From: Formosa agariphila KMM 3901
Lineage (GTDB): Bacteria; Bacteroidota; Bacteroidia; Flavobacteriales; Flavobacteriaceae
Length of the DNA: 64,000 nt
Assembly: GCF_000723205.1 (NCBI RefSeq)
Contig: NZ_HG315671.1
Span: 2,205,351 to 2,269,350 of the forward strand
Direction: 5' to 3'
Positions 1-64,000 of the stretch are shown in pieces. The notes under the pieces are model-generated. The model saw nothing but the letters and a program-made list of their open reading frames with translations, was not told the origin of the DNA and ran no database searches. Numbering within the stretch: position 1 is the first letter of the stretch; each line of letters starts with the position of its first letter. Both the position numbers and the translations under genes were made by a program.

Positions 1-1
1 T

Positions 2-259
2 TACCGCATTGTACAAGAATTAATTAATAATATTTTAAAACATGCTGAAGCCTCTCACGTCGATGTACAGCTTACGCGACATACCGATCATTTAAACATT
101 GTAATTAATGATGATGGTAAAGGGTTTCAAAAGAACAAAAAACATGGAATTGGACTCCGAAATATTAAAGAACGTTTACAAAAAGTAAAAGGTTCTTTAG
201 ACATTGATAGTAGTCCTGGACATGGAACGTCTATTACCATAGATATTCCCCTAAAATAA
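2..259 (+). CDS. Sensor histidine kinase, C-terminal fragment (cut by window edge)
   Basis: Only the last 85 codons are present; the frame is open from base 2 to the TAA at 257-259. The translation carries the GHKL ATPase landmarks of a sensor kinase: an N-box (QELINNILKHAEA), a G1 box (NDDGKGF) and a G2 region (GIGLRNIKERLQKVKG), ending in a typical SSPGHGTSITIDIPL tail. The N-box form is that of HisKA_3/NarX-type kinases, which pair with LuxR-type regulators. Exactly such a regulator starts 5 bases downstream, so the two almost certainly form one operon and one phosphorelay. Input domains and signal cannot be seen. Confidence 0.88.
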   Translation, partial: YRIVQELINNILKHAEASHVDVQLTRHTDHLNIVINDDGKGFQKNKKHGIGLRNIKERLQKVKGSLDIDSSPGHGTSITIDIPLK

Positions 260-264
260 TAATT

Positions 265-900
265 ATGAAGAAAATAAACATCATAATAGCAGACGACCAC
301 TTAATGTTTCTTGAAGGTATTAATACCATTTTAAGCGACATGGAAGAAATTGGCGACGTGCATTTGGCCACCGAAGGCAAACAAGTGGTTCGCTTACTAA
401 ATCAGTTTGAAATTGGTTTAATAATAAGTGATATTAGCATGCCAAAAATGGATGGTATTGAATTGCTTACCGAAATTAAAAAGAAGCATAGTCATGTTAA
501 AATTATTATGTTAAGCATGTTAGATAATCACAGGACAGTGCATAAAGTGATTCAGAAAGGTGCCGATGGATTTGTGCCTAAATTTACCAGTAAAGAGGAA
601 TTACAAAAAGCAGTTCGAACGGTTTTAGGTAACGAACAGTATTTCTCCGAGGTGATTAAACAACGTTATATGGAAAGTGTTTTTGAACGTAAAAAATATA
701 AAAACATAGAATTGTCGCCTCGCGAAAAAGAGGTTTTATCCTTGTTAGGAGACGAGTTAACTTCTAAAGAAATTTCAGAAAAATTATTTATTTCGGTGAA
801 CACCGTAGAGACGCATAGAAAAAATATTCTTTTAAAAACAGGCTCTAAAACCACAACCGGAGCCGTTAAATATGCCATAGAATCTGGTTTATTTGACTAA
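265..900 (+). CDS. NarL/LuxR-family response regulator
   Basis: A 211-residue two-domain regulator. Residues 1-120 are a receiver domain with the acidic pair D10-D11, the phospho-acceptor D56 (LIISDISMPKMDG) and a conserved K near 106. Residues 150-211 are a LuxR/GerE helix-turn-helix (LSPREKEVLSLL, then SKEISEKLFISVNTVETHR). It is expected to be phosphorylated by the kinase ending 5 bases upstream and to act as a DNA-binding transcription regulator in the cytoplasm. The short gap argues for translational coupling. Nothing in the window identifies its target genes; the next gene is on the opposite strand. Confidence 0.93.
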   Translation: MKKINIIIADDHLMFLEGINTILSDMEEIGDVHLATEGKQVVRLLNQFEIGLIISDISMPKMDGIELLTEIKKKHSHVKIIMLSMLDNHRTVHKVIQKGADGFVPKFTSKEELQKAVRTVLGNEQYFSEVIKQRYMESVFERKKYKNIELSPREKEVLSLLGDELTSKEISEKLFISVNTVETHRKNILLKTGSKTTTGAVKYAIESGLFD

Positions 901-924
901 TACAAAACTTAAAAGCAACGCGCA

Positions 925-1917
925 TTATTTAGTTCTAATACCCTCCGCTTCTATAGTACTTATAATTTGTTTTAATTCTTCACTATACGACGTGGTATCA
1001 TTCTCGTCGGTTAATAACTCGCCACGATATATAAATTTAGTATCTAAATCAAAGTACACCACATAAATTCCTGTTTGCGGGTTTTTCCATTTACCATTTC
1101 CGTTATTTACAATGCGCTTATCTTCTAAATACTGTATCCAAGCCCCTCTAGACAAAGTAGATTTATCCATATAAATTTTGCTGTTTTCATTCGTTTTAAA
1201 ATATGGATACGGCCCTTTTAATTTAGCATGTATATGTTCTAAAACCATGGTTTTTAAGCTTTCAAATCCTTCCGCCTTTTCGGATAAAAACATAGGGTTC
1301 TGGATCCGTTTACTATCTTCCATATCTAACGGGATGATTACAAAACCATCAGGATGACTAGCAGTTTTAACGAGTAAACGAAATTGATAGCCTGTGTTTA
1401 ACGTTTCATAAGATTGATTTAACCGATCTATAAAACGTGGTACCAGATCTTCTAAGACTTCAGGTTTTACATCCTCGTTAAAATTCAGCTCAATAGATTC
1501 TGTTGCAAAAGTTATTTCAGGAATTTCATCTTTAAAATCGGCTTTAACAGCTTGTCTCGTTTCATAACGTATTACAGCGTCTTTGTACAAATCATCTACC
1601 GTCATATTATCAGAACTAGGATACATGGGTAGGGTATCGTTTTCTAATATATGTTTCAGATTAAGGTGCGTATAAAATGCTATTTCAGGAATCTCCTTAT
1701 CATAAATAAGCATGCCGTACATATTAGGATCCATAGTTGCCGCGTTAAAAAACAGTGTTAAATCACTATAGCCAAGTTTACCATCATATTTTTGTTGCAG
1801 ATAGTCTTCTAAATTTTGAACTGCTTTTTTTTTTGGTATCCCGATATAATTCGCACAACCTGCAACTATAAGCAGGACGATTAAAATGCATATAACAGAT
1901 AAAATTGTAATCTTCAT
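925..1917 (-). CDS. Hypothetical lipoprotein, 330 aa
   Basis: I do not recognise a family. The N-terminus (about residues 1-21) is a hydrophobic signal ending in a lipobox (IVAGC), so the protein is probably an envelope lipoprotein anchored at C21. The rest is soluble alpha/beta-type sequence with no transmembrane segment, rich in acidic residues, with aromatic strands near the C-terminus (GIYVVYFDLDTKFIYRG). It is transcribed toward the response regulator and ends 24 bases from it, a convergent arrangement, so it is not part of that operon. No catalytic motif is visible. Confidence 0.75.
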   Translation of the reverse strand: MKITILSVICILIVLLIVAGCANYIGIPKKKAVQNLEDYLQQKYDGKLGYSDLTLFFNAATMDPNMYGMLIYDKEIPEIAFYTHLNLKHILENDTLPMYPSSDNMTVDDLYKDAVIRYETRQAVKADFKDEIPEITFATESIELNFNEDVKPEVLEDLVPRFIDRLNQSYETLNTGYQFRLLVKTASHPDGFVIIPLDMEDSKRIQNPMFLSEKAEGFESLKTMVLEHIHAKLKGPYPYFKTNENSKIYMDKSTLSRGAWIQYLEDKRIVNNGNGKWKNPQTGIYVVYFDLDTKFIYRGELLTDENDTTSYSEELKQIISTIEAEGIRTK

Positions 1918-2030
1918 AATACTCTAGTCTATCATATAAATGTAGAGCAATATTCATACTAGGCCCTCACTGAATTCCGTGAGTTTAAATATTCCCGTAA
2001 AGACGGTGTTTTTCCGCCAATGGGTTACAA

Positions 2031-2038
2031 TATCTTTG
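2031..2038 (+). promoter_or_regulatory. Candidate Bacteroidota -7 box (TATCTTTG)
   Basis: TATCTTTG matches the TAnnTTTG -7 consensus of the Bacteroidota primary sigma factor and lies 31 bases before the ATG at 2070. No clear TTG/TTTG -33 box is seen at the usual distance, so this is a match to half of the consensus only. Confidence 0.4.
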
Positions 2039-2069
2039 AGGAAATAATTAAACAAAAAAACCTCAAATC

Positions 2070-2465
2070 ATGGGATTACAAGAAAAAAGAGCAGCTAAAT
2101 CTATAGAAGATCAATATTTAGGAGAGTACCAAAAAGAAATTAATGAGCTTGTAGGTAAGGAATTGCCAATTAATATTAACTGGGATACGTTTGAAATGGA
2201 TTTTATAAAATTTGTACCAAGCGTATGTTTACAACGTCTTACAGATGGAATTAAATTGGTTTGTAAAGACGATATGGGAAAAGAAGCTATGGCAGAAAGT
2301 GTAAATTCTATTGAAGTATACTGTATTCCGAATGAAGGTGCCGAAGCAAACAAAGAATTAAAATTAGAAGATGGTGTATTTTCTTTAACAGCATGTTGGG
2401 GTGGTCATCATAGTGGTTATTTTATAGACTTAACCATCCGTGAATATTTAGAAAATAACTTATAG
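2070..2465 (+). CDS. Small conserved-looking cytoplasmic protein, 131 aa
   Basis: No family is recognised with confidence. The protein has no signal peptide or membrane segment and is acidic. It starts with an amphipathic helix (LQEKRAAKSIEDQYLGEYQK), followed by alternating beta-type stretches and a Cys/His-containing turn (LTACWGGHHSGYF) that could be a binding site. It stands alone between a candidate -7 box and a strong hairpin terminator, so it is a single-gene transcription unit. This tight framing supports it as a real gene. Function unknown. Confidence 0.75.
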   Translation: MGLQEKRAAKSIEDQYLGEYQKEINELVGKELPININWDTFEMDFIKFVPSVCLQRLTDGIKLVCKDDMGKEAMAESVNSIEVYCIPNEGAEANKELKLEDGVFSLTACWGGHHSGYFIDLTIREYLENNL

Positions 2466-2500
2466 TATTACACAATTGTAAAGATTAATCTAATCCAACC

Positions 2501-2533
2501 AAAAAGGGAAAGCCTAATACGCTTTCCCTTTTT
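2501..2533 (+). terminator. Rho-independent terminator
   Basis: Perfect 13-bp inverted repeat: AAAAAGGGAAAGC at 2501-2513, a 7-base loop, and GCTTTCCCTTTTT at 2521-2533. It lies 36 bases after the stop of the 131-aa gene and ends in a T-run on the plus strand. The A-run on its other side lets it work in both directions. Confidence 0.88.
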
Positions 2534-2574
2534 GTATTCCTGAATAATTTTGTAATCCCCCTAAAAACGGACAT

Positions 2575-2611
2575 AAAAAAGCCTTTAAGACATGTATCTT
2601 AAAGGCTTTTT
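2575..2611 (-). terminator. Bidirectional hairpin terminator
   Basis: Inverted repeat AAAAAAGCCTTTAAGA (2575-2590) with TCTTAAAGGCTTTTT (2597-2611) around a 6-base loop. It lies 22 bases downstream, in transcription sense, of the minus-strand gene ending at 2633. With the hairpin at 2501-2533 it insulates two convergent transcription units. Confidence 0.85.
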
Positions 2612-2632
2612 CTATGATGATATATTGTGAGC

Positions 2633-3034
2633 TTAATTTAGTTTTACATCGTTTAAAACGACCCCTGTTAAAATCGCATTAAAGTAATAATCTTGAGACT
2701 GTACATTATTCTCTGAAAATGATTGGCTGTAATTATGAATTATAGCATTATCAAACACAAAACTTACAACAGGTTGCTCTTGGTTTTGGTAATAAATTTT
2801 TAAACTTCCAGACCATTCACCTGGTTTATGAGATAACCATTCTAAAAATAGCGTACTCATCTCGTTTCTCATCGCTCCAGATAAATTTACGTCTAAGCCT
2901 CGTTCTTGTTCTTCGTTTGGATAGTATGTAGACGAAAAGTTGTAATCACATTGCGAAAGCTTAAATAACTCTTCTGTATGTTCGTCTTTTTTAATTCTTA
3001 ATTCGATACGCTGAATTACGTTTAATTCTGTCAT
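2633..3034 (-). CDS. TssD/Hcp-like protein (possible type VI tube protein of Bacteroidota type)
   Basis: 133 residues, no signal peptide. The second half follows the pattern I know from Bacteroidota TssD tube proteins: a helix ending in LFLEWL, a beta strand (GSLKIYYQNQ), a strand with F.F.NA, then YSQSF and a final strand pair (YYFNAILTGVVLNDVKL). The usual family length is about 130 residues, which fits. I see no other T6SS component (sheath, baseplate, ClpV-like ATPase) nearby, so it could be an orphan Hcp-like protein or a cargo adaptor. The start is 24 bases after the stop of the upstream 229-aa gene, so the two are probably co-transcribed. The family call is by pattern resemblance only. 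Confidence 0.45.
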   Translation of the reverse strand: MTELNVIQRIELRIKKDEHTEELFKLSQCDYNFSSTYYPNEEQERGLDVNLSGAMRNEMSTLFLEWLSHKPGEWSGSLKIYYQNQEQPVVSFVFDNAIIHNYSQSFSENNVQSQDYYFNAILTGVVLNDVKLN

Positions 3035-3057
3035 GATTTCTATTTTTTAATTATAGT

Positions 3058-3747
3058 TTAAAGTCCTTTCTCTATTAAGCTTTGTAATGTTATGGCCTTA
3101 GGAAAACTTTTTAATCCTTTAGTTATATCTATAGTAAGAGCAACGACGTTTTTATTTAAAGTAGATGTGTTTTTATTACCTAAGGCGAATTCTACTGTTG
3201 AAATTGCAGCTGTAAACGCTTCTTTTGCTAAATGATCTGAAGCGATCTTAGAAAGTGTTTCCTTTAGTAACGATATTACTTTTGAAGCATAATACTTATC
3301 CAGATCTTCTGGAGTTCCGTCATGTTTATACATAATTGAAATATCTTTCCCTAACGCATCCTTAAATTCTAATTCTAACGCTTTAATATCTTTTTTAAGC
3401 TGAAGTCCGGTAGGGATTTCACTAGAATCCGGAGTAAAAGGAATCTTGCCTTTAGATAATAGGTAGCCGTACTTGTTTATATTACTCAAAGAAATAGACG
3501 AGATTGTATGCACAGCTATATATTGAAATTGGGCATCTCGATCGTAAATATCACATAAGAAAACCACCTTCTTTTCTGCATCATAGTTTACAAAAAAACC
3601 AGTTGCACTGTCACCATGTGTGCAAATCGTTACTTTAGGCATACGAGGGCGGTCTTCTTTTCGTTCTATATCTGCTATCTCTTGAAGTATATTTATAACC
3701 TCATTAGTATCTAATACAGGTAATTGTAACATTGTTTTATAATCCAT
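3058..3747 (-). CDS. Hypothetical cytoplasmic protein, 229 aa, partner of the TssD-like gene
   Basis: No family is recognised. Residues about 38-95 form a compact run of beta strands (PKVTICTHGDSATGFFVNYD, then KVVFLCDIYDRDAQFQYIAVHTISSISL) resembling a small Sm-like barrel, but this is a guess from pattern. The C-terminal half (about 115-229) is helical and lysine-rich, with no membrane segment and no signal peptide. It is first in a two-gene unit with the TssD-like gene 23 bases downstream, which suggests a shared job such as chaperone, adaptor or effector partner. That is inference from position only. Confidence 0.65.
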   Translation of the reverse strand: MDYKTMLQLPVLDTNEVINILQEIADIERKEDRPRMPKVTICTHGDSATGFFVNYDAEKKVVFLCDIYDRDAQFQYIAVHTISSISLSNINKYGYLLSKGKIPFTPDSSEIPTGLQLKKDIKALELEFKDALGKDISIMYKHDGTPEDLDKYYASKVISLLKETLSKIASDHLAKEAFTAAISTVEFALGNKNTSTLNKNVVALTIDITKGLKSFPKAITLQSLIEKGL

Positions 3748-3973
3748 ATTTGAAATCTTTAATTATAATTACAAATTTGGAGTAAAACCCTAATTTTTTT
3801 CTAACCGTTTTCAGTGATATTTACAAATAGTTTATTTGAAGTGAGTAGGAAGTCCAATTTAAACATCTAACTTAAATTCTTTTAACCTAAGTAATAAAGC
3901 ATTATTATATCACTACTTAGGCACTAAATAAATCAACTACAGCTTATTGGTTGTACTTGAAAACTCTAATTAG

Positions 3974-4200
3974 ATTTTCTTAATTCATGATTGTACTGTA
4001 AAATCTGATAATCATGATGAAGTTTTAATGACGTTAAAGTCACCTGCATGTGCGATGGCAGGAATGATTGTAGATGAAGTTATAGAACGGATAATGGAAT
4101 TAAGTTTTATGAAAGAAACGACTGTAAATTAACATGGGAACCAACTTGGGATAAAGCTTTAGTGAGTAATGATGCCTTACTCTCTTTAAGATTTATGTAA
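3974..4200 (+). pseudogene. Probable decayed small gene with frameshift, outside the island
   Basis: Two overlapping open stretches on the plus strand (frames 3974-4132 and 4078-4200) read like pieces of one protein rather than random sequence: the first holds SPACAMAGMIVDEVIERI, the second KFYERNDCKLTWEPTWDKAL. Neither has a convincing start, and a shift of frame near 4080-4130 would join them. I do not recognise the family. The surrounding 3748-4391 is otherwise AT-rich and gene-free. Confidence 0.3.
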
Positions 4201-4391
4201 TTAGTTAAACGATTATTAACAAGTATAAAATAGTATAGATATGATTTTAAAAACGTATAAAAATTTAAAACTAAAATAATTAATTAAACGTAGTAAATAT
4301 TATTTTGGATTAAATATAACTCTACTAAACTCAGAAAAAGCACAAAAGAGTAAACCAAAAAACATCAAGGTAAATGAAAGTAAAGTAAATT

Positions 4392-4406
4392 CTATTTGCC
4401 GATACA
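4392..4406 (-). other. Candidate distal attachment site (att core)
   Basis: On the minus strand this reads TGT ATC GGC AAA TAG, that is C-I-G-K-stop. The authentic mnmE end reads TGT ATC GGG AAA TAA. The match is 13/15, in the same orientation, and both mismatches are silent for the encoded tail. That is what one expects if the element once carried the mnmE tail of another strain. Chance occurrence of a 13/15 match somewhere in the window is not negligible, so the arm-site match beside it matters. Confidence 0.5.
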
Positions 4407-4447
4407 GTATCTTACATCTTAATATTCACAAGGGTTAATTTCACATG

Positions 4448-4472
4448 TGTAGTACTTATGAGGTACAAATAA
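4448..4472 (+). other. Candidate arm-type integrase binding site, distal end
   Basis: The motif TGTAGTACTTATGAGGTAC followed by AAATA lies about 40 bases inside the distal core. It matches the motif at 44636-44660 in 15 of 19 positions, then AAATA after a one-base gap. It includes the uninterrupted octamer TGAGGTAC and is in the same orientation. Confidence 0.45.
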
Positions 4473-4647
4473 TGTAAATTTATATTCAAAAAAGTCAACT
4501 AAAAAAATTTACTCACAAAAAGTGTCTGTTTCTTTTAATTAATCATATTTATTTACATTTATTCTTAAAATTCTCGTCTTGTTCGAAAATCTACTTGTAA
4601 TTCAGCACGTTTTCACTAGAAAGGGTACTTAGATTTTTCTTCAACCA

Positions 4648-4842
4648 CTATTTGAACATTTTTAAACAAACTGAATAATTTGTATTCTTAAAAGTCAAAA
4701 TCATATTTTCATTAAAGGCTAAAAATTTATATATCCAGTTGTAAAAAGTAGGATTACAAACTCCAAGCAATTTTTCAAATTGAAGAAAACTAAAGGTTCC
4801 TGACTCGCAATCTTTAACTATAGACAGTTTAAATTCTTCTGA
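4648..4842 (-). pseudogene. Decayed IS3-family OrfA transposase fragment
   Basis: The minus-strand frame from 4842 to the TAG at 4648-4650 encodes 64 residues beginning SEEFKLSIVKDCESGTFS and containing GVCNPTFYNWIYKF. This is the helix-turn-helix region of IS3-family OrfA proteins common in Bacteroidota. The expected N-terminal KR(K)Y is interrupted by a TGA just upstream, and the coiled-coil tail is replaced by unrelated sequence before the stop. No OrfB or clean inverted repeats are seen. The rest of 3748-5034 is AT-rich with no other gene I can support. Confidence 0.65.
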
Positions 4843-5034
4843 ATAAGTTCATCGTTTTTTTTATAGTTTAATGTTTGCTTTCATAAGTTTCCATTTTGTT
4901 TAAAGTGGTCAACCTATATTAGGTTCATACAAAGTTTAATTCATGATTTTTTTGCACTTATAGAGGCAATATAAATTTTCTGACTTAATAAAAATAAGTA
5001 TATTTATTAAATATCCATTTTATTCAAAATTATT

Positions 5035-7152
5035 GTGAAAAACATTTTCATCTCAATACTTATCTCTTTTATTTTATTTAATTGTAGTAAAAGGAAAGAT
5101 TTAAATAGGGAAAACTTTACATATACAAATGATTTAATTGAAGAAAGTAGCCCATACCTTCTTCAGCATGCTCATAATCCTGTAAATTGGAAACCATGGA
5201 ATGAAAAAACACTGGAACTTGCTAAAAAAGAGAATAAATTAATCATTTTATCCATAGGCTATTCAGCGTGTCACTGGTGCCATGTTATGGAAAAAGAAAG
5301 CTTTGAAAATGATTCTATTGCGGCAGTTATGAACAAAAATTTCATCAATATAAAGGTTGACAGAGAAGAACGACCTGACGTCGACAAGGTATATATGCAA
5401 GCGGTACAATTATTAACTGGAAGTGGAGGTTGGCCTTTAAATTGCATTACTCTGCCAGATGGTAGACCTATTTATGGAGGTACTTATTTTGAAAAACATG
5501 AATGGTTGAAAATTATTACCGAAATTTCAAACCTCTATAAAGAGTCTCCAGAAAAAATTTCAGCTTATGCAGAAGAGCTAACTAAAGGCATTAAATCTTC
5601 TGAATTAATCCATATAAAGAAAAAAAACAACGAATTTAAACCCAAATTTATATCGGAAGCTGTTAATTCATGGAAGCCTCAATTAGACTCTATTAATGGA
5701 GGTCAATTGGGTAATATAAAATTCCCTATGCCAATAAATCTCGATTTCCTTTGGAAATTTGGTGTTCAAAATAATGAGGAATCTGTTAAGAACCATGTAA
5801 CAAACACACTTACAAAAATGGCTAAAGGTGGCATTTATGACCAAATAGGTGGTGGATTCTCTAGATATGCTACGGATGAGATTTGGCATATCCCTCATTT
5901 TGAAAAAATGCTATATGATAATGCACAATTAGTAAGCATATATTCCAATGTATATGCTGTCACTAAAGATGAATTATATAAGCAAACTGTACAGCAAACA
6001 CTTAACTTTTTAGAACGAGAATGTTTAGATGAAACAGGAGCATTTTATTCGGCAATTGATGCCGATAGTAAAAATAATGAAGGCAATTTAGAAGAAGGAG
6101 CATTTTATGTTTGGAATCAAGAGGAATTAAAAACAATTTTGGGGACTGATTTTAATTTATTCAAATCATATTATGATATTAGCGATTCAGGTTTGTGGAA
6201 AAATGAGTTATATGTTCTGAAACGAAACCAATTTTCCGTTTCTGAAATTTCTAAAAACAACGATATCAGTGAAGTTGATTTCAATGTTAAAATAAACAAA
6301 TGGAAATCTATTTTATTAAAAGCAAGAAATAAGCGTGCACTTCCACGATTCGACCACAAAATCTTAACATCCTGGAATGCTTTAACCATAAATGCATATC
6401 TTGATGCATATCGTGTATTCAGAGATCCGCATTATTTGGAAATTGCAAGAAAAACTGCAAATTTTATTATTACTAAACAACTACGAACAGATGGAGGATT
6501 AAACCATGTATACACGAACGGAACAAGTTCTATAGATGGTTATGCTGAAGATTACGCAGCAACTATAGAAGCTTTTATTAATTTATATCAAGTCACTTTA
6601 GACGAAACATGGTTAGATAAAGCCGTGAAATTAATAAACTATACGATAACTCATTTTTATGATAAAGAAAATAAGTTATTTTATTACACCTCCAATAATT
6701 CTACACCATTAATAACACGAACTAAAGAATCAACTGATGGTGTAATTCCATCTTCTAACGCAATGTTAGCTAGTTCATTATTTAAATTAAGTTTATATTA
6801 TTTCAATGAAAATTATAGTAATAAAGCAAAGGACATGATGCATATTATGCAAGATCATATGCTTGAATCTCCTTCTAGTTATAGTAAATGGTTAAGTTTA
6901 TTGATGGATTACAGTAATCCATTTTATGAAGTAGTCCTTAGTGGTGATAATGCGATAGCACTTGTAACCGAATTAAATGGCTATTATCTGCCAAATATTA
7001 TTGTGGGAGGGGCAACTTCAGAAAGTAGTTTACCCTTAATGGAAAACAAGTTTAACAAAAATGAAACTTACATATATGTCTGCACAAAAGGCAACTGTAA
7101 ATTACCTCAAACAAAGGTTAGTGAAGCTTTAAAAAGTATTTCAAAAAAGTAG
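5035..7152 (+). CDS. DUF255/YyaL-type thioredoxin-domain protein, lipoprotein
   Basis: 705 residues. A signal with lipobox (ILFNC, C17) suggests envelope anchoring. Residues about 36-200 are the DUF255 thioredoxin-like domain: [12 protein letters not shown], then ACHWCHVM with the C79-H-W-C82 pair and [10 protein letters not shown]. The rest is the (alpha/alpha)6-barrel-like part of the YyaL/spermatogenesis-associated protein 20 family, with [17 protein letters not shown] and [10 protein letters not shown]. The family is usually about 680 residues, so it is full length. The biochemical role is not well defined; the fold resembles N-acylglucosamine epimerases and other sugar-processing barrels. 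The start is GTG at 5035, the only one that keeps the signal peptide. It is the first gene inside the island and stands alone; a role in the sugar pathway is only an inference from position. Confidence 0.88.
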
Positions 7153-7478
7153 ATTATGAGTAAATAGTGTTAATGTACAGAAAGTTAATATTTAATACAC
7201 TTAGATTTTTAAAATTAAGGGTATTTACTCTCGTCTCCAAACTCCAGAATTTTATTATATTGCTCTAACTTATTTTTAGTGATTTTCTACTGGATGATAA
7301 ACTCTTAGAATTTCAACCCAAATAGACCTTTTTCTAGAGCCATAATCATTTCAAAAGTCATTAAAATATTCAGAAACATCTTTATTATAAATTATTAAAT
7401 TAAATTTTAGCGTCTCCCCCCCTTAAACATCCTTGATTAATTTATTTACCTTCCACATCTGAATGTCTTTTATACTAA
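7153..7478. other. Intergenic, AT-rich, no gene seen
   Basis: 326 bases between convergent genes. I see no open frame with coding character and no clear hairpin terminator, apart from a C8 run near 7415-7424. Confidence 0.5.
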
Positions 7479-8885
7479 TTATTTACCTATAATTATTCTT
7501 TCTTTTGAAAAGCCATTTTCCGTCGGTGTTGTAGGCAATCCCGCTTCAAACACTTTAATTTTATGAAGTAAATCGGTTACTTTTTCAGGATAATCTTGAG
7601 ACACATCTATGTGTTCAGCCCAATCTGTATTGATATTATACAATTCCGTTCGACCTAATTCAGCATTAGTTAGAAGTTTCCAATTAGCCTCTTGAATTCC
7701 AGAACTTGGCCAGAAATATGGACTATTATTTGAAAAACGCCAATCCCAATAAATGGGTTTCTCACGATTATAAAGTGCTCCTTTTATAAGGCTTACAATG
7801 CTTTCACCGTCAGACTGGTAGCCATCTGGTAAAGTTTCATTTGCCAATTCTAAAAACGTGGGTAGTAAATCTACGGTAGCCAATTCAGTGGTATTATTTA
7901 CTATTCCTGCAGGAACAGTTCCTGGCCATCTTACAATAAATGGAATACGAACACCGCCTGCAAACAAAGATCGTTTTTGTCCTTTTAATCCATTGGTTTC
8001 TCCAACCGAATAATAAGTTCCAAAACCTGGGCCGGTAGAATTATCATCTGCAATTTTTTGCTCACCTGTAATTTCTGGTCCATTATCCGATGAAAATATG
8101 ACTAAGGTATTCTCATCTATACCTAAGCTTTTTATCGTTTCCAATAATGCTCCTATACGCGCATCATATTCTGCAACTACAGCAGCATAAACTTGTTCTT
8201 GTTCATTTAAATATGCAAATTGTTTTAGAAATTTTTCTTTTGGATAATGTGGTGTATGTGTCGCGTGAATCCAAGCATTCACAAAAAAGGGTTTCTCCTT
8301 ATTACGTTTAATAAAATCGATTGTTTTATATAACGTGGAATCTGCTTGCATTTGATGCAGACTACTTGGTAAATTAAATGCCCCATATTCATCATATCCA
8401 TACTCCAATGGCGATGGCGCATCTGAAACATGAGTATTAGAAAGATGCCATTTACCAAAGTGAGCGGTAGCATAACCTGCTTCTTTTAGCATTCGCGGTA
8501 AAGATGGCGCTTTAGGGTCTAACCAATCAGGCATACCTCTTTCCATATGTGAGACTACAGATGCAAAATGACCATGAACACTTTGACGCGCAGGAAACTG
8601 ACCAGTCATTACGGCAACTCTACTTGGTGAACAGACAGGGTTAACCACAGAAAAATTTTGAAAATCTATGCCTTCAGCTGCCATCTTATCAAGGTTTGGA
8701 GTTTTACAAAATGTACTCCCGTGAATACCCAAATCTCCATACCCCCAATCATCTGCATAAATGAAAATAATATTAGGTTGATTTACTTTAACTATTTCGG
8801 TATGTGCTAATGTTGTTTTTTTGTTTTGATTACAAGAAAAAAACATCAAGACTATAAGTAATGTATAAAGTTGGCTGGATTTCAT
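7479..8885 (-). CDS. Formylglycine-dependent sulfatase (type I), lipoprotein
   Basis: 468 residues with a lipobox (FFSC, C18), so probably periplasmic or surface anchored. The alkaline-phosphatase-like sulfatase fold is clear: metal-binding DD at 45-46 (IFIYADDWGYGDLG), the modification signature C85-S-P-S-R (converted to formylglycine by an anaerobic-type or FGE-type maturase encoded elsewhere), FGKWHLS, and a second metal site FSSDNGPE. It removes ester sulfate from a glycan; the position and sugar cannot be read from sequence. It is last in the minus-strand run GH29, TIM-barrel protein, sulfatase, sulfatase, but a 351-base gap with a terminator separates it from the previous sulfatase, so it probably has its own promoter. 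Confidence 0.95.
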   Translation of the reverse strand: MKSSQLYTLLIVLMFFSCNQNKKTTLAHTEIVKVNQPNIIFIYADDWGYGDLGIHGSTFCKTPNLDKMAAEGIDFQNFSVVNPVCSPSRVAVMTGQFPARQSVHGHFASVVSHMERGMPDWLDPKAPSLPRMLKEAGYATAHFGKWHLSNTHVSDAPSPLEYGYDEYGAFNLPSSLHQMQADSTLYKTIDFIKRNKEKPFFVNAWIHATHTPHYPKEKFLKQFAYLNEQEQVYAAVVAEYDARIGALLETIKSLGIDENTLVIFSSDNGPEITGEQKIADDNSTGPGFGTYYSVGETNGLKGQKRSLFAGGVRIPFIVRWPGTVPAGIVNNTTELATVDLLPTFLELANETLPDGYQSDGESIVSLIKGALYNREKPIYWDWRFSNNSPYFWPSSGIQEANWKLLTNAELGRTELYNINTDWAEHIDVSQDYPEKVTDLLHKIKVFEAGLPTTPTENGFSKERIIIGK

Positions 8886-9177
8886 TGTATTTTGACTTTT
8901 GTTTACTGATTAATGCATTACAAATTTAAATGACAAAACTTAGAATTAAAGGCTCAAATCAACCATGTTATTGTTCTAATCTTGTATAATACACCATATG
9001 TATTAGAATCTATTTGTAAACATCGTTTGAAAATAACCTATTTTAAATTATAATGATTAGGATGAAACAAAGCTAGAGAATTGGTTTCCAAGTCCACACC
9101 TAACTTATTTCAATTCACCAATACACTCCCCCTAATTTTCAATAAATCTGGAGTTCAAGCCGCTATGAATTGGAATA
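8886..9177. other. Intergenic between two sulfatase genes
   Basis: AT-rich spacer upstream of the 468-aa sulfatase and after the terminator of the 609-aa sulfatase. It must hold the promoter of the former. I see no exact TAnnTTTG box and no open frame worth reporting. Confidence 0.4.
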
Positions 9178-9179
9178 AA

Positions 9180-9213
9180 AAATGAGTCATTGATCAAGAT
9201 CAACGACTCATTT
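9180..9213 (-). terminator. Hairpin terminator after the 609-aa sulfatase gene
   Basis: AAATGAGTCATTGATC (9180-9195) pairs with GATCAACGACTCATTT (9198-9213) with one mismatch and a 2-base loop. It lies 24 bases past the stop of the minus-strand sulfatase. A-rich sequence on the plus strand before it gives a T-run on the minus transcript. Confidence 0.8.
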
Positions 9214-9236
9214 AATTCAACTTAAAAACCAATCAA

Positions 9237-11048
9237 TTATTCTCTTGTAATTCTTAAATAAAAAGCCCCCCAATCTACATTATCAGTATTTGTAAACCAA
9301 GCTTTCAAATTCGTTTTGCCTTTAGTAAAGTTTCCAGTAAAAGCTATAGATTCTGCATCCTGAAGTACATCTTTTTCTTGTTTCCATCCTCCAATTTCTA
9401 CACCACCAGATTTAAAATTCATCACTTTACCATCACTAATGGGATCGGTAGAAATTGTTGCAGGTCTTCCTACAATGGATTCATTTATTGCTAATCCAGA
9501 TTCAAAAGGCCAACGGCTAATTTCAATCTTATACTTTCCGTCTTGTTCAAAATCTATGGTATACTCACCTCCAATTGGATTCTTTAAGGCTTCTCTTATA
9601 AAATTTTGATTCCACGGAATGGTAGAATCATGTACGTGTCCATCATGACAAGTAATTTCGATTGGATTTTGATTATCAGAACCAACAACTATAACAGGAA
9701 ATTGATTAAATTCTGATGACACAGAACTCCACCATTCTTCATAATAACCTCGCATTTTTTTAACTTGTTCCGGATTTTGACTTGACAAGTCATTTGTTTG
9801 TCCCGGATCTATAGCGATATCGTATAATTCCTCGCCATTTACCAATCTCATTTTATTAGACATTACAGCGCTTTTTCTCCATTTAATTGGTGCTTGTACA
9901 CGTTGTGAATCGGTTATTAAATAATCTCTATTTAAAGTGGCATCTTCATCCAACAGTAAAGTAGAAATATCAGAACCATCAATGCTTAATTCTGGCATTT
10001 CAATATCACATAAGGTGGCTAATGTTGGTAACACATCTAAATGGGCTGTTAGGGTTTCGACATCTTTACCGCCGCTAATATTTCCATCAGGATAGGATAT
10101 AAAGAATGGTACACGATGTCCGCCCTCATATTCACTATTTTTTATCCCCTTCATCCCAGCATTAAATCCATACATTTTTCCATCGACATCCATATAACCT
10201 GAGGCTGTACCATTATCTGTCATAAATATCAAGATGGTATTATCTTTAATTTTTAAATCTTTTAAAGTCTTCTGAAGTTTAGCAAAATTATCATCTACAT
10301 TAGTAATCATCCCATAAAAAATCTTTTGAAATTCTGGAATATCAGCGTCTTTATATTGGTTATAATAAGATTCAGGAACGTTAAATGGTAAGTGAGGTGC
10401 ATTTAAAGAAATATAACAAAAGAATGGGGCGTCCTTACTTTTTTCAATAAATTTAATGGCCTCATCAAACCAAATATCAGTACAATACCCTTCAAACGTT
10501 TTAGGAATTCCATTTTCAAAATAAGTATCATCAAAATAATCATTCCCCCAATAATCAGGTGTTTGTCCAACACCTCCACCACCGTGGATTAAAGTATACT
10601 TAAACCCTTTATCTTGTGGTCTCGCAGGATATGTATCTCCTAAATGCCATTTACCAAACATAGCTGTATCGTAACCATTATCCTGGAAGATCTGTGCCAT
10701 GGTTATTTCATTTTCTCTAAGAATTGAAACACCTCCAATGGTATGCCACACACCTACTCTATTCGCATACCTTCCTGTCATTAAACCTGAACGTGAAGGT
10801 GCACATGTAGGCGCGACATGGAAGTCTGTTAACCGAATCGACTCCTCATAAAAAGCATCAATATTTGGCGTTTTCACAATTGGATTCCCAGTACTCCCCA
10901 AATCACCATAACCCTGATCATCGGTGATCACTATGATAACATTTGGTTTTGATTTCCCTTCTATTTTAGTTTCCTTTTTTAGTTGTGAAAAACTAGTTGT
11001 TATGACTCCCAACCAAACTACAAATACTATAATAATCCTTTTGTTCAT
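9237..11048 (-). CDS. Formylglycine-dependent sulfatase, secreted, with C-terminal extension
   Basis: About 603 residues from the preferred start MNKRIIIVF at 11048. An in-frame ATG at 11066 would overlap the upstream gene and put charged residues before the signal peptide. Signal peptide to about residue 22 (VITTSFSQ), no lipobox Cys. Sulfatase landmarks: ITDDQGYGDLG, the formylglycine signature C82-A-P-S-R, MFGKWHLGD and MTDNGT. About residues 450-603 form an extra beta-rich region (HDGHVHDSTIPWNQNF, then YKIEISRWPFESGLAIN) typical of sulfatases that act on endo-positions of polymers, though its role here is unknown. It starts 9 bases after the upstream stop, so it is translated in one operon with the GHL15-like and GH29 genes. 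Confidence 0.94.
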   Translation of the reverse strand: MNKRIIIVFVVWLGVITTSFSQLKKETKIEGKSKPNVIIVITDDQGYGDLGSTGNPIVKTPNIDAFYEESIRLTDFHVAPTCAPSRSGLMTGRYANRVGVWHTIGGVSILRENEITMAQIFQDNGYDTAMFGKWHLGDTYPARPQDKGFKYTLIHGGGGVGQTPDYWGNDYFDDTYFENGIPKTFEGYCTDIWFDEAIKFIEKSKDAPFFCYISLNAPHLPFNVPESYYNQYKDADIPEFQKIFYGMITNVDDNFAKLQKTLKDLKIKDNTILIFMTDNGTASGYMDVDGKMYGFNAGMKGIKNSEYEGGHRVPFFISYPDGNISGGKDVETLTAHLDVLPTLATLCDIEMPELSIDGSDISTLLLDEDATLNRDYLITDSQRVQAPIKWRKSAVMSNKMRLVNGEELYDIAIDPGQTNDLSSQNPEQVKKMRGYYEEWWSSVSSEFNQFPVIVVGSDNQNPIEITCHDGHVHDSTIPWNQNFIREALKNPIGGEYTIDFEQDGKYKIEISRWPFESGLAINESIVGRPATISTDPISDGKVMNFKSGGVEIGGWKQEKDVLQDAESIAFTGNFTKGKTNLKAWFTNTDNVDWGAFYLRITRE

Positions 11049-11056
11049 TTTGTATT

Positions 11057-12181
11057 TTATTTCCAATTAATTTTAGCTTCATTTGTTTCTAAGTTTATCC
11101 AAATTGAAGCGTGTTCATATATTCTTGTTAATTCATATCCATTTACAACCATATCATTTATGGGTTTGCCCAATGGTTTGTCAAATTCAGGATACCATTC
11201 TAAGCACCCCATTTCCATTTTGTATCCCCAATTATAAATAAAATAAGAATGTTCCTGAGCCCCAACTAAAAATGCTGCCAACGGAAACGTAATATTGTCT
11301 TCTGAAATTTTAATTTTTTCTGAATACGGTTTAACCATAAAATCCTTATCAATCCAAGCAAAACCTGGCCAAGCCTTAAAAACTACAATCTTACCAGATT
11401 TACCCGCTTTTTCCATTTCTTGTATATCTGTTAGCATACTTTCTTTTGAATCACTAGCAAAATGCCCGAAATGCTCAATCATTACAACATCGGTATAATC
11501 GGGGAAAACATTTCCTACATTTCTCTTTGGAGTTGATCGAATCCCGTTATAAACTATTAATTTATTATCGCCCAATTTTTCGCGAGTTTCCTTTATTAAA
11601 TCGTTTAAACCTTGCTGTACCGAATCATATTTTTCTTGTCCCCATAAATTAATATTGTTTGGATCTGAAATTTGAATAAATGCATCCATAAATATACCAT
11701 CTGTACTGCCATCGACAATTTCGTTTTTAGCCACATTTGTCCACCAATTCCTGACTTCTACATTAGACAAATCATAACGTTGTAATCCCTTACTTTTAAA
11801 ATCCAATTCACCATCTTGCTTACGCAGCCACCAATTCGGGTTTTCTTGATAGACTTCATGCGCCTTGTACATACCGTAATCTAAAAATGCATTCCAGTAG
11901 AAAATAACTTTCATATCTGGATTTATCTCTTTTAAGTGCTTTGCTTCCTTTTCAATAGTGGTTTCTGTATATTTATAACTTGGAAGCCCATGACCTTTTT
12001 CTAAAACAATGAAATTTGATTTTGATGTTACAAATTTTGCTTCTTCTTTAGTCATTAAACTATCACTTTTCCCAAAATGAAAAGCAATAGGTACTGTTTC
12101 CCAACTAAATTTTGGATAATAGTCTTCTTGAGAATACGCTGAAATACTAAAGATAAAAAGAAAAAAGAAAATATTTTTCAA
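11057..12181 (-). CDS. Secreted TIM-barrel glycoside hydrolase-like protein (GHL15-like)
   Basis: 374 residues with signal peptide (cleavage near AYSQ, residue 18). The sequence looks like the putative glycoside hydrolase group GHL15 (Pfam PF14885): VIFYWNAFLDYG, then NPNWWLRKQDGE, DLSNVEVRNWWTNV, a strand ending in DGIFMDAF (D is a candidate catalytic or substrate-binding acid) and LIVYNGIR, later MIEHFGHF. These follow the strand order of a beta/alpha barrel. To my knowledge members of this group lack a firm biochemical assignment. It lies between a GH29 fucosidase (17-base gap) and a sulfatase (near-contiguous), so it most likely acts on the same fucose-rich sulfated glycan. The family call is from pattern memory; the barrel nature is more certain than the family. 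Confidence 0.6.
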   Translation of the reverse strand: MKNIFFFLFIFSISAYSQEDYYPKFSWETVPIAFHFGKSDSLMTKEEAKFVTSKSNFIVLEKGHGLPSYKYTETTIEKEAKHLKEINPDMKVIFYWNAFLDYGMYKAHEVYQENPNWWLRKQDGELDFKSKGLQRYDLSNVEVRNWWTNVAKNEIVDGSTDGIFMDAFIQISDPNNINLWGQEKYDSVQQGLNDLIKETREKLGDNKLIVYNGIRSTPKRNVGNVFPDYTDVVMIEHFGHFASDSKESMLTDIQEMEKAGKSGKIVVFKAWPGFAWIDKDFMVKPYSEKIKISEDNITFPLAAFLVGAQEHSYFIYNWGYKMEMGCLEWYPEFDKPLGKPINDMVVNGYELTRIYEHASIWINLETNEAKINWK

Positions 12182-12198
12182 AATGATTTTTATTAAAT

Positions 12199-13995
12199 TT
12201 AATGTATAGGTTTTAATGCTAAAGATTTTAAACTAGACGTTTCTTTATCCCCTTCTACTAGCGACACTGTAATAGTATGTTTACCAGGTGTTTTAAATTC
12301 TAAAATCCCCATATTATAGAATATATATTTTTCAGTCGCTGCTTGCTGATTTTGAACCATAACACCTTCGTCTGTTACCGTTTTCCATACCAATCTTCCT
12401 TCTCCACTATAACATAATTCTAAATAATAATACCCCGGATTTTGTACATTAACCTCCCAAGTTACGGTACCATTAGCTTCCCAATTACTAACTTGGTTTA
12501 CATGTTTCCATTCCCCAAATTTTTCCATCCATTTAATTGATTTTTCTTCGGCATTACGTACTTCCGAAAACTCACTTAATAACACAGTATCTGAATTTGG
12601 ATAAACACCTATAGGAGAGTTAACAACGACATCTTCTGCTTTGTTTTTTAACTTGACTTCTATTACGGAAATTAATGCTTCTGGCGCTTCATAAGGCGTA
12701 TTAAATACAAGCCAATCTTTTTCTTTTGTATAGGTTATTGGAACGGATGTATTACCTTTTAATAACACTACAGATTCTATTTCGTTTTCTAATCCTGGCA
12801 AATACAATTTACCATCAGTTGGCCAATCAAAAACAGAGAGAAATAATGACTTATCTTTAGTCGTAACATCTCCCCATGGCAATTTGTGCCCCCAAGGTGA
12901 AGGTCCTGCTGCATATACGACTTGAGGATATTTCTTTAACCAAGTGCCAGACTCCTCTAAAAATTCGATTCCAATTTCTGGAATTGCCCCTTTACTATCC
13001 GGACCTACATTAAACAAATACGTCCCTCCTCTACCTACAGTTTCTATTAACCTACTAAGAATCATTTTTGGACTTTTAAAATTGTTGTCATACCAAGCAT
13101 AAGACCAAGAATCATTATTTGTATCTGCAGTTTCCCATAAACCCGGAATATTTTGTGTAGGCACTTCCATATCTCCTTTACTAGCATAATCTCCCATACC
13201 GTACCCCACACGACTACACATCATAGCATTTGGCTGTAACTCACGAACCATATCGGCTAACTCAACAACGTACTCTTTTGGCATATCTCCAGGCGTATCA
13301 AACCACACGAAATCTATTTCCCCATAATTGGAACAAATTTCTTTTACTTGTGGTTTACATTTATTATAAAAATAGTCTTTAAAAGATGTTTCATTTCCAT
13401 TCTCATCCACGCTAGGTCCATTTCCACCTCCTGGCGCGGTCCAATCTTGATTATGAGAATAATAAAACCCAAATCCTAAACCTAATTCATGGCAAGCATC
13501 GGCTAATTCATTCATCGGGTCACGAGCAAATGGTGTGGCATCTACAATATCAAAATCGCTAACTTTAGAATCAAACATGGCGAAACCTTCATGATGCTTA
13601 CTTGTAATTATAATGTATTTCATTCCTGCATCTTTAGCTAGTTTTGCTATTTTTTTAGCATCAAAATCTACAGGGTTGAAATTTTTGGCTGTTTCCATAT
13701 ATTCCTTTGGAGGGATATTTGCTACCCTAGGATTCATAATCCATTCGCCAATGCCGTAATACGTTTTATCTTCCCAAATACCTCCTAAGTTTGAAAACAA
13801 TCCCCAATGAATAAACATGCCATAATTTCCTTCATCGAATAATTTACCCTTTCCTTCTTTTAAAGCATCTGTTTTAACTTGATCATCTCCCCACATTTCA
13901 TCCATTTCTTTTTCTCCTTTAATTTGAGAATACAACGTGCCATTTAATATGATACCTGTTAAAAAAAGAAGTAAAAACTTAGTTACATTTTTCAT
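12199..13995 (-). CDS. Alpha-L-fucosidase, GH29
   Basis: 598 residues, signal peptide to about residue 23. Classic GH29 layout: YGMFIHWGLFS (58-68), GEWIMNP, then KYIIITSKHHEGFAMFDS with the substrate-binding His pair, GFYYSHNQDW, and the nucleophile D233 in IDFVWFDTPGDMP. GGTYLFNVGPDSKG closes the barrel. About residues 360-598 are beta-sandwich (YEAPEALISVIEVKLKN and a carbohydrate-binding-like tail). It releases terminal alpha-L-fucose with retention in the periplasm or outside. First gene of the minus-strand operon with the GHL15-like protein and a sulfatase. A divergent operon (DUF1080, ThuA, haloperoxidase) starts about 370 bases upstream. GH29 also includes rare members active on alpha-L-galactosides, so fucose is likely but not proven. 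Confidence 0.95.
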   Translation of the reverse strand: MKNVTKFLLLFLTGIILNGTLYSQIKGEKEMDEMWGDDQVKTDALKEGKGKLFDEGNYGMFIHWGLFSNLGGIWEDKTYYGIGEWIMNPRVANIPPKEYMETAKNFNPVDFDAKKIAKLAKDAGMKYIIITSKHHEGFAMFDSKVSDFDIVDATPFARDPMNELADACHELGLGFGFYYSHNQDWTAPGGGNGPSVDENGNETSFKDYFYNKCKPQVKEICSNYGEIDFVWFDTPGDMPKEYVVELADMVRELQPNAMMCSRVGYGMGDYASKGDMEVPTQNIPGLWETADTNNDSWSYAWYDNNFKSPKMILSRLIETVGRGGTYLFNVGPDSKGAIPEIGIEFLEESGTWLKKYPQVVYAAGPSPWGHKLPWGDVTTKDKSLFLSVFDWPTDGKLYLPGLENEIESVVLLKGNTSVPITYTKEKDWLVFNTPYEAPEALISVIEVKLKNKAEDVVVNSPIGVYPNSDTVLLSEFSEVRNAEEKSIKWMEKFGEWKHVNQVSNWEANGTVTWEVNVQNPGYYYLELCYSGEGRLVWKTVTDEGVMVQNQQAATEKYIFYNMGILEFKTPGKHTITVSLVEGDKETSSLKSLALKPIH

Positions 13996-14362
13996 AATTA
14001 CAATTTCTATTTGATTTGTTTAAAATCAACATTCATTCTATTTAATAATCTTTATTCCGAATACATTTGTAATACCTAGAATAGTTTTGCTAAGTAATTA
14101 AATCCTTACTTAATTGACTAGCTCTTATCTTGCAGGGTTTTGCTTATTTCAATCAATCTACTTTATTTTCATCAAAACACAATTTTTAAAAGCCAACGCC
14201 TCACCAAAACCAAACACTACGTTTACAACTAATTACATTAATTAATCTTAAAACACCTTGAAAAAAAGGGGTGAATTAAGCAAACAATTGATCGACGAAA
14301 GAACAATAAACACTTACAAATGGTATAGCTTTAAATGGTATAATTTATCTAAACAAATACTA
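13996..14362. other. Divergent promoter region
   Basis: 367 bases between the GH29 operon (leftward) and the DUF1080 operon (rightward), so both promoters must lie here. It is AT-rich, and I could not find a clean TAnnTTTG box with correct spacing for either. An in-frame TTG at 14258 could extend the DUF1080 gene upstream, but the extension is basic and has no signal-peptide character, so I treat it as leader. Confidence 0.5.
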
Positions 14363-15511
14363 ATGAAGTCTCCCTTTTTACAGCTCTTTTCACTCATATT
14401 ATTAGGACAAATAAATAGTATTGCTCAAAATTTGGTTCAAAACAATAGTTTTGAAAACGGAAATTCTCATTGGCAATCAGAGGGTGCTAATATGGAACGT
14501 CACCATCAATCCATTTTAAAAGTAAAACCACCGCAAGGCGTTTATTATGCAGAATTAGCTAGTGATAACGGTTATAAATTGTTCCAAACACTACATACCG
14601 AAATCAATAAAATGTATGAGGTTTCATTTTACACACAAGCACGACCAAACGTTGAAGCTAGAGAAAGTCATTTTATTTTCAGTGTTAATAACACATTAAA
14701 TACTAAAATAAAGCCTTCGTTAGGGATTTGGGAAAAGTATACCTACGTTGTTAAAGCAAATAGTGATACAATGACTATTGCTTTTGAAGACACCTACTAT
14801 GGCGCAAAAGGTATTGGAGCTATGGTGGATTGGGTTTCTGTAGTTCCGAGATACAACGACGGGTTTATCTCCATTTTTGACGAAATAACTTTAGAGGGGT
14901 GGAACGTTTATAATACCAAAGCAGACACCGATAAAAACTATTGGACTGTTGAAAATGGCACCATTACCTGTAATACTATAGGCGATAAAAATCACGACGC
15001 GGTGTGGTTATTTTACGAGGAAAATCTAGATGATTTTGAACTTAAAATTAAATTCCAAATCTATAAAAGTAGTCCAGGAAATAGTGGCCTGCAACTAAGA
15101 AGTGCTTACAACCCAGAAACAGGAAATATTAACGGCCCCCAAATAGACATACACCCACCCGGTCCATTCCGAACAGGTTTGTTATATGACGAATCCGATG
15201 ATTATAACCGATGGCTTTATCCTAATAGGCCCGATCATAAACTAACACCTGAAGACGCGAACAATACATCTACATCTTTTTATGCCGATGAATCTCCCGC
15301 ATGGAATGAATTACATATTATTTGTAATGGTACGCATATAAAATCCATTCTTAATGGTACAGTTGTTACAGATTTTGATGGTTCTGGCATTTTAGACGAT
15401 ATCATCCATAAAGCGCAAGGTGTTGGTATGTCTGGTAAAATTGCACTACAGGTGCATGGCCAAAATGAAATACTTATCAGATTTAAAGATATTCAACTTA
15501 AAAAACTATAA
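14363..15511 (+). CDS. Secreted DUF1080 (3-keto-disaccharide hydrolase-like) protein with N-terminal CBM-like domain
   Basis: 382 residues from the ATG at 14363, where a proper signal peptide begins (MKSPFLQLFSLILLG, cleavage near SIAQ). Residues about 24-165 form a beta-sandwich of the carbohydrate-binding type (NLVQNNSFENGNSHW, then GVYYAELAS, then WEKYTYVVKA, ending DWVSVVP). Residues about 170-382 are a DUF1080 concanavalin-like fold: FISIFDEITLEGWNVYN, NYWTVENGTITC, GNSGLQLRS, GPQIDIHPP, WNELHIICNGTHIKSILNGTVV. DUF1080 is linked to hydrolysis of 3-keto-glycosides in Bacteroidota. It is followed after 11 bases by a ThuA-like gene, a common pairing. No 3-ketoglycoside-forming oxidoreductase is present in the window, so substrate is open. 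Confidence 0.85.
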   Translation: MKSPFLQLFSLILLGQINSIAQNLVQNNSFENGNSHWQSEGANMERHHQSILKVKPPQGVYYAELASDNGYKLFQTLHTEINKMYEVSFYTQARPNVEARESHFIFSVNNTLNTKIKPSLGIWEKYTYVVKANSDTMTIAFEDTYYGAKGIGAMVDWVSVVPRYNDGFISIFDEITLEGWNVYNTKADTDKNYWTVENGTITCNTIGDKNHDAVWLFYEENLDDFELKIKFQIYKSSPGNSGLQLRSAYNPETGNINGPQIDIHPPGPFRTGLLYDESDDYNRWLYPNRPDHKLTPEDANNTSTSFYADESPAWNELHIICNGTHIKSILNGTVVTDFDGSGILDDIIHKAQGVGMSGKIALQVHGQNEILIRFKDIQLKKL

Positions 15512-15522
15512 ACTAAACCCAT

Positions 15523-16257
15523 ATGAAAACCAAACCATTTATCACCTTCACATTTCTACTATTAACCTGGGCAACAATGCATTCCCAAAACAAATTTTAC
15601 GATTATCATGATAGAAACCCTGAGGGTAAAGTCCATATTCTTTATATGGCAGGTGGTAGCTGGCACGATCATTTAGCTGTTGCAAGTATTCTTAGAAAAT
15701 TTTTAGAAGTACGTCATGACTATTACATTACATATTCAGAAGACTTTCGTATTTTCACTAGACCTTTAGACCAATATGATATTATTATTATGAATGGTAT
15801 GCCCACTGAAATGGAAGCCGACGAATTTGAAGGTTTTTCTAATGCGGTTAAAGAAGGTATGCCTGTTTTAGGTTTACACTCTGCAACAGCCGCTTTAAAA
15901 AAAGATGATGCACATAAATCGAATTACACAGACTTGATTGGTGCAGATTTTGGAAAGCATCCCCCTATTTATACCATTCCTGTATCCATAGTCAATCAAG
16001 ACCATCCTATTGTTAAAAACATTGGTGATTTTGAAATTTACGATGAAATGTATTTCTATAAAGAGAAACGAGAAGACTCTACTGTGCTTATTGAGGCAGA
16101 ACATGAAGGTGTTATAACACCTATTGCATGGATAAGGTCTTACGGGAAAGGAACAGTATTTTACACATCATTGGGTCATGGTGTCGGTGCGGCCACTAAT
16201 AAATACTTTCAACAATTGGTTTTAAATGCACTTATTTACCTTACTGAAAATGAATAA
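15523..16257 (+). CDS. Secreted ThuA-like protein (trehalose-utilization family fold)
   Basis: 244 residues with signal peptide (ends near MHSQ, about residue 22). The ThuA fold, a class I glutamine-amidotransferase-like domain, is recognised by VHILYMAGGSWHDH, YDIIIMNGMPTEM, GMPVLGLHSATAALK, HPIVKNIGDFEIYDEMYF, PIAWIRSYGKGTVFYTSLGH and the final helix. The catalytic Cys of true amidotransferases is absent at the LGLHSA nucleophile elbow, as is normal for ThuA. ThuA was first linked to trehalose/sucrose metabolism through 3-keto sugars in rhizobia, which agrees with the DUF1080 neighbour. Same operon as DUF1080 (11-base gap) and 64 bases before the haloperoxidase gene. Confidence 0.88.
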   Translation: MKTKPFITFTFLLLTWATMHSQNKFYDYHDRNPEGKVHILYMAGGSWHDHLAVASILRKFLEVRHDYYITYSEDFRIFTRPLDQYDIIIMNGMPTEMEADEFEGFSNAVKEGMPVLGLHSATAALKKDDAHKSNYTDLIGADFGKHPPIYTIPVSIVNQDHPIVKNIGDFEIYDEMYFYKEKREDSTVLIEAEHEGVITPIAWIRSYGKGTVFYTSLGHGVGAATNKYFQQLVLNALIYLTENE

Positions 16258-16321
16258 AATAAAATATAAATAAACAGCACTAACATAGTTACTAACCAAC
16301 CATTAAAAAAGTATTACTAAT

Positions 16322-17806
16322 ATGAAACAAACAATTTTAGTTATTTTAACCATCTCAATCTTTTTTGGGTGTAAGCAAAATAATAACAAAACCAAGCCAG
16401 TAACTTCTATTGAAATAACAGAAGAGCCTAAAGGTGTTGAAAACATAGCTTTCAAGTGGGGTAAAATGGCTTTAAATGCACAAGCAAACGACACCGAAAG
16501 ATTTTCTCCAAGACCTACTGTAACATCGCGTTACTTAGGATTAATATTTGTTTCAATCTTTGATGCATGGTCTCGATTCGACGATAAAGCAATACCTGTA
16601 TATCTAAAAGATATAGACAGAAGGCCTATAAATGAGCAAACCTTAAGTAATAAGGAGATTGCCATTAGTTATGCCGCTTTTGGAGCTATGAATGAATATT
16701 ACTATTCCGATAAAGCCATGTTTGCTGAATTTATGATAGAGCTAGGATTAGATCCTACTAATACTTCTTTAGACCCAAACACGCCTGAAGGTATTGGTAA
16801 CTTAGCGGCCAAAGCCGTAATTGAAGCGAGAAAAGGAGATGGTGCCAATCAATATGGTGAAGAAGAGGGGTCTAATGGAACCCCATATTTTGATTATATA
16901 GGGTATTCTCCTGTTAACTCGCCTGATGAAAACATAGATCCTGATCGTTGGCAACCAAAGTATTTTTCTGACGGTAAAGGCGGAAAATATGCGCCAGGTT
17001 GTTTGACGCCTTTTTGGGATAAAGTTAAACCTATCGCCTTAAAATCTGCCGATCAATTTCGTCCAGGGCCTCCTCCAAAAATAGGTTCGGAACAAATGGA
17101 AAAAGAGGTTCAAGAAGTTATTGACTTACAAACCAATTTAACCGACTACCAAAAAGCATTGGTAGAATTTATGCGTGATGGTCCAAAATCTGTGCAACAA
17201 GCAGGGCATTGGTTAAAGTTTGCACAAGATATTTCTAAAAGAGATGATCACACACTGGACCAAGATGTAAAAATGTATTTCTACAATCAGATCGTAGCCA
17301 TGGATGCATTTATTGCAAATTGGGATTCTAAAATGTACTACGATTCGGCAAGACCTTATGCCTTAGTACACGAATATTACGATGGAAAAATAATAAAGGC
17401 TTGGGCAGGAGAAGGAAAAGGCATGAAAGACATGGACGGTTCGGAATGGCAACCCTATTCACCATCCATATTTTTATGTCCTCCATTTCCAAGCTATACA
17501 TCAGGTCATAGTACCATTAGTGGTGGTTGTGCAGAAGCTTTAAAAATTTGGACAGGTAGTGAAGTTTTTGGTTCGGAAGCGGTAATGGTTGCAGGGGCAT
17601 TAACGGAGCCAAATCATTTGGGAGATACAATTACTTTAAAATTCCCAACATTTACAGAGACTTCTGAAATGGCAGGAATCTCAAGAGTTTTAGGAGGATA
17701 CCACATACAGTCAGATAATATAGCTGGCTTAGAATTAGGTAGAAATATAGCAAGGGAAAACTGGAAATTTTATAAGGAACATATAGGGGAAAGTAATCAA
17801 ATATAG
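16322..17806 (+). CDS. Vanadium-dependent haloperoxidase-type PAP2 lipoprotein
   Basis: 494 residues with a lipobox (IFFGC, C17). All three vanadate/phosphate-binding motifs of the PAP2/vanadium haloperoxidase superfamily are intact: K337-x6-R344-P (KMYYDSARP), P390-S-Y-T-S-G-H396, and S454-R-x5-H461-x3-D465 (SRVLGGYHIQSD). Length and the helical N-terminal half fit bacterial vanadium haloperoxidases rather than small phosphatases. Such enzymes oxidise halides with H2O2; algae-associated flavobacteria such as Zobellia are known to have iodoperoxidases. A phosphatase activity cannot be excluded from motifs alone. Third gene of the DUF1080-ThuA operon, followed by a strong terminator. Possible roles are detoxifying algal H2O2/halogen defence or modifying phenolics attached to the polysaccharide; both are inference. 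Confidence 0.85.
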   Translation: MKQTILVILTISIFFGCKQNNNKTKPVTSIEITEEPKGVENIAFKWGKMALNAQANDTERFSPRPTVTSRYLGLIFVSIFDAWSRFDDKAIPVYLKDIDRRPINEQTLSNKEIAISYAAFGAMNEYYYSDKAMFAEFMIELGLDPTNTSLDPNTPEGIGNLAAKAVIEARKGDGANQYGEEEGSNGTPYFDYIGYSPVNSPDENIDPDRWQPKYFSDGKGGKYAPGCLTPFWDKVKPIALKSADQFRPGPPPKIGSEQMEKEVQEVIDLQTNLTDYQKALVEFMRDGPKSVQQAGHWLKFAQDISKRDDHTLDQDVKMYFYNQIVAMDAFIANWDSKMYYDSARPYALVHEYYDGKIIKAWAGEGKGMKDMDGSEWQPYSPSIFLCPPFPSYTSGHSTISGGCAEALKIWTGSEVFGSEAVMVAGALTEPNHLGDTITLKFPTFTETSEMAGISRVLGGYHIQSDNIAGLELGRNIARENWKFYKEHIGESNQI

Positions 17807-17864
17807 CCCCTATAAAAGTTATGACACTAGACAAAACATCACACGTTATTAATTTAGCAAAATT

Positions 17865-17905
17865 AATAAATAAACCCTAAGTTAAAATCTTAGGGTTTAT
17901 TTATT
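17865..17905 (+). terminator. Bidirectional hairpin terminator
   Basis: Perfect 17-bp inverted repeat, AATAAATAAACCCTAAG (17865-17881) and its complement (17889-17905), around a 7-base loop. It sits between the haloperoxidase gene and the convergent HTCS gene and can serve both. Confidence 0.9.
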
Positions 17906-18046
17906 ATAAAACAATTCGTAAAGATTTATATCTTTTTAAACCCATGCTCTAACGGTGGTAAACAGCACTAAAAGATTACAGTCAAAACCGTTTTTCTGAT
18001 CGAATAAAATAAATATTGTTTACACTTTTACTTAGAGTAAAACAAC

Positions 18047-21000
18047 TTAGGTGTTTTTTTTCAAGTATTCTGATGGCGATACGCCATGAAGTTTTTTAAA
18101 GGATGTTGAAAAATACGAATTAGATTCTATGCCTATTTGATACATGACTTCGGCAACATTATAACCTTCATTACTTTTTAAAAGTTCTGCTGCGTGTTGC
18201 AATCTATAATTTCTTAAAAACGCATTAGGAACCTGCCCGGTAAGTTGCTTTAATCGTCTGTAAAAATGTGAGGTACTTAATCCAATTTCTTTAGACAACT
18301 CCTCTACTCCAAAAGATGAATCGGATAAATTTTTCTCAATCACTTTATTCAGGTTTTCAATAAACTCTTGATCTTTTGTACATAACTCCAATTTTTTGTC
18401 ACTTTTAGGTAACGTACTGTTCTTAGAGAAATATTGTTTTATTTGAATACTGTTTTTAATTAATTTATTTACACGTAATTCTAAGTGTTTTATAGAGAAG
18501 GGTTTACTCAAATATTCATCGGCACCATATTCCAATCCTTTAATAATTTCTTCATTAGAACCTAAAGCCGTTAATAACAAAACAGGTAAATGACAGGTGT
18601 CGGAACTAGATTTTAGTTTCTCACATAGTTCGTAACCATCCATTCCAGGCATCATAACATCACTAATAATTAAATCCGGTGCTTTTATTTTAATTTTATC
18701 TAGTGCTTCTATCCCATTATTAGCGATACTAACATTATATTTTATTGAGAATTCATTGTATAGGAAGTTTTGAACATCTGCTTCATCTTCCACAATTAAA
18801 ATACTAAATTCCTTCTGTTCACCAATACGATCTGTTTTTATATCATTTTCAATAATAGTATTAGATAATGGCACCCAATTTTTAATAAATGAACTGTTAG
18901 AATTTTTTATTATTTCTGAACTGTAATCATCTATATTTTTAGAAGGTATTCTAACTGAGAAACGCGTTTCTTTTCCTGGATTGCTTTTTGCGAAAATATT
19001 ACCACCTAGTATATGAACTAAAGATTTACAGAATGATAATCCTATTCCGCCACCACTAATAACATCCTTATTTCCTAATTGATAAAACCTTTCAAATATA
19101 TTTTCCATATCCTCAGGAGGGATTCCTTTTCCTGTATCTACAACATCTACGCTAATTATGTTCTCTCCAGAACTAACAAGTATTTCGGCTTCAATACTTA
19201 TATTACCTTGTGAAGGTGTGTTTTTAAATGAATTTGAAAGTAAATTAAAAATAATACGTTCAAATTTTTCAACATCTATTATAATTTCTTCATTGGGATC
19301 GTTAACCTTATAAAAGAAGTTTATATTTTTTTCTAAAGCATAATTTTCAAAAGCTTCGGTAGTTGGATAAATAAATTCTCCTAAAGTAGTTTTTACAAGG
19401 TTTAATTTAATGTGCCCTTGTTCTGCCTGACGGAACGTAATTAATTGATCTACTAAACTGAGTAATCGCTTTGTGTTTTTTTCAATAATGCTTAAATACT
19501 TAGAATTTTTAGAATCAGAATTATTTGCAATAATACTTTCTAAAGGCCCGGCTATTAAGGTTAATGGCGTTCTAAATTCATGCGATAAATTTGTGAAATA
19601 CCTAAATTTCCCTTGATTAATAGTTTCCATGCGTTCTTTATCCATTTTCTCATACTTAAGACCTTGTTTTAGTCTTTCATGTTGTAAAAAATAAATCATG
19701 ACCCCTGATACGATACCTAAAACCAAAATTGCAAATAGAGAGTAACTAAGCCATGTTTGATACCAAGGTGGCAGGATTTTAACCTTTAACTCTTTAACCT
19801 TTTCACTCCACATACCATCTCCATTGGCTCCCCTGATTTTAAAAACATAATTCCCTGCAGAAAGATTGGTATATGTTACTGTTGTTTTTCCTGCTTGTAC
19901 TACTGTCCAATCGTCTTTAAAGCCTTCTAACTTATACTCTAATTTATTTTTTGATGGTGAAGTTGTATGTTTAACAGATAAATTAAAAGAGATAATTCTT
20001 TCGTCTTGACTTATTTCAATATGTTCAGTTTCTGAAATAGATTTTTCTAATAAAACTTTACCATTAATTTTTTCCCCAATATTTATCCGCTTATTGTTAA
20101 GTAGTAAAGCAGATATCAGAATTTCTGGTGTTTGCGAATTTTCCTTTATATCCTGTGGTTTAAATGCTGTTAAACCATTAAGTCCACCAAAATAAAAATA
20201 TCCAGATTTCCCTTTAAACGAAGCGTTTTGTCTAAAATTATTATGGTTTAAGCCATCTCTAACATCATAAACATGTATTTTATTGGTATCCATATTAAAC
20301 TTCACCAAACCCATATCTGTGCTTAACCACAAGTTGGAATTGTCATCTTGTAAAATCCCATATATAGCATCATCAGGTAGGATATCATTTTTTCTATAAT
20401 ATTCCATTTTAAGAGGCTCTCCTTCATCATTTAAGGTCATTTTATTTAATCCTCCTCCAAAAGTGCCAATCCAAAGGTTATTTTCCTCATAATGAAGTGA
20501 AAATACATTGTTATAACTTAGACTAATTTCATCTAATTTGTCATCGTTATATTCATTTTTAATTTCAATTTGATTATTATTAAGTACCCCTTGTAGTAAT
20601 CCTTTTGTGGTACCAAACCATATATTGAAATTATCATCGACCAAAACAGTTTGAGCTCTTTCGTGTCCCAAATTTAACGCTGAAGATACTACAATATGTG
20701 GTGTTTTTTCCGCTTTAATGTCTTCCCACGGATCTGTTAGTACTAAAATTAACTCGCCAACTAAAACAATGTTATTGTCATCAATTTGAATAATATCCCT
20801 AACAGAAGTACTGGTTAATGGTTCGTCTTGATCCATTAATACCACTTTTTTAAATTGGTCTTCCTTTGGATTGTAAATCGTTAAGGATTGATCTGATCCA
20901 AACCACAAATAGCCATGTCTATCTTCATAAATACATCTAATAACATCATCAGCACCTATATTAATCCGATCTTGTAAATCTTCAAACTTCAGCTTGGTAA

Positions 21001-22201
21001 TATTCCCTTCATTTACACGATTTACACTTCTAAACAAAGGATCATTAAATCCGGACAACCAAAGACGTCCGTTGGTGTCTTCAACAATATCCATTATTAA
21101 ATTATCTGATAATGAATTTGTATTAAAAGGGTTGTTTGAATAAGATATGAAAGGTTTTTGTGTAAGATCAAGTTTATTAATACCACCTTGGGCGGTTCCT
21201 ATCCATAACACATTAAAATCGTCTTGATACAAGGCATTAATCATTTTACTACTTAACCCTAATTCGTCTTTAGTATTGTATGCAAAATGTTCTATTATAT
21301 TTTTATCCTGATCGTATTTAAACAATCCATTATTTGTAGTCGCAATCCATATAACACCAGAATGGTCTTCAATAATGTTATTAACTTGTAATTTTGAGTA
21401 GCTTAATTTATTATTATCAAATGAACTAAAATCATTTAAAATATGTGCCACACCGCCATCAATAGAAACCTTATAGAGACCTTCAAAAGTACCAATCAAA
21501 AAATTGTTTTCTGTTTTTAAAATGGTAGAAACATGTTTCCCCTCAAAATTCTCAAAACTTGTAATGGAATCTATTTCAATACAGTCATCTTGACTTTTCA
21601 GTTCAATTTTCTTTAAACCTCTAGACGTTCCAACAATTAAGGTGTGTTTACCAATAAAACTAATGGCATTAATTTCTAAATCTTCTATTTGAGATTTTAA
21701 TATGTTTTTTGAAACATTAAAAATGCCTTTTTCTATATCTAATATTTCACATGTATATAGATGATTATTTCCTAGAATCCAAACCCGTCCATTTGGTCCA
21801 ATTTGTATTTCATTTACAATTAATTTATTTGGTAAAGGAACGGTGTAAAATTTTTCTAACCAAGGCACATAAATATTCAGACCGACATTACTCCCTATCC
21901 ATAAAACACCCTGATCATCGTTTTTTAATGACAAAATGTAATTACTAGAAATATTACCTTCACTCTTAGATTGCGTGGTATAGGCTTTAAACTCGTACCC
22001 ATCATATCTAATTAATCCATTTGGAGTACCATACCATAAATACCCATATTGGTCTTGTTCTATAACATTTATGGTATTTTGATTAAATCCTTCTTTATTA
22101 GAAATCCGTTCAAAATTTTGAGCATTAGCAGTATTAAATAAAACGGTTCCTATTAGAAACACAAAAAATATAACTATTTTAAAACTAAACTTCATAAACA
22201 C
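18047..22201 (-). CDS. Hybrid two-component system regulator (HTCS) of the polysaccharide locus
   Basis: 1384 residues, one-protein signalling system. Signal peptide (TANAQ) exports the sensor. About residues 28-690 form two beta-propellers of Reg_prop repeats (YGYLWYGTPNGLIRYDG, VLWIGSNVGLNIY, VIWIATTNNGLFKYD and more), then a Y_Y_Y domain (about 700-785) and a membrane helix near 795-815. Inside the cell: HisKA with the phospho-acceptor His in NLSHEFRTPLTLI (about 873), HATPase (DTGKGIPPEDMENIFERF, GGGIGLSF), a receiver (phospho-Asp in DLIISDVMMPGMDGYE, about 1180) and an AraC-type HTH (LSTSHFYRRLKQLTGQVPN to HGVSPSEYLKK). This architecture senses an oligosaccharide in the periplasm and activates the adjacent SusCD operon. 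An ATG two codons in (22195) is an equal start. Confidence 0.97.
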   Translation of the reverse strand: MFMKFSFKIVIFFVFLIGTVLFNTANAQNFERISNKEGFNQNTINVIEQDQYGYLWYGTPNGLIRYDGYEFKAYTTQSKSEGNISSNYILSLKNDDQGVLWIGSNVGLNIYVPWLEKFYTVPLPNKLIVNEIQIGPNGRVWILGNNHLYTCEILDIEKGIFNVSKNILKSQIEDLEINAISFIGKHTLIVGTSRGLKKIELKSQDDCIEIDSITSFENFEGKHVSTILKTENNFLIGTFEGLYKVSIDGGVAHILNDFSSFDNNKLSYSKLQVNNIIEDHSGVIWIATTNNGLFKYDQDKNIIEHFAYNTKDELGLSSKMINALYQDDFNVLWIGTAQGGINKLDLTQKPFISYSNNPFNTNSLSDNLIMDIVEDTNGRLWLSGFNDPLFRSVNRVNEGNITKLKFEDLQDRINIGADDVIRCIYEDRHGYLWFGSDQSLTIYNPKEDQFKKVVLMDQDEPLTSTSVRDIIQIDDNNIVLVGELILVLTDPWEDIKAEKTPHIVVSSALNLGHERAQTVLVDDNFNIWFGTTKGLLQGVLNNNQIEIKNEYNDDKLDEISLSYNNVFSLHYEENNLWIGTFGGGLNKMTLNDEGEPLKMEYYRKNDILPDDAIYGILQDDNSNLWLSTDMGLVKFNMDTNKIHVYDVRDGLNHNNFRQNASFKGKSGYFYFGGLNGLTAFKPQDIKENSQTPEILISALLLNNKRINIGEKINGKVLLEKSISETEHIEISQDERIISFNLSVKHTTSPSKNKLEYKLEGFKDDWTVVQAGKTTVTYTNLSAGNYVFKIRGANGDGMWSEKVKELKVKILPPWYQTWLSYSLFAILVLGIVSGVMIYFLQHERLKQGLKYEKMDKERMETINQGKFRYFTNLSHEFRTPLTLIAGPLESIIANNSDSKNSKYLSIIEKNTKRLLSLVDQLITFRQAEQGHIKLNLVKTTLGEFIYPTTEAFENYALEKNINFFYKVNDPNEEIIIDVEKFERIIFNLLSNSFKNTPSQGNISIEAEILVSSGENIISVDVVDTGKGIPPEDMENIFERFYQLGNKDVISGGGIGLSFCKSLVHILGGNIFAKSNPGKETRFSVRIPSKNIDDYSSEIIKNSNSSFIKNWVPLSNTIIENDIKTDRIGEQKEFSILIVEDEADVQNFLYNEFSIKYNVSIANNGIEALDKIKIKAPDLIISDVMMPGMDGYELCEKLKSSSDTCHLPVLLLTALGSNEEIIKGLEYGADEYLSKPFSIKHLELRVNKLIKNSIQIKQYFSKNSTLPKSDKKLELCTKDQEFIENLNKVIEKNLSDSSFGVEELSKEIGLSTSHFYRRLKQLTGQVPNAFLRNYRLQHAAELLKSNEGYNVAEVMYQIGIESNSYFSTSFKKLHGVSPSEYLKKNT

Positions 22202-22211
22202 CTGTATGCTA

Positions 22212-22239
22212 AATGGTCTGTATAATTAAACAGACCATT
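22212..22239 (-). promoter_or_regulatory. Perfect inverted repeat in the HTCS 5' leader
   Basis: AATGGTCTGT (22212-22221) and ACAGACCATT (22230-22239) separated by 8 bases, ending 11 bases before the HTCS start. There is no T-run after it on the transcript, so it is not a normal terminator. It could be an operator or a leader hairpin that limits translation of the regulator. Confidence 0.45.
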
Positions 22240-22526
22240 GCTATTAATATATAATCCAGTTAAACTAAAACGTTCACGTTTATTCACCTCTATTTTACGC
22301 TCGCAACAAAACGGAACGCGTTGGACTAACTCGAAAATTTGTAATTCAAAATTCTAATATAACTATATATTACTTTCAATTTTACTTCTTCAGCAGCTTA
22401 CTTTCATACAGAAGTCTTAAATTTTAAAAATAAATTAACCGTAAACCAATTTGGTTCTGTCATGATTTATAACATTTAGAGCAACTCTGATATTATTTTC
22501 GAATAACATAAGTCATTGGTACTATC
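22240..22526. other. Intergenic leader between the sulfatase and HTCS genes
   Basis: Rest of the 325-base gap. AT-rich, no coding frame. A small palindrome AAACGTTCACGTTT lies near 22267-22280. Presumably contains the HTCS promoter. Confidence 0.35.
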
Positions 22527-24113
22527 CTAATTAGTATCAATCCACCATAATTGACTCCAATCTTCTGCCGAATCATTTGTTTGTTTAGCACCTTTAGTAC
22601 TACGTCCATCAAGAATTTGTTTTGTTAACAACGCTTTTAATTCAGTTACTAAATTAGGGCGTTCGGATTGAAGATTTACGAGCTCTCCTGGATCATTTTT
22701 TAAATTATACAATTGTATTTCTGGTAGTTGTTCAAGAGCCTCTTTATTGTTTGGTTTTGGAAAACTCCAACCACCAGAACCCCCACACATAATCAATTTA
22801 TAATCCCCTTTTCTAATGGCAAAACTTCCATTAACTGAATGATGAATAGTTCCCTCGCGAAAAGAATCATCCTTTATTGTTTGCGTTAATAAGGGCATCA
22901 TATCAAAACTATCTTCGGCTTCATTATCTTTTAGCGTATAACCACTTATTGTTGCCACTGTGGCCATAAAATCGGTTGTGCAAATGGGTTGTTCATTGGT
23001 TGCACCTGCTTCAATAACATTAGGCCACTTTACAATAAATGGGACACGATGTCCGCCTTCAAAAATATCTGCTTTGTGACCTCTATAGATGCCGCTTGGA
23101 TGATGTCCTTTAGAAATTAATTGTTCAATATTTGCTTCCGGCGAACAACCATTGTCGCTTGTAAAAACAATTAAGGTATTATCTTCAATCCCTGACGCTT
23201 TTATTTCAGCTAGCAATTGCCCCATATAGGCGTCTATCATTAAAACAAAATCTCCATACGGATTGTCTAATCCACTTTTCCCTTGAAATTCTTCTGTTGG
23301 TAAAATCGGTGTATGTGGCGATGGTAAGGGTAAATATAAAAAGAACGGTTTATCTTCCTTGGCCTGTTCTTTCACATAGGAAATGGCTCTTCTAAAAAAG
23401 TTAGGAGTGACATCTTCATGCACAAAATCGGACGAAGTTAATCCTTTTCTCCACCAATTTTGATCTCCTTTACTTTCTGTAATTTCAGTAGGAATTTCAG
23501 TAGGCATTCCATTTTCCACATATACATATGGTGCCATATCTAACGACCCACAATGACCATATGAATACTCAAATCCCAGTTCTTTTGGACCATTAGTTAT
23601 GGGTTTGGAAAAATCAATTTCTTTAAGATCATCATCTTTATCCCAAAATTCAGACAAGGTATCCTGGTCATTTTTTAATGCCCAATCCCATCCTAAATGC
23701 CATTTTCCTATATATGCTGTTGCATATCCTTGTGTTTTCAATAAAGACGCTACAGTCGTTCTTGAACTTGGAATTAAGGCTTTAGATTTCCCACCAAGCA
23801 CACCTGATTTCAATTTTGATCTCCAATTATAGCGCCCCGTTAAAATGCCATATCTAGTAGGAGTACATACGGCAGACGATGTATGAGCATCTGTAAACAT
23901 CATACCCTCTGCTGCCAATTTATCAATATTTGGAGTTGAAATCTTACTATCTGCATTAAAAACAGAAAGATCTCCATACCCCAAATCATCTGTTAACACA
24001 TAAATAATATTTGGTTTCTGAAGTGGTGTTGATGTTTTCTCGGCTGGTGCACAAGCCCCTAAACCAATTAATAATAAAAGGAAACCAAGCGTTTTTAAAT
24101 TATGTCTTTTCAT
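22527..24113 (-). CDS. Formylglycine-dependent sulfatase (arylsulfatase A-like), lipoprotein
   Basis: 528 residues, lipobox LGAC (C21). Motifs: YVLTDDLGYGDLS (metal DD 42-43), the formylglycine signature C83-T-P-T-R in SSAVCTPTRYGILTGRYNWR, YIGKWHLGWDW, LPSPHTPILPTEEF, FTSDNGCSPEA. The YNWRS segment and length are typical of the arylsulfatase A branch of family S1. It is the third sulfatase of the locus and differs strongly from the two at 7.5-11 kb, so it should desulfate a different position or sugar. Last gene of the SusCD transcription direction, 141 bases after the VCBS/ASPIC gene, possibly in the same operon. Confidence 0.95.
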   Translation of the reverse strand: MKRHNLKTLGFLLLLIGLGACAPAEKTSTPLQKPNIIYVLTDDLGYGDLSVFNADSKISTPNIDKLAAEGMMFTDAHTSSAVCTPTRYGILTGRYNWRSKLKSGVLGGKSKALIPSSRTTVASLLKTQGYATAYIGKWHLGWDWALKNDQDTLSEFWDKDDDLKEIDFSKPITNGPKELGFEYSYGHCGSLDMAPYVYVENGMPTEIPTEITESKGDQNWWRKGLTSSDFVHEDVTPNFFRRAISYVKEQAKEDKPFFLYLPLPSPHTPILPTEEFQGKSGLDNPYGDFVLMIDAYMGQLLAEIKASGIEDNTLIVFTSDNGCSPEANIEQLISKGHHPSGIYRGHKADIFEGGHRVPFIVKWPNVIEAGATNEQPICTTDFMATVATISGYTLKDNEAEDSFDMMPLLTQTIKDDSFREGTIHHSVNGSFAIRKGDYKLIMCGGSGGWSFPKPNNKEALEQLPEIQLYNLKNDPGELVNLQSERPNLVTELKALLTKQILDGRSTKGAKQTNDSAEDWSQLWWIDTN

Positions 24114-24254
24114 ATATTTTAATAATTGAGATAGTATGTCTTTTTAGTAAGCATTTAAAGGTAAAAAACACCTTTCTTACCCATGCTGTATTACATGCAG
24201 CATGAATAGTAATAAACACTGCAGGTAATCAGCTTAATTTAAAGGGGGTAAAAT

Positions 24255-27200
24255 TTAATTGTTATCAAACTCAAGAAGCTTTAGAGTATCATTATTTGAA
24301 ATCACTAAATACCCTTGTTTAGCGTTGGCCAAAGTAATTTTTTTACTATCCTTTACATCTGATCTGAAAAACAATCCAGTTTCAGCATTGTTCACGACTT
24401 CAAAACCATCTTTTGAACCTTGTAAAATGGTTCCTAAACCTGAATCTGATCGGGGTGTTTCTGCTTCGGCTTGAAATAAGTTCCCGAAAACCATAAGATC
24501 AGGATATTCATCATTATTATAATCTATTTGCTCTATGCACGTAATAGTTGACAACTGTGATTCCATAGGTAGCTCATGAGATGAGAATGTTTTTCCATTT
24601 TCATTTTCAAACCAGAAATGGCTAAATGTATCTGTGGTATAATGCAATGCATTTTTTAAAGGGGCATTTCCATATATATCTTGCAAATCGGCCTTTGCAA
24701 ATGCTCTAAATGTTTTATAACGTTTCGCAATTGCAGGTACTTGTTGAGAAGAACATTCTCGCCCTCTTAGTGGCACTTGTTTCCCTTTTTTATTATAAGT
24801 AAATACAATATCGTTTGAACCGTTTTCATCAAAATCTGCTGAATAGACTTCAAAAGGGGAATCTGGCTTAGATTTATATTTATAATTTAAACCAAGATTT
24901 CCAGCAACCACATCCAAATCACCATCCTGATCAACATCAACAACATCTAATGAATACCACCAACCTTTCGTGTTATCTAAACCGTAGTCTTCAGTTCTAT
25001 TTATCAATTTACCATGATCATTCTTATAAATTGTAATAGGCATCCACTCCCCTGTCACAATTAATTCTTTCCAAGAATCACCATCTAAATCTGCCCAGAC
25101 AGCATCTGTAACCATTCCTATATTATTTGAGTCCTGCCCAAATGGAGATGATATTCTTTCAAATTTTAAATCTTGATCTGTACCTCCTGTGTTTCTTAAA
25201 AGTGTACTGGTTGGAGGGTATGGGTACTTTCCAGGAATATTTCTTCCGCCCACAAAAATATCCATAAGACCATCTTTATCAAAATCGCAAACAGCTAAAG
25301 CTTTGCCTGATATCGATAATTCCGGAATAGACTGCGATGACTTTACAAAGCCATTTTCTGTATTTATATACAAGCGATCCACCAGATTTAAATGGGCACT
25401 ACCACCACTAGAAACATATAAGTCTTGGTCACCATCATTATCAAAATCATAAAAAACAGCCCCTACATCTTCTTGGGATTCATCTTTAAGCCAAGGCCCG
25501 TCTACTGCTGTAAATGTGGCATCCTTATTTTGTATAAAAAGTGCGCTTTTACTTCCTGAAGCATTACCGACATAAAAATCATCTAAGCCATCATTATTAA
25601 CATCTGCTACTGCCAAAGCACCTCCTAACATAGAATATTTATAAGGCAATAAAGGTTCTTTTTGATAATCATTATACAAATCTTCTATGTGGGTGAAATC
25701 TATTTTAGATTGTTCGGTAACATCTTTAAACTTGATGCTTACAATGTCTTTTTCAGAATCTCTAGAAACCCCGTTTTTATGGTCTATAATCAATACCTGA
25801 TTGGCTTCAATAGTGGTTAAAACTTGTTCACGACCATCTTGCCATGCTATTGTAATTGCATCTATTTTAGTCTCACTCCCCAATCCGAAATGCAAAATGG
25901 GTTCCATACTAGACTGATAACCTCTAGTTAGACTCATTTCTTGACGCTGAATCTTATCGCCAGATTTTAAAGTGACCACTGTTCCTAATCCTAAAGGGTT
26001 TTTAGCACTACCTTTTAATTTAAATCTTAAAAAATGAGCACCTGTTGTTTGGTTTTCAAATAAAGAAGCCTTCTTATCTATATTATTAATAACAATGTCT
26101 AAATCACCATCATTATCTAAATCACCATAAGCCATCCCATTAGAAAAACCTTCAAAATCTAATCCCCATGCTTTTGTTATCTTTTCAAATTGTAACCCAC
26201 CATTATTTTTAAATACAAAATTTGAAATAGGTTCGCTTGGGTAATCTGTAATATCTAAATTAAATGCATATTTAAAGGATGTGGTATTTTCACGGTTATT
26301 TACATCATTATCATTAACGTCGCGTTTCATACCATTGGTAATAAATATATCTTTCCAGCCATCATTGTCCAAATCGACAAAAAGTGTTGACCAACTCCAA
26401 TCTGTAGATGCTATATTGGCAAACCGAGAAATTTCAGTCATCATAGGAATATTATCCTGATTTACGCCATTATTTAATTGCAAACTATTTTGCATATATT
26501 GATGATGAAACCCCATAGCAACCCCTTGTTCAAAATTTTCAGGGTTCATACTTGCCATGTTTACCCGTGCACGCACATAATCATCTGGAGACATTTCTCC
26601 TTGTACTAAATCTATTAATCCGTCATTATTAAAATCTGATGCATCTACACCCATACCAAACATTGATACATGTCCTGTAGCTTGTTGTAATACTTCCGAG
26701 AAGGTTCCATCTTGGTTATTTATGTAAAAATAATCTGGTACATTAAAATCATTAGATAAGTATAAATCAATCCAACCATCATTATTAAGATCTGAAGCCA
26801 CTAGACCTAAGGTGAGTCCGAAATTTTGCACTCTAGCCTCTTTTGTAACATCTACAAATGTGCCATTACCTTCATTTCTATATAAATGCCCGCTATCTTC
26901 AGGGGTATTCTCAAGCATTTTAGACTGATAATACATATTACCTTGACTAATAGGAATGGATGGGTAATTCGCTACAAATAAATCGATATCTCCATCGTTA
27001 TCATAATCAAAAAAAGTAGATTGAATAGAATTTGAATTATCGTTAATTCCGAAATCGGCAGCAGATTCTGCAAATGTTTGATCACCGTTATTTATTAGAA
27101 GTTGATTTTCAGTGTTACCACCCATACCAGAAACCGATAAGTAAATGTCTAAAAAACCATCGTTATTAATATCGGTCATAGTCACTCCAGTATACCATCT

Positions 27201-27551
27201 ATCGTCTCCACCCACACCAGCGTGTTCTGTAATATCCTCAAATTGTAAATTTCCTTTGTTTATATATAATTTATTCGGCATTAAATTACCTGTAAAAAAA
27301 ACATCAGAAAGCCCGTCGTTATTTATATCGCCAATGGCAACACCTCCGCCATTATACATGTAAGGGAACTTAAAATAATTTAAAGAATCATTTTCAATAA
27401 TTTTGTTATTAAAAGCGATACCACTTTCTGAGTCGCTAATTTCTTTAAATTTTGTAACCGATGAGTTACTTCTCTTTTCTTCCTTATCGCTACAAGAACA
27501 ATTTAGAATTAAAAGAGCGCTCACACAACATATTTTTTTTAACCAATTCAT
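24255..27551 (-). CDS. Large VCBS/FG-GAP repeat lipoprotein with ASPIC/UnbV domains
   Basis: 1098 residues, lipobox LNCSC at about 18-20. Throughout there are calcium-binding beta-propeller repeats of the form DxNxDGxxD (GDINNDGLSDVFFTG, DINNDGFLDIYLS, DYDNDGDIDLFVAN, DLNNDGWIDLYLSN, DFDKDGLMDIFVGG, DQDGDLDVVAGN). An ASPIC/UnbV-like segment lies near 520-570 (FLRFKLKGSAKNPLGLG, then GLGSETKIDAITIAWQDG). Such lipoproteins are often encoded beside SusD in marine flavobacteria; they are believed to sit at the cell surface and may bind glycan or scaffold enzymes, but no activity is established. It follows susD after 50 bases with a hairpin between, so it may be expressed at a lower level than susCD. 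Confidence 0.88.
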   Translation of the reverse strand: MNWLKKICCVSALLILNCSCSDKEEKRSNSSVTKFKEISDSESGIAFNNKIIENDSLNYFKFPYMYNGGGVAIGDINNDGLSDVFFTGNLMPNKLYINKGNLQFEDITEHAGVGGDDRWYTGVTMTDINNDGFLDIYLSVSGMGGNTENQLLINNGDQTFAESAADFGINDNSNSIQSTFFDYDNDGDIDLFVANYPSIPISQGNMYYQSKMLENTPEDSGHLYRNEGNGTFVDVTKEARVQNFGLTLGLVASDLNNDGWIDLYLSNDFNVPDYFYINNQDGTFSEVLQQATGHVSMFGMGVDASDFNNDGLIDLVQGEMSPDDYVRARVNMASMNPENFEQGVAMGFHHQYMQNSLQLNNGVNQDNIPMMTEISRFANIASTDWSWSTLFVDLDNDGWKDIFITNGMKRDVNDNDVNNRENTTSFKYAFNLDITDYPSEPISNFVFKNNGGLQFEKITKAWGLDFEGFSNGMAYGDLDNDGDLDIVINNIDKKASLFENQTTGAHFLRFKLKGSAKNPLGLGTVVTLKSGDKIQRQEMSLTRGYQSSMEPILHFGLGSETKIDAITIAWQDGREQVLTTIEANQVLIIDHKNGVSRDSEKDIVSIKFKDVTEQSKIDFTHIEDLYNDYQKEPLLPYKYSMLGGALAVADVNNDGLDDFYVGNASGSKSALFIQNKDATFTAVDGPWLKDESQEDVGAVFYDFDNDGDQDLYVSSGGSAHLNLVDRLYINTENGFVKSSQSIPELSISGKALAVCDFDKDGLMDIFVGGRNIPGKYPYPPTSTLLRNTGGTDQDLKFERISSPFGQDSNNIGMVTDAVWADLDGDSWKELIVTGEWMPITIYKNDHGKLINRTEDYGLDNTKGWWYSLDVVDVDQDGDLDVVAGNLGLNYKYKSKPDSPFEVYSADFDENGSNDIVFTYNKKGKQVPLRGRECSSQQVPAIAKRYKTFRAFAKADLQDIYGNAPLKNALHYTTDTFSHFWFENENGKTFSSHELPMESQLSTITCIEQIDYNNDEYPDLMVFGNLFQAEAETPRSDSGLGTILQGSKDGFEVVNNAETGLFFRSDVKDSKKITLANAKQGYLVISNNDTLKLLEFDNN

Positions 27552-27571
27552 ACCTAAACTAATATAATTAA

Positions 27572-27597
27572 TAAAAGGGGCTCATTGAGCCCCCTTT
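27572..27597 (-). terminator. Hairpin between susD and the VCBS gene region
   Basis: AAAAGGGGCTC (27572-27582) pairs with GAGCCCCCTTTT (27586-27597) with one extra C and a 3-base loop, directly after the susD stop at 27602. The next gene downstream starts at 27551, so this may be an attenuating rather than absolute terminator that reduces expression of the distal genes, or it may protect the susCD mRNA 3' end. Confidence 0.7.
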
Positions 27598-27601
27598 TAT
27601 T

Positions 27602-29113
27602 TTACTCATAACCTGGATTTTGTACTATATTCGGGTTTGTACTCCACTCTAATTGTGGAATTGGGAAATATTCTCTACCTGGTTTATATGAATTATTTCC
27701 TTCTCTAAATTCTGGATTATCTATAATTCTATCCGGAAGCATTCCCCATCTTAATAGATCTAACTGTCTAATATCTTCCAATGTAAGTTCAAGCACGCGT
27801 TCATCTCTAACTTTTTGTCTAAAATCATCTTTACTCATTCCTAGAGTAAAATCTGGCATATTAGCTCTATCTCGTACTTGATTTACAGCGGCATAAGCAT
27901 CGCTTGTCGGTCCATTATTTTCATTCTCTGCCTCTGCATACATTAGTAATACATCTGCAAATCGAATTATCTTTTTATTTACAGCAAAGGTGTTAAATGC
28001 CGGAGCAGCTCCTCCTCCGTTAGGGTTAATATATTTCCCTGCTTTTACATAATTAGGGTCTTCTGCGAGTTGTGATGCAAATTTAGTAGCAAATGATTCC
28101 CCATTAAAATGTTCAGCTCCAGGATAATTCCAAACCATAGTTTCATAGGCTCTTGGATCTATCTGACCATTTATTGTTCGATCCTTTAAAAATAAATTTA
28201 AAACCCAAGTGTTTAAAACTGAACTACCAGCATTAGACATATCGAATCCAAATGAATTATATCTTGCTGTAGATGGTACATCCGATCCCCAACCAGCAGT
28301 CCACGCTCCAGTTAAATCGAACTGAATTTCAAATAGTGATTCTGAATTATTATCTCCACTTAATCTAAAATTATCAGAATAATCAGAAGTAAGCGTATAA
28401 GTTCCAAACTCTCCGTCTATAACTCTTTTTAATTGTGTAGCAGCATCTGACCATTCTTGTTGATACAAATACGTCTTACCTAAAAGCGCTGTAGCTGCAC
28501 CAGCTGTAACTCGTCCCTTATTATTATCATCCCAAGAATTCGGTAACATTGGAATAGCCATATTAAGATCTTCTTTAATTTGCGCCCAAACTAGAGCTGG
28601 CTCCACTTGGGGCTGTTGTGTTTCTGCAAGTGATGCAGCTGGCACTGTAACAAGTGGTATATTATTAAAATAATTAACCAAGACAAAATAGCTATAAGCT
28701 CTTAAAAAGTAGGCTTCACCTAGTATATTATTTTTTAAATCAGAATCCATTTCAATATTTGGCACATTTTGTAAAACTAAATTAGCTCTGAACACAATTT
28801 TCCAGTACTCGCCCCATCCTGCAGTAAAGTTTCCATCACCAGGATTTAAATTGTATAAAGATGCATTATAAGAAAAATCTGCTGTAGTATGAACGGCATC
28901 AGAAAGCGATTGGGTGTACCCCGAAAATAATCGCCCATGATTGAAAATAGTAGATAAAGGACTATAGGTTCCTACAATTGCACTTTGTGCATCGTCAGAA
29001 GTATTCCAAAATTGATCTGGAGTAAGTGTATTAGGATTTTCTTGATTTAGAAAATCATCATCACATCCATAAAAGGATATAAAACAACATATTATTACTA
29101 TATATTTTTTCAT
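27602..29113 (-). CDS. SusD/RagB-family glycan-binding lipoprotein
   Basis: 503 residues. Lipobox FYGC (C17) followed by the acidic DDDF surface-export signal common in Bacteroidota. SusD landmarks: FLNQENPNTLTPDQFW, the TPR-like helices (GEAYFLRAYSYFVLVNYFNNIPLV), AGAATALLGKTYLYQQEW, RFADVLLMYAEAENE, YAAVNQVRDRANMPDF, ERVLELTLEDIRQLDLLRWG and the C-terminal YFPIPQLEWSTNPNIVQNPGY. It forms the lid of the SusC transporter at the cell surface. Starts 27 bases after the susC stop, so it is in the same operon. Confidence 0.97.
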   Translation of the reverse strand: MKKYIVIICCFISFYGCDDDFLNQENPNTLTPDQFWNTSDDAQSAIVGTYSPLSTIFNHGRLFSGYTQSLSDAVHTTADFSYNASLYNLNPGDGNFTAGWGEYWKIVFRANLVLQNVPNIEMDSDLKNNILGEAYFLRAYSYFVLVNYFNNIPLVTVPAASLAETQQPQVEPALVWAQIKEDLNMAIPMLPNSWDDNNKGRVTAGAATALLGKTYLYQQEWSDAATQLKRVIDGEFGTYTLTSDYSDNFRLSGDNNSESLFEIQFDLTGAWTAGWGSDVPSTARYNSFGFDMSNAGSSVLNTWVLNLFLKDRTINGQIDPRAYETMVWNYPGAEHFNGESFATKFASQLAEDPNYVKAGKYINPNGGGAAPAFNTFAVNKKIIRFADVLLMYAEAENENNGPTSDAYAAVNQVRDRANMPDFTLGMSKDDFRQKVRDERVLELTLEDIRQLDLLRWGMLPDRIIDNPEFREGNNSYKPGREYFPIPQLEWSTNPNIVQNPGYE

Positions 29114-29140
29114 TTGAATATATTTTATATTTATTTATTT

Positions 29141-32100
29141 TTAAAAACCTAATTGAATTCCTAATAGAAATGTTCTTGCAGTAGGATACGTTGATTGATC
29201 TACACCTGCATAAAATAGAGGATTATCGTTAGCAACAACTCTGTCCTCATCTGCTAGACCTTGCCCTATTTCTGGATAATAACCAGAATACTTGGTAATA
29301 GTAAACACATTCTGTCCTGAAGCATAAATTCTAATTTTTCTTAGTTTTATTTTATCCAAAACACTTTGAGGTAATGAATACCCAATTTGCATACTTCTTA
29401 ATCGGAAATAATCACCGTCTTCTACTAAAAAGGATGATGCGCGTTCATTTTGAGCATTTCCACCAATTCTAGGAATATCAGTATCTGTATTGTCAGGTCT
29501 CCAGTAATTAAGCGCTTCCGTAGTCATATTACTTCCTATATCTAATAAGTTTTTTCTTCTTCCATAATTATAAATTTCTACTCCCGAAACCCCATTAAAA
29601 TCAAGATTCATATCAAAATTTTTAAATGTAAACGCTAAAGAAATACCATACTCTAAGTCCGGAATATAACTCCCCAAAACGGTTTGATCTTCGGCAGAAA
29701 GAATGCCATCTCCATCTGTATCAGCATATCTAAAATCACCTGGTTCAGCATTTGCATCAGCCATTGCTCCATCATTATCAATCTCTTCTTGTGATTGATA
29801 GATACCTAAAACTTTATAACCATAATAACTTGCAACCTCCTCACCTACACTTGTTCTCGTTGAGTATGACACCATAAACTGACCTCCAATAATAGGGGCG
29901 ATATTGTCTCCTAAATCTAAAACTTCGTTATGTAAAAATGTGATGTTTGGGCTAACATTAAAAGTAAAATCTCCCACGGCACCTCTATAAGTTCCAGAAA
30001 ACTCAAATCCTGAATTTTCTATGGATGCAGCATTTTGTGCCACTGGAACTGAAGTTCCTGATGTAGGTGGAATTTCTAATGATACAAGTACATTCTCAGA
30101 AACTTTATTATAATAATCCATGGTAAACGTTAGCTTATTATTCATAAATCCTAAATCAAGCCCAATATCACTCGATTTTGTTGTTTCCCATACAAGGTCT
30201 GGGTTAGCAAAAACGGTTTGAGAAATACCTGGTAATCTATTTTGTCCAGTACCAAAAACAGCATCACTATTTATATTTAAAACTGGTATATATGCATAAT
30301 CGGCTATTTGTTGTGACCCTAGTTTACCATAACTGGCTCTTAATTTCATGTTACTAATAAAATCACTATCATTTAGAAAGTTTTCTTTAGAAATTGTCCA
30401 TCCAACGGCTACAGATGGGAAGGTTCCATATCTATTTTCCTCAGAAAATCTCGAAGAACCATCTCTTCTTATTGTAGCACTAAAAAAATATTTACTATCA
30501 TAATTATAATTAAGTCTTCCGAACAAAGAACTTAAGGTATTAACATATTGTTCACCTGTTATTCGAATCACATTTGATGATGCACTAATTTGATTCACAT
30601 CATTTGAAGGAAATCCAGATACAATACTAGCTCGAGTATCGGTAGTTGTTTTCTGACGCGTTATACCTCCCAAAAGACTAAAACTATTTTTATTAATACT
30701 TTTATCATAATTTACAGTTCCTTCTATTAGACTACTAACACTTTTTCCTGAATACTCTCTTAATTCTGCTTCTTCTTGATTAGCTCCAATTTGTTCCGAA
30801 ATAAAGAATGTTGGTATAAATGTGTAATCTAGATTTGTATTATATGTTAAACCCGTATTTACCTTAGCCACTAATCCATCAATTATCTCATACTCCATTG
30901 CTAAACTACCAATCAAATTATCTCTTTCAATATATTTATCCATAAGTATAGACCTAGCGACATGGTTATTACCATTTACACCATGTTCTTCTAATGTAGC
31001 ACCACCATACCCGCCTTCATTATCTGGATTATAAAATGGTATGGTAGGTAAAATATTATTATTTAAATTCCAAATTGTATTTGGCCGCTCTAAAGTTCTA
31101 GTTACTGCAAATGATTCAGTCACTTTAAACTTTCCTTTATTAAAACCAATATTTGTTCGCATGGTTTTCTTATCAAAACTTGACCCAATAACTATCCCAT
31201 CTTGGTCTAACCAATTTGCTGAAACATTGAAATTTATATTATTACTACTCCCATAAATACTCGCTGAAGTATTCATAAGAGGCGCTGAAGAAATCGCAAG
31301 TTCATCTACAATTGTATTCACACTAGGATCTAAATTTTCATTAAATCCAGGATATTTTTCAGTATCATTAACTTCTGCCAATGTATTTCTTAAATTGGCA
31401 TATTCAACTCCAGATATCCAATCCAATTCATTGGTTATTGACTGAAAACCAGCACTTGATTCAATATCAACTCTAATTCCCTCTGTAGTACTTCCTGTTT
31501 TTGTACTAATAATCACAACTCCATTAGCAGCTCTAGAACCATATATAGCCGCTGCAGAAGCATCTTTTAACACCTCTATAGAAGTTACGTCTGATGGATT
31601 TACAAAATCCATAGTATCTGAAAACATGCCATCGATTACAAATAAAGGGGTTGATCCTGCAAAACTAGAAACACCTCTAATCACGATATCGTTTGAAGCA
31701 CCAGGCCCACCTCCATTAGATTGAACTCTTACACCTGCCATTTTACCTTGTAAAGCTTGGCTAGGATCTCCTGAGACATAACTTGTAACCTCTTCTCCCG
31801 AAACAGAACTTATAGATCCTGTTAAATCAGATTTTTTCTGTGTTCCATATCCAACTATAATAACTTCGTCTAACTCACTAGCGTCATCTTCCATTACGAT
31901 ATCGATTGTAGTTTGGGCTCCTACTGTAACACTTTTTGAAATTTTACCAACGTATGAAAATAAAATAACATCTCCAGTATTTACATTAATTTCATAATTC
32001 CCATCAAAATCACTAAGTGTCCCATTAGTTGTGTCCTGCACCAAAACAGTTACACCTATCATTGGGATACCTTCGGAATCAATAATATTCCCCCGAATAG

Positions 32101-32269
32101 TAATACCTTGGAGTGAAGGAATAATATCTTTATAGATTTCATTGGAATAAACTTGATAACTAAATAAAGTATTGAGTAATAAAAGTAATAATAAAATAAA
32201 TTGGTTTTGGTTTCGAAAACAACATAACCCAAATTTCGGGCACTTTCTTAAATAAATAGTTTTTTTCAT
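29141..32269 (-). CDS. SusC/RagA-family TonB-linked outer-membrane transporter
   Basis: About 1042 residues from the ATG at 32269 (MKKTIYLRKCPKFG); an ATG at 32308 would add 13 residues before the signal peptide. Domains in order: signal peptide; carboxypeptidase-regulatory-like domain (ITIRGNIIDSEGIPMIGVTVLVQDT, about 55-135); TonB-box-like DEVIIVGYGTQKKSDLTGSIS; plug (LQGKMAGVRVQSNGGGPGAS, VIDGMFSDT, DASAAAIYGSRAANGVVII); then the 22-strand barrel ending in TFLLGIQLGF. It imports oligosaccharides through the outer membrane with energy from TonB-ExbBD, with SusD as lid. Substrate is not readable from sequence; context says sulfated fucose-rich glycan. Confidence 0.97.
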   Translation of the reverse strand: MKKTIYLRKCPKFGLCCFRNQNQFILLLLLLLNTLFSYQVYSNEIYKDIIPSLQGITIRGNIIDSEGIPMIGVTVLVQDTTNGTLSDFDGNYEINVNTGDVILFSYVGKISKSVTVGAQTTIDIVMEDDASELDEVIIVGYGTQKKSDLTGSISSVSGEEVTSYVSGDPSQALQGKMAGVRVQSNGGGPGASNDIVIRGVSSFAGSTPLFVIDGMFSDTMDFVNPSDVTSIEVLKDASAAAIYGSRAANGVVIISTKTGSTTEGIRVDIESSAGFQSITNELDWISGVEYANLRNTLAEVNDTEKYPGFNENLDPSVNTIVDELAISSAPLMNTSASIYGSSNNINFNVSANWLDQDGIVIGSSFDKKTMRTNIGFNKGKFKVTESFAVTRTLERPNTIWNLNNNILPTIPFYNPDNEGGYGGATLEEHGVNGNNHVARSILMDKYIERDNLIGSLAMEYEIIDGLVAKVNTGLTYNTNLDYTFIPTFFISEQIGANQEEAELREYSGKSVSSLIEGTVNYDKSINKNSFSLLGGITRQKTTTDTRASIVSGFPSNDVNQISASSNVIRITGEQYVNTLSSLFGRLNYNYDSKYFFSATIRRDGSSRFSEENRYGTFPSVAVGWTISKENFLNDSDFISNMKLRASYGKLGSQQIADYAYIPVLNINSDAVFGTGQNRLPGISQTVFANPDLVWETTKSSDIGLDLGFMNNKLTFTMDYYNKVSENVLVSLEIPPTSGTSVPVAQNAASIENSGFEFSGTYRGAVGDFTFNVSPNITFLHNEVLDLGDNIAPIIGGQFMVSYSTRTSVGEEVASYYGYKVLGIYQSQEEIDNDGAMADANAEPGDFRYADTDGDGILSAEDQTVLGSYIPDLEYGISLAFTFKNFDMNLDFNGVSGVEIYNYGRRKNLLDIGSNMTTEALNYWRPDNTDTDIPRIGGNAQNERASSFLVEDGDYFRLRSMQIGYSLPQSVLDKIKLRKIRIYASGQNVFTITKYSGYYPEIGQGLADEDRVVANDNPLFYAGVDQSTYPTARTFLLGIQLGF

Positions 32270-32744
32270 TGGTTTGTTTATTTTGTTAGTAAAATACTGT
32301 TTAATCAAATTAGCCGTTATCTGTAACAGGATAATGGTTAAAGCAAAAAAGATGAATGGTTTAGAGTTTTAATTTTGAACACTTCAATTTAGCTTAACTA
32401 TTGATTAATTTCATTAGCAATATTAGATACAAGTCAGTGAAACCAATTGCTCAAATCAATCAAATCATTGCTTAAAAACGACATATTTTTACACAAATCA
32501 CTACAAATCAGCAAAATAAAAAACAATATAATAATTATTTATTATTTTTATTACTTTTTTATCAATCACCCCCTCCTCAAGTACCTTCTCTATTTTACAA
32601 GTTCCAAAGGATACTATAAAGATAATATTGTTGAATTATAAAGAAAAACTTCCAATTTATAAGTTTTTATTAGCGTCCCCAGCCATTTGAATCTAAAAAA
32701 ACAGAATGAGATTTAAAAATATGATGACTTATTTAGTTATAAAT
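32270..32744. other. susC upstream region
   Basis: 475 bases between the 872-aa gene and susC. Very AT-rich with long A/T runs near 32520-32570. It must contain the main PUL promoter and the HTCS binding site for susCD. I could not pick a convincing -33/-7 pair or a direct repeat for HTCS binding by eye, and there is no supported gene. Confidence 0.45.
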
Positions 32745-35363
32745 CTAATTTGGGATACCAACAAACTTAAATTCTGTTTTCTGACGCATATCGTTAGGGG
32801 AATCAAGATTCACATTAAATGTAACATCCCATGTTTCATTTTCTGCATTAAACTCGGTTTGCCAAAAGTCATTTCCATGAACTTCCTGATTTACCTTTTT
32901 CCATTTGCTATCTTCCTTTACAAAAAGAAATGGTTTTTTATAACTCCCTACATTGGTTAAAGTCAATGGAACATACCCAATCCCTCCTATGACCGAAAAC
33001 TGTGCTTTGTTATTTTCTGTCCTGATCTTTATGGGATAATTATCAACCAATTCTCCTTTAGTTACATCCACGGCAAGATCATTACCAAGAGCCTCGCGAT
33101 AAATTAATTCCCAAGTAAGCGCATTATTCCTCAATGCGTTTTTCAAATTTTTGTTAGGACCATAATAATCATCTAAGGCCGATGGAATAAGTATAAGTTC
33201 TACTGTTGCTTCAATAAAATCACCGGCTTTAAAAGATGTACAATTTTTTGGAGGCACAATTTTTATTATAGCACTCTGATCACCATAATCTCCACTTGCA
33301 GTATTATACTCTGCAAACCATGGGGAAACATTGGTATCTCCATTTATTTTTGCTTTCCAATCACGAACAACAAACCCACGTTCTGCAAGTCTAAAACGCT
33401 TTAACTGGGGGCTAGTGTATTCTGAATCGTTAAATGAAAACCATATAAACTCCCCCTCTGCAGCAGACTTTTCGGTAGTATATCTAGGTACGCCTCCCAC
33501 TGTTGATTGCCATTGTCTTTTCACGCCTGTTTCATTACCCCATGCCAAATCTTTAGATTTTACATGATGATATCTTGACGATGCAAACTCAATAATTGAA
33601 AAATCTTTAAACGTGACATCTTTTAACACTTTGAGCTTAATTTTATAAATACCTCTTGTTATATCGTCTGAGCGCCCAATTGAAGCTTGATATTCAAAAT
33701 CCATAGCATTATCGTCCATAGTACCAGCATAAGTAACTTCCGTAAAATTTGGACTATACCTTTTATACTGTGTTCGAATTCTACTGTGCCAACCACGATT
33801 ACCATCTAATTTAGTGTAATCGAAAAAGTCTGCACCACCCAAATTGCCCGTCCAACCCCATTTTTTATCTTTTGGCGTTGATACAAGAAGAGGTCTAAAG
33901 TCTAATACCGGAGCTCCTGTCTGATCTAAATCGGGCTCATAAGTAATGGTTTCCCCCCATGCACCAATGGCAGATTCATCCCACTGCTGATTGTGACCCC
34001 AGCCAACCAAACATAATTGAGCATGTGAAGCTGCAGGAACTCCACCCCACAATGAATTCACACTAGTATACTCAAGATTTAAAGTTGTATTTGCAGGAAC
34101 GGTAAGCATTGTTAATCCATGATACCATGAACCTCGAAAATAATCATCATCCACACCTGTTCTTCCTTCTGTATGCCAGTTTTTTGACAACTGAATGGGA
34201 ATACCAATAGGATTGCCCTCCATATCACGGAGTACTGCTGAAATACCTGGAATGGCAAATACATCTGCTCCATTGTCAAAAATCCTGCCCTTAGCAAAAC
34301 TTAATCGCGCAACCTTTTCCACATCAGAACTATTAGTAATGGTGAATTGCACCTGCTCCATTCTTTCATTATTTCTATCCTGTGGCCCCGGATTACCTTC
34401 ACCTGGTTCTGCTGGGCTACTCTCACTTTTAATCTTATCACTTCTTAGGGTAATTTCATGCCAACCCTTATCTTGATTATAATTTACATCTAGAGATTTT
34501 TCGATTGGAGCAACTTGATTAGCGATTATTACTACAGGTTGATTTTCTTGATTTGAAATTTCGACAATCTTTTTATCAATATCTTCTGAAACTGGGTAGA
34601 TTATAATTCCTGAGTTTTCTTCTACACCTTGGTAAAACTCTTGTTTACTAAGCGTAACCTCTACTGTTGTTCCTTTAACAACTATACGATTAGATTGGCT
34701 TGATTTGAGAAAAATATAACCACTACCGTTCTTTGGATTTTTTAATGCTTTCACCTCGCCTTCCACTATAATTGTATTGTATTCAGAAGGAAATGTGAGT
34801 TTCGTATGCAGTTCTATATTTTTTAAATTGGTAGACGGAACTGTTTTCAAAATAAAAGAAATTCGGTCTGGCCAAGAAGAAATTTCCAATCCGCTATTAT
34901 TAGAAATAACCCCCTTTAAATCTGGTAAATTAGTAATAAATCTGCGTTGAAAATATTTTCCCGTTTCTATTAATTGGCAGTCATCATCGGTACCGCTCGT
35001 TTCTTGGCACCAATTCATAACTCCATCGCGTTTAACTCCAAAACTAAACGTTATAGGTTCTTTAGAAGGAAAGCTTTCTGCATTGGTTTCTCTTAAAACT
35101 ATATTTTCTGATGTAAGATCTTTATGATTACTAAAATCATTAATAGACAGGTTTGGATAATCAAACTCCAATCGATAACGATTGGTTTTAATCGCAAAAA
35201 TTTTATTACCTGTTTTAATGGTTTTTTCCCACCACATAAACGAATAATCTTTTTGGTTTTTAAAAGCAACCTTTGGAATATCTTGTGCATTACAAAAACT
35301 AATGGATAAAAGGAATACTGCAAGGAATATTACCTTTCGTTTTAACTCTATTGAATACCGCAT
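32745..35363 (-). CDS. Unrecognised large secreted protein of the polysaccharide locus, 872 aa
   Basis: I do not recognise a CAZy or Pfam family. Signal peptide to about residue 26 (SISFCNAQ). The rest is one long beta-rich extracellular protein without repeats, with many aromatic and charged positions: YSFMWWEKTI near the mature N-terminus, VMNWCQETSGTDDDCQL with a likely disulfide, and a strongly conserved-looking middle (about 415-520: NWHTEGRTGVDDDYFRGSW, LWGGVPAASHAQLCLVGWGH, NLGGADFFDYTKLDGNRGW, RIRTQYKRYSPN) full of Asp, Tyr, His and Arg that could form an active site. A Pro/Gly/Glu-rich linker (SSPAEPGEGNPGPQDRNNER) lies near 315-335. It is transcribed toward susC. Best guesses are a novel lyase, hydrolase or glycan-binding protein; none is supported by a motif I can name. 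Confidence 0.7.
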   Translation of the reverse strand: MRYSIELKRKVIFLAVFLLSISFCNAQDIPKVAFKNQKDYSFMWWEKTIKTGNKIFAIKTNRYRLEFDYPNLSINDFSNHKDLTSENIVLRETNAESFPSKEPITFSFGVKRDGVMNWCQETSGTDDDCQLIETGKYFQRRFITNLPDLKGVISNNSGLEISSWPDRISFILKTVPSTNLKNIELHTKLTFPSEYNTIIVEGEVKALKNPKNGSGYIFLKSSQSNRIVVKGTTVEVTLSKQEFYQGVEENSGIIIYPVSEDIDKKIVEISNQENQPVVIIANQVAPIEKSLDVNYNQDKGWHEITLRSDKIKSESSPAEPGEGNPGPQDRNNERMEQVQFTITNSSDVEKVARLSFAKGRIFDNGADVFAIPGISAVLRDMEGNPIGIPIQLSKNWHTEGRTGVDDDYFRGSWYHGLTMLTVPANTTLNLEYTSVNSLWGGVPAASHAQLCLVGWGHNQQWDESAIGAWGETITYEPDLDQTGAPVLDFRPLLVSTPKDKKWGWTGNLGGADFFDYTKLDGNRGWHSRIRTQYKRYSPNFTEVTYAGTMDDNAMDFEYQASIGRSDDITRGIYKIKLKVLKDVTFKDFSIIEFASSRYHHVKSKDLAWGNETGVKRQWQSTVGGVPRYTTEKSAAEGEFIWFSFNDSEYTSPQLKRFRLAERGFVVRDWKAKINGDTNVSPWFAEYNTASGDYGDQSAIIKIVPPKNCTSFKAGDFIEATVELILIPSALDDYYGPNKNLKNALRNNALTWELIYREALGNDLAVDVTKGELVDNYPIKIRTENNKAQFSVIGGIGYVPLTLTNVGSYKKPFLFVKEDSKWKKVNQEVHGNDFWQTEFNAENETWDVTFNVNLDSPNDMRQKTEFKFVGIPN

Positions 35364-35570
35364 AATAACTAATCAATTTTCAACAAAGATATCTTGTCAA
35401 CAAAAAAAACACGTTCTCTAATCCATCATTATGTTTCTCTTTTTCTACTAACAACATGATTCATGTACACTTACAACTGATTTCTACAAAAAATCATAAA
35501 TAATATTGACAAAAATTTATGCCTTATTAAATTTTTCTGTAAAGGCAAGCATTAATCAAACCAAATAATT
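35364..35570. other. Upstream region of the 872-aa gene
   Basis: 207 AT-rich bases between the gene start and the first IS-like end. Presumed promoter of the 872-aa gene. No coding frame. Confidence 0.35.
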
Positions 35571-35609
35571 TTGGACTACCTAATAAATTTGGTACTATTT
35601 TTTATACGA

Positions 35610-36270
35610 CATTATACATGCTTTTAATTTTTAATTCTAATTCCTTCTCCGCTGGAGTTTTAAAGTCTAAAGCAGAGTGTATTCTAGCGTTATTATACCA
35701 TTTTATATAGTTTTCAATAATTTGGTAAGCTTAAAATTATGTCTATAAATACCTTCGTATTTTATAGTCTTAAAAAAACTTTCGGCTACAGCATTATCCC
35801 AAAAATTTCCTTTACGACTCATGCTTTGAGTGGATTTACAACTTAAACTAAGTAAGTCTGGTATTTTTTGTGAAGCATAATGGCTTCCTCTATCTGAATG
35901 AATAATATGGTTTTCTGTGATTTCCCTCTTTTTTCTTGCTAAAATCCAAGCAATCTAAACAGTGTTTTCGGTGGTCATATCTTCACTTAAAACCCAAGAC
36001 AGAACTTTTCTATCTGCTTAATCTAATATTGTTGTTACGGAAGTCGCTGGTAAAATCCCTGTTTAACAAGTTTTCTGCAATGGGGAAGGTGTGATTAGAA
36101 TCTGTTGTGACTACCCTAAATTTTCTATTTAAAATACTTCTTAACCCCATTTGTTTCATTAAATAAGCTGTATAAGATATGCTATAAAACGCCCCTCGTC
36201 TTTCTAACATTTTCTGAACTCTTAAACTCCCGTAAATACGATTACTATCGTAATATATTTCCTTTACACT
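35610..36270 (-). pseudogene. IS3-family OrfB transposase (integrase core), frameshifted
   Basis: Reading the minus strand across frames recovers an OrfB: an N-terminal helix-turn-helix segment (RIYGSLRVQKMLERRG, SISYTAYLMKQMGL), the start of the DDE core (LNRDFTSDF), HSDRGSHYASQKIPDLL with the second catalytic Asp, GNFWDNAVAESFFKTIK with the catalytic Glu, and a C-terminal KWYNNARIHSALDFKTP ending KSMYNVV. At least three interruptions occur: a stop near 36010, a further stop near 35955, and a frameshift near 35715. The first catalytic Asp region is damaged. It cannot make an active enzyme. Confidence 0.75.
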
Positions 36271-36696
36271 TTATCTCACAGACTCTAAAAAATTGTTGCT
36301 TAGACTTTTATCTTTATTTCTTAACCAAGTGTAATAAGCATTTTTACTTACCTTCATACAATAACACATCTTTTCAACAGGGTACTTACCTGTATGATTT
36401 TTTATAAAACCATATTTTACCTGTCGTTCTTGGAAAAGATGCTTACCCCCCCTTTTTAGAATATCTCGCTCTAATCTTATTTCTTTTAACTCCTTCTCTG
36501 AAGCCTTGATGCGAAGCCTCTCTTGAGAAGTTGTCTTATCCTGGGATGTCCCTTTTGTTTTTAAATCCTTTTTCCATCTATTTATAGAGGCTTCACTAAC
36601 TCCGTATTCTTCAGACAAATACTTAACTATTTCCCCTGTATTTAACAACTTTACAATGGTTATTTTAAATTCCTAATCGTAATTCTTTTTATTCAT
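36271..36696 (-). pseudogene. IS3-family OrfA transposase with premature stop
   Basis: The natural start is the ATG at 36694-36696 (MNKKNYD), followed by an in-frame TAG at 36673-36675 where the family has a sense codon before EFKITIVKLLNTGEI. Downstream the frame stays open to 36271: helix-turn-helix (VKYLSEEYGVSEASINRWKK), leucine-zipper region (LRIKASEKELKEIRLERDIL), then it runs into OrfB-type sequence (KYGFIKNHTGKYPVEKMCY). The fusion of OrfA to OrfB without the usual programmed frameshift is another sign of decay. Part of the broken IS. Confidence 0.75.
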
Positions 36697-36732
36697 ATTA
36701 CAAATTTAAGTTTATCACATAAATCTGTACAA

Positions 36733-36864
36733 ACTAAAGTAGACATTCCAATCTTTCAGTGGATAGAAACTTGGTACAATAAGAAAAGAAGACATTCCTT
36801 TCTAGGAAACAAAAATATTAAAGAATTTGAATTAGATATGTATAACCTTGAACTAGCTGCATAG
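36733..36864 (+). pseudogene. C-terminal remnant of a second IS3-family OrfB
   Basis: A plus-strand frame encodes TKVDIPIFQWIETWYNKK followed by RRHSFLGNKNIKEFELDMYN and ends at the TAG 36862-36864. WIETWYNKKRRHS-LG is the hallmark C-terminus of IS3/IS150-type OrfB. It is on the opposite strand to the neighbouring IS, whose right end touches it, so it looks like an older insertion cut by a later one. After the stop, the sequence to about 36910 resembles an IS end (TTCAACTAATTGTTCAG). Confidence 0.65.
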
Positions 36865-36918
36865 TCATTCAACTAATTGTTCAGATTTTTGTTGAAAGTC
36901 CAGTTTGTGCAATATTAT

Positions 36919-37071
36919 TCAAATAAATTTTTGAAATTGCCAATTCTCATCGGAAAAATCATTTGCGATACTTAAAACTTCTCTACCTCCAATTATTTTA
37001 AAATCAATATCTGGGTGAAAATCTTTTAAGCTACTATCAAAGTGGATATTGAATTTATCTAATTTTGTCAT
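36919..37071 (-). pseudogene. Small ORF remnant (50 codons), family unknown
   Basis: Minus-strand ATG at 37071 to a TGA at 36919. The translation (MTKLDKFNIHFDSSLKDFHP..., then IDFKIIGGREVLSIANDFSD) has natural protein composition and looks like the N-terminus of a longer protein truncated by the IS-related junction near 36910. I cannot name a family. Confidence 0.35.
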
Positions 37072-37643
37072 CAAGTACTAGTTGATTGTATTATACCTGT
37101 TTTCATCATTGCTAAATATTCATATATTAAGAATAAACAAAGTGATATCATTGATTTAATCACTAAATATATTACTTTCTATAGAAATAAGAGTACAGTT
37201 AACCGTAAAATGGAAAGTAATATTACATACGAGGTGCTTTAAGTAATTCAAATTATAAATATGGAAGAAAATCAATCGAACATAACGTAAATGCTGTAGG
37301 TAGGAATGGAATTTGATTGCTTCCCGTTTTTCTCGGGAATTAGCGAGCAAGTGGAGTGGAAGTAGGAAGCCTTAATATTGTGTTCAAGACTTTTCAAGGA
37401 AGCGCTTTTCCCGTAATGAAGCTTTTCGCGGAATGAAGTGGGAATGGGCTGAACGGCTTATTATCTATAACTCTCTTTTAAATTTGGATCACCCCAAATC
37501 TCCCATAACTTAACTGCGCGTGGATCCGATGCTGTTTTTATAGTGTTCCGTTAGATAAACGTAAAGTAAAAACAGCATGGGGAGCTTTCGAAATTACAAT
37601 TAGTATTTCATTTTAATTATAATCAAAGTAAGTATGAAGTTGG
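37072..37643. other. Gene-poor region with a 12-bp inverted repeat and a decayed frame
   Basis: ATGCTGTTTTTA (37529-37540) and TAAAAACAGCAT (37567-37578) form a perfect 12-bp inverted repeat with 26 bases between. A short minus-strand frame ending at 37461 reads SDPRAVKLWEIWGDPNLK and looks like the C-terminal piece of a lost protein. Otherwise no gene is supported. The region separates the IS remnants from the mobilization module. Confidence 0.4.
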
Positions 37644-38768
37644 CTATTTCGGATCGTTATTAGAAGACATTCCTATCAGTTCATAATTAGTGCTTCTTCC
37701 CCCTGCAGCTTCTTTTTGTAAAATACCTTTTTCCATTAAATCATTAATATCACGAACGGCAGAATCTTTAGAACATTTCGCTATTTTAGCCCATTTGGAG
37801 GATGTTAGTTTCCCGTCAAATCCATCCATTAATCTATTTAATAGTTTTCTTTGTCTTTCATTAATTGGAGTTTTTAAATGTTTTTGCCAAAACTCTGCTT
37901 TTGCCAAGACTCGTGTCAATACAGAATCTGTAGCTTTTAAAGCGTTAATTAAACAATTTAAAAACCAGATAATCCAAGGTGTTATATCCAAATCACCTTT
38001 CTGTGTTTCTTCGAGTATCTCGTAATATTGCTTCCTTTCTAATCGTATTTGTGCAGACATACTATAAAATCGCTGGGTACTTTTATCAGATTGTGCCAAA
38101 AGCATATCTGTTAATGCTCTGGTTATTCTTCCGTTTCCATCATCAAACGGATGGATAGTCACAAACCATAGGTGTGCAATTGCTGCCTTTAGAACTAAAT
38201 CAGTTTTTGAGGTATTAAACCAATCAAGGAATCGTGTCATTTCTTCATCCAACACATCAGAGTTTGGTGCTTGAAAATGAATTTTCTCTTTTCCCATAGC
38301 TCCAGATACGACTTGCATTGGCCCCGTGGTATTTTGCCTCCAGTCTGCAACGGTAATTTTATACATACCACTTCTACCTGTAGGAAATAAAGCCGCATGC
38401 CAATCAAATAGTCTATCTTTTGTTAGTGGTTCAAAACAATGTTGGGTGGCATCGAGCATCATTTCTACTACACCATCAATATGCCTATCGGATTCAATTG
38501 ATCCTACGATTTCCATTCCTAACCGACGAGCAATTGAAGAACGCACTTGGCCTGGATTCAGAATTTCTCCTTCAATCTCTGAAGTTTTTATAACATCTAA
38601 AGTTAGCGTATCAAGCAAAGCCTCATTTCTTAAATCGAAACCTAACGTTTCCATTTTCCCTATAAGTCTACCTTGAAGATTTCTAGCTTCACTTAACAGA
38701 CTCATAAATTCATTACTTTCCCATGAAAATTCTGGCCAATTATCTTTTTGATGTATAAATGCTTTCAT
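37644..38768 (-). CDS. Fic-domain protein with DUF4172-like N-terminus (probable AMP transferase)
   Basis: About 374 residues from the ATG at 38768 (MKAFIHQKDNWPEFSWE, the usual DUF4172 opening); an ATG six codons upstream is less likely. Numbering here counts from that upstream ATG. The Fic motif is complete: H212-PFDDGNGR-I-T-R, so the enzyme can be active. The inhibitory helix motif [S/T]xxxE[G/N] is present at 68-73 (TSEIEG), making it a class II, self-inhibited Fic. A C-terminal winged-helix segment (about 310-370: RQRKLLNRLMDG to SAVRDINDLMEKG) is likely DNA-binding. It probably transfers AMP from ATP to a protein target. It is the last gene of the mobilization module, 145 bases from its neighbour, with a palindrome upstream. 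In islands such proteins often act in stability or host control; this is inference. Confidence 0.92.
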   Translation of the reverse strand: MKAFIHQKDNWPEFSWESNEFMSLLSEARNLQGRLIGKMETLGFDLRNEALLDTLTLDVIKTSEIEGEILNPGQVRSSIARRLGMEIVGSIESDRHIDGVVEMMLDATQHCFEPLTKDRLFDWHAALFPTGRSGMYKITVADWRQNTTGPMQVVSGAMGKEKIHFQAPNSDVLDEEMTRFLDWFNTSKTDLVLKAAIAHLWFVTIHPFDDGNGRITRALTDMLLAQSDKSTQRFYSMSAQIRLERKQYYEILEETQKGDLDITPWIIWFLNCLINALKATDSVLTRVLAKAEFWQKHLKTPINERQRKLLNRLMDGFDGKLTSSKWAKIAKCSKDSAVRDINDLMEKGILQKEAAGGRSTNYELIGMSSNNDPK

Positions 38769-38829
38769 TCGATGCAGTATTTGCAACGAAAATAAACTTT
38801 ATTCGTCGCATATCAAAATTAACCGATGC

Positions 38830-38870
38830 TAATGTTGCATCAAATAATACAAGTATGCGATGCAACATTA
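38830..38870. promoter_or_regulatory. Perfect 12-bp inverted repeat upstream of the Fic gene
   Basis: TAATGTTGCATC (38830-38841) and GATGCAACATTA (38859-38870), 17 bases apart, about 60 bases before the Fic start. Further GATGCA/TGCGA words occur around it. The spacing and position suggest an operator, possibly bound by the winged-helix tail of the Fic protein itself. There is no T-run, so a terminator is unlikely. Confidence 0.5.
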
Positions 38871-38913
38871 GATTTACAGTCTTATTTAATGGATAATTCT
38901 AATCAACGTTTTT

Positions 38914-39249
38914 TCAAAACCCTTCTATTTTCAATACTACGATTAGTAAATAACCTATAATAAGAGCTAATGAAATAAAAAATACAGTCACAAGAATTAG
39001 TAGCCAATTTGGGATAACCCTGGCATTTTTTAGTTTTATAAAAAGCTCATTGTGTTGTTCCTTTTGTAAGGTTTGAACGTGTTCCTGTTTTTTGATAAAT
39101 TCCTGTAAAATCAGTATAATTTCTGTGCTATCCGCTTTAATTCTAACGTCCTTTAAGGTCTTTGAAACCTGTTCCACACGCTGTGCTTGGTTCTTGAATT
39201 CCTGTAATTCTTCAACCAATAATTCTGATATAATTTCTAATTTTGTCAT
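38914..39249 (-). CDS. Small coiled-coil membrane protein of the mobilization module, 111 aa
   Basis: Residues about 1-75 are a lysine/glutamate/glutamine-rich coiled coil (EELQEFKNQAQRVEQVSKTL, FIKKQEHVQTLQKEQHNEL); about 82-106 form one strong transmembrane helix (WLLILVTVFFISLALIIGYLLIVVL). Its start codon overlaps the stop of the relaxase gene (ATGA at 39246-39249), so the two are translationally coupled. Proteins of this shape accompany Bacteroidota MOBP relaxases; it might tether the relaxosome to the membrane or coupling protein. That role is inferred from order and shape only. Confidence 0.75.
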   Translation of the reverse strand: MTKLEIISELLVEELQEFKNQAQRVEQVSKTLKDVRIKADSTEIILILQEFIKKQEHVQTLQKEQHNELFIKLKNARVIPNWLLILVTVFFISLALIIGYLLIVVLKIEGF

Positions 39250-40115
39250 ATCCCTATTCCTGTTTCAATTACCTTTTTAATCGCTTGTTTTAATACTTTC
39301 TTTGTCAGGCTCTGCAATAAATTTCCAGACAGGGCCAATTTGGCGCCCTGAATTAGAATACTATTATCTTTTTTATTAATAATTGTCATATAGTTCTGTG
39401 CATCCAGACTTTGAATAATCCGCCCTCCAGATAACGAACGATGCACCTCACTAGCCTTTAAATTATAACATTTAAACTCAAACCGGAATCCTTGTAACTG
39501 ATTCGATTTATTAATATAAGGAATCACATTAACGCCCTTTTCTTGCATCAATTTCATATAAGAATCTATAGACTTAGGTTTATGCTTTAAAAGGACTTCG
39601 GAATGAAGGGTTTTGATTTCTGTTCGGATACTTTTTAACTGAAGAAGACGTTGCTGGCGAATATCTTTAACTGTTTGCATTCCGAGATCTTTTGCTACAC
39701 GCTCTGCGGCAATTTGACTACGTTTTCCAATAAAACTATCGTTATAAGCCTTTCCATTTAAATCTATACGATTAACATACAAATGAATATGTTTATGCGC
39801 CTTATCATGATGCACAAAGGCAATGGCTTGCCGGTCTGCTAATTTCATATCTTCAAGAAATTTAGAGGCTATATTTCCAAGCGCTTTATTGTCTAATGTT
39901 TTTCCATCTTCAATAGTTGGACTCAAAACAAAACTAAAAGTGTTTCGTTGACAATTGTCGTTAAGTGATTGAATGGCTCTAAATTCTTTAGCTATTTCAT
40001 CTGGATGTTCTCCTGTAATTAAATGAGTGTATACAGTTTCCGCTCCCTTTTCATGATCATTGCCATAACCAATGGCAGCCTTAGTACTCGATATAGCAGT
40101 AGCTTTACCTATCAT
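39246..40115 (-). CDS. Relaxase/mobilization nuclease (MOBP-type)
   Basis: 289 residues. The three-His metal site is present: H107-K-H109-I-H111 in HHDKAHKHIHLYVNRI; candidate nucleophile tyrosines are Y17 (AAIGYGND) and Y29. The N-terminal about 150 residues form the relaxase domain (PF03432 type), and the rest is helical (IRTEIKTLHSEVLLKHKPKS). It nicks oriT on one strand and stays bound to the 5' end for transfer. There is no type IV secretion or coupling protein in the window, so the element would be mobilizable, using a helper conjugative element. Its start overlaps the stop of the MobC-like gene (ATGA, 40112-40115). Confidence 0.93.
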   Translation of the reverse strand: MIGKATAISSTKAAIGYGNDHEKGAETVYTHLITGEHPDEIAKEFRAIQSLNDNCQRNTFSFVLSPTIEDGKTLDNKALGNIASKFLEDMKLADRQAIAFVHHDKAHKHIHLYVNRIDLNGKAYNDSFIGKRSQIAAERVAKDLGMQTVKDIRQQRLLQLKSIRTEIKTLHSEVLLKHKPKSIDSYMKLMQEKGVNVIPYINKSNQLQGFRFEFKCYNLKASEVHRSLSGGRIIQSLDAQNYMTIINKKDNSILIQGAKLALSGNLLQSLTKKVLKQAIKKVIETGIGI

Positions 40116-40408
40116 GATGTTATTTTTTTTAAATGAGATTGGATTTCTCTAGCCACAACCAACACTTCTTCTTCTAATTTTGGATTCGCAACACGATACA
40201 TGTTCCCAATCCTTTTAAAGTTGTTATGGTAGGTAACTAACATTTTATAGATCATAATATGTTCTTCTGTCATCCGCTGGGTTAACTCTTTTTCTAATAA
40301 GGCTCGTCTGCAAAACGCGCTCAAAGTCAATCCCGCATGTTTTGCTTTTGCGTTTAAAAACTTCTTTTCGTAAACGCTACACCTAAATTTGATTAGACTT
40401 CGTTTCAT
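40112..40408 (-). CDS. MobC-like ribbon-helix-helix relaxosome protein
   Basis: 98 residues, basic. The beginning KRSLIKFRCSVYEKKFLNAKAKHAGLTLSAFCRRALLEKE is the RHH/MobC pattern: a beta strand followed by two helices. The rest is the NNFKRIGNMYRVANP segment characteristic of Bacteroidota mobilization accessory proteins. It should bind at or near oriT and help the relaxase open the DNA. It lies just downstream of the nested hairpin at 40448-40489 and upstream of the relaxase with an ATGA overlap. Confidence 0.9.
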   Translation of the reverse strand: MKRSLIKFRCSVYEKKFLNAKAKHAGLTLSAFCRRALLEKELTQRMTEEHIMIYKMLVTYHNNFKRIGNMYRVANPKLEEEVLVVAREIQSHLKKITS

Positions 40409-40447
40409 CTTGTTTTGTTCTATTTATTTTCTTTGCGACCATCGGGA

Positions 40448-40489
40448 GTAAAGCAAGGTTTGTGGCCACAGCCACACATCTTGCTTTAC
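40448..40489. other. Nested inverted repeat, candidate oriT
   Basis: Two nested perfect palindromes: outer arms GTAAAGCAAG (40448-40457) and CTTGCTTTAC (40480-40489), inner arms TGTGGC (40461-40466) and GCCACA (40471-40476), with a CACA loop. It sits in the 84-base gap between the primase-like gene and the MobC-like gene, the usual place for oriT next to mob genes. There is no T-run on either side, so it is not an ordinary terminator. The nick site is not identified. Confidence 0.5.
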
Positions 40490-40492
40490 GCT

Positions 40493-41368
40493 CTACTTCA
40501 ATTCAAGTTTTCGTTTTATAAGCCAATCATTTACGTCGCCATAACCACTATAAATAATTGATTTATCAATACAATTTGTATTACAATGTTTTTCTAAATA
40601 CAGAGCTGTTGCCTTTCGTCCTGCTTGATCGCGATCTAAATAAAGTTCAACCGTATCATAGTTTTCTAAAATGGGCCAGGTCAGTTTTATGAGACTTAGG
40701 GAATTCAATACTAAAAAGTCTCTTGAAGTTTTCATTTTTGGGAATGCTGTTAGTATGGAGAGAAAATCGAACATACCTTCAGTTATCACAAGTGCTTTAC
40801 TTCCAATTTGGAGATGCGTAATATCTTTGGGAGAAGTACAACTTTTAAAATAGGGATTACGTAATTCCCAGCCTCCTGAAATATTTTCAAAACCAATTGA
40901 AAATAAATGTTTTGATCCCAATTGAAAATGGGCTTCTTTACAAAACTGTTTGGCCAATGCATAAGGGATTTTCCTTTTCTTCAGATATGTAATTAGTGCT
41001 CCATGCTGAATCTCTTTTGTTTCTAAAATTTTTAATTTAGAGGACTGATTTTTATTAGTATGGATTGGTGGCCTTATTTCATAATTCACTGTTTTTAATT
41101 TGGCTAGGATAAGCAAGGCATCTGCTACAGAAATTTTTAAAATGGCACATACCAAATCAATGATGTTTCCGCCTTTACCTATGCCGTGATCATACCAACG
41201 GTTTAATTGTTTTGACACCTTTAATGACGCGTGGGTTTCTGTACGAAATGGACTAAGAAACCAGGCGTCTTGTTGTTGTTCTCGAGAAGGAAAGTGGCCA
41301 AGCATAGCTAAGGCTTCCATTATAGATAATGATCGGGCAGTTTCACAGGTTAGTTTTTTTGTTTTCAT
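40493..41368 (-). CDS. Primase-like protein with CHC2-like zinc-binding and Toprim regions
   Basis: 291 residues from the ATG at 41368 (MKTKKLTCETARSLSI); a further upstream ATG adds an unconvincing leader. Residues about 1-90 resemble the CHC2-type DNA-primase N-terminus found in mobile elements (FLSPFRTETHASLKVSKQLN, WYDHGIGKGGNIIDLVCAI), though the zinc Cys/His set is incomplete. Residues about 185-285 are a Toprim fold: KALVITEGMFDFLS with the catalytic Glu, LVLNSLSLIKL, and VELYLDRDQAGRKAT with the DxD acidic pair. It likely synthesizes primers or supports replication of the excised or transferred strand. It follows the helicase-like gene after about 200 bases, all on the minus strand. 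Confidence 0.85.
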   Translation of the reverse strand: MKTKKLTCETARSLSIMEALAMLGHFPSREQQQDAWFLSPFRTETHASLKVSKQLNRWYDHGIGKGGNIIDLVCAILKISVADALLILAKLKTVNYEIRPPIHTNKNQSSKLKILETKEIQHGALITYLKKRKIPYALAKQFCKEAHFQLGSKHLFSIGFENISGGWELRNPYFKSCTSPKDITHLQIGSKALVITEGMFDFLSILTAFPKMKTSRDFLVLNSLSLIKLTWPILENYDTVELYLDRDQAGRKATALYLEKHCNTNCIDKSIIYSGYGDVNDWLIKRKLELK

Positions 41369-41572
41369 AAGGCAATATGTTTTTAGATTTTTTTTGATGA
41401 ATTGATGACAACCCCTTGAATCTCTATCTATACCAAGAAATATCAAGTCATCAATAATTCATCGTTTCATCATTTTTATATTTTAATTTTTAGTTCTTGT
41501 CATCATTTTCTATTTTGATGACCGTTTGATGAGTATTTTGATGACAGCTTAACCCTTGTAAATACTAGGGTT

Positions 41573-42781
41573 TTACAATCCTGTCATCGTTTCATCAAAA
41601 TTTTCAAGTAAAAACTCTTTTGTAATGGTAAAATAACGCCCCTTATTTTCGGTTAAAATCTCAGTACCATCCTGTAAAATCATAAATTTTTGATAGCTGT
41701 TAGAGTTCGGCTGATTGGTTAAATTCCAATCGTGTTTCAGTAGCCGCCTAAGTTGAGTCAAGTCGGTTTTTACTCGTGTTCTGTTTAAAGCACTTAACGC
41801 ATCCATTGGACACAACTGAATTTCTTCTAACTCAAACTTTTCTATAATTCCGAACAGAATACTGGCCAATTCCTTTTCTACACGATTTCTATTATTTTGC
41901 ACTAACCTTAAAAGAGCAGGAGTTTTTATTTGTCTAGGCGTGAACCACATGCGAGTGATATTTTGAGATTCTAGTTCTCTAGTATTTAGGAAATTTAGAA
42001 AGGCTGGTATTTCTTCAATAAGTCCTTGTAGTAAATCAATACGTTCCTTTTTTATAACAGGAATTTTTAAAACCCAGAATCGGGTTTCATTGGCATCGAT
42101 CTTTATGAAATTGGTTTCATTATTACTACATAAAATGAACTTTCCAAAAAACTCAACTTCACGTTTGTCTTTACCTTTGGCTTCCAATTTATTTATATTT
42201 GTAGTACTTAAATATTTAATACGCTCTGTTAATTCTTCTTTATTGAATAGTACTTCATCTATACAAATCAATAATTTGTTTGCCCAATCGGCATTAAACT
42301 GACTGCTAAAACTATCGTTAGTTAAATAAGTTAGGTTGTTTTCAAAGATGGCTTTCATCCATTTTAGAAACGTACTTTTTCCTGTAACACGTTCTTTGGA
42401 TACCAGGCATAAAATGGGTAAGATTTGAACAGGTTTTTGATATAAGAGCTGCAGATAATCTAACCCTAAGGAAAAATGATCTCCAAAGATATGTTTCAGA
42501 AAACCGAGTGTCTCATAACAATCACCAGCTTTTGGAATGTTACTTAAAGGCGAATAAGTGTTATAGAATCCTAAATATTCCGGTTTAAAATCGATGTGAT
42601 TTGGAATACAAGTAAAACCATCATATTTAGAGATTTTACTTAAATAATTTTTTCCGTGATCTTGTTTTATGGTTTCCATATTCCAATGCACAAGAAATTC
42701 ATTAAAATGACCAGCAATAGTGGGTGCTTTAACCATTTTGTAATAGGAAGTCCCCACACGAACATATGGTATCTTTATCAT
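41573..42781 (-). CDS. Primase-helicase (SF3-like ATPase) of the mobile element
   Basis: 402 residues. The middle is a P-loop ATPase: Walker A variant SKERVTGKSTFLKWM (about 128-142, first Gly replaced by Ser), Walker B LLICIDEVLF with the acidic pair, and sensor-1-like FILCSNNETNFI. This pattern matches the DUF5906/primase-helicase proteins of mobile elements. The N-terminus lacks a full primase polymerase core, and the C-terminus holds a winged-helix-like part (DLTQLRRLLKHDW). With the Toprim protein just downstream it forms a helicase-primase pair that could replicate the circular form of the element. No signal peptide. Confidence 0.85.
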   Translation of the reverse strand: MIKIPYVRVGTSYYKMVKAPTIAGHFNEFLVHWNMETIKQDHGKNYLSKISKYDGFTCIPNHIDFKPEYLGFYNTYSPLSNIPKAGDCYETLGFLKHIFGDHFSLGLDYLQLLYQKPVQILPILCLVSKERVTGKSTFLKWMKAIFENNLTYLTNDSFSSQFNADWANKLLICIDEVLFNKEELTERIKYLSTTNINKLEAKGKDKREVEFFGKFILCSNNETNFIKIDANETRFWVLKIPVIKKERIDLLQGLIEEIPAFLNFLNTRELESQNITRMWFTPRQIKTPALLRLVQNNRNRVEKELASILFGIIEKFELEEIQLCPMDALSALNRTRVKTDLTQLRRLLKHDWNLTNQPNSNSYQKFMILQDGTEILTENKGRYFTITKEFLLENFDETMTGL

Positions 42782-42842
42782 AATAAGAGGTATTTAGCTT
42801 AAAGTATTTTAAGCATGAATAATTAGTTTTATGAAGTAGAAA

Positions 42843-43130
42843 TTACTTTAGTTTATGTTTGAGTACATACTCTAAAGCCTGTTCGTGAATTTCCTGTTTG
42901 GATTTTCGTTTATTTTGAAGTAACCACTCTACGACTTTATCCTTTTCGAAAAAAATCATCTTACCATTGGGTTTTGAGTGTGGAATTGTGCCAGAAGCCG
43001 TTAATTTATATAAATAACTTCTAGATATACCTGTATAGTCACAGGTTTCCTCGAAGGTTAACACCTCCTTATGTCCTACTAATAGTTTCTCTAAACGAGC
43101 TAATCGTTCTAATATTAAAATATTGTCCAT
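42843..43130 (-). CDS. Excisionase-like helix-turn-helix protein
   Basis: 95 residues from the ATG at 43130 (MDNILILERLARLEK); an upstream ATG at 43163 gives a hydrophobic leader that is unlikely. The core is a MerR-like/HTH_17 winged helix: LTFEETCDYTGISRSYLYKLTASGTIPHSK, then PNGKMIFFEKDKVVEWL. This form is common next to tyrosine integrases in Bacteroidota mobile elements, where it serves as a directionality factor or regulator. It lies between the integrase and the helicase gene and 61 bases before the latter. Confidence 0.9.
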   Translation of the reverse strand: MDNILILERLARLEKLLVGHKEVLTFEETCDYTGISRSYLYKLTASGTIPHSKPNGKMIFFEKDKVVEWLLQNKRKSKQEIHEQALEYVLKHKLK

Positions 43131-43163
43131 TTTCTTAGGTTTAAGAATTAATAAAATGAACAA

Positions 43164-43468
43164 GAGCGCACTTGTTTTCTCTTATGAGATTATAGAAATA
43201 AAGGTATAAAACAAGCAAACAAAGGAGGTTTATTAAGACGATTAGTTCTTAACAAATTACTGATTACTAATTAATTATAACAAAAACTCGTATAAATAGG
43301 TAAATAATATTTGATAAAATTTTATTTGATATTAAATGTGGGTTTTTACCATTCAATAAAATTTATAGAAATTTGAATAAAAAAAGTTATTAACAACAAA
43401 ATCAATATATTAACAGTAAAATATTAATAAAATCGACAGAATTTCTTCTAGAAATGATAAACATAAAG
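43164..43468. other. AT-rich spacer between integrase and HTH genes
   Basis: Very AT-rich, with the octamer-like word TATTAACA or TATTAATA repeated around 43388-43432 at intervals of about 20 and 14 bases. It could hold binding sites for the HTH protein or an AT-rich replication start, but the repeat is too loose to call. Confidence 0.3.
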
Positions 43469-44602
43469 CTAGAACTCTACATTAAATTCAGGAATTAGGT
43501 TAGAAGCTTCTTTCATTTTTTGATCTACAATTTTGGCATAAATGGCTGTAGTCCTAATTTCTCTATGTCCCAAACGCTTAGATACTGTATAGATATCTGC
43601 TCCATTTTCTAATAGTAAAACAGCATTTGTGTGCCTCGCACTATGGAATGTAATATGCTTGGAAATTCCTGCGCGATTACACCACCTCACAATTTCATTA
43701 TTATAAACTGCTGAATATTTGAGACCTACAAATACGCGATCATTAGACGAAAGACGATTACCTAACAATTGGCGTGCTTGTTTTGAGATATATAGATATT
43801 CTACGCCATCCGTTTTCTTTTGTCTAAAGTTAACACGGCTCGTATTATCCTCATCACGTACTTCAGACCAAGTCATCGCATTGATGTCTGACCATCTTAA
43901 ACCGGATAAACACGAAAATAAAAAAGCCCGTTTTAAAACTTCATATTTACATTTTGTATTAACCAAATTTTGTAATTCTTGGAATGTAAGATATTCTCTC
44001 TGACTTTCTGCCTGTTCGAAAGATTTTACTTTTGTAGCATAGTTAATTGACAAATAACCTTCATCAAAAGCAGCTCTTAAAGCAGCTTTAAATTTATTGA
44101 AGTATGAATATTTTGAATTAAGGGATAACGGTAAATCACTTTTAGTGTGTGCTTTCTTGTCAAAATATTTACGAACGTTGTTCACGAAATTTTCATCAAT
44201 GTCGTCGAACACAGTATTCGTCGAAACACAACGCTCCAAATGAATGAATGCAGCAGTCCAGTTACCATAGTTTTTAGGACTTTCATACCGTTCTTCCACC
44301 TTCTCTTTAAAGAAGTCTAAAAATCGTCTTTTACCTTTTGTTGTGTTTTTTAAATCAAACTTACCTTGGTAGTATTCTGCTTCCCGAATAGCCAGAATTT
44401 TTTTGGCCAATAACCGTGTCTCTTTATTCTCTTTTCTTTCAATAGCATTTTTAGGATCACTAAATAAATACAATTTTAAGTTTTCTCGGTCTCTTATGTG
44501 TTTCCTTTTTCCTTCTGGAGATATTTCCGAACCTTTATAGTATTCTATAAGTAAGCTAATTTTGCCACTCGATAATTTCCTTTCTATAAGCGATATTTTC
44601 AT
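43469..44602 (-). CDS. Tyrosine recombinase (integrase) of the island
   Basis: About 377 residues from MKISLIERKLSSGK at 44602; an ATG at 44614 adds four residues. Numbering here counts from 44614. N-terminal arm-binding domain (KISLLIEYYKG), SAM-like core-binding domain (about 100-195), then the catalytic domain with all signature residues: R240 (SGLRWSDI), H324-S-A-R327-H, H350 (LGHRE) and nucleophile Y359 (TTAIYAK). It is of the Bacteroidota phage/CTn integrase type, usual length about 380-410. It lies 151 bases from the mnmE stop and its start region overlaps a candidate arm site, so it may regulate itself by binding there. It should catalyse integration at and excision from the mnmE 3' end. 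Confidence 0.95.
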   Translation of the reverse strand: MKISLIERKLSSGKISLLIEYYKGSEISPEGKRKHIRDRENLKLYLFSDPKNAIERKENKETRLLAKKILAIREAEYYQGKFDLKNTTKGKRRFLDFFKEKVEERYESPKNYGNWTAAFIHLERCVSTNTVFDDIDENFVNNVRKYFDKKAHTKSDLPLSLNSKYSYFNKFKAALRAAFDEGYLSINYATKVKSFEQAESQREYLTFQELQNLVNTKCKYEVLKRAFLFSCLSGLRWSDINAMTWSEVRDEDNTSRVNFRQKKTDGVEYLYISKQARQLLGNRLSSNDRVFVGLKYSAVYNNEIVRWCNRAGISKHITFHSARHTNAVLLLENGADIYTVSKRLGHREIRTTAIYAKIVDQKMKEASNLIPEFNVEF

Positions 44603-44604
44603 AA

Positions 44605-44660
44605 TGTGGTACATTTGTACTACATATTTTATAAATGCGGTACATGTGAGGTACCAAATA
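44605..44660 (+). other. Candidate arm-type integrase binding sites, mnmE end
   Basis: Two related copies. One at 44605-44627 begins TGTGGTACATTTGTACTAC; the other at 44636-44660 begins TGCGGTACATGTGAGGTACC and ends AAATA. The second matches the motif at 4448-4472 near the other proposed end. They lie between the integrase start and the mnmE core, where arm sites are expected. Confidence 0.45.
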
Positions 44661-44752
44661 TAATAATAAAGGAATTATAAAGAAAATACTATTCCATATA
44701 ACACGCTGATTATCAACAAAAAGAAACTAAAGTAAACCATAAGAAACGTAAT

Positions 44753-44767
44753 TTATTTCCCGATACA
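44753..44767 (-). other. Attachment core within the mnmE 3' end
   Basis: On the minus strand TGT ATC GGG AAA TAA, the last codons (CIGK-stop) of mnmE. The repeat at 4392-4406 is the proposed partner. The same part of trmE/mnmE is used by SGI1-type islands in Gammaproteobacteria (established knowledge), so its use by a Bacteroidota integrase would be convergent choice of target. Confidence 0.55.
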
Positions 44768-46147
44768 AAAATTAGCAAAAATATTACCTAGTAATTCATC
44801 GTTAGTCACTTGACCAGTAATAACACCAAAATGATACAAAGCCTCACGGATATCAATCGCCATTAAATCGCTAGATAAATCGGTATCTAAGCCGTGTTGA
44901 ACTTTCTGAATTTCCTCGAATGCTTTTAATAAGGCATCGTAATGTCTGGTGTTAGTTACTATGGTTTCGTTGTTTCTTAAAGCGCCTGTATTAACAAAAT
45001 CTAAAAGTTTTGTTTTTAATTCTTCTACTCCTAAACCTGTTTTTGCAGATAACAAATGAAGTTCTGGAAGGACGTCTTTTAAATGCGAAATCGTTGAATC
45101 ATCTAACTGGTCAACTTTATTCACAATAATCACCATAGGTTTTAAAGGATACTTATTCTTGACTTTCTCAATTTCAATTTTAAAGACATGAATTTTTGTC
45201 TCTGAATCTAATTTCGTTCCGTCTGCTAAAAACACAACGACTTGAGATTGTTCAATTTTTTCAAAGGTTTTCTTAATTCCTAAACCTTCAACAACATCTG
45301 TAGTTTCTCGAATACCAGCCGTATCTATAAAACGGAACCCGATGCCGCCTATACTCAATTCATCTTCTATGGTATCTCGTGTAGTTCCAGCAATATCACT
45401 TACTATAGCACGTTCTTCATTCAATAGAGCATTCAATAATGTCGATTTTCCAACATTGGGTTCTCCAACAATGGCGACTGGAATTCCGTTTTTAATCACG
45501 TTTCCAACCGCGAACGAATCGATTAAACGTTTCAAGACAAACGTGATTCGCGTAATAAGTTCCCTGAATTGTGTGCGATCTGCAAAGGCTACATCTTCTT
45601 CAGCAAAGTCTAACTCTAATTCTATTAACGAGGCGAAGTTTAAAAGTTCTTCACGAAGTTTTGCAATTTCAGAAGAAAATCCGCCACGCATTTGTTGCAT
45701 CGCGATTTGGTGAGAAGCTTCATTATCACTCGAAATTAAATCGGCTACAGCTTCTGCCTGACTTAAATCTAATTTTCCGTTTAAAAAGGCACGTAAAGTA
45801 AATTCTCCCGCATCTGCCATACGGCATCCCTTTCTAAGAAATAACTGAATAATTTCTTGCTGAATATATTGCGAACCATGACACGATATTTCAATAACAT
45901 CTTCTCCTGTATACGATTTTGGATTTTTAAAAATAGACACCAAAACCTCATCAATAACACGAGGTCCATCTAAAACATGTCCTAAATGAATGGTGTGTGT
46001 TGCTTGATTTCCTAATGTTTTTCCGCTAACAGATTTAAAAGACTCGCTTGCTAAACGTATAGCATCTTTACCAGATAAGCGTATAACAGCAATAGCACCT
46101 GCACCTGAAGGTGTCGCTAAAGCAATAATTGTATCGTTATAGTTCAT
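44753..46147 (-). CDS. mnmE: tRNA modification GTPase MnmE
   Basis: 464 residues, full length. N-terminal tetrahydrofolate-binding dimerization domain (TIIALATPSGAGAIAVIRLSG, SYTGEDVIEISCHGS), central helical domain, and a GTPase domain around 216-380: G1 GEPNVGKST, G2/G3 DIAGTTRDTIEDE and DTAGIRET, G4 NKVDQ. It ends with the invariant FCIGK tail whose Cys takes part in the reaction. With MnmG it adds the carboxymethylaminomethyl group to U34 of certain tRNAs. The integration event leaves the coding tail intact, so the gene should be functional. A TACTTTTG -7-like box lies 5 bases upstream of the start, suggesting a leaderless or very short-leader transcript. Confidence 0.98.
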   Translation of the reverse strand: MNYNDTIIALATPSGAGAIAVIRLSGKDAIRLASESFKSVSGKTLGNQATHTIHLGHVLDGPRVIDEVLVSIFKNPKSYTGEDVIEISCHGSQYIQQEIIQLFLRKGCRMADAGEFTLRAFLNGKLDLSQAEAVADLISSDNEASHQIAMQQMRGGFSSEIAKLREELLNFASLIELELDFAEEDVAFADRTQFRELITRITFVLKRLIDSFAVGNVIKNGIPVAIVGEPNVGKSTLLNALLNEERAIVSDIAGTTRDTIEDELSIGGIGFRFIDTAGIRETTDVVEGLGIKKTFEKIEQSQVVVFLADGTKLDSETKIHVFKIEIEKVKNKYPLKPMVIIVNKVDQLDDSTISHLKDVLPELHLLSAKTGLGVEELKTKLLDFVNTGALRNNETIVTNTRHYDALLKAFEEIQKVQHGLDTDLSSDLMAIDIREALYHFGVITGQVTNDELLGNIFANFCIGK

Positions 46148-46151
46148 ACTG

Positions 46152-46159
46152 CAAAAGTA
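46152..46159 (-). promoter_or_regulatory. Candidate -7 box of mnmE
   Basis: TACTTTTG on the minus strand (TAnnTTTG) directly before GCAGT-ATG. The short distance to the start implies a leader of only a few bases. No -33 box is asserted. Confidence 0.4.
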
Positions 46160-46205
46160 AACATATTCATTAAAATTATATGATTATAGTCTTATCTTAA
46201 TCTTA

Positions 46206-46237
46206 ACAGAATTTCAGTATTAATTCTGTTATATTTG
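46206..46237 (+). promoter_or_regulatory. Promoter of the TlpA-like gene with inverted repeat
   Basis: A TATATTTG -7 box at 46230-46237 is immediately preceded by an inverted repeat ACAGAATT (46206-46213) and AATTCTGT (46222-46229). The repeat would cover the -33 region, so a repressor or activator could act there. Confidence 0.5.
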
Positions 46238-46262
46238 TGCGAAATTATAAATAAAACTTAAT

Positions 46263-47384
46263 ATGTTTAAAAAGATTGCTCTACTAGGACTAGTAGCTTT
46301 AGCATTTTCTTGTGCTGAAGAAAAAAATGGGTTTGCTATAAATGCCTCGTTTAACGATGCCTCTAATGGTAAAGCTGTAAAATTATTAAAAGTTGAAGGT
46401 CAGAAACAAGAAGTAATCGATTCTACAACAATTACAGATGGTAAAGCTGTTTTTGAAGGATCTGTAGATTCTCCAGACATCTATTTTATTCAGATTGATC
46501 AAGTTAGAGGTGCTGTGCCTGTAATTATTGAAAATGAAACCATGACGGTTGACATTAACAGCGATAGTATTTTTAATGCTCGCGTTCAAGGAGGTAAAGA
46601 AAATAAAGTATTTAATACCTACCAAGAATATATGGTTGGGCTTCAAAAACAAAACCAAGCCTTAAGTACAGAATTTAGAACAGCACAACAAAGTCAAGAT
46701 ACAGCATTAGTTGCAGAAATTCAAGCACGTTATATGTCTATGGTAGACGATAACTTAGCTTACGATTTAGACTTTATGAAAAAAAATAATGATGCTGTAG
46801 TTTCAGTATTAATATTAGAACGTCATTTAGCGAATCAGAAAGTAAGTTTTGAAGAAAAACAATCTATTTACGATAATTTCACAGACGATATAAAAAACAC
46901 ACGTGTTGGTAAAACAATTGCTGAATCTTTAGCTGCACAAAGTGCAACGGCTGTTGGTAGTGTAGTTAAAGACTTCTCTGCTCCTAACCCTGAAGGAAAA
47001 ACAATTGCTTTAAGCGATGTAAAAGGAAAAGTAACTATTATCGATTTTTGGGCAGCTTGGTGTGGACCTTGTAGAAAAGAAAATCCGAACTTAGTTAAGG
47101 TTTATAATAAATACAACGAGAAAGGTTTAGAAATTTTAGGGGTATCTTTAGATGGAACGCCTAGACAAAAAGACGCAAAAGCAGAATGGATTGCTGCAAT
47201 TGAAAAAGATGGTTTAGCATGGCACCAAGTGTCTAACTTAGACTATTTTAACGACCCAATTGCTAAGCAATTTAATATTCAAGCTATTCCTGCAACATAC
47301 ATTCTTGATGCAGAAGGTAGAATTATTGCTTCAGGTTTAAGAGGACAAGCTTTAGAAGATAAAATTGGACAGTTATTAAACTAG
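46263..47384 (+). CDS. TlpA-like thioredoxin lipoprotein with DUF4369 domain
   Basis: 373 residues, lipobox AFSC (C17). Residues about 25-120 are a DUF4369-like beta domain (NASFNDASNGKAVKLLKVEG, VFEGSVDSPDIYFIQID); about 120-225 helical; about 235-373 an AhpC-TSA/TlpA thioredoxin fold with the redox pair C267-G-P-C270 (FWAAWCGPCRKENPNLVKVY) and the cis-Pro loop QAIPATYILD. It likely works as a periplasmic thiol:disulfide reductant, for example in cytochrome c maturation or protein repair; the partner is unknown. A single-gene unit with its own promoter and a downstream hairpin. Confidence 0.95.
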   Translation: MFKKIALLGLVALAFSCAEEKNGFAINASFNDASNGKAVKLLKVEGQKQEVIDSTTITDGKAVFEGSVDSPDIYFIQIDQVRGAVPVIIENETMTVDINSDSIFNARVQGGKENKVFNTYQEYMVGLQKQNQALSTEFRTAQQSQDTALVAEIQARYMSMVDDNLAYDLDFMKKNNDAVVSVLILERHLANQKVSFEEKQSIYDNFTDDIKNTRVGKTIAESLAAQSATAVGSVVKDFSAPNPEGKTIALSDVKGKVTIIDFWAAWCGPCRKENPNLVKVYNKYNEKGLEILGVSLDGTPRQKDAKAEWIAAIEKDGLAWHQVSNLDYFNDPIAKQFNIQAIPATYILDAEGRIIASGLRGQALEDKIGQLLN

Positions 47385-47406
47385 ATGTATAATTCCTAAT
47401 CCGATT

Positions 47407-47443
47407 AAAAGCCTTCATGTTTATTTAAATGTGGAGGCTTTTT
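47407..47443 (+). terminator. Rho-independent terminator
   Basis: AAAAGCCTTCA at 47407 pairs with TGGAGGCTTTTT ending at 47443 with one G-T pair and a long AT loop, followed by T-rich sequence. It lies 22 bases after the TlpA-like stop. Confidence 0.75.
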
Positions 47444-47588
47444 CTATGGGTTTAAGGATGTTATAAAATAATATTTACAGCATTTTTATTTTATAATCTA
47501 AATGTATTGTATGCCGCAGTCTCAATTCTTGGTTTAGGATTCCATACCAACGCCTAATTATCTCTCCACATTAGCTTTAATCTATGCC

Positions 47589-50500
47589 CTACTCTTCCAT
47601 TACGTCAACCTCTTTCACCGTTTCTCCTTTTAGTATCAGCAAGCGGATATCTTCTAAAATTAAATATAAACACGGCACAATAACGAGTATAATCGCTGTG
47701 GCAAATACAATCCCAAATCCTAATGAAATGGCCATCGGAATTAAATACATCGCTTGACTTGACGATTCTAAAATGATTGGCGCTAACCCTCCAAATGTGG
47801 TCATTGTGGTTAAAATAATAGGACGAAATCGTCTCAAACCGGCCTCGTGAATGGATTCATAAATACTATCTCCTTCTTTCCGTCGCTTATTTGCATAATC
47901 TATCATAATCAAAGAATCATTTACTACAACACCGGACAAGGCAATTACCCCCATTAAACTCACCAAAGACAAATCGTAACCCAATAAAATATGACCAATA
48001 ACAGCACCCACGATTCCAAACGGAATAGCTGTCATAACAATTATAGGTTGAATATAACTTTGAAACGCAATGGCTAGCAACGCATAAATAAGCAACATGG
48101 CAATCGAAAATCCTAATCGTAACGTACCGGTACTTTCCCGCATATCTGCCTGGCTCCCTTCAAAAGTCCACGTAATACCCGGGAAATCTGCTCGTAGTTG
48201 TGGTAAGGTTTCCTTCTGAATGGAGGCAATAACACGTCCAGCGGCATTGGCTGGTTCGACATCCATACCTACATTTACAACGCGTCTACCATCTCTCCTA
48301 TTAATGGTACTAAAGGCTTCATGTTCTTCAATTTCGACCACATCCATTAAAGGCACCTCAACACCATCAGACGTTTGTATGAGAAATTTTTCTAGATTTT
48401 TAATATCCTTACGTTCTTCTATGGGTAATTTTACACGAATCTCAATTTCATTCATTCCACGTAATTGCCGCAACGCTAAAGCACCAAAAAAACCATTCCG
48501 AACCTGACGCCCAACTTCATCTGATGTGAGTCCTAAATTCCGACCTTGTGGCAACAATTTAAAGTCGTATTGCATTTTACCCTTATTGTAATTATCTGTA
48601 ACATCTCGAGTATTTGTAAAGGCATCCATACGTTCTACAAAAGCTTTACTGGCCCGTTCTAAAACATCAATATCCGAATGACTCAAATCGACACTAATAT
48701 CTTGACGTGCGCCACCTGGCCCACGTTCGGCTTCAAATGTAATTTGATCTACACCTTCGATATCACCAATATTATCGCGCCACAAAGCAATCATTTCAGC
48801 TGCAGTAATATCACGTTCATCAGGCGGTAACATCACTATTTCTACATCAATAAAATTCTGACCGCGCACGTTGGTTTTTATCCCTTCAGCAACTTCATAA
48901 AGATTATGCTCTTCGAACATACGCTGCGTCGATTCCGAAATGTTATGTGCTACTTTAGCAGCTTGGTCTGGCGTTGTTCCCACGGGCAAACGCACTCCTG
49001 CCTCAATTTCGTCGGCCGCCACTTCAGGCATCATAATCATTCCCATATGGCCACTAAGTCCGTAACCACCCACAACTAATAAAAGAGCTAGGGCTGCACT
49101 AAGCGTGATATATCTATATTTTAAACAGATATCCAAATATGGTCGGTAATGCTTATCGATAAGTTTATCGAAACCTTTTGCGAAAGACTGTTGCCAACCT
49201 TCTAGTTTTTCGACCCACTTATTTTTGTTTTTTTTCTTTTTAAGATGACCTAAATGAGACGGTAAAATAAACAGCGCTTCAAGTAAAGACACGGCTAAAA
49301 TCACAATAACAACAGCTGGAAGTGGTTGCCAAAACTTCCCTGTTTCGCCTGGCATAAATAATAAAGGAACGAACGCTATAATTGTTGTTACTATACTAAA
49401 TGTTACAGGCAATGACACGTCTTTTGCTCCCGCAATTGCAGCTTGTATCGGACTTAGGCCTTTCTGCCGATATTCGTACACATTTTCACCCACTACAATC
49501 GCATCATCGACCACAATTCCGAGTACAACAAGAAACCCAAACATGGAAATCATATTCACACTAACACCTATTAACGGTAATAATATCATTCCTCCTATAA
49601 ACGAAACAGTCATTCCCATCATCACCCAAAAGGCTAAACGATACTCTAAGAACAGTGTCAAGATAATAAGCACAATTACTACCGCTAGCACACCGTTTTC
49701 TGTTAATAAAGTTAAGCGTTCTTTATAGTCGGCTGCGCGATTACTATCTGTTCGGTATTTTATTTCTGGAGGTAATTGAAAATCTTCCATAATCTCCATC
49801 GTGATATCGGCGATATCTAAAGGTGATTGATTTCCGATTCTAAAGATGCGAAGTTCTACATAATTCTGCTGATTGAATTGTCCGTGGAAGCCCGTTTCTT
49901 CAAAACCGTCGGTAATTGTAGCGATATCATTTAACGTCACTTTCCCACCATCTTCCGATGATATTATGGTAATATTTCCATATTCTTTAGCCCATTGCTT
50001 ACGCTCTTGCATACGAAGTAAAATCTCCCCACTCTGCGTTTGAATTGCTCCAGCAGGCACATCGTTACTACTTTGTTGAATAATTGCTGCAACTTGCCCT
50101 AGCGTCAAATTATATTTCTGAAGTGTTTGTCTTGGGATCTCAATGCGCGTTTCGTATTCCGGCACATTTCCTAATTCGACTTGAGTGATTTCAGAATTAC
50201 TTAATAATCTAGTCCGCAACCGTTCTGCAACTTCTCTTAATGTCCAAATATCGGCATCGCCATAAAGTCCAATTTGAAGCACATCGCGTTGCCGTGATTG
50301 TAATCTCACTTCGGGCCGTTCAATATCGTCTGGAAACGTTCGAATACGATTAATCGCTTGGTCAATATCCTGGAAGACCTGCATACGCTCTGATCCAGCC
50401 ACCAATTCAATACTTATTTCTGCTGAACCTTCACTGGCTTCAGACACAATTTCTTTAATACCTTGCACGCCTCTTACGGCTTCTTCTACCGGTTGCAATA

Positions 50501-50732
50501 CACCTTGCTCGACTTCGGCAGGTGAGGCTCCCGGATAAGCTACAGAAACCTCTACAAAATCAAGTTGAAATTCAGGAAACACTTCTTTTTGAATGTTGTA
50601 CATGGTAAACAAACCACCAACAAGAAGGAGCAACATTAATAAATTAGTCGCAATAGAATTCCGAGCCATATATGCTATGGCACCTTCTTTTCGTCTCACC
50701 TTTCCTTTATGTATATCGTCCTGCTCTTCCAT
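47589..50732 (-). CDS. RND-family efflux pump inner-membrane permease (AcrB/MexB-like)
   Basis: 1047 residues. Twelve-helix RND layout with two large periplasmic loops: first TM ([20 protein letters not shown]), porter part ([20 protein letters not shown]), helices 2-6 ([42 protein letters not shown] with the conserved paired Asp residues for proton relay), second half from about 540 ([18 protein letters not shown]), helices 8-12 ending in [13 protein letters not shown]. It exports hydrophobic compounds driven by the proton gradient, with the adaptor and TolC-like genes of the same operon. Substrate is not readable. It is more similar to the multidrug HAE/uncharacterised RND group than to metal pumps, as it lacks the CusA metal motifs. 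Confidence 0.95.
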
Positions 50733-50753
50733 TGTTTTATAATCGCATTTGGA

Positions 50754-51944
50754 TTACTGTCCTTCCTTTGCTGTTCGTAATGCTATACCTTCGCTTACAG
50801 TACTTAGGTCCGTAATTACCACATGTTCATTATCTTTTAATCCGTCGCTTATATAAGCGTGTGTATCATCTGTTAACACAATTTCAACCTTTCGTATTTC
50901 TAATTTATCGGCTTTCATCACCCAAACCGTTTCGTTACTTCTTACATAATCTCGACTCAGTTTCACTACATTTTCTATGGGGTCGGCTTGTATACTTACC
51001 TCTACAAAGGTGCCTATCATGAGTTTGGGTTGTCCTTTTAATTCTGATGTTGTTGCCAGAGGATCCCTAACTTTTACCAAAACCCGTGCTAATCGTGTTT
51101 GCCCATCAAGCGCTCCAATTTGTTTATCTAAATAGCCTTCTCGGAAAGCGCCCTTACTCCAGGCTGATGAATTTTCAATGCGAACTAGAGCTCCTTGCTC
51201 GTCTGCTTCATTTGGAAAACTCAGCCATTTTAACTTGCCTACAGGCACTGTGGCCATAATCCAATAAAAATCTGTCCCTACCAAGCGTCCTAAATCATCG
51301 CCTTGTGTCACTAATGATCCTTGGGTTACATTCTGACTTAAAATATGAGCGTCGAAAGGCGCCCGAATTGTCGTACGGTCTAGATTTAATCGGGCTTGAT
51401 TTACAGAAGATTCAGCAGCCGAAATATTTGCTTTAACCGCATTAAGCTGTGGCTGCCTAAGCACTAATTGACGCTCTTCTTCCGACAGAGGATTGTCTCC
51501 AAAAAGAGAATCTCCGGCAATAAGTTCTAAGTCCTGTTCTGCTATTTGTTGGCGTCCCATTTCTGTATGTAGCGTGGTCTGAATTTGCATAAGTTCACTC
51601 TGGCGTAATGCTAACGTATTTCTATAATCTGAAGGATCGATTTGCAACAGCACCTGATTCTTTTTCACAAATCCTCCCGGAGTAAAAGCGGCGGCTCTAC
51701 GAACAACTTGACCGGAAACTAGCGGACTTAAATTAATATCTTCTACAGCCTGAACAGTTCCTGTAGCCACAATTGTAGGCTTGAATGTTCCTTTTTTTAC
51801 AGGGACAACGTCTACCAAAATAGCAGTCTCAATACTTGCACCTTCTTGTTTAGCCTCGGGCTCGGTAGAAAAGATAAGTACAGTAATGAGTATACCAAGC
51901 CCAAGAATGGCCAGGCAAATCCAAAGTATTTTTTTAGTATTCAT
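50754..51944 (-). CDS. RND efflux periplasmic adaptor (membrane fusion protein)
   Basis: About 396 residues from the ATG at 51944 (MNTKKILWICLAILG); an upstream ATG at 51974 would overlap the previous gene by 11 bases and put charged residues before the signal anchor. N-terminal anchor (ILGLGILITVLIF); lipoyl-like halves (VVATGTVQAVEDINLSPLVSGQVV, and DRTTIRAPFDAHILSQNVTQGSLV) around a coiled-coil hairpin (about 115-180); beta-barrel (DPLATTSELKGQPKLMIGTFVEV); membrane-proximal domain. It bridges the permease and the outer-membrane channel. Spacing: 21 bases to the permease gene. Confidence 0.95.
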   Translation of the reverse strand: MNTKKILWICLAILGLGILITVLIFSTEPEAKQEGASIETAILVDVVPVKKGTFKPTIVATGTVQAVEDINLSPLVSGQVVRRAAAFTPGGFVKKNQVLLQIDPSDYRNTLALRQSELMQIQTTLHTEMGRQQIAEQDLELIAGDSLFGDNPLSEEERQLVLRQPQLNAVKANISAAESSVNQARLNLDRTTIRAPFDAHILSQNVTQGSLVTQGDDLGRLVGTDFYWIMATVPVGKLKWLSFPNEADEQGALVRIENSSAWSKGAFREGYLDKQIGALDGQTRLARVLVKVRDPLATTSELKGQPKLMIGTFVEVSIQADPIENVVKLSRDYVRSNETVWVMKADKLEIRKVEIVLTDDTHAYISDGLKDNEHVVITDLSTVSEGIALRTAKEGQ

Positions 51945-51963
51945 AATGTTCTGTTCTTTTATA

Positions 51964-53358
51964 TCAATCTTCAAGTGTTCGTCCTGTATCGAAACTTCCT
52001 GCTAAAGCTCTATACAATCTAATCCGCATGAGAATTTGACGTAATTGTGCATCTACATAATCACGGCGCAATTGCTGTTCTTGGTTTAAACCGATTAGCA
52101 CATCTAAATACGGGCTAAATCCATTTAAAAATTCAATTCGTAATTGCTTGTTGCTTTTTTGGGATAGTTCTAACTGACGGTTAATATTTTCCGTACGTTT
52201 CTTTTGCATTACCTCTTGAACAAGGCCGTCTTCAACTTCCTGAAACGCGACCAATGTTGTTTGTCCATATTCAAATAAACGTTGTTGTTTGATGGCTTCT
52301 GCTCGTTCGACTTCTGCTTGTAATTGTCCGCCATAAAAAATCGGAGCCAATATATTTCCTGCTAGAGAATAGGCCCAGTTTTCGAAAAGATTAGCGAAAT
52401 TATTAGAGCGTAGTTGTCCGTCTATGTTTATAGAAATTCTCGGATATTTATTCCGAACAGCAGCAGCCATATCCCGGTCCGCTGAAAGTAAAACAGCATA
52501 AGATTGTTGTAAATCTGGTCTGCGACGAACCAGCTCTAAAGACAATCCTGTTGCCGGAAGTTCTGGTAAATTAGGAAAAAAGTGTTCTGAAAACACTAAG
52601 GATTCTTGTGGTTGTCTCCCCAAGAGTACAGCTAAGCGATTTTCTAAAATTTGTAAATTCGTACTGTAAATTATATGTTGTTCTTTAGTACTCTCTAATA
52701 ATTGCGCTTGCCTAAGAATATCTACCGAACGTATTTGTCCGCCAACTAAACGAGATCGCATCAGTTTAATAATGTCTTGATTCGTCTGAATTTGGTCGTC
52801 GGTAATTTGTAATTGTTTTTTAGCAGCAAGTAACTCGTACCATGTTGTTGCTATTTCGGCAGATAAGGAAATGGCTGCCGCTCGGTAATCGTACAAGTTG
52901 GCTTCTGCCCTAAATTTTTCCGCTTGAACGGCCGTTCGTAGTCGGCCCCATAAGTCTATTTCGTAAGATGCAGATAATCCTATTTGTGTATTTTCACCTC
53001 CAGTAAAATCATTAAGCGGAAAATTTTCCGCAGTTTGAGCACCAGCATCAATTTGAGGCCATAGATTTGAAGTTTCTATGGAAACTGTTGCTTGCGCAGC
53101 TAAGAATTGTTGCCAAGTTGCAGCCAAATCGAAATTACGCTGCATGGCACTATCTATTAACGTATTGAGTTGCTCGTCTTCGAAGGCCATCCACCATTTA
53201 TCTTCTAAAACCCGTTCTCCGGTAGTCGAAAATTCTTTAACATCTTCAATGGGAAGTGGTATCTCTGAAAATTTGGGAGAACAACTAAAAAACAATAAAA
53301 ATATACCACATAAAACATATGGATAGTTCTGATTGTAATTTACAGTTTTAAAGCGCAT
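51964..53358 (-). CDS. TolC/NodT-family outer-membrane efflux lipoprotein
   Basis: 464 residues, lipobox LFFSC (about C26). Two repeated OEP halves typical of TolC: the first with AAISLSAEIATTWYELLAAKKQ and the second with RRRPDLQQSYAVLLSADRD, ELDLWGRLR-type motif (YEIDLWGRLRTAVQAEKFR) and SLAGNILAPIFYGGQLQAEVERAEA. It forms the outer-membrane exit duct. It is the first gene of the three-gene efflux operon; only about 280 bases, including a heptamer repeat, separate it from the rhomboid gene upstream. Confidence 0.95.
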   Translation of the reverse strand: MRFKTVNYNQNYPYVLCGIFLLFFSCSPKFSEIPLPIEDVKEFSTTGERVLEDKWWMAFEDEQLNTLIDSAMQRNFDLAATWQQFLAAQATVSIETSNLWPQIDAGAQTAENFPLNDFTGGENTQIGLSASYEIDLWGRLRTAVQAEKFRAEANLYDYRAAAISLSAEIATTWYELLAAKKQLQITDDQIQTNQDIIKLMRSRLVGGQIRSVDILRQAQLLESTKEQHIIYSTNLQILENRLAVLLGRQPQESLVFSEHFFPNLPELPATGLSLELVRRRPDLQQSYAVLLSADRDMAAAVRNKYPRISINIDGQLRSNNFANLFENWAYSLAGNILAPIFYGGQLQAEVERAEAIKQQRLFEYGQTTLVAFQEVEDGLVQEVMQKKRTENINRQLELSQKSNKQLRIEFLNGFSPYLDVLIGLNQEQQLRRDYVDAQLRQILMRIRLYRALAGSFDTGRTLED

Positions 53359-53470
53359 TTACCTTATAGCGGATTCATAATACATTATTAATCAAACTCT
53401 AAGATAGAAAAAATTAATAAAATGTAAACGAACAGCATCGATAGCGTTAATAATTAAAGCTATTAAGCTA

Positions 53471-53512
53471 GAAATGAGAAATGAGAAATGAGAAATGAGA
53501 AATGAGAAATGA
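53471..53512. repeat. Heptanucleotide tandem repeat (GAAATGA)6
   Basis: Six perfect head-to-tail copies of GAAATGA followed by GAAAG, in the intergenic region about 110 bases upstream of the efflux operon start. Such tracts can change copy number by slippage; because the unit is 7 bases, copy changes would alter promoter spacing or operator distance if it lies in a promoter. Confidence 0.9.
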
Positions 53513-53643
53513 GAAAGTTAAAAATCAGCACGAATTGCCACCAATTTTAAACTAAAATTTAAATATAATCTGAGCGTAATCCTACTTCTTATATCTTGGC
53601 ATATTCTCTAAATACTAAGTACTATGTGCTCAAAATTAACGTC

Positions 53644-54297
53644 TCAATTAAGCTTCCCCGTCTTATGCAGTACAAAAAGAGCAATAATTGGAATCATTAA
53701 TAATCCAATCATTAACAAATCAGTTTTAAACAAGATTGGCGATAATACTAAAGTCGTTACAAAACCACCAATAGCTCCTCCAAAGTGGGCATCGTGACCA
53801 ATATTACCAACCCTATTTTTCATCCCGTAAATGGAATACAATAAGTATCCGATACCAAAGACATATGCAGGAATTGGAATGGGAATAAAAAACATATACA
53901 AACTCATATTTGGTTGTAATAAAATAGCAGAATATAAAATTCCTGTTACTGCCCCACTCGCTCCTACAGCACTGTATTGATATTCATTTTTATGAAAGTA
54001 TAGCGATAATAAACTACCTAGAATTAAACTCACTAGATATACAACTATAAATCCGAAATTGCCTAAATACGCTACCACTACATCAGAGAAAAAATAAAGC
54101 GTAAACATATTAAAAAATAAATGAGACGTATCTACATGTAAAAAACCAGAACTAAACATTCTAATTTTTTCACCACGATTTATAGCTCCTACATTAAATT
54201 TATATTTCTCAAAAAAACCAAAATCATTAAACCCTTTCAACGAAATAATAACGTTGGCTGCAATAATTACAATAGTCACTAAACTTAAATTACCCAT
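53644..54297 (-). CDS. Rhomboid-family intramembrane serine protease
   Basis: 217 residues, six hydrophobic segments. Catalytic dyad is visible: Ser in AVGASGAVTGILYS (GxSG motif, helix 4) and His in NIGHDAHFGGAIGGF (helix 6). The loop-1 region has GEKIRMFSSGFLHVDTSHLFFNM with the structural His. It would cut transmembrane substrates within the inner membrane; substrates are unknown. It is divergent from the acyltransferase gene with overlapping promoters at 54317-54335. Confidence 0.92.
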   Translation of the reverse strand: MGNLSLVTIVIIAANVIISLKGFNDFGFFEKYKFNVGAINRGEKIRMFSSGFLHVDTSHLFFNMFTLYFFSDVVVAYLGNFGFIVVYLVSLILGSLLSLYFHKNEYQYSAVGASGAVTGILYSAILLQPNMSLYMFFIPIPIPAYVFGIGYLLYSIYGMKNRVGNIGHDAHFGGAIGGFVTTLVLSPILFKTDLLMIGLLMIPIIALFVLHKTGKLN

Positions 54298-54316
54298 AAA
54301 CTATAATCTTATCATT

Positions 54317-54335
54317 CAAATATACTATATATTTG
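54317..54335. promoter_or_regulatory. Paired divergent -7 boxes
   Basis: CAAATATA at 54317-54324 is the minus-strand TATATTTG for the rhomboid gene, and TATATTTG at 54328-54335 serves the acyltransferase gene. Only three bases separate the two boxes, so polymerase binding should be mutually exclusive. Confidence 0.5.
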
Positions 54336-54359
54336 TTACAGCAAAACTAAAACTAAATA

Positions 54360-55250
54360 ATGCAATTTCTCGCTTATATTCTTATTTATCCATTTATTTG
54401 GCTAATATCTATACTTCCATTTAGGCTGTTGTATGCTTTCTCAGATTTTTTGTATGTGCTTTTATATTATATAATTGGCTATAGAAAAAAAACAGTTAAA
54501 GAAAACTTAGATTTAGTTTTTCCTGATAAATCTGAAGCTGAAAAAAAACGCATTACAAAAGCATTTTATCATCATTTATGTGATATGACTGTTGAAGCCA
54601 TGAAATCGTTAACCATTTCTGATGCTGAAATGAAAAAACGCTTCCAATTTCAGAGCTTAGATGTTATTCAAGATTTGATAGACAAAGACAGAAGCATCGC
54701 TTTAATGTGTGCCCATTACGGAAGTTGGGAATGGATTTTCGTGTTGCAATCCTATTTCAATGTTAAAGGTTATGCGGTTTATAAAAAACTACGAAATCCT
54801 TATTTTGACAAATTAGTTAAAAAAATACGAGCCAAATACGACAGTTACCTTATTACAACCAAAGAAACCGTTCCTACGCTAATGCGCGCTAAGGTTAACG
54901 GTGATTTAAATATCTGCGGATTTGTATCGGACCAATCCCCTAAAATACAAAGCGCTCATTACTGGACCGAATTTATGGGTATAAAAGTTCCTGTGTATAC
55001 GGGTGCCGAAATGCTATCTAAACGCATAGATATGTCTGTAGTATTTTTTAAAACAAAACGCATAAAGCGCGGATATTACGAAACGACTTTTGAACTTATA
55101 GCCGAAAATGCTAAAGAATACGATAATTACGATATTACAGACACCTTCCTAAGAAAGGTTGAAGCACAAATTTATGAAGCTCCGCAATATTATTTATGGA
55201 CACACAAGCGTTGGAAGCATCGGGATAAGGTACCAGCGGAATTTCAGTAA
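54360..55250 (+). CDS. Lysophospholipid/lipid A-type acyltransferase (LpxL/HtrB-like)
   Basis: 296 residues. N-terminal hydrophobic segment(s) (residues 1-45). The acyltransferase motif is HYGSWEW (HX4E form in ALMCAHYGSWEW), followed by KLRNPYFDKLV and a later FVSDQSPK segment that matches block III of the LpxL/MsbB family. The C-terminal QYYLWTHKRWKHR is typical of lipid A late acyltransferases. It likely adds a secondary acyl chain to lipid A at the inner membrane; ornithine-lipid or other acyl acceptors cannot be ruled out. Starts near the divergent promoter and stands alone. Confidence 0.93.
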   Translation: MQFLAYILIYPFIWLISILPFRLLYAFSDFLYVLLYYIIGYRKKTVKENLDLVFPDKSEAEKKRITKAFYHHLCDMTVEAMKSLTISDAEMKKRFQFQSLDVIQDLIDKDRSIALMCAHYGSWEWIFVLQSYFNVKGYAVYKKLRNPYFDKLVKKIRAKYDSYLITTKETVPTLMRAKVNGDLNICGFVSDQSPKIQSAHYWTEFMGIKVPVYTGAEMLSKRIDMSVVFFKTKRIKRGYYETTFELIAENAKEYDNYDITDTFLRKVEAQIYEAPQYYLWTHKRWKHRDKVPAEFQ

Positions 55251-55280
55251 AAAAGTTATCTAAAAAATTGAATTTTCGTC

Positions 55281-55301
55281 AACCTGAACTTGTTTCAGGT
55301 T
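55281..55301. repeat. REP-like palindrome
   Basis: AACCTGAA (55281-55288) and TTCAGGTT (55294-55301) around 5 bases, followed by GATGCTGAAAA and CCTGTATGACG words. This composite (CTGAACTTGTTTCAGG ... GATGACG) is a widespread intergenic repeat family in bacterial genomes. It may act on mRNA 3' ends. Confidence 0.5.
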
Positions 55302-55374
55302 CACATCGTTATTGCTTATCAATCGGAACGAGATGCTGAAAAACGTCCTGTATGACGTCCATATTAAATAAAAA

Positions 55375-55411
55375 AAAGACCTCACAAAGTTCTATAACTT
55401 GTGAGGTCTTT
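55375..55411 (-). terminator. Bidirectional hairpin terminator
   Basis: AAAGACCTCACAAAGTT pairs with AACTTGTGAGGTCTTT with one bulged A. It sits 24 bases past the glmM stop (minus strand) and also follows the acyltransferase gene, with A- and T-runs on the two sides. Confidence 0.85.
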
Positions 55412-55434
55412 AATTTATCTGTTATTCTAAAAAA

Positions 55435-56823
55435 TTACAAACCTGCAATTTCTGATATTTCAGCAATAAAACGATCTGCTAAAGCATCGGCTTCTGTTTG
55501 ACTTCCTGCTTCCGTATAAATACGAATTATTGGCTCTGTGTTACTCTTACGTAAATGCACCCAATTGGTAGGGAAATCGATTTTCACACCATCTATAGTC
55601 GTAATTTGCTCAGAAGCATATTTTTCTTCCATTGCTTTTAAAATCCCATCAACATCTAATTGAGGCGTTAATGCAATTTTCTTTTTACTCATATAATATT
55701 GTGGGTAGGATGCTTTTAAAGCACTAACCGACATTTTTTTCTCTGCTAATAAACTCAAAAATAGAGCTACACCAACAAAAGCATCACGTCCGTAATGTAA
55801 CGCTGGATAAATAATACCACCGTTACCTTCACCACCAATTACAACGTTGTTCTTTTTCATTAAGGTAACCACATTGACTTCTCCAACTGCACTAGCTTCG
55901 TAAGTTCCGCCATGTTTTTCTGTAACATCTCTTAAAGCACGTGTAGAACTCATATTACTTACCGTGTTTCCTGGATTCTTACTCAACACATAATCGGCAC
56001 AGGCCACAAGCGTATATTCTTCTCCAAACATCTCACCATTTTCGTCCATAAACGCCAAACGATCTACATCTGGGTCGACTACAATTCCGAAATCAGCACG
56101 CTCTTTTACAACAGCCTCAGATAAATCTGTTAAATGTTCTTTTAAAGGCTCTGGATTATGAGGAAAATGTCCGTTTGGCTCACAGAATAATTTTATAGGC
56201 TCTACACCTAAACGTTCTAGAAGTAAAGGAATCGCAATTCCTCCGGTAGAATTTACACCATCAACAACCACTTTAAATTTAGCATCTTTTATGGCATCTA
56301 AGTTTACTAATGGTAAATCTAAAACTTCATCGATATGGATATCGATATACGCATCATTTATAGAAATTTCCCCAAGATTATCAACATCAGCAAATTCTAC
56401 AGTATCATCTTCAGCGTATTCTAAAATTTTTGCGCCTTCTTCAGCATTTAAAAATTCACCTTTTGCATCTAATAATTTTAAAGCATTCCATTGTTTTGGA
56501 TTATGGCTTGCTGTTAAAATAATTCCACCATCGGCATGTTCTAACGGCACAGCAACCTCTACAGTTGGTGTAGTAGACAGACCTAAATCTATCACATGAA
56601 TCCCCATCCCTATTAAGGTATTCATTACTAAACTCTGTATCATTTCTCCCGAAATTCGGGCATCACGACCAACAACCACGCGATAATCTTCTTTGTTACG
56701 TTGTTTTTTTATCCAAGTTCCATAAGCTGCTGCAAATTTAACGGCATCAATTGGAGTTAAATTATCTCCTATAGCACCACCAATGGTACCTCGTATTCCT
56801 GAAATTGATTTAATTAGTGTCAT
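55435..56823 (-). CDS. glmM: Phosphoglucosamine mutase-type alpha-D-phosphohexomutase
   Basis: 462 residues in the four-domain phosphohexomutase fold. Phospho-Ser S106 in ILTASHNPKQWNALKLL; metal site DPDVDRLAF; sugar loop GEGNGGIIYPALHYGRDAF; phosphate-binding loop VHLRKSNTEPIIRIYTEA. The start ISGIRGTIGG is the usual GlmM opening. It interconverts glucosamine-6-P and glucosamine-1-P for UDP-GlcNAc, peptidoglycan and lipid A. Phosphomannomutase activity is possible because the subfamily is not always distinguishable. Its position near the acyltransferase gene is convergent, not in the same operon. Confidence 0.93.
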   Translation of the reverse strand: MTLIKSISGIRGTIGGAIGDNLTPIDAVKFAAAYGTWIKKQRNKEDYRVVVGRDARISGEMIQSLVMNTLIGMGIHVIDLGLSTTPTVEVAVPLEHADGGIILTASHNPKQWNALKLLDAKGEFLNAEEGAKILEYAEDDTVEFADVDNLGEISINDAYIDIHIDEVLDLPLVNLDAIKDAKFKVVVDGVNSTGGIAIPLLLERLGVEPIKLFCEPNGHFPHNPEPLKEHLTDLSEAVVKERADFGIVVDPDVDRLAFMDENGEMFGEEYTLVACADYVLSKNPGNTVSNMSSTRALRDVTEKHGGTYEASAVGEVNVVTLMKKNNVVIGGEGNGGIIYPALHYGRDAFVGVALFLSLLAEKKMSVSALKASYPQYYMSKKKIALTPQLDVDGILKAMEEKYASEQITTIDGVKIDFPTNWVHLRKSNTEPIIRIYTEAGSQTEADALADRFIAEISEIAGL

Positions 56824-56897
56824 AAAATAATTTAAGTTTCAACAAATATAATATTTCAATATGGTAATCTTATATTTTGAATTTGTAAATTCCCCAA

Positions 56898-57500
56898 ATG
56901 AATTATTTAGCCCACATTTATCTTTCAGAATCCAAAGAAAAGGTCACCATTGGAAATTTTATTGCTGATGGAAATGGGATTACCGGAAAATCTTATAAAA
57001 AATTCCCTAAAGCCATTCAAGTTGGCATTTTACTTCACCGCCAAATCGATACATTTACAGATGCTCATCCTATTGTAAAGCAAAGCACTAAACGATTACA
57101 TAAAAATTACGGCCATTATTCGGGGATTATAGTTGATATTTTTTACGACCACTTTTTAGCTAAAAACTGGAGTAAATATTCAGAAATCTCTTTAGAAGAT
57201 GAAGCCCAATGGTTTTATACCCTTTTACAAAACAATTTCGATACGTTACCCGAACGTACGCAATACCTTCTCCCTTATATGGTAAAGGCAAACTGGCTGG
57301 TAAGTTATTCGAATATTAAAGGCATTGAGGATGTACTTGTCGGGATGGACAAACGTACCAAAAATCTGTCTCACATGCATTTAGCAACTAAAGAATTACG
57401 CATGTATTACGATGAATTTGAAGCCGAATTCACAACATTTTTTGAAGAACTCCGTACCTTTTCTCATCATAAATTAAATTCCCTTTTAGATACCATATGA
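56898..57500 (+). CDS. Acyl carrier protein phosphodiesterase (AcpH-like)
   Basis: 200 residues, no signal peptide. Conserved AcpH segments: MNYLAHIYLS, IGNFIADGN, VGILLHRQIDTFTDAHPIV with the His/Asp metal-binding cluster, HKNYGHYSGIIVDIFYDHFLA, and FFEELRTF. This HD-like metalloenzyme removes the 4'-phosphopantetheine group from ACP. Its stop codon overlaps the start of the gamma-glutamyltransferase gene (ATGA at 57497-57500), so the two are translated together, although no functional link is obvious. Confidence 0.93.
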   Translation: MNYLAHIYLSESKEKVTIGNFIADGNGITGKSYKKFPKAIQVGILLHRQIDTFTDAHPIVKQSTKRLHKNYGHYSGIIVDIFYDHFLAKNWSKYSEISLEDEAQWFYTLLQNNFDTLPERTQYLLPYMVKANWLVSYSNIKGIEDVLVGMDKRTKNLSHMHLATKELRMYYDEFEAEFTTFFEELRTFSHHKLNSLLDTI

Positions 57501-59194
57501 AGTCTATTTACTATACGCTCTTACTATTACTTATTCTAACATCATGTAAAGAATCAAAATCTAGCTCAACACCAAAAGTAACAGGTGTTATTGCCGAAAA
57601 AGCTATGGTGGTATCGGCAAGAAAGGAAGCCTCGTTAATTGGAACATCTATATTAAAACAAGGCGGAAATGTTTTCGATGCCATGATGGCAACCGAACTT
57701 GCACTGGCAGTAGCATATCCCTATGCTGGAAATTTAGGTGGTGGCGGATTTATGGTTTACCGATTAAACAACGGAGATATTGGAGCCTTAGATTATCGCG
57801 AGAAAGCACCAATGGCTGCCACAAAAACCATGTATCTGGACTCAGTTGGCAATGTCATTCCAAACAAAAGTACACTTGGAAGTCTAGCCATTGGAGTTCC
57901 AGGAACCGTTGCTGGTGTGTTCACAGCGCATGAAAAATTTGGAACGTTACCTGTATCTACAATTTTAGAACCGGTAATAGCCTTAGCGAAACGCGGAGTA
58001 ATTGTTACCGAAAAGCAAGCCATTCATATTCAATCAAAACGTTCTTTATTCCAAGAAGCCAATAAAGACACTATTATTTTTGATGCCGATTGGAAAGCAA
58101 ACGACACTATAAAGTATCCTAAGTTAGCAACTACTTTAGAAAAAATTATGACCACTGGAAAAGATGGCTTTTACAAAGGGGATATTGCAAAAACTCTAGC
58201 CCATTTTATCCAAGATAATGGCGGTATTATCACTGAAGACGATTTAGCAAATTACGAAGCCAAATGGCGAACTCCTGTGGTTTTTAACTACGACGATTTA
58301 AAAATCATATCCATGTCTCCACCATCTAGTGGCGGGATTTGTTTGGGTCAGATTATGACAATGATAGAACCTTACAATTTAAAAAGATATGGTCATAACA
58401 GCACAAAAGCCATTCAGATTATTACCGAGGCAGAACGTCGTGCTTATGCCGATAGAAGCTACTATTTAGGTGACCCAGATTTTGTTGCCATTCCAACCGA
58501 AACCCTGTTAAGTGATACGTATCTAAAAGATAGGATGTCTAATGTATCCTTCGATCAAGCCACAGCATCATCGTCTTTAACACATGGTAATGTAGAACTT
58601 GTAGAAAGCGATGAAACCACCCACTACTCTATTGTCGATCAATTTGGAAATGCGATTTCAGTCACCACCACTTTAAATGGTGCTTATGGCTCTAAATTGT
58701 ATTGCTCTGAATTGGGATTCTTTTTAAATAATGAAATGGACGATTTTAGCAGTAAACCAGGCGAACCCAATATGTTCGGTTTAATTGGTGCTGAAGCAAA
58801 TAGCATTGCACCACAAAAACGCATGTTAAGTTCAATGACACCGACTATCGTAGAAAAAGATGGCGATTTATACATGTCTGTTGGTACTCCTGGTGGCTCA
58901 ACCATAATAACCTGTGTACTTCAAACCATATTAAATGTACATGAATACGATATGGGCATGCAAGAAGCTGTAAATGCACCACGTTTTCATCATCAATGGT
59001 TGCCCGATGAAATTTTAATGGAACCAAATAAATTTAACCGAAATACCATTTTAGAACTGGAAGCCAAAGGCTACCCGATTAATGAAAAAGATGCGCCTAT
59101 TATTGGACGTGTTGATGGTATTTTAAAATTGAAAAACGGAACTTTAGAAGCTGGTGCAGATTATCGTGGAGACGATACCGCAATTGGATTTTAA
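57497..59194 (+). CDS. ggt: Gamma-glutamyltransferase (glutathione hydrolase) lipoprotein
   Basis: 565 residues, lipobox ILTSC (about C15). The Ntn-hydrolase precursor: large-subunit motifs (MVVSARKEASLIGTSILKQGGNVFDA, GGGGFMVYRLNNGDIGALDYREKAP, TLGSLAIGVPGTVAGVF), then the autoprocessing/catalytic Thr at about T374 in DETTHYSIVDQFGNA, and small-subunit MTPTIVEKDG and the GGSTI substrate loop. It hydrolyses or transfers the gamma-glutamyl group of glutathione in the periplasm. Start overlaps the AcpH-like stop. Confidence 0.96.
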   Translation: MKSIYYTLLLLLILTSCKESKSSSTPKVTGVIAEKAMVVSARKEASLIGTSILKQGGNVFDAMMATELALAVAYPYAGNLGGGGFMVYRLNNGDIGALDYREKAPMAATKTMYLDSVGNVIPNKSTLGSLAIGVPGTVAGVFTAHEKFGTLPVSTILEPVIALAKRGVIVTEKQAIHIQSKRSLFQEANKDTIIFDADWKANDTIKYPKLATTLEKIMTTGKDGFYKGDIAKTLAHFIQDNGGIITEDDLANYEAKWRTPVVFNYDDLKIISMSPPSSGGICLGQIMTMIEPYNLKRYGHNSTKAIQIITEAERRAYADRSYYLGDPDFVAIPTETLLSDTYLKDRMSNVSFDQATASSSLTHGNVELVESDETTHYSIVDQFGNAISVTTTLNGAYGSKLYCSELGFFLNNEMDDFSSKPGEPNMFGLIGAEANSIAPQKRMLSSMTPTIVEKDGDLYMSVGTPGGSTIITCVLQTILNVHEYDMGMQEAVNAPRFHHQWLPDEILMEPNKFNRNTILELEAKGYPINEKDAPIIGRVDGILKLKNGTLEAGADYRGDDTAIGF

Positions 59195-59223
59195 AACCGT
59201 AATTTTGTCATAAAATCATAGTT

Positions 59224-59940
59224 ATGTCTCCTAAGAAAATTCTTAAAATCGTTGCTGGAATTATTGTATTCTTCACGCTTCCCACTCTATTATTTTTCGG
59301 GTATATCTATTTTAAATACAACGAAGACTTACCACAAGGTACACCTACGGAAGCAGCAGATACTGTAGCTAATAAAATGCTCGAAGCTTTAGATTATGAA
59401 GCATATAAAAACACCAATTATATTGAATGGACCTTTAACAAACGTCATCATTTTAAATGGAAAAAAAATGAAAACTTTTGTGAAGTGTATTGGAAAGACA
59501 TTAAAGTTGACTTAAACATAAATGCACCGCATTCAAGTATGGTTACAATAAGTAACGATACATTACAAACAGCTGATGCAAAGGAGTATATTGACAAGGC
59601 TGTTGAATATTTTAACAACGATTCTTTTTGGCTAATTGCCCCGTACAAAGTTTTCGATGCAGGCACAACACGTAGTTTAATTCCGTTGGAGAATAACCAA
59701 CAAGGCCTTTTAATTTCGTATGCCTCTGGAGGAAGTACACCTGGAGATTCGTATATGTGGCTATTAGATAACGATTATAAACCTACGGCATTTAAAATGT
59801 GGGTTTCAATTTTACCTATAGAAGGTTTAGAAGCAACATGGAGTAACTGGAAGACTACTGAGACAGGGGCTCAACTTCCTGAATTTCATAAATTATTATT
59901 CCTCGGGTTAGAAATTACAGATATTAAAACTGCAATCTAG
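59224..59940 (+). CDS. Membrane-anchored hypothetical protein, 238 aa
   Basis: No family is recognised. An N-terminal transmembrane helix (ILKIVAGIIVFFTLPTLLFFGYIYF) anchors a periplasmic domain of about 200 residues containing ALDYEAYKNTNYIEWTFNKR, a beta-rich middle (LISYASGGSTPGDSYMWLLDN) and a C-terminal ending WSNWKTTETGAQLPEFHKLL. It looks like a lipoprotein-export-style or substrate-binding beta sheet domain seen in many flavobacterial hypothetical proteins. It follows ggt after 29 bases and may share its transcript. Confidence 0.75.
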   Translation: MSPKKILKIVAGIIVFFTLPTLLFFGYIYFKYNEDLPQGTPTEAADTVANKMLEALDYEAYKNTNYIEWTFNKRHHFKWKKNENFCEVYWKDIKVDLNINAPHSSMVTISNDTLQTADAKEYIDKAVEYFNNDSFWLIAPYKVFDAGTTRSLIPLENNQQGLLISYASGGSTPGDSYMWLLDNDYKPTAFKMWVSILPIEGLEATWSNWKTTETGAQLPEFHKLLFLGLEITDIKTAI

Positions 59941-60188
59941 ATGTCTAAACTATTGTTTTCAATTTAAAGATTACATAACTAACAATTACTGTTTTTTAAA
60001 TTTCAGCATTATCTATATTGGTATTAAAAGCTCAAACCCTATTAAAGCTATAGTTTTAGCCTATATAATTATGATTTAAGAAATACCGAATATGTATAAA
60101 AAGTATTATTTCTGTAATTTGCAATGCTATTCTTACATCATTTTTATGTAAAATCTAATAATATTTAATTTTCATTGAATTATTTTGT

Positions 60189-60196
60189 TAAATTTG
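60189..60196 (+). promoter_or_regulatory. Candidate -7 box of the OmpA-family gene
   Basis: TAAATTTG (TAnnTTTG) 25 bases before the ATG at 60222. The nearest TTG upstream is too close to be a proper -33 box, so confidence is limited. Confidence 0.4.
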
Positions 60197-60221
60197 AGTA
60201 AACAATTTAATCAATAAAACC

Positions 60222-61442
60222 ATGGAAACCAATCTATTAAAATCATTAAGTAATTATGTTACTCCCGAATTAATTTCTCAAGCCTCTAGTGCTTTAGGAG
60301 AGTCTGAAACCGGAATCTCTAGTGCTATGTCGAGTGCAATACCAACATTATTGTCTGGCTTATTAACCAATGCCAACGACACCAATGTAATAGACGGCAT
60401 TATAGGATTAGCCAATAGCAAAGATTTTGATGCCTCTAGTGTGCTTTCAAGTTTACCATCCTTACTTAGCGATTCTGGAAACAAATCTGCCATCGCAGCA
60501 GGTTCTGGTATGCTAAACATGTTATTTGGAAATAAACAATCTGGGTTATTTGACCTATTAGGTAGTACATCTGGTGTTAAAAAATCTTCTGTTTCTAGAT
60601 TAATGATGATGGCTGCACCAATGATTTTAGGATATATTCGTAAATCTGGATTTAGTGCGGGAAGTTTAGTTAAAACTTTATTTTCTCAGAAAGACGACAT
60701 TTTAAAAGCTGCGCCTACTGGATTACAAGCTTTACTTGGTCACGGTACCAAGTTAAAACCTGAAGTGAAAGAAAAAATTAAAGACATTAAAAGACCTGTT
60801 ACTCCAACACCTCCGCCTGCAAAGCAAAAAAACAAATGGATTTTACCATTTTTAATTGCTGTTGCCGCTTTATTAATATTTTACTTACTTAGAAATTGCG
60901 AAGGAGAACCAGAAACTCCTGTGGTACGTAACAATGTTCCTGTTGTTGTAGAAGAAACTAAAGTGGATGTTATAGAACCAAAAGTGGATTTAGTAGATGT
61001 TACACTTCCAAATGGAACAACTTTAAACGCAACGGCTAACGGATTAGAAAGTCAGTTAACAACGTGGTTAGCAAACACAGATAATGTTTTAGATAAAAAC
61101 ACGTGGTTCGATTTCGATAATTTATTATTCGCTACAGCATCTGCAAATTTGTTACCAGAATCTGAAAATCAATTATCTAACCTTGTAGAAATTTTAAAAG
61201 CATACCCAAATGTTGCTATTAAAATTGGCGGATATACAGACAATACTGGAGACCCTGCTGCTAACTTAAAATTATCTGAAGATCGCGCTAAAAGTGTGGT
61301 AGCAGAAATGGTAGCTAAAGGAATTGATTCAGGTCGTTTATCAGCAGAAGGCTACGGACAACAACACCCTGTTGCCACTAATGAAACAGAAGAAGGACGT
61401 GCACAAAATAGAAGAATAGCTATGCGTGTAACAAGTAAATAA
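60222..61442 (+). CDS. DUF937-OmpA fusion protein
   Basis: 406 residues. Residues 1-about 170 are a DUF937 region (LLKSLSNYVTPELISQASSALGESETGISSAMSSAIPTLLSGLL, helical). A TM helix follows at about 206-222 (WILPFLIAVAALLIFYLL) after a Pro-rich linker. Residues about 295-406 are an OmpA-like peptidoglycan-binding domain: LLFATASANLLPESENQL, AIKIGGYTDNTGDPAANLKLSEDRA, GRLSAEGYGQQHPVATNETEEGRAQNRRI. Combination of the cytoplasmic DUF937 part with a periplasmic OmpA domain links an unknown cytosolic module to the cell wall. A single gene with a strong terminator. Confidence 0.92.
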   Translation: METNLLKSLSNYVTPELISQASSALGESETGISSAMSSAIPTLLSGLLTNANDTNVIDGIIGLANSKDFDASSVLSSLPSLLSDSGNKSAIAAGSGMLNMLFGNKQSGLFDLLGSTSGVKKSSVSRLMMMAAPMILGYIRKSGFSAGSLVKTLFSQKDDILKAAPTGLQALLGHGTKLKPEVKEKIKDIKRPVTPTPPPAKQKNKWILPFLIAVAALLIFYLLRNCEGEPETPVVRNNVPVVVEETKVDVIEPKVDLVDVTLPNGTTLNATANGLESQLTTWLANTDNVLDKNTWFDFDNLLFATASANLLPESENQLSNLVEILKAYPNVAIKIGGYTDNTGDPAANLKLSEDRAKSVVAEMVAKGIDSGRLSAEGYGQQHPVATNETEEGRAQNRRIAMRVTSK

Positions 61443-61466
61443 TCACTTTTTTAAATATATATTCTA

Positions 61467-61498
61467 AAGCTGATGTGTAAACATCAGCTTTTTTTTTT
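61467..61498 (+). terminator. Strong rho-independent terminator
   Basis: AAGCTGATGT (61467-61476), loop GTAA, ACATCAGCTT (61481-61490), followed by a T-run to 61498. It lies 24 bases after the OmpA-family stop. Confidence 0.93.
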
Positions 61499-61611
61499 GT
61501 CTTAATTTTAAATTAAGTATTTGTTAAGGCTTTAATTTCTCCTTAAAAAACAGCAATATATTTAACAGTTTACTAAGACACAACTCGCTTCCTTTTTCAT
61601 CTTAAAATCTG

Positions 61612-61619
61612 TATATTTG
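61612..61619 (+). promoter_or_regulatory. Candidate -7 box of uvrA
   Basis: TATATTTG 15 bases before the ATG at 61635, matching TAnnTTTG; the leader would be under 10 bases. No LexA-like SOS box is recognised. Confidence 0.4.
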
Positions 61620-61634
61620 AAACTTTGCATTTCT

Positions 61635-64000
61635 ATGAGCAATTTCGAAGAATATATTGAAGTTAAAGGTGCCCGAGTGCACAACTTAAAAAACATTGAC
61701 GTTTCTATTCCTAGAGACAAGCTAGTTGTAATTACTGGTTTATCGGGGAGTGGAAAATCGTCTTTGGCTTTCGACACAATTTATGCCGAAGGTCAGCGCC
61801 GTTATATTGAAACATTTTCGGCCTATGCCCGTCAGTTTTTAGGCGGATTAGAGCGTCCTGACGTTGATAAAATCGATGGACTTTCGCCTGTAATTGCTAT
61901 TGAACAGAAAACAACCAGTAAATCTCCTCGATCTACTGTAGGAACAATTACAGAAATTTACGATTTTTTACGTTTGTTATATGCTAGAGCTAGTGATGCT
62001 TATAGTTACAACACTGGTGAACAAATGGTAAGTTATAGTGATGAGCAAATCAAAGATTTAATTACACAAGACTATCAAGGAAAACGTATTAATATACTTG
62101 CTCCTGTTATTCGTTCTAGAAAGGGACACTATCGCGAATTATTCGAACAAATTGCCAAACAAGGTTTTGTAAAAGTAAGAACAGATGGGGAAATTCGTGA
62201 CCTAGTAAAAGGCATGAAACTAGATCGCTATAAAACACATGATATAGAAATTGTTATCGATCGTTTAAAAATCGATACGACTGCCGACAATGACAAAAGA
62301 CTTTCCGAAACCATAAAAACAGCCATGTATCATGGCGATGATATTTTAATGGTTATTGATCACGACACCCAAGAAGCACGTTATTTTAGTCGTTTGCTTA
62401 TGTGTCCATCAACCGGAGTTTCTTATCCAAATCCAGAACCTAATAATTTTTCATTTAATTCCCCAAAAGGTGCTTGTCCAAAATGTAATGGTATTGGTCA
62501 ATTGTATCAGGTTAATGAATCTAAAATTATTCCAGACCCAACATTATCGATTAAATCTGGAGCGTTAGCACCACACGGTCCCGAGAAAAATAGTTGGATT
62601 TTCAAGCAATTGCAACTTATCGCGCAGCGTTTCAATTTTAATTTAACCGATGCGTATAAAGACATTCCTGAGGCTGCTAAACACATGATTTTATACGGCG
62701 GAAAAGAAAAGTTTTCTGTTGAAAGTAAAACTTTGGGAATTACACGCGATTATAAAATAGATTTTGAAGGTGTTGCTAATTTTATTGAAAGTCAGTACGA
62801 AAATGCTCAAACCACATCATTAAAACGTTGGGCTAAAGACTATATGGACAAAGTGGATTGTGGCGAATGTCATGGCACACGACTTAGAAAAGAATCGCTT
62901 TATTTTAAAGTCAATGGCTTAAACATAGCTGAATTAGCAAATAAAGATATTAGCGATTTATCTGTTTGGTTTAAAGATTTAAACACACACTTATCTTCTA
63001 AACAATTACAAATTGGAGAAGAAATTATAAAAGAGATTACCACACGTCTTCAGTTTTTATTAGATGTTGGTTTAGATTATCTATCATTAAACCGAAGTTC
63101 TAAATCACTTTCTGGTGGAGAAGCACAACGTATTCGATTAGCAACCCAGATTGGTTCTCAATTGGTTGGTGTACTCTATATTTTAGACGAACCTAGTATT
63201 GGGTTACATCAGCGTGACAACGAAAAATTAATAAATTCTTTAGTTGCACTTCGTGATGTTGGGAATTCTGTTATCGTAGTTGAACACGATAAAGACATGA
63301 TAGAACGTGCAGATTACGTGATTGATATCGGACCAAAAGCAGGGCGTTATGGTGGTGAAATAATTAGTGAAGGTACGCCTGCCGAATTATTAAAACAACA
63401 TACCTTAACTGCAGATTATCTAAACGGCACCAAAGAAATTGAAGTTCCTAAAAAACGTCGTGAAGGTAACGGACACCTATTAACCTTAAAAGGATGTACA
63501 GGAAATAACTTAAAGAACGTAAGCGTTTCATTTCCTTTAGGAAAAATGATTGGTGTAACAGGTGTTTCAGGAAGTGGTAAATCCACATTAATTAATGAAA
63601 CCTTATACCCTATTTTAAATGCGTATTACTTTAATGGCGTAAAAAAACCAATGCCTTATAAAAGCATAAAAGGTTTAGAACATTTAGATAAAGTTATCGA
63701 TATTAATCAATCGCCAATTGGTAGAACACCACGTAGTAATCCGGCAACGTACACTGGTGTTTTTGGAGAAATTAGAAGTTTGTTTGCAAAGATTCCCGAA
63801 GCCATGATTCGTGGCTATAAACCAGGTCGTTTTAGTTTCAACGTTAAAGGTGGACGTTGCGAAACGTGCCAAGGTGGAGGTTTACGCGTAATAGAAATGA
63901 ACTTTCTTCCCGACGTTTATGTGGAGTGCGAAACATGTCAAGGAAAGCGTTTTAACAGAGAAACTTTAGAGATTAGATATAAGGGAAAATCGATTAGTGA
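61635..64000 (+). CDS. uvrA: Excinuclease ABC subunit A, N-terminal 788 codons (cut by window edge)
   Basis: Starts at ATG 61635 (MSNFEEYIEVKGARVHNLKNI) and stays open to the window end. First Walker A GLSGSGKSS (about 36), UvrB-binding region, first zinc module (SFNSPKGACPKCNGIG), C-x2-C of the insertion domain (DCGECHGTR), ABC signature LSGGEAQRIRLATQIG with Walker B LYILDEPSIGLHQ, second Walker A GVSGSGKSTLINETL, and the second zinc finger (RCETCQGGG and VECETCQGKRF) near 740-765. The C-terminal second signature and Walker B lie beyond the edge. Typical full length is about 940 residues. It recognises DNA lesions for nucleotide excision repair. Confidence 0.98.
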   Translation, partial: MSNFEEYIEVKGARVHNLKNIDVSIPRDKLVVITGLSGSGKSSLAFDTIYAEGQRRYIETFSAYARQFLGGLERPDVDKIDGLSPVIAIEQKTTSKSPRSTVGTITEIYDFLRLLYARASDAYSYNTGEQMVSYSDEQIKDLITQDYQGKRINILAPVIRSRKGHYRELFEQIAKQGFVKVRTDGEIRDLVKGMKLDRYKTHDIEIVIDRLKIDTTADNDKRLSETIKTAMYHGDDILMVIDHDTQEARYFSRLLMCPSTGVSYPNPEPNNFSFNSPKGACPKCNGIGQLYQVNESKIIPDPTLSIKSGALAPHGPEKNSWIFKQLQLIAQRFNFNLTDAYKDIPEAAKHMILYGGKEKFSVESKTLGITRDYKIDFEGVANFIESQYENAQTTSLKRWAKDYMDKVDCGECHGTRLRKESLYFKVNGLNIAELANKDISDLSVWFKDLNTHLSSKQLQIGEEIIKEITTRLQFLLDVGLDYLSLNRSSKSLSGGEAQRIRLATQIGSQLVGVLYILDEPSIGLHQRDNEKLINSLVALRDVGNSVIVVEHDKDMIERADYVIDIGPKAGRYGGEIISEGTPAELLKQHTLTADYLNGTKEIEVPKKRREGNGHLLTLKGCTGNNLKNVSVSFPLGKMIGVTGVSGSGKSTLINETLYPILNAYYFNGVKKPMPYKSIKGLEHLDKVIDINQSPIGRTPRSNPATYTGVFGEIRSLFAKIPEAMIRGYKPGRFSFNVKGGRCETCQGGGLRVIEMNFLPDVYVECETCQGKRFNRETLEIRYKGKSIS

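Follow-up and report, generated by a model that had tools for sequence, protein, structure and literature searches.

A ~40-kb interval at the mnmE end of Formosa agariphila is probably a mobilizable island bearing a polysaccharide utilization locus

In the flavobacterium Formosa agariphila, a polysaccharide utilization locus (PUL) and a set of mobility genes lie next to mnmE, which raises the question of whether both belong to one mobile element. The window analysed was a 64-kb stretch, positions 2205351-2269350 of the single-contig genome of 4,228,350 bases (4.23 Mb). The original prediction placed a genomic island of about 40 kb at 4392-44767. Based on the results below, this interval is likely an integrative and mobilizable element (IME) with the PUL as cargo. 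Its borders were:

44753-46147, minus strand: mnmE gene, ending in TGTATCGGGAAATAA, which encodes C-I-G-K-stop
44753-44767, minus strand: 3' end of mnmE, integration site (sequence and genome-wide motif search)
4392-4406, minus strand: far copy of the mnmE end, putative att site on the chromosomal side (repeat of the mnmE terminus)

The far copy, TGTATCGGCAAATAG, also encodes C-I-G-K-stop on the strand of mnmE and matched the mnmE end with 13/15 identity, as had been predicted for a direct repeat of the 15-base terminus. Judged from the window alone, the repeat was unconvincing: with up to two mismatches, 2 matches including mnmE itself were found against 0.71 expected, and 15 of 100 shuffles reached 2. 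In the 4.23-Mb genome, TGTATCGGNAARTAR had exactly two matches, both at the island ends, 40,361 bp apart and on one strand. The looser TGYATHGGNAARTAR gave one extra match, 1.75 Mb away. The copy at 4392 was identical (15/15) to the mnmE end of a sister species, G005. The same arrangement was present in other genomes. Of 39 genomes, 29 had a second same-strand copy downstream of mnmE, at most 60 kb away (31 copies, 8.9-54.7 kb); within 60 kb upstream there were none, and two genomes had an opposite-strand copy. Together, these genome matches, the identity to the G005 mnmE end and the recurrent arrangement show the repeat to be genuine, well beyond chance. The count was drawn from 46 genomes, chosen by best integrase matches plus six of the genus, of which 39 were counted. 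Among the 46 were two members of the genus, G003 without an integrase label and G001 without an integrase by tblastn. G181, whose mnmE site ends in TGA, was added from integrase-locus data, and one copy in G251, at 98 kb, was left out as beyond the 60-kb limit. Four of the seven uncounted genomes were inspected, and all four had a second copy, at 16.5-22.7 kb. For most islands, the DNA was examined to just past the second copy.

The gene adjoining mnmE was an integrase gene, as predicted, starting 138 bp past the mnmE stop:

43469-44614, minus strand: mnmE-specific tyrosine integrase (Pfam, catalytic motifs, positions of relatives)

Integrase matches at E ≤ 1e-40 were found in 62 of 299 family genomes. 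The best 30 loci of these genomes, including the F. agariphila locus, were all located within about 1.1 kb of the mnmE 3' end. In a collection of named genomes, 76 of the best 80 relatives sat 140-398 bp after mnmE. The four exceptions were two loci cut by contig ends (L172, L193), one without mnmE (L162) and one with the 15-mer but no mnmE match (L179). Integrases at the mnmE end were present in Winogradskyella, Gelidibacter, Leeuwenhoekiella, Myroides, Flavobacterium, Chryseobacterium, Elizabethkingia, Algoriphagus, Pedobacter, Sphingobacterium and others. The closest relatives in the named collection came from genera that we take to belong to Flavobacteriaceae. Judged by these positions, the integrase family is mnmE-specific and found across Bacteroidota. 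The gene order integrase, HTH, helicase-like and primase, partly with MobC and relaxase, was repeated in many of the named relatives. The mobile core of F. agariphila comprised, behind the integrase:

42843-43163, minus strand: excisionase-family HTH protein, candidate directionality factor (Pfam; TIGR01764 40.2 bits, cut-off 28.8)
41573-42781, minus strand: DUF5906/VapE-like protein (Pfam)
40493-41446, minus strand: Toprim primase (Pfam)
40433-40489, minus strand: candidate oriT, a 19-nt inverted repeat (40448-40489) followed by CCCGATGGTCGCAA, immediately before mobC
40112-40408, minus strand: MobC/MbpA relaxosome protein of NikA/MbpA type (Pfam; NCBIfam MbpA 100.8 bits, cut-off 90)
39246-40115, minus strand: MobA-type relaxase, MOBP-like (Pfam Relaxase over cut-off)
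38914-39249, minus strand: DUF6730 protein (Pfam)
37644-38786, minus strand: Fic/DUF4172 protein with HPFDDGN motif (Pfam, motif scan)

The predicted relaxase, MobC-like and replication genes were thereby confirmed with Pfam and NCBIfam. Matches of the relaxase to NCBIfam MbpB and MobP remained under their cut-offs. The motif scan found integrase, relaxase and Fic motifs. As in an IME, the interval held its own integrase (Phage_integrase over the Pfam cut-off, with catalytic motifs), its own relaxase functions (Pfam Relaxase and NikA-like, NCBIfam MbpA) with a candidate oriT, and putative flanking att sites, taken from the sequence repeats. Domains of a type IV secretion system were absent at E ≤ 0.001 from the 23 proteins at 5.0-44.6 kb searched with Pfam. 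Forms of the oriT motif were detected in seven of the nine islands having both mobC and mobA (absent from G104 and G005) and in 4 of the 80 named loci. The motif was always on the sense strand, with zero antisense matches in ~2.8 Mb. In G122 and G149 it fell inside the longest mobC frame, among its first 200 bases, and probably precedes the true mobC start. Elsewhere in the F. agariphila genome, two TraG genes of Bacteroidetes conjugative elements scored over the family cut-off and are possible helpers. Rfam gave zero matches at gathering scores. In the plasmid search with the core, the best 20 of 29 records matched just the Fic/DUF4172 gene, by feature name. The Fic gene was also considered as a marker of the far end and dropped, as the proteins, judged by their starts, were not one orthologous gene; its distance to the far site was 0.17 kb in G149, 0.2 kb in G157 (an 86-aa piece) and 2.3 kb in G005.

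Between the far att site and the core, the following genes were present:

5035-7152, plus strand: Thioredox_DsbH/DUF255 protein, the gene next to the far att site (Pfam)
7479-8885, minus strand: sulfatase, CSPSR motif (Pfam, motif; 48-49% relatives in G001 and G002)
9237-11066, minus strand: sulfatase, CAPSR motif (Pfam, motif; 49-52% relatives in G001 and G002)
11057-12181, minus strand: GHL15 putative glycoside hydrolase (Pfam)
12199-13995, minus strand: GH29 alpha-L-fucosidase (Pfam; 68% relatives in G001 and G002)
14258-15511, plus strand: 3-keto-disaccharide hydrolase domain protein (Pfam)
15523-16257, plus strand: ThuA-like protein (Pfam)
16322-17806, plus strand: vanadium-chloroperoxidase/PAP2-like protein (Pfam)
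18047-22201, minus strand: hybrid two-component sensor, HTCS (Pfam)
22527-24113, minus strand: sulfatase, CTPTR motif (Pfam, motif)
24255-27551, minus strand: FG-GAP/UnbV_ASPIC protein (Pfam)
27602-29113, minus strand: SusD (Pfam)
29141-32308, minus strand: SusC-type TonB receptor (Pfam)
32745-35363, minus strand: 872-aa protein (open reading frame), with zero matches in Pfam and NCBIfam

Adjacent SusC and SusD genes, a regulator and degradative enzymes, the features of a PUL, were all present, and C-x-P-[ST]-R was kept in all three sulfatases. The PUL had been predicted to be complete for a sulfated polysaccharide; genes for transport, sensing, sulfatases and a fucosidase were detected, and completeness was checked by gene content only. 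A SusD search at E ≤ 1e-90, in which no more than three candidates per genome were scored, recovered the F. agariphila protein and those of 20 others of 397 genomes. The best listed relative in another genome reached 45%, and the PUL therefore showed no sign of recent transfer. Among the matches listed, sister genomes held scattered pieces of the 17.9-35.6 kb region of up to ~1.2 kb, the longer ones with at most 68% nucleotide identity. A diverged related PUL was located at 118-155 kb in G002, where mnmE lies at 1.03 Mb, and on contig C37 of G001, separate from that of mnmE. Identities were 68% for GH29, 48-58% for sulfatases, 41% for HTCS, 32% for SusC and 24-25% for SusD. The GHL15, ThuA, 3-keto-hydrolase, chloroperoxidase-like, FG-GAP, DsbH-like and 872-aa proteins were without match at these two places at E ≤ 1e-10. 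For the DsbH-like protein, five sister genomes gave short matches alone, and a paralogue in the same genome showed 62% identity. Given the diverged relatives in G002 and G001, the PUL enzymes are not foreign to the genus and may derive from its own stock, which counts against a single island.

Cargo in related islands was compared between the repeats. A SusC-SusD pair was present in 4 of 33 repeat-pair islands (F. agariphila, G002, G035 and G269); SusD was confirmed by Pfam in all four, SusC just in F. agariphila and G002. In G002, the pair was located beside thioredoxin-like proteins. The G035 island, from another genus, held two GH32 genes, DUF4960, SusD, a PfkB kinase, a sugar transporter and a hybrid sensor, which we take to be a typical fructan PUL. 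The G269 island, also from another genus, held SusD, three sulfatases and a sulfatase-modifying enzyme. PUL cargo between repeats is thus established for two islands from other genera. Other cargo comprised type I restriction genes (G005 and G104) and a Piwi-domain protein with an efflux system (G285). Two candidates were rejected: the G005 cargo, SusC/SusD by length, was identified by Pfam as type I restriction genes, and a 'SusC' label in G216 was an MG2/Plug protein. A second genome with the F. agariphila PUL inside the F. agariphila element was not found among the genomes compared. The anatomy of the locus and the parallel islands suggest that the PUL would travel together with the core.

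The left border was assessed by conservation of the flanking DNA. Window positions 1-3821 were conserved in G004 (79%), 1-3748 in G001 (74%) and up to 3829 in G003 (69-71%); conservation in these three sister species ended 0.56-0.64 kb short of the predicted border. G002 and G005 gave just 45-49 bp matches to the flank. In G003 and G004, the flank kept its side of mnmE and its orientation, at distances of 104 and 157 kb compared with 41 kb in F. agariphila; in G001 it was on a contig other than that of mnmE. Based on the conservation ends and the differing distances, the DNA between mnmE and the flank is variable, and the left border falls at 3.83-4.39 kb or slightly further in, in agreement with the repeat. 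Sister species differed on the mnmE side of the flank, and the mnmE region is therefore better described as a plastic hotspot than as a site that is simply filled or empty. An empty site was not found in G001-G005 at the flank positions inspected. Two outcomes had been named in advance as contradicting the island. An empty site with its left junction near 37 kb was not seen. The PUL in place without an integrase was not seen for the F. agariphila PUL either; G001 does carry a SusC-SusD pair 3-7.5 kb past mnmE, but a different one, and lacks both a second copy and an integrase.

The right part of the interval had a history of its own. The G002 copy of window 37474-44281 showed 91.8% nucleotide identity over 6.8 kb, whereas the mnmE coding sequences of the two genomes were 81.4% identical. 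The integrase was 87% identical at the amino acid level to that of Winogradskyella psychrotolerans, whose MnmE reached 79%, and 60% identical to the integrase of G005, a congener whose MnmE reached 92%. These discordant identities show recent movement of the core between lineages. Two features marked its inner end:

~37460: end of the stretch common to G002 and G003 (genome comparison)
35658-36902: decayed insertion-sequence remnants between PUL and core, presumably IS3-like (HTH_Tnp_1 at 36271-36648; pieces match elsewhere in G002 and G003)

The core common to F. agariphila, G002 and G003 stopped sharply at ~37,460, with different DNA beyond in each, which counts against a single island. A second att site at this position was sought and rejected, as no att-like sequence with up to three mismatches was present. 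The core end is compatible with cargo exchange behind a fixed core, and also with a small element beside an older PUL island.

Two alternatives to a single ~40-kb island were considered. The sharp core end beside the insertion-sequence remnants makes a two-step assembly possible, in which the PUL arrived with an older island that ends at the 4392 site, and a smaller module (~37.46-44.75 kb) inserted at mnmE afterwards, its own far site since lost. On this view the 40 kb would today comprise two elements, which the outer sites could still excise together. The differing continuations of the core in three species fit this stepwise accretion, as do two tandem integrase labels at mnmE within the G002 repeat interval, which count against a single island, and an 8.9-kb repeat pair in G216, by which small units exist. 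Against it stand the absence of an att-like sequence at 37 kb, the single integrase label in 30 of 33 repeat-pair islands and the position of the second copy, mostly 15-55 kb away. We regard stepwise accretion as unlikely, though well ahead of the other alternative, that the 4392 match arose by chance and the PUL is ordinary chromosomal DNA beside a 7-kb mobile element. The number of matches expected in the window would suit such a coincidence, as would the diverged enzyme set, which lies off mnmE in G002 and, in G001, on a separate contig. It is largely refuted by the two genome matches of TGTATCGGNAARTAR, the perfect identity of the 4392 copy to a real mnmE end, the occurrence of second copies downstream rather than upstream and the short, scattered PUL pieces among the matches listed for sister genomes, and we consider it very improbable.

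Further observations counted against a single island or an IME. The far repeat differs from the mnmE end by two mismatches, the 560 bp from the end of the conserved flank (3830) to 4391 are unassigned, and no clear GC step was present at either island end. Both mob genes were recognized in just 9 of 33 repeat-pair islands. SusCD genes near mnmE also occurred outside repeat pairs, in G025 and G075 (past the second copy) and in G001. A ~40-kb island at the mnmE end with the PUL inside is nevertheless supported as the best reading, since the integrase family is mnmE-specific, the far repeat is common and the sister flanks end just outside the left border; the original prediction is upheld on these grounds.

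In the proposed mechanism, the tyrosine integrase would recombine a ~15-bp core formed by the last mnmE codons (CIGK-stop). Insertion there would leave mnmE whole, with a second mnmE end as the far border. The excisionase-like protein may favour excision, MobC and the MOBP-like relaxase would nick the oriT hairpin that immediately precedes mobC, and the strand would be transferred by a conjugative system resident in the cell. The primase and VapE-like genes suggest that the circle is replicated. DNA from the core to the far att site would be exchangeable cargo, here the sulfatase, fucosidase, SusCD and HTCS locus.

IMEs, the mnmE/trmE 3' target in Gammaproteobacteria and PULs carried by mobile elements in gut Bacteroidetes are already known from the sources cited below. 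SGI1 and MGIVchHai6 are described as mobilizable islands at the trmE/mnmE 3' end with a tyrosine integrase and varied cargo (PMC5704250, PMC7449626), which agrees with the known use of this gene end by SGI1-type islands and resembles the present, probably mobilizable island. They are mobilized by IncC (IncA/C) plasmids (PMC5704250, PMC7449626), whereas a MOBP-like relaxase and MobC are present here. A table row of the review for the Salmonella element gives no relaxase and TraG/H/N (PMC5704250). The F. agariphila island shares integration at the mnmE 3' end, but held a relaxase and lacked Tra domains (Pfam, 23 proteins) in place of traN/traH/traG homologues without a canonical relaxase. SGI1 is thus an analogy at the same gene end and not an established relative. 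NBU1, NBU2, Tn4555, Tn4399 and cLV25 have a MobP relaxase and depend on conjugative elements, and NBU1, Tn4555 and cLV25 have a tyrosine integrase, according to the same review (PMC5704250). The present island resembles these Bacteroides elements in its relaxase type, and its MobC matched MbpA over the cut-off; their sites are other or nonspecific (PMC5704250), in contrast to mnmE. In that review, 'trmE' appears just twice, for SGI1 and MGIVchHai6, and 'polysaccharide' is absent. On gut Bacteroidetes mobile elements, a survey with a 30-kb upper limit for IMEs, which the ~40-kb island exceeds, reports 47 SusC and SusD loci (PMC6907783). Porphyran, agarose and carrageenan PULs are placed on ICEs or mobilizable plasmids in another source (PMC8845570). 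These carriers belong to gut hosts, whereas the genome here is of flavobacterium type and the carrier family mnmE-specific. No description of mnmE-end elements in Bacteroidota was met in the literature search (titles and abstract starts among the matches listed; open-licence text), and the combination of a Bacteroidota-wide mnmE-specific family with PUL cargo was absent among the matches listed in open-licence literature.

The chances appear evenly balanced that the Bacteroidota-wide mnmE-end family acts as an exchangeable carrier. Its core of integrase, excisionase-like and replication genes would be conserved, with a relaxase and an oriT hairpin added in one branch, and whole glycan diets (sulfated polysaccharide, fructan), restriction systems, argonautes and efflux pumps would replace one another in its cargo bay. 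If true, such exchange would provide a general route for diet trade among environmental flavobacteria. To our knowledge, the spread of glycan diets among free-living Bacteroidota has mostly been deduced from gene trees. The question becomes testable here, with the integrase family defined, its target fixed and its core recognizable: cargo can be looked for at every mnmE 3' end, and reads can be searched for circles and empty sites. Islands of Gammaproteobacteria use the same site, which suggests that the conserved end of mnmE encoding CIGK-stop has repeatedly been adopted as an integration target. In a phage search with the integrase, the best among the matches listed showed 41.7% identity.

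The 872-aa PUL protein encoded at 32745-35363 of the window had no matches in Pfam and NCBIfam and is possibly a new glycan-active protein. Relatives of the PUL were also present outside the island. A diverged partial paralogue of the PUL region, with about 65% identity at the nucleotide level, was located at 2575868-2583321 of the Formosa agariphila genome and comprised an FG-GAP protein and parts of SusD and SusC. PULs whose GH29 and several sulfatases are akin to those of the window were detected in two sister genomes of the same genus, in G001:C37 and in G002:118001-155000, the latter distant from mnmE. G001:C37 held a single 15-mer resembling the mnmE end (position 26122, minus strand), possibly a chance match.

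The left flank of the island, comprising window positions 1-4391 and 40 kb further left, may represent a type VI secretion locus. In the flank shared by the sister genomes G001, G003 and G004, a TssD/Hcp match was obtained with Pfam, scoring slightly under the cut-off.

In the sister genome G002, the region from 0 to 54.7 kb downstream of mnmE apparently consists of two islands combined at a single site. It carried a tandem pair of integrase labels, the second of which lay in a short frame of 135 aa adjoining an IS-like match. G003 and G004 had a 29-kb gene cluster in common, with 81-90% identity between the two species and at unequal distances downstream of mnmE (+12.4 to +41.2 kb and +30.3 to +58.8 kb, respectively). 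Directly past the end of this cluster, G003 held an exact second copy of the mnmE end at +41,380, surrounded by DNA similar to that following mnmE.

A Piwi-domain protein of 703 aa, adjoining efflux genes, was encoded in G285, a genome with a related mnmE-end island. Frames of 703 aa, matched by exact length alone, were present in 12 further mnmE-end islands. Besides G285, this observation relates to islands from the integrase clade with 50% identity.
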